From the NCBI GenBank assembly GCA_020152595.1, contig JAIGNY010000456.1, forward strand, positions 904,501 to 968,500: a stretch of DNA of 64,000 bases, read 5' to 3'. Shown here one piece after another: positions 1-64,000 of the stretch; positions within the stretch are counted from its first letter, which is position 1, and every line of letters starts with the position of its first letter. Origin of the DNA: Chiridota heheva (lineage: Eukaryota > Echinodermata > Holothuroidea > Apodida > Chiridotidae). The notes below the pieces were generated by a model. That model had not been told where the DNA came from and made no database searches. It saw nothing but the letters and a program-made list of their open reading frames with translations. A program made the position numbers and the translations under genes.

Positions 1-68
1 CATTCATGGCAAAACAAGATTTAATGATACACTGTTCAGTATCGTGTAAGGTTATAATTATACTATAC

Positions 69-198
69 CTGTCCTCCATGCTTTTCGTCCCATCCTGCTA
101 CTATTATGCCAGCTAAAAGACTGTCTCTGTACTGGTAGCAGGTTTCTTTGAATAGATTGGCAGCTGTATGAACCTGTGCAGGTTCGTCTAGACAAGCA
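69..198 (-). CDS. PSMB6: PSMB6 coding exon 4 (last exon in window)
   Basis: 130 nt, reading S-A-C-L-D-E-P.. to ..G-W-D-E-K-H-G-G-Q, with the family motif [10 protein letters not shown]. Acceptor CTTTCAG, donor GTATAG at 68-63. Codons are complete at its end, so the next exon (outside the window) starts in phase 0. Confidence 0.94.
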
Positions 199-3100
199 CT
201 GAAAGATAATGGGAAATGTGTGAGGAGGTGATGTAGCTACAGAAAATATTACATCATTCAAAAAGAGCATAAAATTATGAGCATAAAATATTCAAATTAT
301 GCTACTTACATATTCAATTATGTTACTTAAATTTTAAATCATGCTACTTACATATTGCATTATGTTAATTAGACATTAAATTAGGCAACTTACATATTAA
401 TTTATGCTACTTACATATTAAATTATGCTAATTACATATTAAATTATGCTAATTACATATCAAATTATGCTAAATTGGTATCAAATTATGCTACTTACAT
501 ATTAATTTATGCTGCTTACATATTTAATTATGCTACTCACACTCATTGAGTGATAAGAAACAACTGAAATCCGACCACTTGTGACATTACATCTTTACAT
601 TGCTCAAATTTCCAATATGTATTTTAATGGCTTCAAAATCATTAGATATGTCAGGAAAGAAGCAAAACAAAGAACTTTAACCACCTGAAGAAATCTAATT
701 AGTACAAGTATCATCTTTTTTCTTTCTTTTTTTTTTAATACATCAACAATTAATTGTTGAGAAAGTGAGGAATGAGGGTGCCAACCTTCTACAGCAGATG
801 TTTTAAAACTGTCTTTTAAAGTCCTAAAACAGTCTTTTGAAGTCCTGAAACAGTCTTTTGAAGTCCTAAAAACAGTATTTTGAGTCCTAAAAACAGTCTT
901 TTGAAGTCCTGAAACAGTCTTTTGAAGTCCTAAAACAGTCTATTGAAGTCCTGAAACAGTCTTTTGAAGTCCTAAAAACAGTCTTTTGAAGTCCTAAAAA
1001 CAGTCTTTTGAAGTCCTGAAACAGTCTTTTGAAGTCCTGAAACAGTCTATTGAAGTTCGAAACAGTCTTTTGAAGTCCTGAAACAGTCTTTTGAAGTCCT
1101 AAAAACAGTTTTTTGAAGTCCTAAAAACAGTCTTTTGAAGTCCTGAAACAGTCTTTTGAAGTCCTAAAAACATGTCTTTTGAAGTCCTAAAAACAGTCTT
1201 TTGAAGTCCTAAAAACAGTCTTTTGAAGTCCTAAAAACAGTCTTTTGAAGTCCTGAAACAGTCTGTTGAAGTCCTAAAAACAGTCTTTTGAAGTCCTAAA
1301 AACAGTCTTTTGAAGTCCTGAAACAGTCTTTTGAAGTCCTAAAAACAGTCTTGAAGTCCTAAAAACAGTCTTTTGAAGTCCTAAAAACAGTCTTTTGAAG
1401 TCCTAAAAACAGTCTTTTGAAGTCCTGAAACAGTCTGTTGAAGTCCTAAAAACAGTCTGTTGAAGTCCTAAAAACAGTCTTTTGAAGTCCTAAAAACAGT
1501 CTTTTGAAGTCCTGAAACAGTATTTTGAAGTCCTAAAACAGTCTTTTGAAGTCTTAAAACAGTCTTTTAAAGTCCTAAATACCAGTCTTTTAAAGTCCTA
1601 AAACAGTCTTTTGAAGTCCTAAAACAGTCTTTTGAAGTCCTAAAACAGTCTTTTAAAGTCCTAAAACAGTCTTTTGAAGTCACTCTTTCAAGTATAACAT
1701 GAGCTTGCTTGACAACTGAATTTATTGCATGTCCAAACTGTGTCCACCACCAGAAATTATATCCTCAAGAAACAACATGAAAGACATTTCTTTTAAGTGT
1801 AAATGATGCTTAATAAAAGTAACTTGAATCCCATTCACTCTTGACTTTATTTTGTAAAAGTAGAAAGAAAAAAAGAAACACAAAACATATCTTAATTACT
1901 AACCTGTGAAAATCTAAGTGGTATGACACAATATCCGCGACAGCCTGGGTATCTGCGGCAGATCCTGAGCGACAGCAATAAATTCGGTCATGAACTTTTG
2001 TGAGTTTGTCTGTGACTCTGTTGCCGATGTAGGACCTGGGAATAAAAGTTAAAGTAATATAACAAATCAAATAATCAATGTAAATTCAAAAATAAGGAAG
2101 CGGAAGTGAAGTCATGGCTGGGTTAATACAAGATAAAGAAAACGTTTAATTACCTCTGTCAATGAAGTTGGATAGAGGTTATCTTTTCGTCTCTGTTTGT
2201 TTGTTTGTTTGTTTGTTTGTTTGTCATCAAGATATCTCAATAATTAATGGTAGGATTTTGATTAAATTTGGAATTGTGCACAGAATTGGAGCTAACTACC
2301 CACTCAGGCAAACCATTACCATTCCATTCATTAACAACTCATTGCAAAAAGCTAAACCGCCGAATATCTATCTGTGAGAACTCTTTGGTCAACTTCACAC
2401 TGTTACCACATGTCACATGAGTATTAGCTGAAACATGCAAGAAATAACAGGAAGTCAAAGCATCACTACCAGATAGGAATTTAAAAACCTAAATCATATT
2501 GCCACATACTCTTCTCAACTCAAGTGTGGTCAAACCAAGGATTTGCAACTTAGATTCATAAGAGAGATTTCTTACTTTGGGAACAAGTCTAGTGGCTCTT
2601 TGCTAAACCTGCTCCACAATGAACTTATCCTTTTCATAAAAAAGAATCCAAGCCTGAATAGCATACTCAAGATGAGGCCTGACTAACTGCTTATACAAAT
2701 CAAGAACAACCTCTCTACCAAGAAAACAACAATTTCTTCTAATCAAACCAAGTATCCTATTTGCACTTGCAGCTGCTAAAGCACACTGTTTAGCAGGCTT
2801 CAGATTGCTAGTAATGACAACACCTAGATCCCTTTCTTGATCAACACAATCAAGATTTGAACCATTCATGCAGTAATCAAAAGCCAAATTGATCTGACCA
2901 AAATGAATAAACTTTGCATTTATCAACATTGAATGACATCTGCCACATTTGGGACCAAGAAACTAACTAATCCAGATGAGTTTGCAAAAGTGAAGAATCA
3001 CTAGCATCATCAACAATCCTGTACAGCTTAGTGTCATCAGCAAATCACACTGATCCTACAGTCACTCACCCTGATGTTGTCCTAGAATCCGCTCCGACAA

Positions 3101-6100
3101 TAACACCTCCATCGAACTCCACAGCCATAATTGTTGTCTGTATAGAAGAAATCAAACGAACGTCAAAATTAACATCATTTAGTCATTAAAAACACAAATG
3201 AGTACGTGCTATAATATGGTGACTAGAGCTGTGAACGTTTAGGGATTTTAGTAAACGTGTACACGCCAAAAAAAGCGAGTGTGTATCGTTTACACGAGTT
3301 TAGTGCCGTAATTTTCGGAAATACACCAAAATTGCTTTAAAACTACGAGGCGAAGTAAAAAAATCGCGCAACCAGTATGGCAAAAGTAGTGACTGCATTG
3401 TTCAAATAGACGCTGAGTTTTGCTTTCCAAATCGTAAAAAGTTTACTTCTACAGTACAAATCATCATTTTTATGGAAAATATGCATGGAAATTCAGTTTA
3501 GAATGAACAGATAACTTCCTTTCAATGTCATTTAAATTCATCATCGCGTTACTTTTTTGTCCTATTCGCTACGGCTTTCAAAGTTCTGTGAAAATCTTGC
3601 ATACTGAGGCCTAAGATATACCTCGCCGTAAAATATTTCAAAACTACGCCATCACCACCAGGAAGTTTTGAAATATCAGTCCTGTGGAAAAATGGCTGCC
3701 ATCTTTGCGAAGCATGCAGAATTTCAGCTTTGCTAAAACCTTTTTCTGTTTATTTATTATGCAATATTTTTTCTTTCTTGCAAAATTTATTTGACTCATA
3801 AGGTAATATTTACATGTAAATGTACTGATTGTCACGATTCAAGTGTTTTTTGGTCGATGAAACGGGCCTTGATTGCGTGGGATTTAAAGCCTTATGGCCT
3901 AACGTTAGGCCTATTGTTAGTTTCACTGTTTACTGTTGCACATTCACGGTGCATTTTACAAGTTAGATTACTCAGATTTCGGCTAAATCAAAGTGCATAA
4001 TATCCCCATTCATTGGTGATTACTGCGCATTTGTGATTCGCACATTTAAAAAGGATTATGCTAATCGGGTTTACAGTTTGTAAAAAATCATGGATTGGAA
4101 TTTTGTCAGCCGAATGTGTGTGTGATTTGAATCATGAATATTGATTTTCAACGGCAAGACACTAGGCCTATAATATATAAAAAACGATTACTCGCAATGA
4201 AGTATTTAGTAAACGTTTACAAGATTTGCGAGCGTGTAGCGTGTACACGCTAAACGGTCACAGCTCTAATGGTGACACTCACAATTTACTCTCGTTTTCC
4301 TCTTTAATTTCACAATCCACCATTCAATTCTTACTTTCATGTTGTCACCTGTACAGAATTATTTATAAGTTGTGTTGTTACTGTGAAACAAGTGCAAGGT
4401 AAACGACTATTTGATAAGTTTATGAAATATGTGTTTCCAGAAAGAAAGAGAAAAACAGGTAAACATGTAGCAACAAGAGGCCACTCCATAAGAATCCGTC
4501 CATGTAATGTTAAGCTTGATGTGCGTGAGTTTTCTTTTTCTCGAGAGATTGGAGAACATGGAATCAGCTCCCAGCTGTGTCAGCGCCGTCTCTACTTGCG
4601 TTAAAAAAATGCATACGGTAGATGAATGTGGGATATTATGGGCCAATAGGCCCCCTTTCCCATAGAGCTACATTCAGGTTCATGGATGTGACCATCAAGG
4701 TAAATCAAGGTAAATAATGTGTGACAGTCGTATTTTGTCATTTTTAGCGTCTTGTTTCTATTACAAATTAAAGAGGAAACAATCAATGTTATAGAGAAAT
4801 TTCAAGACAAGATCACATGACTGAATGTGACCTGATATTAGTTGTTTTATATCCTTGCACAAATAATTTTTTGCCATTTTAAACTAAAAAGGATATTCCC
4901 ATGGTTTTATTGTAAAAAAATTATTTAAAAGAGCATACTTTTAGAGCCAAATTAGCACAAAAATCAGGTTAATATCATATTCCGTTCAGGAGATATAGAT
5001 TTTTAAAGATTTCCCAAGTGCATTTTAAAGTTTTTGTACAGTATGATGAATTCGTGTTTGATGTCATAGAGGAAATTTTATTGCAAATGTTTATGTATTT
5101 CTTTGAATGTTAATTGGTTGTTTCTGTATGGTTAAGAAACAATTTTTCAAAAGTTTTTGAAGGTATATTTGGCAATTTATACAAATACCAAACTTTCATC
5201 AATTTATTTTTCTAGCAGGTTTTACTAATAAAAGAGGATGATAGATTTTAATAAAATACATCAACTTTATGGGAGAATGTGTTGCTGTGATGTCATACTG
5301 AGCCTTTTCTTATTTATCTATAGGCATTTTTTGTGAGCCTTAAAATTTGAATATCTCCTGGTAGCAATAACATGTCAACATGATTTTTGTACTAAATTGT
5401 TTCTAAAATTCTTCTCGGTCTTATGAAAAGTTACGCAAAAAACATAGAAATATTCCTTTAAATACATAATTTAATTTCAATTCCATAATTTTTCACTCTG
5501 AAATTGTCAGCAACAATTTCGATTGCAACATTTGCAAATGATTTTTGTTTGTTTATTCAGGAATAAACACAACACAGTGTGATTGTGCATTTAATATAGT
5601 TCTTCTCCTATTTTAACAAACACCTTGAAGAACACCAAAAATTGATGTGGAACAACTGGATGCAAGACACAAACAAAAATGAGCACTGAATGAAGCAGAA
5701 ACAAGTTCCCACTCCTTCACTACAACTATGCCTGCAGACAACAGACAAGTTCCCTACAAATTAAGGTTGTGACGGTTAGCATTTTTTCATAAACGTACAG
5801 CCGTCACCATTACCGTCGGTTAACCGTTCAACCGTAAGTGATGACGTAATTATCCAGTGACATAATATTCTATACTGTTTATGTGCGTAATCACTCACAT
5901 CATGCATGTATCAGTCATTCCTCATGCAATCTTGCAAAGCCTACTGCCATTTTGGGGATGGATTGCATTTCCATGTTGGGGTAAATATTATAAATGAGAG
6001 TGGTAAATTTATACCCTAACTGATAAGTACAAGACGAAAGTTCATGGAAAATAAATGGTACTAATGGAAAGGGAATGCAGATGCACACCTCCAGGGTTCA

Positions 6101-8635
6101 ATCACTTTTATTGTCTTCAAGAGAATAAAAAAAAAAAAAAAAATCACAATACTGCACACTAACAAACCTAGTTTTTTATTGAAGAAAATATGTAAGGAAC
6201 ATACTGTAAGCAATCCTGCAAAATGATTTTAAACAAAACTTTATTTTCAATAATCCTGATAATAATCCAAGCACTGTCAACGAAGTTAAGCAGTTAAGTA
6301 GGCCAAAACCGCCATAAAATATACTGCACATGTTCACACACACAGCAAGTCCACAATACCTCGCCAAGACATGCGCAGTTCGGATTTAACATGGAATTCC
6401 CCTGAAATATTGAGTGGCCCACTCAATGATTCTTCCACGTGGAATGTAAAAAAACTTAGTACAGTATCCCCATGACCTTATGAGCTACAGCGTGGCTGTG
6501 AGCGAAAGATGCACGTGGGCCGGTCAGCGGTTGGGTGATATGTACTGTGATTCGATAGTGAATGGATATGGGTATGGGCGGAAATTTCTTGTGTGTGTAG
6601 TTGATGAGTTATGTTAATGAGCGCTAGCCTGGGCCTAGCTATTGTCACAACCTAAGTACATGTATGTTATCACTGGGACATTTGTTTCGTGTACGTAGGT
6701 TGTTACAGATACTGTTTCCAATTCAAGTCACACTTAAGCAAAATGTATTTTTCAAAAAGCGATAACTTCACTTTCTCTGCGCAGTCTGGTGAGATTTCAC
6801 CCGCTTCATTTGAATATCTGAAAAAAATGTTTATTAGTTGCCTTTTAACAGAAGAATTTTATGCCAAAGTTAAATCCACCGACAGTTTGTTGGTTACCAT
6901 GTTTCAAAACTTTTGTCAAGTTTCACGCCTGCGCATTTGTACTCAGGGCTTCTTCATTGTACTAACGGGTGGAAAAAACTTCTATGTGCGGGATCTATGT
7001 GTAGTCTTTGAAATCAGTAAATAACTATTCAACCTTTTTCTGTTTTTAAGCTTTTTTAACGAAAGTGAACGATTAGTTGCATTTTTTTTTGCCTAATTCA
7101 AATTATTCTTCTACTTGTATGTCTATGATCTAAAAGATAATTTAAAATGGACCACGTATAGAAATTGCAAACGTCATTGCAATTATCAGGCGCTAGTCAC
7201 ATGACTATCAATTTTCAACTTTGACATCTTCAAACAAACTTAATGCTGTAGAGTGCGATGAACGGACAGAGAAAGTGTGCCAAGAATCATCTGATTTTGC
7301 CTAGGCTGGATCATATTTTGTCCAATTTTTGTTCACTGGAATGTACAGTAGAAAAGAAGTTGGAGGCTGTTTGAGTGCAAAGCTGGACACGCAAAAGACA
7401 GGTAATTTGAAAGAGAGTTTCAGCCCAAAAAACATTTTAGAGCATTGTAACTCAGTTAGAATAAAATGTATAACGTCGCTGCCTATAATGGGACTTGAAT
7501 AACTCCGTTAGGCCTTAAATCAGAAACGACAGCAATCAGTAAACAACAGCCAACAAGAAAAAAAAACAGATAAGTGGGGAAGTAAAATGCCTGGAACAGA
7601 GTATATAAGGAATAACTAGGCTGGGCCTTCCTTATAAGCGCAAGCTAGCTGCTTTCCATCCAATCCCAGGTACCGTGAAAATGTTTATGTACATGGACCC
7701 CGGGTGAAATGGGAAGGCAATAACTTAGTGGATAAAGATTGATAAGAGAACAAAAAGGTTGGTTAGCCTAGATGGTTTCATTAATTTATTCAAACTTTAC
7801 AAAACAACATAAAATTGAAATAACATTCGTTTACACGGAGCAGGATTTCTGAAATGGATAATAATAAAGAACAAATGGGTGGGTAAACGTTTAACCGTCA
7901 CAACCTTACTACAAATAAATCGCTTAATTATTACCAAATAAATAAGATTAATAAGACTTCTGTCCCCTCAAAAACACAAATCACAATGCCGCCACTAACG
8001 TTAGTAATAGCAATAGTATTAGTAGTACCAACTACGACTTCACCTTCAACTTCAAGTTCATGGAAGGGGTATACCTTCGGAAGTGCATTGGATTCTGCAG
8101 TTTAATAGGCCTAACATTAGGCCTAACTTTACTCCAAAGCGAAGGAACATGTAGCCTAGGTTACGGAATATTGTTCTCTATTTTTTTTTTACTTAGGTCT
8201 AGGGCCCAGGGGCACTACTGTTCTGCCTTTTTTTAGAATGTAAATTCTCTGGTTCTGGTGTGAGTTGATGTATTATGAGGCAAAGATTGAAACAATGCAA
8301 ATTTTACTTTGTAGGTCGTTAAAGGCCTATCAAGATTTCAAGTTTTACTAATTTAACTTATGCGTTACGCTGGCCTACAACTACAAAAGCCTAACGTTAC
8401 ACTACTTACGCTTATTTCAAGGTTAGTAAAGAAATGACTTAGCAATTTCACTACTTATCTCAGACAATTTAGGCATTACGTCCGTCAGTTTGATTGTTTA
8501 AAGTAAAAATTCAAATGAAATAATTAATACACATACTCCTGTCGATTCTTCAGTTGTCAGCCATTCTGGTAGTTGAGAATTCACATCACACTTCCAAGGC
8601 GAACTGAGACACTTTTTAGCCGTGGGGAGCGCCAT
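69..8635 (-). CDS. PSMB6: 20S proteasome subunit beta type-6 (beta-1), 5' four coding exons; 3' end off window
   Basis: Encodes the beta-1 catalytic subunit of the 20S core, which cleaves after acidic residues. Coding exons on the minus strand are 8537-8635, 3070-3137, 1904-2035 and 69-198; phases join perfectly to 143 codons. Residues 1-33 are a propeptide ending E-S-T-G, cut before Thr34 (Thr1 of the mature N-terminal nucleophile hydrolase, TTIMAV). Mature Asp17 (GADSR), Lys33 (TDK) and the S1-pocket Arg45 ([11 protein letters not shown]) are all present; Arg45 marks constitutive beta-1 rather than the immunoproteasome paralogue PSMB9, which lacks it. The last visible exon ends ..GWDEKHGGQ, so roughly the C-terminal 90-100 residues expected for the family lie left of base 1. 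The start ATG overlaps a YY1-like AAGATGGCG context. Intron 1 (5.4 kb) is filled with transposons. Identification is firm; exon borders are inferred from GT..AG and phase. Confidence 0.96.
268..545. repeat. Degenerate AT-rich tandem repeat, about 21-25 bp unit
   Basis: About twelve imperfect copies of AATTATGCTACTTACATATT with drift in length and sequence. It lies in the intron of PSMB6 just upstream of the exon at 69-198. Confidence 0.75.
801..1682. repeat. 22-bp minisatellite in a PSMB6 intron
   Basis: About 40 tandem copies of a 21-23-bp unit with core GTCTTTTGAAGTCCTAAAAA. Copies differ mainly by CTGAAA versus CTAAAAA, so two length variants are interspersed. No spacer structure and no coding potential. 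Fills most of the intron between PSMB6 exons 3 and 4. Confidence 0.93.
1904..2035 (-). CDS. PSMB6: PSMB6 coding exon 3
   Basis: 132 nt. Carries N-R-V-T-D-K-L (Lys33) and [12 protein letters not shown] (Arg45 and the Ser/Asp pair that helps the active site). Acceptor TTCCCAG, donor GTTAGT. Near-identical to vertebrate beta-1 over this stretch. Confidence 0.96.
2150..2394. repeat. (TTTG)n-centred interspersed repeat
   Basis: A GTTATCTTTTCGTCTCTG lead runs into about seven TTTG units (2195-2224), then CATCAAGATATCTCAATAAT. This layout resembles a widespread invertebrate interspersed repeat, but I cannot name a family. It sits in PSMB6 intron 2, directly downstream of the LINE fragment when read on the minus strand. 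Confidence 0.45.
2395..3050 (-). pseudogene. Non-LTR retrotransposon reverse transcriptase fragment (CR1/RTE-like), degenerate
   Basis: On the minus strand one reads the catalytic F-A-D-D-T-K-L-Y motif (about 3045-3024), then [44 protein letters not shown] and R-A-T-R-L-V-P-K, the usual order for the palm-to-thumb part of a LINE reverse transcriptase. Frame changes, an in-frame TAG near 2606 and another TAG within the tail show it is dead. The 5' end stops about 20 bp short of PSMB6 exon 2, so it lies almost against that exon's donor. Exact clade is uncertain. Confidence 0.88.
3070..3137 (-). CDS. PSMB6: PSMB6 coding exon 2 (catalytic Thr)
   Basis: 68 nt, 22 codons plus 2 bases. Begins T-T-I-M-A-V with the nucleophile threonine first and includes G-A-D-S-R with the catalytic aspartate. 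Acceptor ATACAG, donor GTGAGT. Confidence 0.95.
3224..4268. mobile_element. Non-autonomous hAT-type DNA transposon, 1,045 bp
   Basis: Ends are TAGAGCTGTGAACGTTTAG (left) and the reverse complement of TAGAGCTGTGACCGTTTAG (right), 18 of 19 identical. The element is flanked on both sides by ATGGTGAC (3216-3223 and 4269-4276), a perfect 8-bp target-site duplication typical of hAT elements. Subterminal AGTAAACGT motifs recur at both ends. No transposase ORF is visible, so it must have been moved in trans. It lies in PSMB6 intron 1. Confidence 0.92.
4269..4878. other. PSMB6 intron 1, no recognised feature
   Basis: Between a hAT element and a TTAA-flanked element. Short ORFs occur on both strands, but none has a recognisable motif or splice context. 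Confidence 0.6.
4879..5461. mobile_element. Probable degenerate TTAA-flanked MITE (AGGAATATTCC family)
   Basis: Right end AAATATTCCTTTAA and left region TTAAACTAAAAAGGATATTCCC are inverted relatives of the clean copies at 16307-17290 and 22776-23308. The left junction is mutated. Internal GTATTTCTTTGAA also matches those copies. Family membership is likely, exact ends uncertain. Confidence 0.55.
5762..7908. mobile_element. Non-autonomous hAT-type DNA transposon, 2,147 bp
   Basis: Perfect 17-bp terminal inverted repeats TAAGGTTGTGACGGTTA, flanked by a perfect 8-bp duplication CTACAAAT (5754-5761 and 7909-7916). An ORF of 111 codons inside (6689-7024) has no recognisable transposase motif. Its ends resemble those of the element at 3224-4268 (both contain GTGA-CG-TTA), but the interiors differ. 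Also in PSMB6 intron 1. Confidence 0.92.
7909..8536. other. PSMB6 intron 1, promoter-proximal part
   Basis: AT-rich DNA with two TAGGCCTA palindromes (8106, 8118). No repeats or ORFs that I can support. Confidence 0.6.
8537..8635 (-). CDS. PSMB6: PSMB6 coding exon 1
   Basis: 33 codons from the start ATG (8635-8633) to the propeptide end E-S-T-G. Donor GTATGT follows at 8536. The exon ends exactly at the autocatalytic processing site, so exon 2 starts with the catalytic threonine. Confidence 0.93.
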
Positions 8636-8711
8636 CTTTGTTTTCTCTTTAGATGTCGTAAAATATGCAAAAAGTACTGGAAGTGAACAGAATGCTGGGT
8701 AAATTTCAACG
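8636..8711. promoter_or_regulatory. Bidirectional promoter between PSMB6 and the PRDM-like gene
   Basis: Only 76 bp separate the two divergent start codons, so both 5' UTRs and the core promoter(s) must share or overlap this region and the adjoining exons. There is no TATA box. GGAAGT at 8679-8684 is an ETS-type core on the plus strand. Both start codons sit in ATGGCG; on the PSMB6 side this is AAAGATGGCGC, close to the YY1 consensus. The sites are inferred from motif similarity only. Confidence 0.75.
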
Positions 8712-8727
8712 ATGGCGTCTTCTGAAG
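8712..8727 (+). CDS. PRDM-like gene exon 1 (start codon)
   Basis: Sixteen coding bases, M-A-S-S-E plus one base, with donor GTAAGG. Chosen because it is the only ATG between PSMB6 and exon 2 that gives a phase-1 donor matching exon 2. Confidence is lower than for the other exons because the coding part is so short. Confidence 0.7.
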
Positions 8728-11700
8728 GTAAGGCTTACACCTCAAATTTAGCTCAATTTATGTTCATTATTTTAGAGACGCAATGTTGTAAGTGTATAAA
8801 AGATTGAAGAAAACTATTAGATGTATGATATTATATTTTAGTTAGTGAAATATTGGATTGATTTTTGGTATTCTTTGAACGAGGGGAAGTGTACAGGCTC
8901 GTTCACAGTGGTTGTAAATGAGCCGCATGTAAATGTTATATTATTGTACACTGCTTAACTGTATAGCACTGCGCTGCGCATAGGCTCGGCATGTAAAAAT
9001 GTTCTTCCTGTGTCGAGTATGCATTGGTAGTGTTAGAATTTCCATTGATACAATGATAGTGTTAATTAATATTTTATACAATTTTAAAATTTAATTACAG
9101 AATGCAAATGATTATTCATATTTCTGTTGATAAAATTATTGGTTCCCTTTTTTCACTGCATTTTATTTTGATGAAAATTACCAAGTTTTTGACAGATGAA
9201 ATCATTTGGGAAGGGGTGAAAATATTGTTTGAAACTTTTAGGGAGCCTAAATAAATTGTTTACAAATACCATTAATTCTTGATTAAATTTACAAGAAAAA
9301 AAAGGTCATTGTATTGAGTTAGGCCAATAAATGAGTGTAAGTTAATTTTTGAATTTTCTAGTTTTATTTCCCAATTGTTTTACAAATTGCAGTTCTTTGC
9401 AAATTTCAGTTAGGCCTACTGTAACTTCAATTAGGCCTAATATGATATTTTAAAGCATTACATTGTAAGTTGTTAGATATAATAGTTTGCATGCTACAAA
9501 TTTGAAAGTTATGATTAAGAAGACAGGGCGGCCTGCAATTTATTGGAAAGGGCCGGAGGGTGGAGGCTGGGGAAAAGGGAGGAAGGGGGGGAGGGGGGGG
9601 GGGGCGTAAGTTTTTCCCATTTTTCACCAGAATTTTACAAACAATACAGGTTTTGAAAAACAATGTCTCTCCACTTTGTGGAGGAAAAGTGTGGCCACAT
9701 GCCCCTCCCCCCCCCCCTTCCCATCCCCACTTTTTTAACTAAAATATTATGTTTCCATAGGGAAACAGAAGATTTAAGATTTTAACCAGAAAATATGACC
9801 CAGAAGTGTCAAACTTTATACAACTCAAAAGGGGATTCATCGACTAGGGGACATAAGTATAAGATCTTTAAAATCCACCCACGGCTAAACATCAGGAAAT
9901 ACTCTTTTGTGCACTGCTCAGTTAACATATGGAATAGTTTACCAGTTTACCAAATTTAGTTGTAACTTCTACAGTAAGTCAATACCCACATTTAAGGCAA
10001 GACATTGGAAAAACCAGCCCTTATACTAAGATTACAAAGAATGCATCCAGATTAACCCAACTAGACAAGATAATTCATCATAAATACAAGCTTGAGCTGA
10101 CAGAAGAGGATCCTGGGGAATCCTAAAGTCAGAAGAAGATCTGTGAGTATCCGTGAGTGCGAGTAAAATGACAAAATATAGAGTTTATAGCTAAAAAACG
10201 ATTACATTTTAATTTTTGAATTTTGTTGCAAGTTTATTTCCCCAATTGTTTTAAATTTCTTTGCATTATAAATGTATGCTGTACTGTATACTGTAACTTT
10301 TAATTGTTAGAATACTTGTTTGCATTCAACAAAACGATTGAAGTGATAGGCATATAGCATAGCAAGGTTTAACGTCCCCGAAAGCATCCAGTGTTGGACA
10401 TTATATCAAGATGGCCACTGCCTTTGATATCCAGTTGTAAACTTACTGGTTGCAGACCACCGGGATAGGAACCTGGGACATGCGGATGAGCACTAACCAA
10501 TACACCACTGAGGTCTATAAATAAAATAATATATAGGGCACTATATGAAAGTGAGAGTAATGTGAATTGAACAATGAAAAGAGTTTGAATATCTTACCCA
10601 GAGGTGCAATTGTGCAAAACTTGAAAAGGTGGCTCTGATTCAGTGAGCTAAGGGCCATAGCTAGGGGGTCAATGTTTATAATTAAAAAGGCCCATCTTTT
10701 GCCAGAAAATATTAAAGAGTAAAGAAATAATAACTGAAAAAATCATGTTGAAAAAATCTTCCACTCGATGTATAGTAGGTGACTTCCAGTGACATGCACT
10801 CATAAAACTTCAAGTTCAAGTTGAAGGAAACTGATTTCATAAAAACAGTACATATTGTATGGAACAGAATTCAACAGATGACTGACAGAGGGGACAAAAT
10901 GATAAATAAAAAATTGTTGTAGACAACACAAAAAAATGTCATGGATGTGATGGCACCGTATGGCAAGTGGAGTGTGTTAAAAAAATCTGGTAATCATTTG
11001 TAAGTTGTAATTTATTCTGTCTGCTTGAGGCCTTTGGCACATACATAATAACAACATATTGACACACATCAATTGAGAGGAGAATTGTGAAACAAAGAAA
11101 GATATACAAGATTCTTATTCTTTATGACAATCGCTTCTAAAGGGATGTTGAGCTAAAAATCACCCATGATGGTACCCCCATTCAACCAGAAATAGAAAAT
11201 GTGAAAATTCATCTGGCATCAGGGCTATTCTGTAGCACACTTCTTTATATCTACTCAAGTTAAATACTATCAGCAGGCCCGTAGGTAGGAATTTGAAAGG
11301 GGGGTTGTTTTTCACATGAATGGGAAAACAAATCTTGAAATTCCAGGTGTTTATTATATTTTAGATTTTAAAAGGGCACTTTCTTAACAAAAGGGGTTCA
11401 GGAATTTGAAAGCAGGGTTCGGTTTTTTTGTATAAAAGGGCAACAAACCTTGAAATGCTTGGTTATTATATTTTTAGATTTCAAAAGGGCACTTTTTCAA
11501 CAAAAGGGGGTTTGTTCACTCGGACACCCCCTCCCCCTTACCTTTATGGCTACAGGACTGATCAGAGATTGCTTCATGTTTCAACTCTTCTGAGATAATA
11601 TACTGTAAAAATACTGTATATTTTAGACTTTATTAACCTTCATTCACATGCACACCTACACCCATGTGTTTTTTTTTTATTATTCCTATCACCAAATCTC

Positions 11701-14700
11701 TGTGATATTGCTTGCACACTTAATGTTAACCTCTGCTTGCTTTTGTTTGCTGTTAAAGGAGACATAAAGTCTGATATAATCCTTATTTCATATGATAGAG
11801 GATTAAAATCTAAACCAATTACCAAAAAACAGCAAGTCAAAATCTCATTCCTATCTCAAGTTATCTTATCTTTAAAGTCAACACATGGAGGCTGCCATTT
11901 TGCTCAATTCTGTATCGAAATCTTGTGAATGATGACATTATTTCTCCAACATAAACCAAGGAATGTAATGTATTTCTTTATAACTTTATATTATGTTTTT
12001 ATTGCAAAATTATTTGTTACAAAATTTTAATAGCATGTTTTGACATTTTCATGTGTACACAAAAATGCTTTTGACCCTTGCAAAAAGGAAAACAATTTTG
12101 CATGAGCTAGAAAACTTGAGATAAATTATAAAGAAATACAAAGCATTTCAACATCCTGCTTGGCTAATGACATCATAATTTGCATGTTTTGAAATCAAAA
12201 TGACAGCTCCCATGGTACTATTTAGTAGTGGCATTAAAGTTTTAATAATTAAAAAAAATGTGTTAGATTTCTTAGGGAGTTTTGAAACTTGGTGAGAAGA
12301 TTTGTTATTTTTAATTCTATCATATGAAATAAGGATTATGTTAGACTTTATTTCTCATATAACAAAACCAAAATACTCATTTAAAGCAACTTACTTGCCA
12401 TATTGATGATCGGGAATACAAATTGTAACTATTTGTTCGGTTCTGCCATCTTTGCCTCGTACCGGCACATATAAAACATTCATACAGTAGGCCTACCTGC
12501 AGCGAACTAGCTAATTTTGTATTACTGTTCACTTGAAAAAGATTTGTTTGTTAACCCTCATGCATATTCAAAATGTACTTTCTTATTAAACAAAAATCAT
12601 GTGACTAGCTCAACCAGATTGACAAGATTGTAGATAGACAGACTGTAATTGTGGGGAGAATTGCAATATTGATATTAGAGGGCAAAGTGCGGGACATGGG
12701 ACCATCCTTTTTCCCACAAAGTAGGAAGACAGTTTTTTCACATTCAAATGTTTTTTTCTTTAAATTCTGACAATTCCCTTGTGTCCCCCAGGAATTACTG
12801 CCCTGTTAAGAGGGGAAGATTATGCCTATCCAATTTATATCCTCAAACAAAAAATATATAGAACTTCATATTTTGGAATTTTGTAGCTTTAAATCTGGGT
12901 CTTAATATCCAAAAAGCATTTCTAGACAACAAAAGAAAGAGAGAATTGGTCAGCTTGATTTGTCAACAAAATTTGATTTGCAAATTTAGCTGCAGCATAC
13001 AAAATTGCATTATTGAAATGATTCCCTCCCAAAAAATTACCTTGATTCCCCCTTCCCCCCCCACTCCCTCCCTCCAAATTACCTTGATTCCCCAAATAAC
13101 CTTTAATTCCACCCATAATTACTTATCTTGATTCCCTCTCCCTCATATCTAGAACAAGATTCCTTGATCACATGTTCTCTTTTCTATTTCTTTGTGGATT
13201 TCAGATGCTGAAGCTCATGTGAAGGTCCTTGCAAAGCATGCACTTTCCCAGGGCCATCGCTATGGACCTTTCAAAGGACGACTTATCACGCTCTCGGACT
13301 GGGACGAGGAAATTCAAATGGGAGCAATCAAGGTAGAAAAAATGCTGATGAATTCGGGTTTTTATATGTGAAAAGAGTTCAGTGGCATAGCCATCATCAC
13401 AATTATAGGAGCTCGCAATCTCAGGTAGTGTGGGTGGGAAGCAGTATAGGGGCCAGGATTTTGGTCATGGGGAGGGGGGGGAAAGAGAGGAGCAATTTTG
13501 TCTCAGTTTGTCTCCTATAAATAGGTCAAAATATGTCACTTTACAAAAATTTCTGGGGTCAAGTGAGGGGGGGCAAAGTGACCCATAGTGCTGCCACTGG
13601 TGGGAAGCAAAGATGCCAGGATCATATCCAGGACATTTCTCGGAGGAGTGGGGTAGGGGGTGGCACAAGCATTTTCATAGAGGGTACTTGGGCAGATTCT
13701 GCATATGCTCTTATATATATATTTCATTTGTTTTTACAAATCGCCTTCCTCACCTCCCCTTTAGAGGCAATGAAGATACTTTTGCAAGGGGAATGAACCC
13801 CTTGTGCCCCTGCCTTTACCCCGTGCTTGCTATAAGGCTGACTAGTAGTGATAAACATTTGTTAGATATGCATTTGGGAATTTAGGTGGGGGTAATTATA
13901 ATTGAAAAATGGGCCATTGCTCTACTGTCCCCATTCCTTTACTTCTTTTGCCAAGATTTGTTAATACATTAAGCTCTGTATTGTCCTTATTCCTTATTCA
14001 GGTGCTACTGATGAGGAAAATGTTGTCGGATACCGCTTTGAGAGCAATGACTTCACAATTCCAATGTGGCTGCGGTTCATCAAGCCTGCCACAAAAATTG
14101 AAGACCAGACCATCACCCTAGTTCAGCTGGGTTACAAATATTTCTTTGAGGTACCTCTCTTAACTTATTTAAGAATATAGCATCTATGCCCTTAGTAGAG
14201 TTTAGTCTGAGGGAAAGGGGGCATCTATGCCCTTAGTAGGGTTTAGTCTGAGGGAAAGGGGGCCATTACTTTTTATTGGAGGTTTTCACCAGTGTTGTAA
14301 GTCTCGAGACCTGGTCTCTGTCTCAAGACCATATTGAGACCTATCGAAACCCCATCTCATTTTTTTTTTTTTTTTTTTTTATCTTGGTCTCGGATAAAAG
14401 GTCTCAAGAACTCACAAATTTAGGGGAAAAATTAAATGCACTATTTTCAGCTGCAAGACACTCTAAAAGTCTGTTGATGGGTATGTTGCTGGTTATGAGT
14501 TGGGGAATGGGAATGATATCTTTGTAATAGTATACTGCACCTCAGCAGTAGCTTGAAAATGATTACAATTAAGAAATCATATCTCACTATTACTTGAGAT
14601 TTGATAAAAGCAATGGTTTTATTACTGTATAACTTGCTTTCAAGTGAAGAAAACTCATTTTTGCTTAGTTTCTTTTTTGGAAATTATGCATTTAATATAA

Positions 14701-17700
14701 GATCCACTGTTTACATTATTCTAAAGATAAGAAATTAAGAAATGATTTTGAAATGTTTTCAACTCCTGATATAAAATTGACATATGCCATACTGTCCAAA
14801 TATATCAAGCTTTTTGTTTACCCTACAATCACCGACAAAATTATTTGGCACTTTTTCTTCTCCCTACTTTACCTCTTTAATGTTGGTAAAAAGTTGAGAA
14901 TAAAGTGAGCCTCTTCATTTTTAAAGAGGTAATCATGCCAACATTGAAGGGAGGGAGAAAGCTGCCAAGTATTTTGTCGCTGATTGTTTGAGTTTCAAAT
15001 AGAAAAACATAGAATATCAAGAGGTGTAAGTGATGGTTATATGTGTTTTTATTTATTTGGTTATTTATGGGATCATGCGGGTTGAAGATATGCAATATGA
15101 AGATATTTTGTTCAGTCTGATAAGGAACAAAAAGCATACAATATCTTATAGGCTGGTTGGGGCAAAGGTAGGTGAGGGAGGGGAATAGTAGAGCAGATTC
15201 CTTCTTTGAATGAAACCTTGTGTTTTGTCGATGAATTTCCAACTTTTTCATACTGTAGGTGACTAAGGATATCGTGGTGGGAACGGAGCATTTCATTTAT
15301 GGACGCAAGAATGAAACACCTCCATCAGAAGTTGCCGCAGATGGTACTCCCATTTACAAACGAAGAGGGCGCCCAAAGAAAAAGAAGCTGACACCCGAAG
15401 AGCAGGCAGCCAAAGGATGCAGAAGAAGCGCAGAAGAAAACGGAACAGGAGTTGGTGAGTTTTTCAAATTTTCATTTGGAATATTGCACCTTGTGTTACA
15501 TTCAGAGGCATAGGAAGCGAGGGCGTGAACTGTACTCCCCTCCCCCTGCCCCCGAGCAGATTCCATCTTCCTGATTACATGCTTTCTGCCCGGATTGGGA
15601 GGTAAAATTTGAAAATTATTAACATAAAATTGAAAAATGCGGTAAAATTATTTGATATTTTGTTACAATTTCCCGAAAACTGGCCAAAATTTCCGAAAAA
15701 TTGGCAAAAAGTTCTCAAAATTGGCCAAAATTTACCGATAATTGGCTGAATTTTCCCGAAAACTGGCCACAAATTCCCAAAACTGGCTAAAAATTTATCG
15801 AAAATGAAGGAAATGTTCAGAATATGAAGGAATTATCCCAGAAATTGAAGGGGATTTCCTGATTAGCAGCAACTTTATGGAAATTTGCAATTTTTCCACT
15901 TGTCACTGGAATTTTTTTATTTTTTTTTTATTCCCATGAGAGGTAACCCTCTTATGCCCCTGGTTACATTGTCATAGCAAAATCCCACCTCCAGTCTATG
16001 AGTCTTTCCACCAAATTTGAATATAAAAAAAACCTGTGTATGACCATTGCTTGTAACAATTCTAATCATAGTCTGAACTAAAGGAAAGAAATTTGAAATA
16101 ATAAAATATAAATTTTCTTTGTGCATGTACTGAACAAAGGTGCATTTTGAAGAATGATTAACTGTTGAAAGGTTTGGGTAGGCAGAGGGTGAATTCTATA
16201 AAAAAAAATCATCAAGGGGGGTCTGATTCAGCACTGATGAATCTAGGAAAGTCCATAGTCATAAAAATATAAATTGTACTGTACAAAGGTGTGTTTGGAC
16301 GGATGATTAAAGGAATATTCCCATGAATTTTCCTTTTCATATGTGTAATAGAGGACTATGAAAGAAACAATCTTAGGAGTTATTGCATTTCAAAGATTTT
16401 CTGAGTGTATTGGAAAGTGACCTCACAGTGTACAGTGTGATGTCATAAAGGCAGATCCAAGACAATTTTTGTGTATTTCTTTGAAATTAAATTGCCTCTT
16501 CCTAAATTACTGGAAGCAGTTTTTGTTTATTTATTGAGATGGTGTATAACATACACTTTATAAGAACATGCTTTGCCCATCTGCTCATGAACCTTACACT
16601 CTAGTTAAAAGAAAATCATGTCTTGTTTTATAGAAATACACAAGAATTAACCTGACAGCTTTTTCAATTAATCACCTCATAAATTTGCCTAGCAACAAAA
16701 TCTGCGTCACCAAGTGGGGAAAACATCCTATGCGTTACTGGTACAGTACAGCTAGGTAGCGGCGCTCGCTCATGTAGTCAATGCAACTTACTGTACAAAA
16801 CAAATTTCTGCACACACAGACTGAATGACGGCAAAATGGTGAACAAAGATTGCACTTACGAGCCCACTGCAGGCTTGTAGATCTGATTGCTGTTACCCAG
16901 AACAGTAAGCAAATTAAATTTTGTTTATTCCATTTGCTAAAAACTCTAAAGATCCAGAGAAGTGCCATAAATGGATCAAAGCCTCACGAACATCTAAATG
17001 TCAATGCATTGGTAATACATGATACTGTGGATTTGAGGTTTGTTTAGGTAACGCGTTGCTATGGTGGGTGTGGCTTATTTCGTAACTCAGAGACGTTAAT
17101 TGTTTTGGGTCTGCATTGATGACATTACATTTTTACTGTAAGGTCACTTTTCAACAAACTCGCACAATCTTTGAAATGCAATAACTCTAAAACGGGAAAA
17201 GATATCAACATGATTTTTACACCACATTGTATCTTTCCTAGTCCTTTATCATATATAGGAAAATGAAAATTCCCGTGAATATTCCTTTAACTGTCGAAAA
17301 GTTGAGGTAGGGTGAATTCTAAAAAGAAATCATCAAGGGGCTCTAATTTAGCAGTGATTGATCTAGGGGGAGGTACATGATCAAAATGTCCATAGTGAAA
17401 TTTGTTATCATTTACCAGAAAATATTGAAAAGCTAAACAAAATGAAAATCAATATTTGCATGGGAAATGCATGTTTTTACACCTCTCTATGCCTTCCAAG
17501 GGAAATTTTTGAGGTACAGTAGCCTTCATTTTAGGCCCACAGGAATCCCCTGATTTTCGTAAAATTTAACAAGGTAGGACTGATTAAGCAGTGATGAATC
17601 TAAGGAAAGGGAAAAAAATGTTCAATCTTTTACTAGAAAAGATTGAGAAGCAAAAAGAAAAGCAAAAATAATGATAAATTACCCCCTCCATACCCCCTGG

Positions 17701-20700
17701 GGGTGAGGCACATCCTCCGTATCTCCTGCTCTGTGACCAGTGACACCCACATATCCATTGCTTTAATAACAGACCAAAGAGAAAGAAGAATTGGAGGTAG
17801 AGATTGGCATTCGTGGACGAGCAAGGAAGTGCGTCATTTGCAGCAAAAGGTTCACGTCGTCAGCAACGTTCATGAAACACCGACAGATGTGCGGATCCAT
17901 CCAACCAAAACATATCTATGCAGATGTGGAGAATAGCGCGGACGAAGTCGATGAGGAGGAAGAGGCCGAGGCAGAGAGGATTGATGAAGATTTTACGGAG
18001 GAGCATGTCATAGCACAACTGGACGATGAAAGGTATGATTCAAAATGTAGGTCAATGGCAGTGTTCACATTAGTGAGGGGGAAAGAGGGATTTCCCTTAA
18101 TTTATTATAATTCCCTCTTAAATATATTACAAAGGGGGAAATTTCCTATTGCTTTAGCACATGACATGTAAATCTCAGCACAGATTAGTTGATCAAACCA
18201 ATAATTCCCATTCAAATTTCAATTATTAGTGTGAAAAGTGGTCAATGGTCAATGAATGGGGTCAATGGTCAATGAATGGGGTCAATGGTCAATGAATGAA
18301 TATTTCTAAAGATGTATTCTAGATATATTTAAAGATGTAAATTGCAAAATGGATTAAAAATAGGCTGTTTTTTAAATTAAAAAAATATATTTTCATGTTT
18401 TAAAATGATTGGTAGAGCAACGCTTTCCAACCAGAAGGTCATGGGTTCAATCGCTGATCAAATCATACCAAAGAAGTCAAAACATGGGACCTGCCACCCT
18501 CTACATTGGTGCTCATGATAAGCTGTAAAAATTGTTTGTTGTACAATTTACTCGTCATAGACAAATAAAAGAATGATTGTTTAAACCATTTTTTCAGTGC
18601 ATAAATCTCCCTACTTCATTCACAGTGTCCCTAATGAAACGATAGAGCATGTAGACAGTGAACCCTCTACACCTGCATGGCCATCTGGGTTCAAGAGACC
18701 CAGGGGACGACCCAGGAAGGATGGCCGGCCTCCTCAGCCACGCCCATGGAAGAGAAAGAAAAGAAGGAAGCCACTGGGGCGACCTAGAAAGCGACCTCCA
18801 TCAGATGAGGAAGAGAAACCAATAAAGGTGAGTAAGATCTTGGGGGAGATGAAGAATTTTGGAAAGAAGGGGTGGGGTCAACGGACTCTACAGGAGGTTA
18901 GTATGACCTTGGGAGGATCATTGGGCTTTAGAGGAGCACTCAAATAAAAAATAAATAAAAAAAACAATTTATTGTTATTACTGCGACATGTCGCCATATT
19001 GTATGTGTGTAACCTTTTAGTATGTTCCCAAAACCCTTTCTGACATCAAACCGCTTATCGCTTCCCTTGTTCGTTACTGCTGGCAAACCTCATGGGACTC
19101 CCAAATTGATAACAAACTCCACGTCATCCAGCCCACCATTCCGATCAAACCCACCTTTAACAACCTCTCTCATGTCGACAACGTTCATATTACCCGTCTT
19201 AGAATAGGTCACACTCATCTCACTCAATCCCACTTGTTGGCTCCCCCCAACCCCTCTGCAACAATTGCCACTGCACCCTCTCAGTCCATCACGTCCTCCT
19301 TGCTTGCCTCCTGTACAATCTTCCCAGAGCTTCCCTCGCTTCCCACAACTCAATTGCTGAGTTCTTCCAGAAAATCCCTCCAGATGAAATTATCTCCTTC
19401 TTTCATCATGCTTCCATCTACAACCATATTTAATTCTCCTCTTCCACCCCCTCTTTGTACTTTGTTTTTCTCACACATGCACCTCCTCTCTCGATCCCAG
19501 CTTTCTGACTATTACTTCTTGTATTTCTCTCAATCTCCCTTTGTTTTCTTTCCTTCCTACCTCTAGAATGATCTAACCTCTCAGGCACAATTTGACTCTC
19601 GTTGTCGTGGTGCTGTTAAGCATAAACATTGGATACAGGCCATATGTGGTACACAAATAAGCCATTGTCCATTTGTGTGCCCTATTATTTTTGGTGGTGA
19701 TGTCATGCATATTACTAAGTGTGGGAGGGGGTTGTTTAATTTTTTTTTAATCTTGAAAAAGTGATAAATTTATAGCAACCATATGTCTGTTTGCATCATA
19801 CTTGCATGTTATTTGTCAGTTATTGTGTACATGCTTATGTTGAAAACAGGTTTTATCACTAATATGCATGCCTTAATGTGAAAATGCTCCAAAAAAACTT
19901 GTAAACACATCGTACACATATCATATGTTGTACACATAGATTATGGTCGATATACTAGTATGTTACTTATTGTGTTGGTAGTGATGTCATGTAGGTGGGG
20001 CATTATGTAAAATTCTTTAAACAGTTATAAATATACAACCGTATGTATGCTTTGCATCATACTTGTAATGTTGTCAAATTTACTTATTGATATGTATGGC
20101 ATGAGTATATGTTATTTAGCATATTGAATGATATGCAATGCCAGTCAGTATAAAACTTGAAAATCAACCAAGAATAAAAGAATGCATCTAAACGTTTAAG
20201 TTTTCTGGTTACATTATACAACCATTTGGTCCCCTTGTCTGTAAGCTTAAAGCTAAATTTGAGCCATTACGCACATAGAGCCAATGCTTAACCCCAGTTT
20301 CAATGGCGCAAGTGGATGAGAGTGCATGACGCCCCCTGGGTACGACGCCATTTCGTGAGATTAACTCCCCAGCAGTGCTGATCCCCAGTTTACAGCTGAG
20401 AGGACTGAAGCAAGTAAAGTGTCTTACTCAAGGAGACAATGCAGCGCTCACGACGGGAATTAAACCCTTTTCGAATACAAGCATAACTCTTTAACCGCTG
20501 AGCCAATGCACCTTCTTTTCTGTAAGCTACACTTCAATGGAATGACTTTTTTGGGGGTTTAGGGTTGGGGAAGGGGAAGTTCAGTGGTGATTTTCTGTTT
20601 TCCCTTAAGAACTACTTCTAGTTCTCCTTATGTTTGTATATGAATTCCTAGTATTATTAGAGTGTTAGAAATATTTACTAGAGGCTGTTATAAGATCTCT

Positions 20701-23700
20701 AGATTATCTCCACAAATTACTGAATATTGGATTTGGCTTTTAGAATTATAGGGTATCAAACGGAGATTCTGCGTCAAAGTGTAGCATGATAGTATGTCTT
20801 GGATATAAACATGACAGATGATTGTCACTGGTGCAGGCAGCCTTTCTGATTGGGGAATTGCCAAGGGGAGGAAATGCTTATATCCTAAAAAGTAATTTGT
20901 TTAAAATAACAATCCGTTTCACTGTTTTGAACTTCAGAGGCGAAACTTAAATAAAGAGGACCTTCAAACAAGGTTACAGCCTCAACATGTGGTAACGTTG
21001 CACGGTTTACCTGTACTAAGGAAAGTACTCATATTTAACGGTGCCGGTACCATGAAATAAAAAGTATCGCCAAGTACTGTTAGTGTCGGAACTTGCTAGA
21101 ATAAGTTATTTAAGATACCTTAAAATCACTTAAAAAATGGCAAATAATCCATTTTTTGAGAAATATATATATGTGTATTTGAGTATGGTACGTCACCTAA
21201 AAATATCATAAGAACATGATATTTATGGAAAGCCATGGTCGCAAAAAATTGCCATTGCACCCTCACAATCCAACACGTTCTCCTTGCTTGCCCCCTTCCT
21301 GTACAACCTTCCCAGAGCTTCCCTCGCTCCCCACAACTCAATTGCTGAGTTTTTCAAAAAAAAACCTTCAGATAAAATTATCTCCTTCCTTCATCATGCT
21401 TCCCTCTACAACCATATTTAATTCTCCTCTTCCACCCGCTCTCTCTACTTTGTTTTTGTTTCAACCATGCATCTCTTCTCTTGATCACAGCTTTCTGACT
21501 TTTGGTTTTTGAATTTCTCTCATTCTTCCCCTGTTTCTTTTCCTTCCTACCTCTAGAATGATCTGACCTCTCAGGCACAATTTGACCCTTGTTGTCGTGG
21601 TGCTGTTAAGCCCTCATCAAACAAACAAACAAACTGTTTTTTTCAAACTTACTACAAAGAACTGTAATATATTGTCAAGATTGTCCCAAGTGGAAAAAAG
21701 CCAATTCAGTTTTTAAGAAAAAGCCAATTTAAGTTATAGGTAAAGCCAAACTGTATTCAAATGTAATTTCAATATACCAACCCTGGCCATGTACTGTAAG
21801 TTATATTTCATATTTGCAACTTTTGGGTAGTCACCTGTAAAAGTACTCGGTACTTCGGTATTACCGGTACCGTTCGGCAGTACAGTACTAGCAGTGGCGA
21901 AGCCAAAGGGTGGGCAGATGGGGCGATTGCCCTACCAATAATCGTCAATATTCGATTTTTATCGGCTTAAATCCTGTCGGTTTTATTTCTGTTATTTGCC
22001 CCAGCAATATGGAAATCCTGGCTACGCCACTGAGTACCAGTACCAAAAATTTTGAGTACTGTACAACCTTAACATGTGGACATTTTAGCATATTATTTAA
22101 TGATTTTGTATTTGTTTACCTTGTTATTCTTTTTGGGGGGATTTGCACAACCCTTTTGAATGCCATAGCCATACCCATATTGTTGCATACCGTCAACTTT
22201 ACATTCATTTGCGACTTTTGTCTGTTTTCCACCCTTACAGTTTCTCAAAGACGAATGCATTCCGATAGCAAAAGATCCAGAGAAGTACCCGTTCGAGTGT
22301 GCCCAGTGTGAAAGGGGCTTCTCCACCCAGTCATGGCTCGACTTTCACATGGAACAACATACCAATCTTGCCTTAGCGTATTTTGTCTGCAGCCAATGCG
22401 ACGAGGCGTTTCGATTCCTCACGGCGTATAACACACATATGGAAGAGAAGCATAGCGATTTGGATCGAAGGGCGCGTGTGTTGTCCGAGAAGTTCCGTTG
22501 CGACATGTGTAAAAAGTCATTCCGTTCACCGATTCACCTTGAGAGACACAGAAGGAGAGCCAACCAAGAGAGTATGTTTGAGTCTTTTTGTTTTGTGTTT
22601 TCCATTCCAAGACTTGTCCCATTGCTAAGAATTTTTCTCAACAAGACAAAACCACAAATTTGGTGGATTAAATAATTTATAGAGCTCTTATTTCAATTAA
22701 ATGCTGAACAACAAGCAACAAGTACTTCACGCCAGCCCTCTTTTCATTTGTCTCCGGATCAAGATCATGCTGTTGTTAAAGGAATATTTCCATGGAATTT
22801 CATTTTAATATATTTGATAGAGGAAAATAAAAGAAACAGATTGGTAAAGGGAAAAAAAAAACAAGTTAATATCTTATTCCTACAAGAAGTTATTGAATTT
22901 AAAAGATTTTTCTTGTTTGTATAAAAGAGATTTTTGGTCCGAGTCATTATTATGATGTCATCACAGCACTTCCTGTACTATTTTTTTTATGTATTTCTTT
23001 GAAAATTAATTTTATATTTTCTAAATGCATGGGACCATTTTCTTAAAAATTATTAAGAATAGTGTAGAATAAAATTTACAATGTTGTTTTCCAATCTGTT
23101 TGTGTAACTTATATTTGAATTATGAAAAATTGGTGATTAATTTTCAAAGAAATATATAAAGATTAGTACAGTGTGCTTTGGTGACATCTTTAAAGCTCAA
23201 TAACTTCTTCTATGAATGAGATATCAACGAGGTTTGTTTACCAATCTGTTTTTTAATTTTTTTTCTATCACATATATTAAAAAGAAATTCCATGGGAATA
23301 TTCCTTTAAACGAGCTCGACGATTGTCATGTGTTCTTATTTGAGTGCAAGCTCCTTGATTTTTCTAAATTCTGTGTGAAAGTGTTCCCTGTTGTCTTCTT
23401 CCCCCCCAGGAATTACAGCCCTGCGGTTAAGGTCTATGTATCAAACAATATCTTTAACACTTTATCCTCAATAGCAACTAACTGAGAAAGTTTCACTCAT
23501 TTTGTTTTGTTTCAGCACCTTATCCTCAATAGCAACTAACTGGAAACTTTCACTCACTTTGTTTTGTTTCAGCACCTTATCCAAAAGGACCTGTCCAGAT
23601 CAAATGTAAATTTTGTGTTAAAAGCTTTACTGGAGAATTTTCGCTAGAGAATCACACGGTGAAGAAACATCCTGAATTCAAGAGACACCAGTGTACAGAA

Positions 23701-26700
23701 AACAACTGCGAGCTTACATTTGACAGCAAAGGTACTGTATAGTAATATTGGCCATGAGTGGGATTTGCTTCCTGAAAGTGTGTGTGTGTGTGGGGAAGGG
23801 GGTGGTGGGGGAGTCAAAAGTATGTGGGGTCAAAAGTGGTGGGAGACGTCAAAAGTAGGGGAAGTCAAAAGTGGGGAGAAGTCAAAAAGTGGGGGGTTCA
23901 CGCTAAGATGCAAAAAGATCACCATACAAAATATGCAATTTGGGGGAAAAGTGGGGGAGGGGGAAAGTACCCCCTTTTCCCCCTCAATTTCTGCCTGTGG
24001 TTCTTGCTCATTACATGAGTCCTGAGATTTTCAATATAAATCAACCAAAACATTTTATCAAACTCATATGTGTATGTTTTCTCTGATGTCATTGGGTTGG
24101 GGTGTGTGGAGGGAGGGATTGGGATTAGAGGTATGGAACCATATGCAATGGGTTATTTGGAGGACAGTTAAGTGGGTGGATTAGGGATGAGGGGGTGGGG
24201 TGGTTAGAGGTAGTGAGCCGTGTGTGATGGGTTATCTGGGGGACAGTTAAGTTGTTGGATTAGGGGTAGGAATTTAGTGATATTATTTTATAACCATCCA
24301 TCTTTATATGATTGTTCTTGTTTCTATAATTTCTTTCAAATGTATTTCTTGGGGACTTTAATTTTACAATTTTTTCTTCTAAAATTTCTGTAGAATCTCC
24401 TCAACCTTTTGTTTTAATTTGCATATAAGTTTATTCTCTGTATATAATGTACCTATTTGTCATAAACTGATACATTTTCTTCATAAAAAAACAAAAACAT
24501 ATTTACACTTGCAATTAAGCCAATTTTAATGGGAAATACTGTAATGGAAGTGTTGCGCATATATCTGGGGAGATCGGGCAGCGATTGTGAATTCAATTAA
24601 AAATCAACTTGCAGGAATATCTTTATTTGTGGTTGTCCTGAAAGTAATTATATTTCTTCATGAAAATGTTTTGTATACATGCAATGCAAATTGTGCTGAA
24701 CACCAAGTTGTCAATATGGGTAGATCAAGTACATGCCATGGTTGCCCAGATATGATTTTTGGTTGTCCCGAGCAGCTGCACGTATGATTTGTCAAACGCT
24801 GAGATGGCAGGGGTGGCAAGATGGGGGAGAAGGGGGTGGGGGGGATGTTAATTATGAGAATTTTTACGTAATAATCCACTGGAGGTCTGTTAGGACGTTA
24901 TAAACCTTGGTAAACTAACCAAGCGGAGTTGGCATTAATTATAAAATTTCCCACGGTTCTGCATAATGGTGTCGAAAATCTTCCAAAAAAAATCTTGACA
25001 GAAATAATATTAATGTAGTGAATACATCTTTATATACTTCCCTCTTTCATAAATTAATGTACTTTTCATCACATGATTACACGAGGGACATTTTTAGAAT
25101 ACATATTTACCACATACATACTCCTGTTTAGTCAAGAAATCTTTTTAAAAATATAGTTTATCATCTTTTTAAATATTTGTTTATGTTTTTTTTTTATTCC
25201 TGTGAATCCCTGATTTTCCTGCAATTATTACTACCGAAACTTGTAGATTTTTTCCAGTTCCGGTGCCCACTTCAGATTTTTGGTTGTTTTACTTAATACT
25301 ATAGACCTTTTCAAATCTGAATCAGCAATTTCCGGATAACTAATTTAAAAAATGTCACATGGCTGAGATTCACATGTCCATAATGGACCAACCATATTTC
25401 GGGGTAATCTTATCGACCAATACAATACTGGAGGAATCTTGCTTGGCCGTCTGCACAATTCACGCACGGTACGGGACCAAGCATATGAAAAAATGTATTC
25501 AAGCGCATGTATCATACGTGCGTTATACATGAAGGAAATACACACGCTTATTGCTGCTTGCATTTTTCTCAAATCTGCACCTGATTGGTTGGGAAACAAA
25601 GGAAAAATTCTCCCAACTTTTGATTGGTCGAAGTACTGAAGAAATCACGTTCGGCTAAACTCAAGTTTGAAAAGGTCTATATACCTTGGTAAACCAACCA
25701 ACCAATCAACAGTTAAATAATTCATGTTACCAAGTTCAAATTTGTCAAGGTTGCATTTCTTTTACCGATCTTTCAGACGAGAGGTCATTGCATTTACAAA
25801 GCTTCCATGGAACAGATCCAAAACAGATTTACAGATGCCCTGTAGAAAACTGCATCAAGGCATATACTTCAATGGCAGCTCTGAATTATCATTACGAGTT
25901 AAGACATACTGCCTCAAGGTAAGTTTATCATTTATTTAGTCTTATCAATTTGTACAAAAAATATGACATCATAAACAGATTCAATAATCCACAACAATAA
26001 AATATTAAAGAATGAATTAGTAACATATTTACAGCATTTGATATTTGTCTTTGGATAAAAATATAGAGATGTGATTTGGGGAAATGGCACAAGACAAGAT
26101 GGTCTTACAAAGTTTCTAATCCTGTCGTATCATCATATTAAGAACAAAATCCCATTTGATGCTTCACAAACACACAAAAAGGAAAAAGAGCAGATAAATT
26201 TACACTTTAAAGGAGTAGTTCAGGAGTCAAGCAAGTTCATCTTATATGAAAGAGGACTTTAAAAGAAACAAAATGGTGAAGAAAGCATTCAAAAATCCTA
26301 TTCTGTTAAAGGATTACTTCAGTGGTCAAGCATGTTCATCTTATATAAAAGAGGACTTCAAAAGAAACAAAATGGTGAAGAAAGCATTCAAAAATCTTAC
26401 TCCGTTAAGGAGGTATATTCAAGTTTGAAGTTTGGTATCATATGTGTAGAAACGGCTGAAATCAGACTAGTTGGGATGTCACATACTCCATTCCTCTTTA
26501 TGTATTCTATCACATTTTGTCCTTTAATTTTGTGGATTAGAAACCATTGCATAATGTCGGGAAAGTAGTAAAACAAACCTTGTAAGGATAATTATAATTT
26601 ACCACGTGAAGAGAGTTTGAGGGAAATAATTGAAATGGGAAAAAGTTCAATGTATTTTTTTTTTAAATACATGAACAATTGTTAGGAATGTGAGGATGAG

Positions 26701-29700
26701 GGCATCAACCTTCCATAGATTGATTTTTTTAACCTTCTCCCATTTCTTCAAATGAAAAAGGGAAGATAAATTAGAACAAAATACTAATGATTTTTACCAT
26801 ACATAGGCATATAGAGGGCAGGGGGAAAATTTTGAAACATCAACAATTTTTCGGGTAGCAGCAGCATTTTTCGAGCAGAAGGGTGAAAAAATAAATAAAA
26901 AAAATTATTAAAAAAGTTCAAAAGTCTGATACCTTTTTTATTGTTCAAATGAGTGTATTTGTATATTTGATCAAAAATGCTGATTATTGGTATTAAAATT
27001 TTCAACAAAATCCAACAATTAAGCAATTTAACCCATCCCAAAATCAAGGTCTTGCCCCCATATACCTGCCCATACACCCATGCTACCATATCTACCAACC
27101 TCAAGCTGCAGGGAGAAGGCAATTTGAAGATGACTTGTCCTTCTCCTTAAAATTTGTTCCAGCAAATCATAACCACAAACTCACTGTAGCAAATAATAAG
27201 ACTACTTATAGTAATTAAAATAACCACACAATAAGAACTTCATCCATTGCTATTATGATACTGAACACCAACTTCCACAACAACTCAGGAAGGACCAACA
27301 GGACAACAAATACAATGAAGCCATTGATAAGGGAAATTTTATTCTAATTACTTGTGGATTTTAGAATGAAGAAAATAAAGAGGAAAAGTCTGACCCGATC
27401 TGCTTATTTATCAGGTCGGGTCTGACTGTTTGAAACTTTAAGGAACAGAACAACTAATGAACATTTTCAAGGTCTAAAATGAAGGGAAGAATTACAAAAT
27501 AAAAAAATAAAAACCATTTTTAGATGTTTTCCTCTTCGTATATCAATGTTTTTTTTCAGTATATTAAAAAAAATCCAAACTTTGATTACTCATAACTTGA
27601 CAATGTTTTTTCAAACTTCAAAGACTATTAAACTCAGAATTTAATGCTCTTTTCGCTTCATGGTTGAACAGAAAATGTTGTACTTGTCCATATAACTTTC
27701 AATAAACTTATTTTTAACCATGGTTCTTTTTCTATGTTAGACCTTTCACCTGTGAGATATGTGGAAAGACCTGGGTGAAGCTAGGGAAACTACGAGAGCA
27801 CTTGAAGACCCATAGTTCCGAGAAGAACGAATTGTGCGACTTGTGTGGGAGGGCATTCAAAACAAGGACGGAGCTGAAGGATCACAAAATGGACGCTCAT
27901 ACAGACAGTAAGTTCTTGGAGTTTTCAGTTTTTTTTAGGTTGACCAAATTATCCAAATTAATTTGTGAATTTGTGTACAGCATCCTGAGTATTACTAAAG
28001 GAGGCATTACTTCTGACAATAATTATTATTTCATATGATAGAATTAAAAATAACAAATTTTCTGACCAACTTTCATACCACCCTAAGCAATCTAAGACTT
28101 TGTTTATAGTTATTAAAAACTTTAATGCTACTTTAACGGGAGCCGCCATTTTAATTTTAAAACACACACGAAATGATGTGAACATCGGCAAGCCTTGTAT
28201 TTCTTTATAATCTATCTTAAGTTTTCCTGGGTATAAAAGATTGTTTTTCTTTTGTATGGGTCAAGGACATTTTTGTGTACACATGAATTGATCAAAACCT
28301 AATGTTAAAACTTTATATCACTTCATTTTGGAATAAAGACATAATCCTCATGTCCTGTTGGGGAAATTATGTCATAATGCACAAGATTTCAATACAGAAT
28401 TGAACAAAATGGCAGCCCATGTGTTGGCTTCAAACATGAATAAATTGAGATAGGAATAAGATTTTGACTTGCTGTTTTTGGTAGTTGGTTTAGAATTTAA
28501 TTCTCCATCATATGAAATAAGGATTGCATCATAATTATGCCTCCTTTCAATCATAGTTCATGTTGCTAGTTCAGAGCTGAAATGTAATTCTAGTGTAGTC
28601 TGTTGCTTCTTGTGCAAACTAGTAGAAAGGGTCACCTCTAGGGGGATAGGGACAAAACCTCCCAAATTTTCTGGGTGAAAAGTGGTACAAGTTTGCCCTG
28701 GTAAATTAAGTTTCCATCTGGAAGTTTTCAGGAAATTTTTGGCAAAGTTTTGGGAAATTAGGGCCATTTGTCAGGAAATTTGACAAAAATATCCAATAAT
28801 TTTACCACATTTTTCAATTTCATGTTAATAATTTCTCAATTTCACCTCCCAACCTGGCAGAAAGCATGTAACAGGAAGGTGAAATCCACTATCAGGAAGG
28901 GGGGCAGTTTTCAACCCTGCCCCCGCTTCCTATGCCTTTGTTCTTGTGGCATGTATGTTAAGTAGATTAAAGCTCTATCGACCGCTAAAATTAAGACCTC
29001 CATGGCAGCTTAATGAAGCTTTGGCTTCCCAATGTAGTGTCTTAGGTTCAATTGACCTTTTCACTGGGTTAGAAAATAAGCCATAAACAAACCTCAAATC
29101 CACAATCATTCATGACCAATGCATTGGCATTTAGATGTTCATGTGGCCTGCCACAAGCTTTCATCCATTTATGGCACTTCTCCGGATCTTTAGGAATAAA
29201 TGGGGTCAGATTTACAAAGCGTGTAGCGGGCCCGTAGGCACAATTTGTGTTCACCATCTTGTTATCTCTCAGTCTGAGTGTGCAGGAATTTGTTTTGTGC
29301 AGTATATTGCAATGACCGCATGAGTGCGCACTGCTAGCTAGCTGCACTGTACCAGTATCGGGTAGGATTTTTGCCCCACTTAGTTACAGATTTTGTTGCT
29401 AGGCGCAGTCATGCAGTGATTGGTTGAAAAAGCTGTCAATAAAGTAACCCAGAGTGGTCAATTTCCGACATGCCTTCAACCAGTGCTCCACAACTGGTTA
29501 ATAAAATTATCGTGGGCATCTTGATGTAAATACTCCACTGAACTTCTGACGGGAAGTTAAAAACCTTGGTAAACCTATTTAAAACCTAATCTAAATCTAA
29601 TAGTTTGCCATAAGCTACTTTGAGGAGTCAGGTAGCTCAGTTGGTAGAGCCCAAGACAGATGCTGGGGGTACCAAGTTCAAGCCTCAGTCAGGTCTAGCC

Positions 29701-32700
29701 TGTTTTTTCACAGCTATGCAGACAGATACGCCGATCATCAAAGCAGAAATACGTCGTTTGCAGCTCCTGCCCTTTCAAAGTGGCAGTGGTTGAATCAAGG
29801 GGACGTTAAGCCATTGGTCACACCTACCTGGTTCTTGCAGCGAAAGCCCTGCGGTCACATCGATGTGGCGAATCAACGAAGTATACCTAGGCAAGTAATA
29901 ATATCAGAAGCAACTAGTGAAACTATTTCTGCTGTTCCGTCTACGGACGTCAGATGATGATGGTGATGTAAGCTACTTAAACATATTTTTTTTTGCAAAA
30001 TTTATTTGCTAGCGCAATTATGATTATAAAGTCTCTACAGTATGTAATACAATTTTATAAAAGAATAAGTCTATGTTGGTATTGTAGGATTGTTGAATAA
30101 AGTGATCAATCCCTGTTGCATTTTACATTAGAAGATTTTGGGCAAGATGCAAAAATAAGAAAACCAGTTAATTAATATTAACTCCATTTGTATTCTCTCC
30201 GTTTTATAGCTGGCAGAGGAAAAACTTACGTCTCTATGTGAAAAGATATTTCAAAAAAAAAGTTCACGTTGGTACTATAGGGTTTCTGAAAAAAACGTTA
30301 ATCTATTTTTAGACCAGTTACGTTTTACATACAAAGAGCTTCCGCTAGATAAAGCAGCCAAGCCTATCTTGTAAAAAATGTTGTTGTGATCATGCTTCAC
30401 CTCTGCTCCTCAGCTGGATTAAGCAGCCAAGCTTATCTTTAAGAAACATCGTTGTGATCATTCCTCACCTCTGCTCCTCAGCTGGATAAAGCAGCCAAGC
30501 TTACTTTAAGAAACATTGTCTTGATCATGCCTTACCTCTGCTCCTCAGCTGGATTAAGCAGCCAAGCTTATCTTTAAGAAACATCGTTGTGATCATTCCT
30601 CACCTCTGCTCCTCAGCTGGATAAAGCAGCCAAGCTTACTTTAAGAAACATTGTTGTGATCATTCCTCACCTCTGCTCCTCAGCTGGATTAAGCAGCCAA
30701 GCTTATCTTTAAGAAACATCGTTGTGATCATTCCTCACCTCTGCTCCTCAGCTGGATGAAGCAGCCAAGCTTATCTTTAAGAAACATCGTTGTGATCATT
30801 CCTCACCTCTGCTCCTCAGCTGGATAAAGCAGCCAAGCTTATCTTTAAGAAACGTCGTTGTGATCATGCCTCACCTGTGCTCCTTAGCTGGATAAAGCAG
30901 CCAAGCTTATCTTTAAAAAACATTGTCTTGATCATTCCTCACCTCTGCTCCTCAGCTGAATAAAGCAGCCAAGCTTATCTTTAAGAAACGTCGTTGTGAT
31001 CATGCCTCACCTGTGCTCCTTAGCTGGATAAAGCAGCCAAGCTTATCTTTAAGAAACATTGTCTTGATCATGCCTCACCTCTGCTCCTCAGCTGGATAAA
31101 GCAGCCAAGCTTATCTTTAAGAAACATTGTCTTGATCATGCCTCACCTGTGCTCCTTAGCTGGATAAAGCAGCCAAGCTTATCTTTAAGAAACATCGCTG
31201 TGATCATTTCTCACCTCTGCTCCTCAGCTAGATATAGCAGCCAAGCTTATCTTTAAGAAACATTGTCTTGATCATTCCTCACCTCTGCTCCTCAGCTGAA
31301 TAAAGCAGCCAAGCTTATCTTTAAGAAACATTGTCTTGATCATTCCTCACCTGTGCTCCTTAGCTGGATAAAGCAGCCAAGCTTATCTTTAAGAAACATC
31401 GCTGTGATCATTCCTCACCTCTGCTCCTCAGCTGGATGAAACAGCCAAGCTTATCTTTAAGAAACATCGCTGTGATCATTCCTCACCTCTGCTCCTCAGC
31501 TGGATGAAACAGCCAAGCTTATCTTTAAGAAACATCGCTGTGATCATTCCTCACCTCTGCTCCTCAGCTGGATAAAGCAGCCAAGCTTATCTTTAAGAAA
31601 CATTGTCTTGATCATGCCTCACCTCTGCTCCTCAGCTAGATAAAGCAGCCAAGCTTATCTTTAAGAAACATTGTCTTGATCATTCCTCACCTCTGCTCCT
31701 CAGCTGGATTAAGCAGCCAAGCTTATCTTTAAGAAACATTGTCTTGATCATTCCTCACCTCTGCTCCTCAGCTAGATATAGCAGCCAAGCTTATCTTTAA
31801 GAAACATTGTCTTGATCATTCCTCACCTCTGCTCCTCAGCTGAATAAAGCAGCCAAGCTTATCTTTAAGAAACATTGTCTTGATCATTCCTCACCTCTGC
31901 TTCTCAGCCTTATCTTTAAGAAACATTGTCTGATCATTCCTCACCTCTGCTCCTCAGCTAGATAATGTTTATCTTTAAGAAACATTGTCTTGCCAGCCAA
32001 AGTTTATCTTTAAGAAACGCTGTGATCATTCCTCACCTCTGCTCCTTATAAAGCAGCCAAGTCTCTCATAAGAAACATTGTCTTGATCATTCCTCACCTC
32101 TGCTCCTCAGCTAGATATAGCAGCCAAGCTTATCTTTAAGAAACATTGTCTTGATCATTCCTCACCTTGTCCTCAGATCAAGCTTATCTTTAAGAAACAT
32201 TGTCTTGATCATTCCTCACCTCTGCTCCTCAGCTGAATAAAGCGTTTATCTTTAAGAAACGCTTATCTTTAAGAAACGCCGCTTATCTTTCTTGATCATT
32301 CCTCACCTCTGCTCCTCAGCTGGATAAAGCAGCCAAGCTTATCTTTAAGAAACATTGTCTTGATCATTCCTCACCTCTGCTCCTCAGCTAGATATAGCAG
32401 TCAAGCTTATCTTTAAGAAACATTGTCTTGATCATTCCTCACCTCTGCTCCTCAGCTGAATAAAGCAGCCAAGCTTATCTTTAAGAAACGTCGTTGTCTT
32501 GATCATTCCTCACCTCTGCTCCTCAGCTGGATAAAGCAGCCAAGCTTATCTTTAAGAAACATTGTCTTGATCATTCCTCACCTCTGCTCCTCAGCTGGAT
32601 AAAGCAGCCAAGCTTATCTTTAAGAAACGTCGTTGTGATCATGCCTCACCTCTGCTCTCTTTAGCTGGATAAAGCAGCTTATCTTTAAGAAACATTGTCT

Positions 32701-35700
32701 TGATCATGCCTCACCTCTGCTCCTCAGCTGATAAAGCAGCCAAGCTTTGATCATGCCTCACCTCTGCTCCTCAGCTGGATAAAGCAGCCAGCTTATCTTT
32801 ATCTTTAAGAAACATTGTCTTGATCATTCCTCACCTCTGCTCCTCAGCTGGATAAAGCAGCCAAGCTTATCTTTAAGAAACATTGTCTTGATCATGCCTC
32901 ACCTCTGCTCCTCAGCTGGATAAAGCAGCCAAGCTTATCTTTAAGAAACATCGCTGTGATCATTCCTCACCTCTGCTCCTCAGCTGGATGAAACAGCCAA
33001 GCTTATCTTTAAGAAACATTCTTGATCATTCCTCACCTCTGCTCCTCAGCTGAATAAAGCAGCCAAGCTTATCTTTAAGAAACATTGTCTTGATCATTCC
33101 TCACCTCTGCTCCTTAGCTGGATAAAGCAGCCAAGCTTATCTTTAAGAAACATTGTCTTGATCATTCCTCACCTCTGCTCCTCAGCTGAATAAAGCAGCC
33201 AAGCTTATCTTTAAGAAACATTGTCTTGATCATTCCTCACCTCTGCTCCTCAGCTGGATAAACAGCCAAGCTTATCTTTAAGAAACATTGTCTTGATCAT
33301 TCCTCACCTCTGCTCCTCAGCTGATAAAGCAGCCAAGCTTATCTTTAAGAAACATTGTCTTGATCATTCCTCACCTCTGCTCCTCATCTTATCTTTAAGA
33401 AACATTGTCTTGATCATTCCTCACCTCTGCTCCTCAGCTAGATAAAGCAGCCAAGCTTATCTTTAAGAAACATTGTCTTGATCATTCCTCACCTCTGCTC
33501 CTCAGCTGGATAAAGCAGCCAAGCTTATCTTTAAGAAAATTGTCTTGATCATTCCTCACCTCTGCAGCAGCAGCTTATCTTTAAGAAACATTGTCTTGAT
33601 CATTCCTCACCTCTGCTCCTCAGCTGGATAAAGCAGCCAAGCTTATCTTTAAGAAACATTGTCTTGATCATTCCTCACCTCTGCTCCTCAGCTGATAAAG
33701 CAGCCAAGCTTATCTTTAAGAAACATTGTCTTTAAGAAACATTGTCTTGATCATTCCTCACCTCTGCTCCTCAGCTGAATAAAGCAGCCAAGCTTATCTT
33801 TAAGAAACATTGTCTTGATCATTCCTCACCTCTGCTCCTCAGCTGAATAAAGCAGCCAAGCTTATCTTTAAGAAACATTGTCTTGATCATTCCTCACCTC
33901 TGCTCCTCAGCTAGATAAAGCAGCCAAGCTTATCTTTAAGAAACATTGTCTTGATCATTCCTCACCTCTGCTCCTCAGCTGGATAAAGCAGCCAAGCTTA
34001 TCTTTAAGAAACATTGTCTTGATCATTGCCTCACCTCTGCTCCTCAGCTGGATAAACAGCCAAGCTTATCTTTAAGAAACATTGTCTTGATCATGCCTCA
34101 CCTCTGCTCCTCAGCTGGATAAAGCAGCCAAGCTTATCTTTAAGAAACATTGTCTTGATCATTCCTCACCTCTGCTCCTCAGCTGGATAAAGCAGCCAAG
34201 CTTATCTTTAAGAAACATTGTCTTGATCATTCCTCACCTCTGCTCCTCAGCTAGATAAAGCAGCCAAGCTTATCTTTAAGAAACATTGTCTTGATTATTC
34301 CTCACCTCTGCTCCTCAGCTGGATAAACAGCCAAGTTTATCTTTAAGAAACATTGTCTTGATCATTCCTCACCTCTGCTCCTCAGCTGGATAAAACAGCC
34401 AAGCTTATCTTTAAGAAACGTTGTCTTGATCATGCCTCACCTCTGCTCCTCAGCTGGATAAAGCAGCCAAGCTTATCTTTAAGAAACGTTGTCTTGATCA
34501 TGCCTCACCTCTGCTCCTCAGCTGGATAAAGCAGCCAAGCTTATCTTTAAGAAACATTGTCTAAACAGCCAAGCTTATCTTTAAGAAACATTGTCTTGAT
34601 CATTCCTCACCTCTGCTCCTCAGCTAGATAAAGCAGCCTTATCTTTAAGAAACATTGTCTTGATCATTCCTCACCTCTGCTCCTCAGCTGAATAAAGCAG
34701 CCAAGCTTATCTTTAAGAAACATTGTCTTGATCATTCCTCACCTCTGCTCCTCAGCTAGATAAAGCAGCCAAGCTTATCTTTAAGAAACATTGTCTTGAT
34801 CATTCCTCACCTCTGCTCCTCAGCTAGATAAAGCAGCCAAGCTTATCTTTAAGAAACGTTGTCTTGATCATTCCTCACCTCTGCTCCTCAGCTGGATAAA
34901 GCAGCCAAGCTTATCTTTAAGAAACGTCGTTGTGATCATGCCTCACCTCTGCTCCTCAGCTGAGCTTATCTTTAAAGCAGCCTGCTCCTCAGCTTATCTT
35001 TTAAGCTCTTTAGCTAGATAAACAGCCAAGCTTATCTTTAAGAAACGTCATTGTGATCATTTCTCACCTCTGCTCCTCAGCTGAATAAAGCAGCCAAGCT
35101 TATCTTTAAGAAACATTGTCTTAATCATGCCTCACCTCTGCTCCTCAGCTGGATAAAGCTGCTTATCTTTAAGAAACGCGTTGTGATCATGCCTCACCTC
35201 TGCTCTTTAGCTAGATAAAGAAACTTATCTTTAAGAAACGTCATTGTGATCATGCCTCACCTCTGCTCCTCAGCTGGATAAAGCAGCCAAGCTTATCTTT
35301 AAGAAACGTCGTTGTGATCATGCCTCACCTCTGCTCTTTAGCTAGATAAAGCAGCCAAGCTTATCTTTAAGAAACGTCATTGTGATCATTTCTCACCTCT
35401 GCTCCTCAGCTGAATAAAGCAGCCAAGCTTATCTTTAAGAAACATTGTCTTAATCATGCCTCACCTCTGCTCCTCAGCTGGATAAAGCAGCCAAGCTTAT
35501 CTTTAAGAAACGTCGTTGTGATCATGCCTCACCTCTGCTCTTTAGCTAGATAAAGCAGCCAAGCTTATCTTTAAGAAACGTCATTGTGATCATTTCTCAC
35601 CTCTGCTCCTCAGCTGGATAAAGCAGCCAAGCTTATCTTTAAGAAACATCGTTGTGATCATTCCTCACCTCTGCTCCTCAGCTGGATAAAGCAGCCAAGC

Positions 35701-38700
35701 GTATCTTTAAGAAACATTATCTTGATCATGCCTCACCTCTGCTCCTCAGCTAGATAAAGCAGCCAAGCTTATCTTTATAAGAAACGTCATTGTCTTGATC
35801 ATGCCTTACCTCTGCTCCTCAGCTGGATAAAGCAGCCAAGCTTATCTTTATAAGAAACGTCATTGTCTTGATCATGCCTTACCTCTGCTCCTCAGCTGGA
35901 TAAAGCAGCCAAGCTTATCTTTATAAGAAACGTCATTGTCTTGATCATGCCTTACCTCTGCTCCTCAGCTGGATAAAGCAGCCAAGCTTATCTTTAAGAA
36001 ACGTCGTTGTGATCATGCCTCACCTCTGCTCCTCAGCTGGATAAAGCAGCCAAGCTTATCTTTAAGAAACATTGTCTTGATCATGCCTCACCTCTGCTCC
36101 TCAGCTGCTTGTCAACATATTGCATTAGCTTCCTGTGTCTCAACCAGTTGATTTCAAAATTTGTCTTCATGTCTATAAATCCCTCAGTCATCAGTCACCA
36201 TCATAAATTTCTGACAGTCTGCAACTTTAGGTTCCATCGTGGGCCCTTCGCTTTCTCTTCAGAGAACTTTCTGGTGGAGCATCGCATCAACACTAAAGCT
36301 GGTTCGCGTGCATTTTCTGCTGCCGCTTCCCATGTATGGAACTCAATGCCTTCAAATATTCGCCACGCAAGTTCACTTGGACAATTTAAAAAACTGCTCA
36401 AAACACATATGATAAAGCGTAACTTTTGTTTTGTTTTTGTCTTTATTATTATGTTGATCTGGACTGTGTTGCAACATTCTGGGCGCTTTGTAACTCCTGG
36501 ATGAAGGCGCCTCATGTAAATATCATCATGTATGTATGTATGTAGATACAAAAAGGTACAAAACCAATTCGTATCATTTTGTCTCTCCTTTACACAGCAG
36601 GCAGAGAAAAACTTCAGTGCCGCTTTTGCACCGCCAGCTTCAGTCGTCGCAGTTCTCGATCGTACCACGAGCGTCGTCATCGAAATGATGCACCGTATGT
36701 TTGCCCCAAGCCAGGATGTAACAAAAGTTTTGTGGCTGTTATTGATTTCAAGCGGCATCTGATATATCATACAGGTATGGTCTTGTTTCGGAGAGTATAG
36801 CATGTGTTACCTTTTTTATGGCTAATCTTTTTAAAAGTATATAAACAGAGATTTGTACCTGGATGAAGCAGCATTAAATTCTGAGCAGAACATGAGTCTT
36901 TAAATGATCATCAGAGCTGGAAAAAATCTACAGTTCCGGCAATTAAAACCGTGGGAATTTGCAGGAAGTAAAATTTATTTTAAAAGTGTTTTTTTTTTTT
37001 CTTAGCGAATTCTTGAGGAAACAACATTAGGCCTATGTGGTAAATAAGTGCTCTAAAAACAACCCCATATAATTGTGTGATGAAAAGTACATAAAATTGC
37101 AATAGAGGTAAGTGTTTAAAGATGTAATCACTACATTAATGTTATTTTTGTCACCATTTATCATAAGAAGATTTTCGACACCTTTATTTAGAATTGTGGG
37201 AAATTTGATAATTAATTCCAACTCCCATGGTCACGATCCACGTATATATTTTTTAAGCTATGACAAATCAAAGTTTGTCAAATGTTTCAGTGTGTGCAAA
37301 AGTGATGATATATGAACAGGAATATAGCTAAAATTATTGATGAAATCTCTTTCCAAATTTCTAGGTTATTGTGTTCTACGACTGAATCTGGTCCACGGTT
37401 ATAATAATATCCAATTTCCTCTTAACTTTAAGCAACTTCTTCCATTCAAAATGTTTGGGGAAGAACCAGAAAACAATAAATTTGCATGAGCAATTTTCTA
37501 GTTGTCCCATTCTGAGGTCAGGCATGATTATTAAACTCCGCCTTTATTATTGTGGACATTTGCATAAGGTTGCTACAGTATATGAACTGATTAGCCTTTT
37601 TTTATTTAGTATGCTCAGTCAGTGAGTGTGACAGGATGTGACTGCATATGGACATAGAGAGGGATGCCATGTGGGACATGGATGGCGGCCATGCAGGACA
37701 TATGATATATATATACCATGTAGTATACACCAAGGGCTATATCAGGCATAATTATTTGACTCCGCCATTTTTCTTATTCAACAAGTCATTTGCATATAAG
37801 TTATTATATGAACAGACACTTTCATACATAGTATGCTCAATCAGGGACTATGATAGGTAGGATGAGACTTCTTATGGAGCCTATGGGATGTCATGTGGGA
37901 CATGGGGTGGGATGCCATGTGGGACATTGGATGGGATGCCATGTGGGTCATGGGGTGGGATCCCATGTGGAACAGGGTGGAATGCCATGTAGGATATCTG
38001 GTGGAATGCCATGCGGGACATGGGATGGTATGGGATGTCATTTAGGACATGGGGTGAGATGCCATGTGGATCATGAGGTGGGATGCCATGAGTAACACAG
38101 AGTGTGACATAGGTTGGGATGCCATGTGTGACATAGTGTAGGAGGCTATGTGGGACATAGTGTAGGAGGCCAAGGGGACATGGGATGTGATGCCATGTGT
38201 GACATAAAGTAAGATGTCATTGGGACATAGGGGGATACCATGTGGAACATATGGTGGGATCTAATGTGGGACATAAGGTGGGATGCCATGTGGGACATCA
38301 GGTGGGAAGCCACTGATGCGGGACATACAGTGGGATGCCATGGGAGACATTGGGAGAGATGCCATGTGGGACACAGGGAGGGATGCCATGTGGGACATAG
38401 GGAGGGATGTTATGTGGTACATATGGTTGAATTAATGTAGGACATACATGTAGGATGGGAGCCATGTGGGACATAGGGTGGAATGCCATGTGGGTCATAG
38501 GGTTGGATGCCATGTGGGACATATGGTGGAATGCCATGTGGGACATATGGTGGAATGCCATGTGAGACATAGTGTATGGTGGAATGCCATGTGGGAGATA
38601 TGGTGGAATGTCATGTGGGACAAGGCATGGGATGTCATGTTGGACATGGATGGGATGTCATTTGGCACATGGGATGGGATCCATGTGGGACATGGGATGC

Positions 38701-41700
38701 CATGTGGGTCATAGGATGGGATGCCATGTGGGACATATGGTGGAATGCCACGTGGGACAAGGAATAGGATGAGATGCCATGTTGGAGATATGGTGGAATG
38801 CCATGTGGGACATGGAGTGACATGTGGGACATGGGATGCCATGTAGGACTTAGTGTGAGATGCCATTTTTATAATTAACCAGGTCATATGATATGGGTGT
38901 CAATTTGCATGGGCATGCCAACCATGGCAGTATTTAGTTCTAGTTAAACTACTTTAAAACAATTAACTACTATTATTTTATTCTTATTGGGTTGCTAGAT
39001 TGTTCCAAGTACCAAATCAGTTTTGAAAAAGTCAAATTATGTTAAAAAAAAATAGAATATATATAATCATTGGCAGCGTTATTAGCTAATTTTGACTGGA
39101 GAAGGGGGTGGGCAAAATATAAGAAGACTGCCTCAAATTAGCATCCCATTTGAAAAAAATAAAACTTGCCTCTCTGTAAAATATTTAATAATTAAAATCA
39201 GTATTTTTACCGGCCTGGTACCAGATTTACCGACTAATCTCAAATTTTATAGACAAGCCTTTCAAATTTTGGGGGTATGACACCCCCACACCACCCCATG
39301 GTATTTATGTCCCTGGTAATCAATTAAAAAAAAATCCAAATTTAAAAGGGATCATTCTCTGGTGGGTCTAGGGATTTTCTGGGAGGGGTAAAATATGTAG
39401 TGAAAAGCAAAAAAAAAATGTTATTGTGATTTCAGGGGAAAGCATGCAAAGTATCACATAGTGGGAACGTCATCAGAAAATTATTTTTTACTTTCTTGTT
39501 ATTCTCCATCAATGCCTCTGAGAAAAGTCAGAATTAAGCCAAATGAGATATTTTAAGCTAGACTTAAACTCTTATGAAAAAGAATTATCAAATTCAATAC
39601 CAAAAAAGGTAAATAACTTTTTTTTGTGGCTAAACAAGTCTAGAAAAAGTGTGAAAATGTTATTCAAGTACGCCATTATAGCCCAGTCCTCATGTCATTG
39701 TCATTGTCACAGGTGCCAAGCTGTACAGATGCCGCTATTGTAGCAACTGCTTTACGAGGAGTGATTACCTGAAGGGTCATGAAAGAAGACATCATCTGAG
39801 AGGGGAGCAAATTACTGTAGCGCCACCTATAGAGGAAACGGTTACAATCAAGGTATGACAGAGAGAGGTTGGTTCAGGCCCACCGAGAGGAATTGCAGGG
39901 CCGGGGGAAAACTGAAAGCCTGGCCTTTATACAATTTGTACGGTCCCTTATAACCTGGGCCCCTTAGGATCCTGGGCCTGGGGAACTGCCCTCTTTCAAC
40001 CCCCATGTTGGCAGCACAGGGTGGCTGAGAGGAAGTGGGGCCCGGGGAAACTGAAAATCTGAGCCCCTATATAATTTGTATAGTCCCTTATGACCTGGGC
40101 CCATTTGGACCCCAGGCCCACGCCGTCGGGCACTACTCCCATTTCACTCCCCATGTTGGCGGCACTGGGTTGGTTTGATGAGACAGAAAGCTGTTTTTTT
40201 CCCCCAATGTCACTGTTAATATTTCTTCAACTTAGCGCAGAAAACTTTTGAAAAGTCAATAAAACTTTAACATGACTTGCACCTGTGTGTCAACATTTAC
40301 TTCCAACATTAAAATGTCATTGGAAGAGGTGAAGAAAAAAGGTTAATTACTTTTGTCCGGGATTGTTCGAGTTTGTATGAAGATTAGTGAAGAGTATGTA
40401 TGAAGAAAGGGATTTGCATCTGCACCTTTTAGTATTCACTTCCAACCAGTAGCACAACTACACTTCCAACCAGTAGCGCAAATAGAGTCCTGGGGTCCCA
40501 TGGAGTTTTTGGTGTTCAGGCCCCATAAGAAACACATCGCAATATCATTGCTTGGGAGCTCGGAATCTTGATTTTTGCTCGCAGCCTGTGGGGTTTATCC
40601 ATCCTTCCCACCCTATTGTTGTGCCACTGTTTCCAACATTAAAGTGGAGTGGGTAAAGAAAAGAGTTAAATACTTTTAGTTTGTTACAGATCAAAAGCTG
40701 TTCAGTGAGATGTATTTTCAATTAAAATGTACATCTACGTCAGTAAACAAACAATGGAGCTTATTGTGAAGAGCGGGGCCTAAATACAGGGGGTGTCACA
40801 CCAGTACAATACAATACAGTATGGAACAAAATAGCAGCCTCCATTTGTAGACTTCAAAATTTTTGGAATTTTGATTTGTTTTTAAGTTATTTATTTGTAA
40901 ATCATATGAAATAAGGATTGTATCAGACTTTTATGTCCCCCTTTAAAAATAATTCTTCTGGAAATGATGTTAAACAAATAAATCCAACTTTGAAGAGGGG
41001 GTAGGGAGATACAATTTTGGAGAAAAAAATATTAAAGAAACATAACACTTACATATGTACTTCTCATAACGCTGAACTTTCCAACAGTTTTGTCCAAGAT
41101 TGTAGATCAGAGGAAGAGGCAGAGGATTCAGTTGGATTTTCAAAGCATGTTTTCATCAGTGAGTAATTAACACACAGGAAGTGCATAGCACAGTGGTCAG
41201 GGCGTAGGTCTCATGCTTAAAAGGTTATAATAATGAGAAGCTTATAGAGCTCCTTCCAAGGCCCAAACATCTCAAAGCGCTTTACAAAGAAGTCAACTGT
41301 CCAAACAAATCAAGACTGTTCTCAAGTCCTCAGGACTGCTTAACGGGTGTTGCCCTGGTGCTGCCAGTAATGGCACAACATGTTATAAACCACATTATCA
41401 CCCTGCTGAAAAGGTACCAGGATCGATTCTCAGCCAGAGCTGCTGTGCTGTGTCCTTGAGCAAGACTCTTGCCCCAGTTGCTCCAGTTCACTCAGCTGTG
41501 AAATAAGTACCAGTATCGGCTGGGGAGTTAAACTGTGATGAACTGGTATCCCATCCAGGGGTAGTCAAGCACTCTCATCCACCTAGCACCATGGAATGGT
41601 ATAAGCACCAGCTCAAGGCTCAATGGGCTTTATCTTATTAATACTCTGGTGGCTTTGAGTGCAATAAACAATTTATAGTCTTGATTTATTCATCATGATG

Positions 41701-44700
41701 GTCATTGTTGTAAAACTAAAAACTGCTAAAAAACTTTATATTTTTGTTCCCATTTGTTCATTTTATATTGACATAATTGACCTCTTGGTAACTATTTGAC
41801 CTTTGCTGTAGACAAATCTCATCAATCAATTTTTTTATTCAGAAAATGAAGATTTGTCAACCAGTTCACTTCTCTTTAAACATTTGCCTCATGTATAGGT
41901 TCCTTGGCCAATGGAAAAAGCTGTAAAGATCCAGGGACAAAATGTAGTGGTCATTATAGAGCCAGACCCAACGTTAGCAGAGGGTGAATTGACTGCTGAA
42001 GCACTGGCAGCCCTTGAAGGCATATCTCAAACCACTAGCACTTCAGGGGATGATGTGGAGGTAATGTTATATGTCGAAAGGGTGGAAGGGGGGGGGGGGG
42101 AAAGTCTCATGAAAGGCACTTTCAATTTGGAAGGGCACACATCAGTGGAAATTACCAATTCGATATTCCTTGATTGTTCTGTATTCTATGGACACAAATT
42201 TTAAAGGAAGAAAAGGGTTATTTGCCAATTTGGACAATTATTGTGCAAAATTTTACCCAAAATAGGAACAATTCTGCATAATTATTATGAAATGGGTATG
42301 TCGATGCATAAAAAGGTATCTACATCGCAATTCATAATTCAGGAGGGACACTTTTTGGCTCCTTTCCCTCCTAGATAGGCTTCTTGCCCCCATGAGGTGA
42401 AGGGAAGGGGAAATCAACCATGTTGCCCTCGTGCTGCAGTCAACCTTGGTAATAAATATATAGCTTTATAATGCATTTGTTGATCAAGAGCCAACTGTAA
42501 CCCTGACATATATTTTAGAAATGTACAGAGGACAAACAACAAACCATTTACATCTATGAATTCTTCACAGCATATGCAAATTCAATTGTCCGAGTCGCAA
42601 CATCAAGTAGTGACCACTGTTGGACATGAGCAGGACACGGATATTGTACAGCAGGCAGCGCAACAGGTCAGACATTATGTGTACAAGTCCTATAAACTTT
42701 TTGAAACCCAAGTTAAATTGCACAAACTTTCTTCAGTACTTTAACCAATCAACTGCCAGGAAATTTCCATTTGTTACCCAGCCAATCAGCTGTAGTCACT
42801 AAAAAGTTGTAAGAAACAATGTGTGCGAATATTACCTTTAGGTATATTGCACATAAGACCAGAGTTTGAAAGCTTTTTTTTTTTTACGCTTGGTCCCATG
42901 CCGTGCGTAAATTGTGAAAACGGGCAAGAATTCCTCAGCATTTGATTGGTCGATAAGATTCCCACAGTATACCATTGGTCCATTATTTGATTTAAAGGAT
43001 TAGTTCAGGGGTCAAAATGGCAAAGAAAGCATTCAAAAATCCTATTCTGTTAAGAAGATATTCAAGTTTAAAGTTTGGTATCATTTCCGTAGAAACGACT
43101 GAAATCAGACTAATTGTGATGTCACAGCCTTAGATTCCTAAGTCTTTATGTTTTTTTTAAAGGAAGTTTATTTAATTCTTTCTCTATTTAAATTATTTTT
43201 TCTCAAAACTTTTTCAGGTGGTACATTATAAATACCCTTCCTAGATTCAGTTTTACTACTTTTTTGACATATCCCATGGTTTTTAAGCCACAAAATCGCA
43301 GGACAAAATATGATAGAATACATCAAGACTTTGAGGAATCTGAGGCTATGACATCACAAGTAGTCTGATTTCAGTCGTTTCTACACAAATGATACCAAAC
43401 TTTAAATTGAAATATCTCCATAACGGAAGTTTCATTTCATATCAGATTAACATGCTTGACCACAGAACTAATCCTTCAACGGAATAAGATTTTTGAATGC
43501 TTTCTTTACCATTTTGTTTCTTTTGAAGTCCTGTTTTCATATCAGATAAACATGCTTGACCACTAAACTAATCCTTTAAGTCTTCTGAAAGTTTGCCAAT
43601 TTAGATTTGGAAAGGCTTATTAGAATCAGATACCAGCATCCTGTAGTACTTAGCTTCCAACTTCATTCAAACTCTGGATTATATGCACTAGAGGCCATTT
43701 TTTTTTTAATTATCAGATTACCTCAGTTGATGTGAATGGTGCAATTGGTAGAAACATTTGGTGAATGAAGAAGCAGATGCGACTATTTATCACATTGGAG
43801 AGGAGGGGGAGGGTTTGTGTGTGGGGGTGGTTGAGATCTTATTTAATAGCCATGCCTGTCATTAAAATGTATTTTTGAACTTGGTAAAAATAGCAATAAA
43901 TTTACTTGTGCCTATTGGAAATTGTTCATTGTTTTGATGGATTAAGATGTCCCTCTTGTCAGGGGAATCACCAAAGATGTTTGGTAGTGAGGAACAACAG
44001 TTATATGACGGAATAAGTGAGTATGTTGGGAAAGGTGAGGGGGGGAGGGGGGCAAGAAACTATATGTGCTAATGTAATTGAAAGTCAATATGTCATTGGT
44101 GGTTTGCTGGTGGCATGATGAATATTAGGAGAAAGCACCACTGCCCCTGATTGTTACAAAGTAAACTGTACAATTTATTTTGTTGTTTTGACAGGCAATA
44201 CAACCAGTGGACACCACCGCCACGCAGCTGCTACAACTTGCAGCAGAACAAGCATCTGGTTCTACAGCAGGAAACGTCATCCAGCATGGCGAGGATGGTG
44301 AAATGGTGGTAACCTCGCTTGCCTCGGGTAACCTTAATTCGAGCCAGATCTTGATGCAGGCTGCCACTCAACGGCTGCTGCAGGAAGGTTCGCAGCTATC
44401 CATGTCAAACGCTGATGTATCTGAAATCAGCATTGATGCTGCGACCAGTGAGCAGGCTGCCCTCGTGCTGCAGCAGTTGGCAGGGGAAAATGCCCAGGTA
44501 AGGCATAACATTCAATGACCACCGTAGATATATTTTGGGTACCTAATTTTGTACACTTTGAATCGAATTAAGAGTCTGTAGAGGTTTGCAGTAAGCTGTG
44601 GTGTGTTTAAAGTTTGGCAAGTTTCACTAACTGATCAAAGTTTGGCAATTTTCTCTTACGGAACGAATGTTTGGAGAGCTTTAAATGATTAACCCATAGA

Positions 44701-46513
44701 TCAAGCATGCATATGATAAACAGCAAAAAAAGGATCAAAAATGTGAAGAAGGTATTAACACTATATGCAACGTGATCTCCCTAACAGATTAAGCAGAAAA
44801 CTAGTATAAATGAGGGTAGAAAATTTTGTATCAGACGTGAAAGTGACACATTTGTCAAAAATCTTTGTGAATTTTGTTGAAATTTATTGTGCCATAAGCC
44901 ACTGCTCACAATATCAGATTATCAAAACACGATTCATTAGATTGACTGTAGTTACTAAAAAAATTGGATAAATTATGTAGTTCATATATTTTCCATCAAG
45001 ATTTTTTAAGTATTTTGTATATAAATCAGTTATTTATTTTAACTAACATTCTGGCTATTCCCACAGATAGTACATCTGTGCGAGTAAGCAATAATAAATG
45101 CTTACTTGCTTGGAAAATTTTGGACAAATCGTAACAGTCTACCGCAAATTCTAAGAAGGATGTCGGAAGGAACTCGGGGCAAGGGGCATAGTAATTGAGA
45201 GGCATTTTCATATCCAAAATTGGGCACTTTTGTCAGTTTTCTGAAAAGTGGGGGTACATGCCTCCTGGCCCCGGTTCTTACACATATGGTTTGAGCATAG
45301 GCAGGATTTGGGGGAGCAAGGTGGGACTTGTCCTACCCCCACATTTTTTTTCCAAATGTATACTTTTGTATGGGGATTTTTTTGTATCTTAACATGATTT
45401 TGCCACCCATCCCCCCACCTTTAACTTTTCCCCCAACTTTCGGTAGGTAAATCCCGACTATTGGTTTGAGATTGGGGAAACAGGACCACTGACGGCAATT
45501 GACCGTTGGGCGAATAGGTAATAGGCCTACTTTTAAAAATTAGGCCTTGAAAGCTATTAGGGGCCATTCCTACTCCCAACACAGCCCCCTGTATCGATGC
45601 CCCTGTTATATTACATGCTTTAATTGTGTCAAATAAATACTTAATGTATGTTACATCTTCTATGAATACGATGAAAATGATTATCACTGATTCCCAATTG
45701 CATTTATTCCCACATTTACCTACCAGTATCTCTTTGAAAAAGCAATCCGTGCAGGCAAGCTAATAGTAGGGGAGTGATTACTTGCACTATATCTGTGCGA
45801 GTAAACAATTTGAATTGCTTACTCACAAGAATCAATGGTAAATGGTCAATCAGTAGGTCACCTGTATAGTTGTAACACTAATGACCACACAATTGTTTCC
45901 CTTCCAGGTTGTTTTGCAACCCTCCGAAGACGGAAGTGGCACCATGCATGCCACTCTGCACAACGAGAATGGTGAAACAAGTATCGTGATGGTCAGTTTA
46001 ACATCCGAGCAGCTTGCTGGAGCGGAAGGTGTCACACTCGCTGAAGGGCTTGAGGCAGGGGGTCATGGAGAGACCTTGATGATCACATCAGAGAATGTCA
46101 CCGTCAATGAGGATGGTACCCTGGTGGTGACCTCAAATGGGCATCAGCTCCCAATTGACCAAAATGGCCACATTATTGTAACAACAGCTAGTAGTGAAGA
46201 CGGGGGTGGTGTAGTCCTGGGTGGGACCACTACGAGCATTGCCATTACGGGGGAAGAGCAGATGAACATGGTGGATCAAACTGAGGGAGTTGGCATCGGG
46301 GACCACAAAGGAGGGAGCATCACCATCACGCAAGATGGTAGAACCGAGATAATGATGGTACAGCAAGATGAGCATGCTGTTTGTATAACAGAACAGCAGG
46401 AGACGGACATGACCGTCGAGGATCAGGACAGAAATAATGTCTCAATGAATGAAGCGGAAGGTGGGACATCGTTGAGTTTGGATACCAATGATGATGTCAT
46501 GAGCAGTCAGTGA
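8712..46513 (+). CDS. PRDM-like protein: PR/SET domain, AT-hooks, C2HC and C2H2 zinc fingers, Q-rich tail
   Basis: Sixteen exons, listed separately, give about 1,077 residues. Order: PR domain about 13-115 (YGPFKG, then W-L-R-F-I-K-P-A, then F-F-E..D-I-V-V-G-T-E..Y-G-R-K); AT-hook RRGRPKK near 136; C2HC finger 183-203; AT-hooks near 278 and 303 in a very basic segment; C2H2 fingers in exons 7-12 (about 337-665), several with wide C-x4-C spacing; then an acidic, Gln-rich tail (690-1077) without fingers, probably an activation or protein-interaction region. A nuclear DNA-binding regulator is inferred; PRDM proteins methylate histones or recruit enzymes that do. The frame needs one base added near 13333 and one removed near 15412, both homopolymers. 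I cannot place it with a named PRDM. It shares a promoter with PSMB6. Confidence 0.85.
9577..9729. repeat. Facing G-tract and C-tract (potential long hairpin or quadruplex)
   Basis: A G-rich run (9577-9604) and a C-rich run (9702-9729) of about equal length face each other across about 100 bp in PRDM-like intron 1. Transcribed RNA could pair them; the G strand could also form a quadruplex. Confidence 0.7.
9844..10025 (+). pseudogene. LINE 3' coding end fragment (CR1-like)
   Basis: Reads R-G-H-K-Y-K-I-F-K-I-H-P-R-L-N-I-R-K-Y-S, then V-N-I-W-N-S-L-P, the conserved C-terminal tail that follows reverse transcriptase in many LINEs. A short duplication (AGTTTACC twice) and a frame change follow. 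Lies in PRDM-like intron 1. Confidence 0.75.
10365..10525 (-). repeat. Possible tRNA-derived SINE fragment
   Basis: On the minus strand GGTGTATTGGTTAGTGCTCA followed by CAGGTTCCTATCCC resembles split A and B boxes of RNA polymerase III. The cloverleaf is too degenerate for a tRNA. Confidence 0.4.
10526..11287. other. PRDM-like intron 1, nothing recognised
   Basis: AT-rich intronic DNA without repeats, ORFs or motifs that I can support. Confidence 0.5.
11288..11510. repeat. Imperfect 113-bp tandem duplication
   Basis: Two copies, each starting GGAATTTGAAAG and ending near AAAAGGGCACTTT..CAACAAAAGGGG, in PRDM-like intron 1. Confidence 0.7.
11753..12365. mobile_element. Palindromic MITE, family with ATCCTTATTTCATATGAT
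   Basis: Begins TTAAAGGAGACATAAAGTCT, and ATCCTTATTTCATATGATAG (11780s) reappears inverted near 12320-12340 before AAAGTC-like sequence. The left junction is TTAA; the right end has drifted. Related copies at 27995-28550 and 40770-40946. Confidence 0.75.
12366..13204. other. PRDM-like intron 1, 3' part
   Basis: Unremarkable except for a pyrimidine-rich block (13040-13140) with repeated ACCTTGATTCCCC about 60-100 bp before the exon 2 acceptor. Confidence 0.5.
13205..13332 (+). CDS. PRDM-like gene exon 2 (N-terminal PR domain)
   Basis: Acceptor TTTCAG at 13204. Encodes A-E-A-H-V-K.. through Y-G-P-F-K-G and ends M-G-A-I-K. The obvious donor AAG|GTAGAA leaves phase 0, whereas exon 3 needs phase 1. 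A lost G in the AAGG run, or a weak donor at 13358, would reconcile this. Confidence 0.8.
13333..14001. other. PRDM-like intron 2
   Basis: GGGG-rich in its centre (13440-13660). No repeat family recognised; ORFs here lack motifs. Confidence 0.5.
14002..14150 (+). CDS. PRDM-like gene exon 3 (central PR domain)
   Basis: Acceptor TTATTCAG. Frame A-T-D-E-E-N-V-V-G-Y-R-F-E.. includes W-L-R-F-I-K-P-A, the PR-domain core, and ends Y-K-Y-F-F-E at donor GTACCT. An alternative acceptor GATGAG at 14015 would restore phase 0 with exon 2 at the cost of five codons. Confidence 0.82.
14180..14261. repeat. 41-bp tandem duplication
   Basis: Two near-identical copies of a 41-bp unit that begins GCATCTATGCCCTTAGTAG, one difference seen. 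In PRDM-like intron 3, followed by a poly-T tract (14361-14380). Confidence 0.85.
14826..14989. mobile_element. Fold-back element, about 55-bp inverted arms
   Basis: The left arm begins CAATCACCGACAAAAT and ends AATGTTGG; the right arm carries CCAACATTGAAGGGAGGGAG and ends ATTTTGTCGCTGATTG, so the arms pair with small bulges. A nested pair ACCTCTTTAA/TTAAAGAGGT lies inside. A short MITE or hairpin-forming element in intron 3. Confidence 0.75.
15259..15454 (+). CDS. PRDM-like gene exon 4 (end of PR domain, first AT-hook; frameshifted)
   Basis: Acceptor TACTGTAG, donor GTGAGT. Encodes V-T-K-D-I-V-V-G-T-E.. then R-R-G-R-P-K-K-K-K. At CCAAAGGAT (15412-15414) there is one base too many. With a two-A run the frame continues A-K-D-A-E-E-A-Q-K-K-T-E-Q-E-L and exits in phase 0, as exon 5 requires. 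The exon is 196 nt instead of 195. Confidence 0.82.
15508..15800 (-). repeat. Dispersed repeat family A, copy 1 (with internal GAAAACTGGCC tandem)
   Basis: Reverse-oriented relative of 28600-28940 and 56140-56345: shared parts are GCTTCCTATGCC, AAAGCATGTAA-like and AATTTTCAATTTTATGTTAA-like blocks. The distal half holds several copies of a 20-23-bp TTTCCCGAAAACTGGCCAAA motif. In intron 4. Confidence 0.7.
16129..16290. repeat. Segmental duplicate, copy without MITE (empty site)
   Basis: Its parts (GTACTGAACAAAGGTG, GAATGATTAACTG, AGGGTGAATTCT, AATCATCAAGG) recur in the same order at 16279-16310 plus 17287-17400, where a MITE interrupts them at TTAA. The TTAA here (16158-16161) is intact. Confidence 0.85.
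16307..17290. mobile_element. TTAA-specific MITE, 984 bp including both TTAAs (AGGAATATTC family)
   Basis: Flanked by TTAA on both sides (16307-16310, 17287-17290) with inverted ends AGGAATATTCCCATGAATTT / reverse complement of AAATTCCCGTGAATATTCCT. TTAA targeting is the hallmark of piggyBac-type elements. The neighbouring duplicate shows the uninterrupted site. The interior carries a segment (about 16735-17060) shared with 29060-29345 and 59276-59560, suggesting nested insertion or a composite element. Confidence 0.9.
17291..17772. other. PRDM-like intron 4, 3' part
   Basis: Begins with the right half of the segmental duplicate (to about 17400). A third, partial AGCAGTGATGAATCTA copy occurs near 17590. 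Otherwise nothing recognised. Confidence 0.6.
17773..18032 (+). CDS. PRDM-like gene exon 5 (C2HC finger, acidic stretch)
   Basis: Acceptor AATAACAG, donor GTATGA. Encodes T-K-E-K-E-E-L.., a finger C-V-I-C..H-R-Q-M-C (C-x2-C-x12-H-x3-C, so the last ligand is Cys), then a run rich in Glu and Asp (about residues 218-249). Confidence 0.88.
18237..18299. repeat. Three copies of a 20-bp tandem repeat
   Basis: GTCAATGGTCAATGAATGGG repeated three times, the last diverging, just after exon 5. Confidence 0.9.
18405..18575 (+). repeat. tRNA-derived SINE head
   Basis: TTGGTAGAGCAACGCTTTCC and GTCATGGGTTCAATCGC resemble the D-arm (A box) and T-arm (B box) of a tRNA. The 3' part ends in ACAAATAAAAG. No acceptor stem pairs, so this is not a tRNA gene. 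Confidence 0.6.
18626..18827 (+). CDS. PRDM-like gene exon 6 (two AT-hooks)
   Basis: Acceptor ATTCACAG, donor GTGAGT. Encodes R-P-R-G-R-P-R-K-D-G-R-P and L-G-R-P-R-K-R-P, two AT-hook cores separated by a highly basic W-K-R-K-K-R-R-K. A more upstream AG (18597) would give an immediate stop, which fixes the acceptor. Confidence 0.9.
19015..19640 (+). pseudogene. Non-LTR retrotransposon 3' fragment, copy 1
   Basis: One frame reads C-W-Q-T-S-W-D.. then H-I-T-R-L-R-I-G-H-T-H-L-T and S-H-L-L, the L-R-x-G-H-T motif after the RNase H region of I/Jockey-type LINEs. Downstream frames are broken and the usual zinc-knuckle cysteines are missing. It ends at TGCTGTTAAGC. In intron 6. Confidence 0.8.
19641..20264. 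other. PRDM-like intron 6 segment with a diverged direct repeat
   Basis: GTGATGTCATG..TTTGCATCATACTTG occurs at about 19697-19805 and again at about 19980-20075. Otherwise unrecognised. Confidence 0.5.
20265..20515 (-). repeat. tRNA-derived SINE, family S1
   Basis: On the minus strand GGTGCATTGGCTCAGCGGTT (A-box part) and GGGTTTAATTCCCG (B-box part), followed by GAGTAAGACACTTTACTTGC and CTGGGGAGTTAA. The same series appears at 57475-57745 and, interrupted, at 41160-41660. Confidence 0.8.
20516..21239. other. PRDM-like intron 6, nothing recognised
   Basis: AT-rich. Contains CGGTGCCGGTACCATG and, at 21860, a related GGTACCG motif across the LINE copy 2, hinting at an older element around it; not resolved. 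Confidence 0.4.
21240..21640 (+). pseudogene. Non-LTR retrotransposon 3' fragment, copy 2 (5' truncated)
   Basis: About 88-90% similar by eye to 19260-19625, starting at ATTGCCATTGCACCCTC and ending TGCTGTTAAGCCCTCATC with an (AAAC)n tail, the kind of 3' end expected of target-primed insertion. Same family as 19015-19640, 5' truncated. Confidence 0.82.
22241..22571 (+). CDS. PRDM-like gene exon 7 (C2H2 fingers 1-3)
   Basis: Acceptor CCCTTACAG, donor GTATGT. Two regular fingers (F-E-C-A-Q-C..H-M-E-Q-H and F-V-C-S-Q-C..H-M-E-E-K-H), then F-R-C-D-M-C..H-R-R-R-A-N-Q-E. The third has no second histidine within the normal 3-5 residues; the following exon does not supply one. Confidence 0.95.
22776..23308. 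mobile_element. TTAA-specific MITE, 533 bp (AGGAATATT family)
   Basis: TTAA on both sides, ends AGGAATATTTCCATGGAATT and reverse complement of ATTCCATGGGAATATTCCT. The whole element is largely palindromic. In intron 7. Confidence 0.88.
23458..23572 (+). repeat. 57-58-bp tandem duplication of the exon 8 splice acceptor
   Basis: Two copies of TTATCCTCAATAGCAACTAA..TTTTGTTTCAG. The duplication includes the polypyrimidine tract, the AG and the first bases of exon 8 (CACCTTATCC). Splicing to the first AG (23515) would hit TAG after five codons. Confidence 0.93.
23573..23731 (+). CDS. PRDM-like gene exon 8 (finger 4 and first half of finger 5)
   Basis: Acceptor TTTCAG, the second of two duplicated copies; donor GTACTG. 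Finger 4 is I-K-C-K-F-C..H-T-V-K-K-H. Finger 5 begins C-T-E-N-N-C (C-x4-C) and is split by the intron. Confidence 0.92.
23813..23895. repeat. GTCAAAAGTGGGG short tandem array
   Basis: Five or so loose copies of GGGGTCAAAAGTGG in intron 8. Confidence 0.7.
24125..24270. repeat. Imperfect 70-80-bp duplication
   Basis: GGGTTAT(T/C)TGG.GGACAGTTAAG occurs twice with TGGATTAGGG after each. In intron 8. Confidence 0.6.
24650..24800 (+). repeat. Dispersed repeat family B, copy 1
   Basis: Shares GTATACATGCAATGCAAATT, ATGGTTGCCC and CGTATGATTTGTCAAA with 59130-59270 in the same order. Short ORFs here are incidental. Confidence 0.75.
25300..25681. mobile_element. MITE with perfect 16-bp inverted repeats
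   Basis: TATAGACCTTTTCAAA at the left and TTTGAAAAGGTCTATA at the right, probably with a TA target. Interior motifs (ATGGACCAA, CTTATCGACCAAT) recur in 42690-42990 and 50460-50815. The right end lies about 95 bp before exon 9. Confidence 0.85.
25777..25918 (+). CDS. PRDM-like gene exon 9 (rest of finger 5, finger 6)
   Basis: Acceptor CTTTCAG, donor GTAAGT. Completes finger 5 with H-L-Q-S-F-H and gives finger 6, C-P-V-E-N-C..H-Y-E-L-R-H (C-x4-C). Confidence 0.92.
26208..26530. mobile_element. Partial MITE of the GGATTAGTTCAG family with internal duplication
   Basis: TTTAAAGGAGTAGTTCAGGA followed by a 120-bp block (AGAAACAAAATGGTGAAGAA..) that is present twice, then the same stretch seen at 42992-43140. 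The right half is missing. In intron 9. Confidence 0.75.
26531..27740. other. PRDM-like intron 9, nothing recognised
   Basis: AT-rich DNA. I see no repeat family, ORF or RNA motif that I can support. Confidence 0.5.
27741..27907 (+). CDS. PRDM-like gene exon 10 (fingers 7-8)
   Basis: Acceptor ATGTTAG, donor GTAAGT. F-T-C-E-I-C..H-L-K-T-H and L-C-D-L-C..H-K-M-D-A-H, both regular C2H2 fingers. Confidence 0.94.
27995..28550. mobile_element. Palindromic MITE, ATCCTTATTTCATATGAT family, copy 2
   Basis: Ends CTAAAGGAGGCATTA and the inverse TATGCCTCCTTT, with TTATTTCATATGATAGAATT inverted near 28510-28530. In intron 10, close to the exon 10 donor. Confidence 0.8.
28600..28940 (+). repeat. Dispersed repeat family A, copy 2
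   Basis: Same block order as 56140-56345 and, inverted, 15508-15800: TTTCAGGAAATTTTTGGC, TTTACCACATTTTTCAATTT, AATAATTT-CAATTT, AAAGCATGTAACAGG, CTTCCTATGCC. Confidence 0.75.
29060..29345 (-). repeat. Dispersed repeat family C, copy 2
   Basis: Inverted relative of 16735-17060 and 59276-59560: shared pieces are AAACAAACCTCAAATCCACA, CCAATGCATTGGCATTTAGA, GGCACTTCTCCGGATCTTTA and ACCATCTTG. Confidence 0.8.
29626..29960 (+). repeat. tRNA-derived SINE, family S2
   Basis: GGTAGCTCAGTTGGTAGAGC is a near-perfect A box with D-arm, and AAGTTCAAGCCTCAGTC holds a B box. A long non-tRNA body follows to about 29960. The anticodon and acceptor stems do not fold, so I call a SINE rather than a tRNA gene. 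Confidence 0.75.
30343..36106. repeat. 5.8-kb minisatellite, 68-bp unit, about 80-85 copies
   Basis: Consensus unit in parts: AGCTGGATAAAGCAGCCAAG, CTTATCTTTAAGAAACATTG, TCTTGATCATTCCTCACCTC, TGCTCCTC. Two main variants (TTGTCTTGATCATTCC and CGTTGTGATCATGCC) are interspersed and cluster. Most units are 68 bp; patches at about 31890-32300, 34560-34640 and 34960-35230 hold truncated, scrambled units. Each intact unit has CAGCTG directly followed by GATAA, and an opposite TTATCT. The array occupies most of the 8.7-kb intron 10 of the PRDM-like gene and abuts a LINE at its right end. No coding potential. Confidence 0.96.
36107..36545 (+). pseudogene. LINE 3' end (CR1/L2-like), with (ATGT)n tail
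   Basis: One frame has L-P-V-S-Q-P-V-D-F-K-I-C-L-H-V-Y-K-S-L; after a frame change another has G-S-R-A-F-S-A-A-A-S-H-V-W-N-S-M-P-S and F-K-K-L-L-K-T-H, the standard C-terminal tail after reverse transcriptase in such LINEs. It ends ATCATCATGTATGTATGTATG, a microsatellite-like LINE 3' terminus. It stops about 50 bp before PRDM-like exon 11. Confidence 0.85.
36598..36774 (+). CDS. PRDM-like gene exon 11 (fingers 9-10), NAGNAG acceptor
   Basis: Acceptor ACACAG|CAG|GC is a tandem NAG. Use of the first gives T-G-R-E-K before the finger (a TGEK-like linker); use of the second (exon from 36601) drops one codon. Fingers L-Q-C-R-F-C..H-E-R-R-H and Y-V-C-P-K-P-G-C..H-L-I-Y-H. Donor GTATGG. Confidence 0.93.
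37040..37230. repeat. Dispersed repeat family D, copy 1
   Basis: Shares ACACCTTTATTTAGAA, TGGGAAATTT and AATTCCAACTCC, in order, with 58560-58785. In intron 11. Confidence 0.75.
37512..38868. repeat. Degenerate 22-24-bp minisatellite and a flanking direct repeat
   Basis: Units built on GGGATGCCATGTGGGACATA, interrupted at 37690-37870. About 45 copies, much more diverged than the other arrays. A 125-bp direct repeat (from CATGATTATTAAACTCCGCC at 37524 and CATAATTATTTGACTCCGCC at 37746) brackets the first units. Overlapping ORFs on both strands are by-products. In intron 11. Confidence 0.88.
38869..39712. other. PRDM-like intron 11, 3' part
   Basis: AT-rich, nothing recognised. Confidence 0.5.
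39713..39852 (+). CDS. PRDM-like gene exon 12 (finger 11, last)
   Basis: Acceptor GTCACAG, donor GTATGA. Y-R-C-R-Y-C..H-E-R-R-H, followed by a linker that begins the tail. Confidence 0.93.
39887..40175. repeat. 142-bp tandem duplication
   Basis: Two GC-richer copies sharing ATACAATTTGTA/ATATAATTTGTA, GTCCCTTATRACCTGGGCC and CCCCATGTTGGC, just after exon 12. Confidence 0.85.
40176..40769. other. PRDM-like intron 12, nothing recognised
   Basis: CTTCCAACCAGTAGC is present twice near 40440-40480; otherwise plain intronic DNA. Confidence 0.5.
40770..40946. mobile_element. Truncated MITE, ATCCTTATTTCATATGAT family, copy 3
   Basis: Only the right end: ATCATATGAAATAAGGATTG then ATGTCCCCCTTTAA with a terminal TTAA. 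Confidence 0.65.
41160..41660 (+). repeat. tRNA-derived SINE, family S1, interrupted
   Basis: GCATAGCACAGTGGTCAGGGC (A-box part) is separated from GGATCGATTCTC (B-box part) by about 180 bp of unrelated insert (41225-41400) containing AAGCGCTTTACAAAG. The SINE tail TTGAGCAAGACTCTTGCCCC..CTGGGGAGTTAAAC follows. An example of one short element inserted in another. Confidence 0.75.
41899..42060 (+). CDS. PRDM-like gene exon 13 (tail)
   Basis: Phase 0 at both ends, acceptor ATGTATAG, donor GTAATG. V-V-V-I-I-E-P-D-P-T-L-A-E-G.. is acidic and Ala/Leu-rich; no known domain. Confidence 0.85.
42571..42666 (+). CDS. PRDM-like gene exon 14 (Gln-rich)
   Basis: 96 nt, phase 0 at both ends, acceptor TTCACAG, donor GTCAGA. 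H-M-Q-I-Q-L-S.. with Q-Q-A-A-Q-Q at the end. Confidence 0.82.
42690..42990. mobile_element. Relic of the 25300-25681 MITE family
   Basis: GATTGGTCGATAAGATTCCC and CATTGGTCCATTAT match interior parts of that element in inverse order, and CCAATCAGCTG with AAAAGTTGTAAG match 50460-50815. Terminal repeats are lost. Confidence 0.6.
42992..43579. mobile_element. TTAA-flanked palindromic MITE, 588 bp (GGATTAGTTCAG family)
   Basis: TTAA on both sides. Ends AGGATTAGTTCAGGGGTCAA and reverse complement of TTGACCACTAAACTAATCCT. Long inverted arms meet at CTGAAATCAGACTA/TAGTCTGATTTCAG. The right arm has an extra internal copy of its end. Relatives at 26208-26530, 49656-49722 and 55440-55706. In intron 14. 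Confidence 0.87.
44195..44497 (+). CDS. PRDM-like gene exon 15 (Gln/Ala-rich)
   Basis: 101 codons, phase 0 at both ends, acceptor TTGACAG, donor GTAAGG. Contains T-Q-L-L-Q-L-A-A-E-Q and V-L-Q-Q-L-A-G-E-N; probably amphipathic and Q-rich. Confidence 0.88.
44498..45907. other. PRDM-like intron 15
   Basis: ATCTGTGCGAGTAA occurs at 45074 and 45791, each followed by a small hairpin (GTAAGCA/TGCTTAC and GAGTAAACAATT/AATTGCTTACTC). These may be remnants of one element's ends. Otherwise nothing recognised. Confidence 0.5.
45908..46513 (+). CDS. PRDM-like gene exon 16 (terminal, stop at 46511-46513)
   Basis: Acceptor CCCTTCCAG. 201 codons and TGA. Rich in Gly, Thr, Val and acidic residues, with repeated G-E-T and hydrophobic beta-strand-like stretches such as T-S-I-V-M-V-S-L. 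No domain recognised; probably disordered or an activation region. Confidence 0.9.
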   Translation, partial: VVLQPSEDGSGTMHATLHNENGETSIVMVSLTSEQLAGAEGVTLAEGLEAGGHGETLMITSENVTVNEDGTLVVTSNGHQLPIDQNGHIIVTTASSEDGGGVVLGGTTTSIAITGEEQMNMVDQTEGVGIGDHKGGSITITQDGRTEIMMVQQDEHAVCITEQQETDMTVEDQDRNNVSMNEAEGGTSLSLDTNDDVMSSQ

Positions 46514-47017
46514 ATTGACTGTTGAAAAATTAACCAACCGAACATAAAGGCATTTATGAGAATATCAAGCATACAAAAACAGTGGCGCAAGATCTTTCGT
46601 AGGGACCGACAGTGAAGAAAACACTGGCAGAAACATTTATGGCATATTGTTCCAATTAAGCTTAAGTTATTGATATCTGTCCTTAGTTCTTCAAGGGTTC
46701 TGACATGGTGACGTTGCTTCATGCAGCTATTTGTTGCTTGACGTTGCTTCATGCAACTATTTGTTCATTCGAAATATCATTAAAGATATTGCCTGCTACA
46801 TTGTGTTTGGTATTTAATAGCACAAATCACCTGGAAGAAGTTGAGTGTAAAAGTTTGCCTGATTATTTTGTTTTTTTTGGCAAGTTTGGACTGAATGAAC
46901 ACCAAATAGCTGTTAAGTTTTAAAGCAAATGACTAGAAATGATTTTTGTGTGACTGATAAAATGTTTGCCATTTAATCTACCTTTGTTTCATGTCCATAA
47001 TTCTCTTTCATAAAGTA
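46514..47017 (+). other. 3' UTR and flank of the PRDM-like gene
   Basis: Contains a 30-bp direct repeat GACGTTGCTTCATGCA..TATTTGTT (about 46711-46766). Bounded on the right by the 33-bp minisatellite. Confidence 0.6.
46779..46784 (+). terminator. Candidate poly(A) signal ATTAAA of the PRDM-like gene
   Basis: ATTAAA 265 bp after the stop codon, in DNA that ends before the 33-bp minisatellite. No AATAAA occurs between the stop and the array that I can see. Weak evidence. Confidence 0.35.
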
Positions 47018-49660
47018 AGGGGGCAAGGGGCTATACTGTACAAAGTGGGAGACATGGGGCTACACTGTTCCTTCACAAAGAGGGGGACATGGGGCTATAC
47101 TGTTCCTTACAAAGTGGAAACATGGGGATATACTGTTATAAAGTGAGGACATGGGGCTATGCTGGTTCTTCACAAAGTTGGGGACGGCTATACTCTTCCT
47201 TCACAAAGTGGGGACACACTGTTCCTTACAAAGTGGGGATATACTGTTCCTTACAAAGTGGTGATTTGGGGCTATACTGTTTCTTACAAAGTGAGGGACA
47301 TGGGGCTATACTCTCCTTTCACAAAGTGGGGGACATGGGGCTATACTCTTCCTTCACAAAGTGGGGACATGGGGTTATACTCTTCCTTACAAATTGGGGA
47401 CATGGGGCTATACTGTTCCTTAAAAAGTGGGGGCATGAGGCTATACAGTTCCTTACAAAGCGAGGAAATGGAGCTATACGGTTCCTTACAAAGTGGTGGA
47501 CATGGGGCTATACTGTTCCTTACAAAGTGGGGACATGGGGCTATACTATTCCTTACAAAGTGGTGGACATGGGGCTATACTATTCCTTACAAAGTGGTGG
47601 ACATGGGGCTATACTGTTCCTTAAAAAGTGGGGGCATGAGGCTATACAGTTCCTTACAAAGCGAGGAAATGGAGCTATACGGTTCCTTACAAAGTGGTGG
47701 ACATGGGGCTATACTGTTCCTTACAAAGTGGGGACATGGGGCTATACTATTCCTTACAAAGTGGTGGACATGGGGCTATACTATTCCTTACAAAGTGGTG
47801 GACATGGGGCTATACTGTTCCTTACAAAGTGGGAGACATGGAGCTATACTGTTCCTTACAAAGTGGTGGACATGGGGCTGTACTGTTCCTTACAAAGTGG
47901 TGGACATGGGGCTGTACTGTTCCTTACAAAGTGGTGGACATGGGGCTGTACTGTTCCTTACAAAGTGGGGACATGGGGCTATACTGTTCCTTACAAAGTG
48001 GTGGACATGGGGCTGTACTGTTCCTTACAAAGTGGTGGACATGGGGCTATACTATTCCTTACAAAGTGGGGACATGGGGCTATACTGTTCCTTACAAAGT
48101 GGGGACATGGGGCTATACTGTTCCTTCACAAAGTGGGGGACATGGGGCTATACTGTTCCTTACAAAGTGGAAACATGGGGATATACTGTTATAAAGTGAG
48201 GACATGGGGCTATGCTGGTTCTTCACAAAGTTGGGGACGGCTATACTCTTTCTTCACAAAGTGGGGACACACTGTTCCTTACAAAGTGGGGATATACTGT
48301 TTCTTACAAAGTGGTGATTTGGGGCTATACTGTTCCTTACAAAGTGAGGGACATGGGGCTATACTCTCCTTTCACAAAGTGAGGGACATGGGGCTATACT
48401 CTTCCTTCACAAAGTGGGAACATGGGGCTATACTCTTCCTTACAAATTGGGGACATGGGGCTATACTGTTCCTTAAAAAGTGGGGGCATGAGGCTATACA
48501 CTTCCTTACAAAGCGGGGAAATGGAGCTATACGGTTCCTTACAAAGTGGTGGACATGGGGCTATACTGTTCCTTACAAAGTGGGGACATGGGGCTATACT
48601 ATTTCTTACAAAGTGGTGGACATGGGGCTATACTATTCCTTACAAAGTGGTGGACATGGGGCTATACTGTTCCTTACAAAGTGGGGGACATGGGGCTATA
48701 CTGTTCCTTACAAAGTGGTGGACATGGGGCTGTACTGTTCCTTACAAAGTGGTGGACATGGGGCTATACTGTTCCTTACAAAGTGGGGACATGGGGCTAA
48801 CTGTTCCTTACAAAGTGGTGGACATGGGGCTGTACTGTTCCTTACAAAGTGGTGGACATGGGGCTATACTGTTCCTTACAAAGTGGGGACATGGGGCTAT
48901 ACTGTTCCTTACAAAGTGGGGGCATGGGGCTATACTGTTCCTTACAAAGTGGTGGACATGGGGCTATACTGTTCCTTACAAAGCGGTGGACATAGGGCTA
49001 TACTGTTCCTTACAAAGTGGGGACATGGGGATATACTGTTCCTTACAAAGTGGGGGACATGGGGATATACTGTTCCTTACAAAGTGGGGACATGGGGCTA
49101 TACTATTCCTTACAAAGTGGTGGACATGGGGCTATACTGTTCCTTACAAAGTGGTGGACATGGGCTATACTGATCCTTACAAAGTGGGGGACATGGGGCT
49201 ATACTGTTCCTTACAAAGTGGTGGACATGGGGCTATACTGTTCCTTACAAAGTGGGGGACATGGGGCTATACTGTTCCTTACAAAGTGGAAACATGGGGC
49301 TACACTGTTCCTTACAAAGTGGGGGACATGGGGCTATACTGTTCCTTACAAAGTGGAAACATGGGGCTATACTGTTCCTTACAAAGTGGAAACATGGGGC
49401 TATACTGTTCCTTACAAAGTGGAAACATGGGGCTATACTGTTCCTTACAAAGTGGGGGACATGGGGCTATACTGTTCCTTACAAAGTGGTGGACATGGGG
49501 CTATACCGTTCCTTACAAAGTGGTGGACATGGGGCTATACTATTCCTTACAAAGTGGTGGACATGGGGCTATACTGTTCCTTACAAAGTGGGGACATGGG
49601 GCTATACTGTTCCTTACAAAGTGGGGGACAAGGGGCTATACTATTCCTTACAAAGTGGAC
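47018..49660. repeat. 2.6-kb minisatellite, 33-34-bp unit, about 78 copies
   Basis: Unit GGACATGGGGCTATACTGTT plus CCTTACAAAGTGG. The 33-bp unit is a multiple of three and has no stop in any forward frame, which produces long overlapping ORFs (up to 694 codons) in all plus frames. An irregular 140-bp passage with ATAAAGTGAGGACATGG occurs at 47107 and again 1,053 bp later, so part of the array is a higher-order duplication. It starts about 500 bp after the PRDM-like stop codon. I treat it as non-coding. Confidence 0.95.
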
Positions 49661-49722
49661 TTCAAAAGAAAGAAAATAGTGCAGTGTTCAAAAATCTTAT
49701 TCCATCAAGGAGATATTCACAT
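49656..49722. mobile_element. Fragment of the GGATTAGTTCAG MITE family
   Basis: GGACTTCAAAAGAAAGAAAA.., TTCAAAAATCTTATTCC and AAGGAGATATTCA match the arm seen at 26340-26420. It forms the right border of the minisatellite. Confidence 0.7.
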
Positions 49723-49870
49723 GCACTGATTCATATATTTCTCTCCTTTCCATCTATTTCTCTTCTTTTCGTCATCATGTGATCTATTTCCTAGAAATCA
49801 CCAAAAGAAGCTAAAAGATTAGGCCTACAACTGGACTCAAGCTAGTAGTAGCAAATAAATACACATAGCA

Positions 49871-49990
49871 TGTGTAGGCCTACGTATGGCCAGTTGGAGA
49901 TCAGTTTGTATGTGTAGGCCTACGTATGGCCAGTTGGAGATCAGTTTGTATGTGTAGGTCTACGTATGGCCAGATGGAGATCAGTGATAT
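49871..49990. repeat. Three copies of a 40-bp tandem repeat
   Basis: TGTGTAGGCCTACGTATGGC plus CAGTTGGAGATCAGTTTGTA, each containing the TAGGCCTA palindrome (mutated in the third). Confidence 0.92.
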
Positions 49991-50459
49991 CACTGTCCAA
50001 CTTGACCCGTCACAAAATTTTAATAGCAGAAATTGGAATAGGAAGTTAAGTTGATTATATGAGCAGCATCACTGAAATCGGACCTAAAAGCTGAAGGGGC
50101 TGGTAGAGATTTAATATGCAGACAAAGAACTTTAAATTCTGAGCAGAATAGTCTTCAGTTAATGTCAAAAAAATCAGTAGTGTCTGAATTCTGGCTAACA
50201 AGTTTGAATAAATCGTAATGTATGCAAAAGGATGGCCTAAAATTGATTATGTAATTCTTTAAATTTCTGTCCTTTATTTCAGTCAAAGCATGATACCGTT
50301 TTCTGCTGCTCATCTTTGGAGGTGATGGAGATTAATAATTCAAATAATAACTTTTGTGGAGGATTGAAAAACGATAACTAAAGGATATTTCAAATTTTGC
50401 TGCCACAAAAATGACATTCGACTAGCTAACAGATTTTATAATCAAGTTTGGTTTATTAA

Positions 50460-50815
50460 AGGGGCCCATATGTGCTCAAGACAACCCTGGACCTGCATTG
50501 GCTCTTGGCAGCCCTGGCTGGGGGAATTTTCCTTAAGTTGTTACCCAACCAATCAGCTGCAGTTCCTGGAAGAAAAGTTGTAAGCAATGTGTGTATTACA
50601 TTACCTACATGTATAACACACATGATGAGAATTTGAAAGCATGTTTTTTCCTATAAGCTTGGCCCCCACACCCTATGTGAATTGTGCATACAGCCTAGAA
50701 TCCCCCAGTATATGAATGGTCCATTATGGAAAAGTGAATTACAAGCAATGTGACATTATTCAAATTATTTTCCCAGAAATACAAATTCAAGAGTTGAAAA
50801 GGTCTACCTACAGCT
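50460..50815. mobile_element. Relic of the 25300-25681 MITE family
   Basis: Right end GTTGAAAAGGTCTACCTA resembles the inverted terminal repeat; CCAATCAGCTGCAG, AAAAGTTGTAAGC and AAGCTTGGCCCC match 42690-42990. The left end is lost. Confidence 0.6.
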
Positions 50816-50924
50816 TCCTCTTGAACAGGTGCTAATGGACTTATATGTAATGATTCCTGAGAAGGGTCAACATTATCAAATTACGCGAGGTTTTTGATAT
50901 CTTATGCAAATTGTTCCTAACTGC

Positions 50925-51106
50925 AGTGCAGCGATCAAGTTTGTGTCTTTGCAGCGATCAAGTTTGTGTCTTTGCAGCGATCAAGTTTGTGTCTTTGCAG
51001 CGATCAAGTTTGTGTCTTTGCAGCGATCAACTTTGTGTCTTTGCAGCGATCAACTTTGTCTTTGCAGCTATCAAGTTTGCGTCTTTGCAGCTATCAAGTT
51101 TGTGTG
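50925..51106. repeat. 23-bp tandem repeat, about 8 copies
   Basis: GCGATCAAGTTTGTGTCTTT plus GCA, with late copies changing GCGATC to GCTATC. No stop in two forward frames, giving spurious ORFs. Confidence 0.92.
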
Positions 51107-51298
51107 TTTTTTAGAAGGGATGGGGGAAGATTCAATGGCTGATCGAGAACTGACATTTTATATCAAAATACAAGAAACACCAGAAGATCAAAATATTTTC
51201 TAGCTAATTATCTCTTTACACCTGTGCATTTTACACAAGAAATAACATGTGGAAAGATTTACAACTGGTTAGGTCGCAAAATCTATAATGAATTTGAA

Positions 51299-51455
51299 AT
51301 AAAATATTTTTTTTATATTATACAATATATGAATTATCAAAATTTATAGGGTACAAAGCAAAATAATAACAATACTAATGCAAACTTATTGTGCACCAGT
51401 ATCCAAAAGGACACCCATGCCACAACAACAATTCGAGTATCCGGGCATTTTAAAC
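51299..51455. repeat. Direct repeat left of the THAP relic
   Basis: About 150 bp that recur at 52682-52840 in the same orientation, for example CTAATGCAAACTTATTGTGC and AGTATCCAAAAGGACACCCA, at about 90% identity. Confidence 0.88.
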
Positions 51456-51973
51456 ATCCGGGACTCTGTCGGTAAAAACGTGCTACGATTTGTACACAAG
51501 TGAACACCACGCTTATTCTACGTACGCACGATACATATATTTCATACTTCAAAATGATCTTTTCTACGATATTTCCTCCACATTTGCAACAATTTTCTGC
51601 AAAATTACCAAAGCGAACGTAGATATTTAGGCCTCTGAAGGTGACTAATAACACACTGGCTGTAATGGTAAAATTCTTTAATTTTCACCGACAAGCTGGT
51701 TGTTCAAATTTACACACGTTCTTGTAACGTCATCCCGAATACTCAAATTAGAAAAGATGGAACGTGTGCAAAAAACAGGGAAAAGAGAAGAGTAACCTAA
51801 AAGGTCTTTGAACATGTAGAAATTTCTATAAGGGTGTTTCAGCTGACATTACGAAGTCACATGACTTTGTTTACATCACCATTTTGTCGCGCAATACCAC
51901 TGTCGTCTGCTGTACACTTAATTGAACTTACATACGTTTGCATGTTATTTCAGATTATTTTTGTAAGATAATT

Positions 51974-52167
51974 ATGCCGGAATCTTGCTGTGCCATTGGT
52001 TGAACTAAAAGATGTTTGCAGGGGAATAAAAAAACATTTTCTTGATTTCTATCTGATCTTGATCGACGTTCAAAGCAGGTTTCTGCTGTACGACGCAACG
52101 GCTTCAACCTACGGTTTACATAGAATTTCCAGCGAGTACTTTATCAGCGAGCACTTTTATCAGGTAT
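51974..52167 (+). pseudogene. Degenerate THAP-domain exon
   Basis: Opens M-P-E-S-C-C-A-I-G, then TGA where the second zinc-binding Cys of the C2CH module is expected, then T-K-R-C-L-Q-G-N-K-K-T-F, a second TGA, and S-D-L-D-R-R-S-K-Q-V-S-A-V-R-R-N-G-F. The expected Trp after RRSK is Gln. In another frame S-S-E-Y-F-I-S-E-H-F stands for the C-S-x-H-F end. It finishes at a donor-like CAG|GTATGT. THAP domains bind DNA and occur in P-element transposases and host factors. Two stops and a frameshift make this a relic. Orientation and reading are clear; the parent (host gene or transposon) is not. Confidence 0.78.
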
Positions 52168-52681
52168 GTAGGCTTTGTCTGAGTATATCGAAGAATCAGC
52201 TGGCGTTAACGTTATTGCATACCCGGTGAAAATATCAAACTTGAGGAAAATATGAAGTAAAATCGGAAGCGAAAAAAAATTGTACTTAGTAAAATTTGCT
52301 CAACTGTTACTAGTAGGTTAGTATGTTTGTGTGCATGTGATGTGACTGAGCTGTGTGAAGATGCATGGAACGCAACAACGCCGCTGCCCTGCAAAATGAG
52401 AGTCTAGTTGAGTTAAGAGTCACCTGATGAAATTCCTCTAAATTGCTTTAAAGAGTATTAAAATCTGAGTAAATCAGTTTTTGAAAATAGCATGGCCAGT
52501 GTTTTAGTTATTGCTAATTAAAGTTTTATCAGTTTTTAATTCATGTAAAATTTAGGCAGACAGCTCAATATCTTTCCTAAATCTTAGTCACTAACAATAT
52601 TAGGAAAGTGTATTCCTGCTAGAAATTTATTAAGGGCGGCAAAGACTAAAAAAAAACAGAATTTGCTGCGCCACTTTTATA

Positions 52682-52840
52682 AATAAAATATTTTTTTAAA
52701 TTATACAATATATCAATTATGAAAATTAATAGGGTACGACGCAAAATAATAATAACAATACTAATGCAAACTTATTGTGCACCAGTATCCAAAAGGACAC
52801 CCACCCTTGCCACAACAACAATTTGATTATTCGGTCATCC
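52682..52840. repeat. Direct repeat right of the THAP relic
   Basis: Second copy of 51299-51455, offset about 1,385 bp. It carries a small duplication (AATAATAATAAC) and an inserted CCTT. Confidence 0.88.
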
Positions 52841-53218
52841 GATGATAAGACATTTAAAAAACATTTACAAAAGAAAATACTAAGGTTGACACAAAGTTTG
52901 CATGAAATATGCAAATTGATGCCTGAGATTGAAAAACTGTAAAATGGTCGACGTTTTAATCGATTTTGATGAAATGTTTTGCTACCAAGGTTTGTAATGG
53001 AGTTTAAAGCATTTGAGCTAATATTGCATCTACACATCCACACACCTTTAAAAGCAACATAATATAAGTCTGCACCAATAAGGAATGTGCCTTCCCCTCT
53101 GATATTGTGCAATACTCTTACTGTTACCCAGTTCCCATGCAGGTACCCGACAAAAATCTGCAAAAATTTTAGAAGAAAAAAAAAGTTTTGATTATTTTTC
53201 GTTCTCTTCTCGGGTACC

Positions 53219-53305
53219 CGTACCTGATATTTTTGTACCGGGTATCCGACCTTTTGGGCTGGTACCAGGGTATCCGACTTTTTGGGCGGGTACCAGGGTA
53301 CCCGA
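53219..53305. repeat. 28-bp tandem repeat of GGTACC-type sequence
   Basis: GGTATCCGAC(C/T)TTTTGGGC and GGGTACCAG alternate, about 2.7 copies. Confidence 0.8.
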
Positions 53306-55052
53306 CTCAGCCTTATACTCTATGACTTTACAATTTGATACATTTTCTAACATGATGAGAGTTGGGAAATCAAAAAGCTGTTAAATGACGACTAACACTG
53401 GATTTCTTACCCATTGTTATGATTTTCAATTACTTTTTCTGCAAATAGTCATAGATCTGATAAAAGCGTATGTCCTTTGCTGACTAATTAAAATCGTCCA
53501 CCGAACACGCTGCATAGTAATTTAAATAGATAAAAGCTTTAAGGCCACCAAACAATGTGAATTTTATTGCCACTAGTGTCCAGTTATTCATTTCAAGCTA
53601 TCTGATTGGCTGACCAGCCTAGTTGTTATTGGAACAGAAACTACTGTTATTTAATATTCTCTAATTTGTCAGAATAGCAAGGTTTGAACAATTTTTAAGT
53701 TGTTGAACATAGCGTTTTGGTCTAGGGCTATGCACTGCTAGGCTAGTTACAACGATAAAGTTACTGTGTAGCCAGGTACATGCAGTGGAATTTTCACGCA
53801 GCAATTTAATTGTGTTGTAAACACTGTTTAAAAGCTTAGGCCCTAATGTTACAAATGAGACTAATGATTCTAGAACAGAGTAAAACAGGCAGTAGTACGT
53901 TTCATATCTAGTACTATACTTGTTTGGTGCAAGTACTGAACAAGTTTTTTAGCAAGAAGTTTGTCCCTGTTGAAATTGGGTATTGTCAGCATAATTTATT
54001 TTTGTGTGTAGAAATTATTATTTTGCAGTATTCTTCGCACTTTGATGGGACACGGCCGGGTGCTTAAGCCAAACCGATCAACCTTAGTAATATCCTACAG
54101 TACATGTTTACAGCTGGCCTCGCGGTACGAGTGTGTAGTGACATGACACTGACATAATTTTGACCTTTGTGTATTGTTTCTCGCTAAGATAACGAAGATA
54201 CTTTTTCTTTAGGGATAAACCAGAATGTGTTTCTTCTGAAATATTGCTTTTATATTGCAAAATACTTGCATTACATTTCTAAATTGATAAAATCGCAAGT
54301 CATTTACGAGATCAAGTTTTGTTCATTGGACAAAAGTACAAATTAGTGGATTAGAAACCGTCAATCATTCTCTCTGTGTCGTCATATGCAAATAAGCTGG
54401 ATTGATGCATGTGCAGTACTGTGCATGTAATTTTGCATGTTTCTTAATCTAAATTTGATCAGATTGTCTTAATTTTTTTCAAAGTTTTTTATCATATTTG
54501 GTGATAGAATGAATAGATAGATAATAAACTGCTCTTGCTTGCCTGTTGGTAATAACCGGCTCACCCAAATAAATTGAACTATAATGGGCTCGGCTTCACC
54601 TCGCCAATTATGCTTCAAATCATTTTGGCTTGCCAATTATTACTCAACGATGGGCTCGCAATTGCAGTTTATTTCTTAAGTTTACTACATAGAGCGCTAC
54701 ACTAATAATTATACACATTCCTCCGTAAGGTATGATATTGGGACTGCCGTACAGGAAAAAGGAAATTGTCTACAAAAGGTGCAGTTCTAAAGCACAGGTC
54801 ATTGTGAAAGGTACTTTTTAGAAGAATTATTTTCCTACAGTACACTTTTGTCAAAGCAAAAATAACAACCATGTGTCGTGCTAAAAAAAAGTATTCCCTT
54901 GAGATTTGTTTTAATCAACAGCTCCAATCTTATGAAAAAAAGTGGTAAGAAAATTTCTCCTTAAATGAAGTAAAATTAACATGATATTCATTTCTGTGGA
55001 CAAATATGGGTTTTGAACATCACTTAAAGATATTCTCAACCAAAAGAGGAAA
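53306..55052. other. Intergenic, nothing recognised
   Basis: AT-rich sequence between the THAP relic and a weak ORF. I see no repeats that I can define. Confidence 0.5.
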
Positions 55053-55106
55053 ATGTTACCTTTAAAAAAAAGATCTGAATTTTTTTTTTTTGTCTGTTTC
55101 CACAGT

Positions 55107-55319
55107 AGTCTACAATGTTTTGGAATACTGTTGTGCAGTCAACAAACACAACTGGCATCAATAGGATGTTACTCCAAAGAGTACGAGTGTGTAGTAGCTA
55201 CACATGAATCAAACTATATTTCTGCCGACAATTATTTAGAAGATCGTCTTTGTCATCATATATACAAGGATGGGAAAATTCAAGAGGAACACATCGCCAA
55301 AATTTATCTGGAGGGCTAA
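55107..55319 (+). other. Possible isolated terminal exon, unassigned
   Basis: A strong acceptor (poly-T then TTTCCACAG, ending 55105) is followed by an open frame of about 70 codons ending TAA, with the part ..Y-S-K-E-Y-E-C-V-V-A-T-H-E-S-N.. to ..A-K-I-Y-L-E-G. No recognised motif. It may be a downstream exon of the THAP relic's parent or chance. Confidence 0.25.
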
Positions 55320-55439
55320 TATTTATGCCACTTCTCACTTTATATAGAAAAATTATCTTCGCTTTCAACCTGGAACACTTTTGAACCAATTTTTAAAAAA
55401 ATCATAGAATTGTCACTTGTCAGTACTTTTTTGTAAAAA

Positions 55440-55706
55440 GTCCAGTCAAATATATCCCATGCTTTTTGAGCCACAAAATCGCAGGACAAAATATGATAGA
55501 ATACATAAAGACTTTGAGGAATTTGAGGCTATGACATCACAACTAGTCTGATTTCAGTCGTTTTTACTCAAATGATGCCAAATTTTAAACTTAGATATCT
55601 TCATAACGGAATTAGATTTTTGAATGCTTCCTTCACTATTTTGTTTCTTTTGAAGTCCTCTTCCATAAAAGATGGACTTGCTTGACCCCTGAACTAATCC
55701 TTTCAT
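55440..55706. mobile_element. Right half of a GGATTAGTTCAG family MITE
   Basis: GAGCCACAAAATCGCAGGAC, GCTATGACATCACAA, GTCTGATTTCAGTCG and CCCTGAACTAATCCTTT match the right half of 42992-43579. Confidence 0.8.
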
Positions 55707-56139
55707 AAATATTCATGTCAACCTGAGGGACCCATTTCTACAAAAGTATAACAAAATGTATGCTTTGTTTTGGAAAATAGCTATGTCAAAAAGAATTAAT
55801 TAAATATACAAAAGACAGGTATTGTTATCATTTTTCTTACTTACAAAATTATATATCTTAATTGAGAGAGAGATAATGGCACTTTTCACAAAAAACAATT
55901 AAGCCAGTTTCAAGGATTAAGCTTAGTGGTCAATTACACATAATAGAGCACAATGGAGCATGTACTCATTAGGCATGGTGTACAGGGTTGTAGGAAGGGT
56001 CACCTCTCAGGGGAGCAACAACAGAACCATTACAAGGAGAAAACCTGCACCTGTATATTAAGTCTTCATAAAACGTTGCTACTAATTGGGAAATTATACT
56101 TATAAATTATACTAAATATACTTTTTTTGAATTAATTTC

Positions 56140-56345
56140 CTTTATTTTCAGGAAACTTTTGTCAATTTTAGAGAAATTTTGCCAGATTTTACCACAATTT
56201 CCACTTATTACAAAATTTCATTTAATATTACCAATTTTTTTTAATTTTATGTTAATAATTTGCCAATTTTACCTTCCAACCGAAAAGAATGCATGAAAAG
56301 GTGAAATCCTGTCAGGGGGCAATTGTCCCCCTTCCTTAGCCTCTG
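56140..56345 (+). repeat. Dispersed repeat family A, copy 3
   Basis: TTTCAGGAAACTTTTGTC, TTTTACCACAATTT, TTTTATGTTAATAATTTGCC, GCATGAAAAGGTGAAATCC, as in 28600-28940. It lies 260 bp downstream of UBE2J2. Confidence 0.75.
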
Positions 56346-56603
56346 ACAAATATAAATAAATCTTGCAAGTACGGTACCTACTATATCATTGTGCTTCTTT
56401 GATCTTCTATCATATATGACCGACAGGGCTGACCACTAACTAATCCTTCAACCAATCAAATAGTTCAGTATAATGTAATATTACAAAACAAAAACAAAAT
56501 ACCGTATTTGAAATAACGACACCACTAGCTGCTCTCTTCACCCACAAACCAATCAGATTTCACACAAGCTTAAGCTTGACCTAGTCTGTCTGAGCAATTG
56601 TTC

Positions 56604-60128
<3,525 letters not shown>

Positions 60129-60858
60129 GGTGACAGCTATCTTATCCCAGAGTTTCCAGAGGTAGACACCACAGATGTAATTAAAATTTTACGGTCTGAT
60201 CTCAAACCTTCACCTGATGGGAGCTGGAGAGACAAAAAGGGGAAAAATAGTCAGAAATAAATACAAATCAAGTCTCAACAATTTCATTCACACCCAATTA
60301 CAAAAAATATTTTAATGCACAATTTCTGACATGGTAAAATCCTTTTTTTTGTTGTTAATTAACAAGTTAACTAATTAACAAGTTAAGTAAGATTAAACTA
60401 AAAATTAACAAGTTAACTAGCAAGGTATTCAAAACAAAGAAAGCTAAAGATACTCATCTTTTCTGAAAGATGTTTTACATGCTTTAAAATTTGTAATCTG
60501 CTTTATTATATAGGGGGTGCCGTGGCTGTTGTGTCCTCCCACTTTACTCTATTTACTCCAGTCCACTTGATTTTCACCATAATTGGTGTTTCAAATATTT
60601 ATAACGAACCTTAATTCCTTTTGAAACAACTGATGAAATAATTTTCATAAATTAGGAATGAAAAAAAAAAAAATGCTTTATTGAACTGAAGATCAGTCAT
60701 ACTGAAAGTATACATTGACACACCCATTTGATCAATTTCTGTGATTGGCCATTGCTGTACTTTAGCTGACACTGTGTTCCAGCTTTAATCGTAAATGACA
60801 CATCTTTACCAGGGTCCTTAGGTCGGTCTTACTATGGACAAGTTCATAACTAGATAAA
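60129..60858. other. Upstream region of UBE2J2
   Basis: Holds a short AATTAACAAGTTAACT tandem (60356-60420), an A-run (60659-60673) and a scrap of SINE S1 (CTCCAGTCCACTTGA, 60560s). The UBE2J2 promoter should lie next to 60129, but I see no diagnostic element. Confidence 0.55.
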
Positions 60859-62561
60859 CTAGAATATTAGCAGTCTCTAGAGTGCATACCTCCGCCTTGT
60901 TGCAATTCCAAAATGCCTAGAATAATTGTATAGTTCATTTGATCCCCATACCCAACACTAGAATATTAGCACTCTCTAGAGTGCATACCTCCGCCCATTG
61001 CAATTCCAACATGCCTAGAATAATTTTAGAGTTCATTTCATCCCCATACCCAATACTAGAATATTAGCACTCTCTAGAGCGCATACCTCCGCCCATTGCA
61101 ATTCCAACATGCCTAGAATAATTTTAGAGTTCATTTCATCCCCATACCCAATACTAGAATATTAGCACTCTCTAGAGCGCATACCTCCGCCCATTGCAAT
61201 TCCAACATGCCTAGAATAATTTTAGAGTTCATTTTATCCCCATACCCAGTACTAGAATATTAGCACTCTCTAGAGTGCATACCTCCACCCATTGCAATTC
61301 CAACATGTCTAGAATAATTTTAGAGTTTATTTGATCCCCATACCAATACTAGAATATTAGCACTCTCTAGAGTGCATATCTCCACCCGTTGCAATTCCAA
61401 AATGTCTAGACTAATTTAAGAGTTCATTTGATCCCCATACCCAACACTAGAATATTAACACTCTCTAGAGTGCATACCTCCACCCGTTGCAATTCCAAAA
61501 TGCCTAGAATAATTTTAGAGTTCATTTTATCCCCATGCCCAGTACTAGAATATTAGCACTCTCTAGAGTGCATACCTCCACCCATTGCAATTCCAACATG
61601 CCTAGAATAATTTTAGAGTTCATTTCATCCCCATACCCAATACTAGAATATTAGCACTCTCTAGAGCGCATACCTCCGCCCATTGCAATTCCAACATGCC
61701 TAGAATAATTTTAGAGTTCATTTTATCCCCATACCCAGTACTAGAATATTAGCACTCTCTAGAGTGCATACCTCCACCCATTGCAATTCCAACATGTCTA
61801 GAATAATTTTAGAGTTTATTTGATCCCCATACCAATACTAGAATATTAGCACTCTCTAGAGTGCATACCTCCACCCGTTGCAATTCCAAAATGTCTAGAC
61901 TAATTTAAGAGTTCATTTGATCCCCATACCCAACACTAGAATATTAACACTCTCTAGAGTGCATACCTCCACCCGTTGCAATTCCAAAATGCCTAGAATA
62001 ATTTTCGAGTTCATTTTATCCCCATGCCCAGTACTAGAATATTAGCACTCTCTAGAGTGCATACCTCCACCCATTGCAATTCCAACATGTCTAGAATAAT
62101 TTTAGAGTTTATTTAATCCCCATACCAATACTAGAATATTAGCACTCTCTAGAGTGCATACCTCCACCCGTTGCAATTCCAAAATGCCTAGACTAATTTT
62201 AGAGTTCATTTCATCCCCATACCCAGTGCTAGAATATTAGCACTCTCTAGAGTGCATACCTCCACCCATTGCAATTCCAACATGCCTAGAATAATTTTTG
62301 AGTTCATTTGATCCCCATACCCAATACTAAAATATTAGCACTCTCTAGAGTGCATACCTCCACCCGCTGCAATTCCAAAATGCCTAGACTAATTTTAGAG
62401 TTCATTTTATCCCCATACCCAGTACTAGAATATTAGCACTCTCTAGAGTGCATACCTCCACCCATTGCAATTCCAACATGCCTAGACTAATTTTAGAGTT
62501 CACTTTATACCCATACCCAGTACTGGAATATTAGCACTCTCTAGAGCGCATACCTCCGCCC
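60859..62561. repeat. 1.7-kb minisatellite, 98-bp unit, about 17 copies
   Basis: Unit in parts: CTAGAATATTAGCACTCTCT, AGAGTGCATACCTCCACCCA, TTGCAATTCCAACATGCCTA, GAATAATTTTAGAGTTCATT, TCATCCCCATACCCAA. Each unit has a short inverted repeat GCACTCT-CT-AGAGTGC. Variants (for example ATGTCTAGACTAATTTAAGA at 61403 and about 490 bp later) show a five-unit higher-order period. Upstream of UBE2J2, no coding potential. Confidence 0.96.
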
Positions 62562-64000
62562 CTGTAACATTCAATGAATGGTGCCATGTCTCACTCAATT
62601 ACTGACGTTGGCAAGGTCAAAGGTCAATTCCACCACAACTATGATTAGAAAATACATTTTGTAAACATAACAAAATTTCTAACATTTACACATTAATCTT
62701 CATAAATGTTAAATTAATTTAATTTAATCGACACTGAAAAAAGATTTCCTCAAATATCTAAAACCTATTAGGCCTACCCGCGCAAAAATCTTATAGCCCG
62801 ATGGCAGTGTTTTGAACTTTGACCGTACTTTGGAGAGCTCAACAGACCATTTTTATGGAAGGAAGGTAGTCCAAAATACTTTAATAAAAGTAACTAAATT
62901 CACCTTATAAACAGTTTTTGAAGACATGGATGGGCTTAAAAAATTGATTCTAATCATTGTGGGCAAACAAAAAAGGTAAAATGGTTTCGTTTTGATAAAG
63001 ATCTTAAAACTGAGATTTTCCTATACTTTTAACACCTCGCTTAAAACAGCACAGGAGGGTATAGGATTTTGTTGTACCCTCGGACAACCAGCCATCACCA
63101 ACGGCAGCCATACTAACACGACTGGCATCAGTCATAACATTTACCTCAAGTTTAGGCCTACTGCCAAACATTATCAATTTAAATTGTAGTGAAAATTATT
63201 ATGAGGTGTACTAAACACCAATTAAAGATCCACAATAAAGACGTTTCCTGTATATTTCAATGTTGTTCCCAATCATAGGTTTCATTTTGGTACAACTGCA
63301 CGGTAAATAGGCAAGGAGCGAGTCAAGAAGAGGGCAACATGGTGATAAAACATCGGGTATGCATGCATCTGAAAGTGATGAAGCACAAATGATGAGAAAT
63401 AACAGTTTTGATGTCGAAATAGCCATTTTAAAGCATGAAAAGAGTTCTAAGTATCACAACTGTTACTTTATTGCAAGGGTGAAAATAACGCCTAGAATAA
63501 ATATCAAAAAGGGCACTTCTTGACCCGTTGCTCTCATGAAATGGAGGGCCCAATTCTTGCCTCCATTGTTCCCGTGAGGAAAAGAGTAGGGGTTGTCCTT
63601 ACTGCCACGTGGTTCAGGTGCTCTTGGTTTCATTGCCCGTCTACGTCTCATAAGGAAGGCTTTGATCTGTTTATTTTTTTTTATATTCAAATTGTAGCCT
63701 TATACTTAAATAGATATAGACAGAAGAACTATTCTAAATTGTCCCAATTTACGTTTTGTCGGACAAATTTGTTTAACACCCCCTGTGCCCAAAGAAATTT
63801 AAGTTCCTTTTAACTCAATTCACCATACAGAACTACATTATTAAAGGCCGTAAATACTTGCCCCCAATAAAAAATTATAATAACGGAAATGGCCCATGTA
63901 TCGTCCTCGCTTCAAACGCCACTGAATTTGTAAACAGGTGAGGGGATTCATAACAGGATTTAGTCGATGGTCTCCCCTCCTTCCTCCCCCTCCTATTCTC
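62562..64000. other. Right flank, nothing recognised
   Basis: Two TAGGCCTA sites (62769, 63153). ORFs of 65-97 codons lack motifs and splice support. No gene that I can defend. Confidence 0.5.

Follow-up and report, generated by a model that had tools for sequence, protein, structure and literature searches.

A probable diverged PRDM-type gene with AT-hooks and a C2H2 zinc-finger array in the holothuroid Chiridota heheva

Described PRDM proteins and the layout of the locus

PRDM proteins govern cell identity in animals. Within the family, PRDM15 has an isolated finger after its PR domain, followed by a basic AT-hook-like stretch and then the array, and PRDM16 has two separated finger groups. 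PRDM genes have been reported in no group other than animals (PMC2082429), and their number by lineage runs from 2 (sponge) to 19 (teleosts), as cited in PMC10451705. PMC7368010 describes PRDM10 (tristanin) as having a PR domain at its N-terminus, ten C2H2 fingers, and at its C-terminus a Q-rich transactivation tail found in none of the other members of the set of 17 PRDMs. Its finger array is described there as binding DNA, deletion mutants indicate that the array together with the PR part or the tail activates a reporter, and PRDM15 is grouped with PRDM10 in one phylogenetic subfamily. Table 3 of PMC10451705 lists a bivalve PRDM10 with 12 zinc fingers and 1481 residues and a bivalve PRDM15 with 20 fingers.

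The window analysed here is the whole stretch of C. heheva DNA, 64 kb in length. On its + strand, between 8712 and 46513, 16 exons separated by GT..AG introns can be modelled, with splice sites graded by a simple splice score. In sequence they carry a PR domain, a C2HC finger, AT-hooks, eleven fingers in an array and a tail that is acidic and T/E/Q-rich. A single gene of 16 exons had been proposed by the sequence-only reading. Its layout stands, and exons 5-16 (2745 nt, 914 aa) form one open frame in which all phases are consistent and the only stop is the terminal one; the join between exons 1-4 (514 nt), which carry the PR domain and the first AT-hook, and exon 5 is off by one base. The features of the model are as follows.

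8712..8727, + strand: exon 1, candidate first exon, ATG, MASSE, ending in phase 1 before gtaagg (donor 7.5, good)
13205..13357, + strand: exon 2, first part of the PR domain (GHRYGPFKG; PF21549); alternative end 13332
14002..14150, + strand: exon 3, middle of the PR domain (MWLRFIKPA); alternative start 14016
15259..15454, + strand: exon 4, end of the PR domain and AT-hook 1 (RRGRPKKK, 15361-15384); apparent frame change near the 3' end
17773..18032, + strand: exon 5, isolated C2HC finger (17830-17892) and acidic stretch
18626..18827, + strand: exon 6, AT-hook 2 (RPRGRPRK, 18696-18719) and partial AT-hook 3 (GRPRK, 18777-18791)
22241..22571, + strand: exon 7, C2H2 fingers 1, 2 and degenerate 3
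23573..23731, + strand: exon 8, complete finger 4 and N-terminal half of finger 5 (C-x4-C)
25777..25918, + strand: exon 9, C-terminal half of finger 5, and finger 6 (C-x4-C)
27741..27907, + strand: exon 10, fingers 7 and 8
36598..36774, + strand: exon 11, fingers 9 and 10 (10 being C-x4-C); alternative start 36601
39713..39852, + strand: exon 12, finger 11
41899..42060, + strand: exon 13, start of the acidic T/E/Q-rich tail
42571..42666, + strand: exon 14, Q-rich tail
44195..44497, + strand: exon 15, Q/A-rich tail
45908..46513, + strand: exon 16, acidic tail and stop codon

The isolated C2HC finger at 17830-17892 is present as had been claimed, and the C2H2 array extends across exons 7-12, with a zf-C2H2 match in Pfam at an E-value of 3.2e-29. 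Eleven C2H2 fingers had been read in this array; ten of them are complete, while finger 3 (CDMCKKSFRSPIHLERHRRRANQ) is degenerate, its second His/Cys, the last His of the finger, being absent at the usual spacing. The C-x4-C spacing occurs in three of the eleven (nos. 5, 6 and 10), one fewer than the four that had been counted. A six-frame regular-expression scan of the window returns 11 contiguous C2H2/C2HC patterns, none of them on the - strand or outside 17830-39795; 20 first-order Markov resamplings average 0.85 and never exceed 3. One of these 11 patterns is false, since at 25743-25808 intron sequence runs into the second half of the real finger 5. This unspliced exon 9 finger, CQGCISFTDLSDERSLHLQSFH, looks intact but was rejected; the spliced finger 5, CTENNCELTFDSKDERSLHLQSFH, is preferred because its phases agree and because the half of finger 5 that exon 8 encodes would otherwise be left orphaned. 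The false finger may be one source of finger miscounts. In introns 10 and 11, the translations of 33230-36107 and 37642-38899 resemble tandem repeats.

With regard to the AT-hooks, a flanked AT-hook pattern matches at 15358 and 18696 (four overlapping matches in two places), compared with none in the resamplings; the last position of this pattern is too loose, yet K or R stands there in both places. The motif GRP[RK][RK] occurs three times in the window and never in the resamplings, and bare RGRP, with two occurrences, lies within chance (resampled mean 0.6, maximum 2). Three AT-hooks had been claimed, and two of the three sites have the RGRP core with basic flanks, whereas the third (18777-18791) reads LGRPRK and is partial. 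The tail, described earlier as Q-rich and acidic, is indeed acidic, with a net charge of -55 over 407 residues, but its composition of 10.6% T, 9.8% E and 9.8% Q makes it T/E/Q-rich rather than strongly Q-rich.

In layout the gene as modelled is closest to PRDM10 as described in PMC7368010, with ten complete and one degenerate C2H2 fingers plus one C2HC finger here, and a tail with just 9.8% Q. It differs from PRDM10 in its PR sequence, in its three C-x4-C fingers and in its AT-hooks, a term absent from the main text of PMC7368010. The combination of domains had been regarded as unrecognised; the order of PR domain, fingers and Q-rich tail has a parallel in PRDM10. PRDM15 can be likened to it by description only and differs in the 20 fingers given for the bivalve protein in Table 3 of PMC10451705, and PRDM16 differs in that the gene here has one array with an acidic tail. 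Among the literature matches listed, judged by title and the opening of the abstract in a search that covered a minority of journals, no paper reports a PRDM protein with AT-hooks; matches for lettered invertebrate Prdm groups are unrelated by title, and for PRDM across phyla none of the matches listed has the words 'prdm genes'.

Reading frames and the probable linkage of PR and finger exons

The frame of the PR half is less regular than that of exons 5-16. Between exons 2 and 3 two pairs of sites are in frame, namely 13357/14002 (donor -4.3, TCGG|gttttt; acceptor 6.0) and 13332/14016 (donor 0.6; acceptor -5.8), but the best-scoring sites, 13332 and 14002, are mutually out of frame by one base. 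In exon 4, which starts in the PR frame, codon usage was followed in 11 windows, the reference table being compiled from the 915 codons of exons 5-16. Seven windows favour the PR frame, one (15394) shows it level with another frame, and in three it is beaten (narrowly at 15334, and at 15349 and 15409). Over the last 45 nt of the exon a second frame scores 8.0 bits against -2.8 bits for the PR frame; this second frame reaches donor 15454 in phase 0 and runs into exon 5 in phase 0 as one Lys/Glu-rich stretch. The assembled sequence would thus have a one-base discrepancy within exon 4; a second may lie between exons 2 and 3. Accordingly, exons 2-5 require either one or two such discrepancies or poor splice sites, and assembly indels would be the simplest cause, with real frameshifts as the alternative. 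Acceptor 17780, which would bring exons 4 and 5 into frame, was rejected: it scores -5.2 against 1.4 for 17773, and the codon usage of the final 45 nt of exon 4 favours the other frame.

The same frame break could be read as the boundary between two neighbouring genes, a short PR-domain gene made of exons 1-4 and a zinc-finger/AT-hook gene made of exons 5-16. We consider this unlikely, because exon 5 starts at an acceptor (17773, score 1.4) and has no Met codon among its first residues, exon 4 terminates at a fair donor (4.3), its last 45 nt in the second frame join exon 5 in phase 0, and AT-hooks are present on either side of the junction. It is even less probable that the locus is a pseudogene, a decaying copy of a PRDM gene. 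The frame change in exon 4, the lack of a good in-frame splice pair for exons 2 and 3 and the one degenerate finger would fit such decay, but 2.7 kb of coding sequence remain open over 12 exons with GT..AG borders, and codon bias lies in the true frame, although the three exons checked also belonged to the training set. In order and strand the C2H2 fingers fit a position C-terminal to the PR domain, apart from the one base at the exon 4/5 join, and a single transcript is likely to carry both the PR exons and the finger exons.

The PR domain and the finger array against solved structures

The PR domain is recognised by Pfam PF21549 with 44 bits for a rough join of the exons, and with 45.1 bits (13357/14002) and 50.4 bits (13332/14016) for the spliced variants, corresponding to E-values of 9.6e-12 or 2.2e-13 depending on the splice variant. 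All three joins exceed the cut-off of 27, which bears out the earlier claim of a PR domain in a PRDM-type protein.

A search of the PDB was made with a rough join of 123 residues that pre-dates the choice of splice sites and contains a few variant-dependent residues. By whole-sequence score PRDM16 comes first with 25.2 bits, followed by PRDM5 (21.3), PRDM12 (20.4), PRDM10 (18.9), PRDM1 (18.1) and MECOM (16.3); PRDM9, PRDM14, PRDM11, PRDM2 and one unrelated chain match more weakly, so that the PRDM matches range from 12 to 25 bits. The PRDM16 match (E 1.3e-4) covers 54 residues (query 65-118). Ranked on their best single stretch, the five printed alignments score 24.4 for PRDM16, 17.9 for PRDM10, 17.8 for PRDM12, 17.3 for PRDM5 and 12.4 for PRDM1, from which PRDM16 alone stands apart. 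Below PRDM16 the ranking varies with the measure. PRDM10, for example, is fourth by whole-sequence bits, second by best stretch within the five printed alignments and third by identity, with 12/45 identical residues compared with 15/53 in the common block for each of PRDM16 and PRDM5, and its PR sequence is not close to the one here. Over a block of 43-53 residues, read from the printed alignments with PRDM11 and PRDM14 left out, identity to nine PRDMs is between 9/43 and 15/53, and the nine share between 10/45 and 32/53 with one another, values that assign the domain to no particular PRDM. PRDM4, whose PR domain has been solved, is absent from the PDB matches at E-values up to 10, and none of the 15 matches within that limit is a chain named PRDM15, FOG1 or ZFPM.

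How distant these values are can be judged from scores among the solved domains themselves, which give only a rough guide because the query lengths differ. A 54-residue fragment of PRDM16 scores 66.4 bits with MECOM (PRDM3) and 52.2 with PRDM2, far above the 25.2 bits that make PRDM16 the best match to the domain here. A 93-residue fragment of PRDM10 scores 41 bits with PRDM4, 34.5 with PRDM1, 32.3 with PRDM9 and 29.3 with PRDM11, and, lower, 22.8 with PRDM5, 20.6 with PRDM12, 19.4 with PRDM14, 16.2 with PRDM2 and 15 with PRDM16. On this rough scale, the PR domain of the window appears to be about as distant from the solved PRDMs as far human paralogues are from each other. The sequence-only reading could match the protein to no named PRDM, and for the solved PR domains, at 12 to 25 bits, this is upheld; the comparison excludes PRDM6, 8, 13, 15 and 17 and the invertebrate PRDMs.

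With a rough join of the finger array as the query and E-values up to 1e-5, ZNF568 is the top PDB match (175 bits), PRDM9 reaches 122 bits and other arrays lie below, among the best 60 of 113 matches. Such matches are generic, and judged by them the array alone gives no guide to PRDM identity. In viral and prokaryotic collections, 1 and 10 stretches with the peptide pattern were found, and tblastn, run with the rough array join in one case and the spliced array in the other, confirmed none of them as a relative.

Low similarity is not common to every gene here. Downstream, on the - strand at about 56604-60188, lies UBE2J2 (ubiquitin-conjugating enzyme E2 J2) in at least four pieces. Three of its exons joined give 321 bits to the PDB entry 2f4w, which we take to be the human ubiquitin-conjugating enzyme E2 J2, and the last piece is presumably the membrane anchor. 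This neighbour is thus well kept, although one neighbour does not amount to a genome rate. The remainder of the window holds several repetitive stretches. The region 47014-49782 is open in several frames (one ORF has 719 codons) and looks like a tandem-repeat by-product rather than a gene, and a long TA-rich stretch resembling a microsatellite occupies 58706-59121. One interspersed repeat family is found at 26200-26660, 43000-43590 and 55440-55710, its longer matches being about 80-92% identical, and a second interspersed repeat at 16948, 29163 and 59455 with 0, 1 and 3 mismatches (up to 3 allowed); the latter has no exact match in the viral and prokaryotic collections. On the - strand at 2603-2962 there is a fragment that appears to resemble the end of a non-LTR reverse transcriptase. 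It is without a significant Pfam match, as are all four pieces of the window that were translated and searched besides the PR domain, and scans of the window with Rfam and for tRNA (ARAGORN with the bacterial code) found nothing.

Orthology, probable role and implications

Taken together, the locus is most likely to encode a diverged, perhaps lineage-restricted PRDM transcription factor, and we give a probability of roughly two in three to an animal gene encoding a diverged PRDM-type transcription regulator, whichever orthology applies. A narrower form, compatible with this explanation, would make the gene a rapidly evolving PRDM10 orthologue, or one of the sister gene PRDM15, equal in layout and role and with AT-hooks flanking the isolated first finger. 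We regard it as possible but doubtful. The order of parts and the type of tail are as given for PRDM10 in PMC7368010, the 12 fingers listed for a bivalve PRDM10 in PMC10451705 are also the total here once the C2HC finger and degenerate finger 3 are included, and PRDM10 is second to PRDM16 by single stretch among the five alignments printed. Its fourth place by whole-sequence score speaks against this, as do three further points: the identity of 12/45 is no higher than that of PRDM10 with PRDM5 or PRDM16 (12/45 each), the motif CNWMM, common to PRDM10 and PRDM4, is PMWLR here, and the strong conservation of UBE2J2 means that at least one adjoining gene is not fast. We refrain from assigning the gene to PRDM10, since none of the three measures makes PRDM10 the nearest to its PR sequence, the margins being small except to PRDM16. 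It is conceivable, though less likely than not, that the gene belongs to a PRDM orthology group with no vertebrate member, marked by a diverged PR domain, AT-hooks flanking an isolated C2HC finger, a mixed C-x2-C/C-x4-C array and an acidic T/E/Q-rich tail.

By analogy, the diverged PRDM factor encoded here probably works like PRDM10. Its finger array would read DNA sequence, and the predicted AT-hooks would add minor-groove contacts in AT-rich DNA. Activation or the recruitment of cofactors may fall to the tail, perhaps together with the PR domain, as the deletion mutants of PRDM10 suggest. If a PRDM-type protein with AT-hooks is truly encoded here, it would represent another route by which general contacts with AT-rich DNA are joined to sequence-reading fingers; if the gene is a diverged PRDM10, it would show that the PR domain is loosely kept in the PRDM10 group. 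In either case, the gene would be an addition to the known PRDM family.
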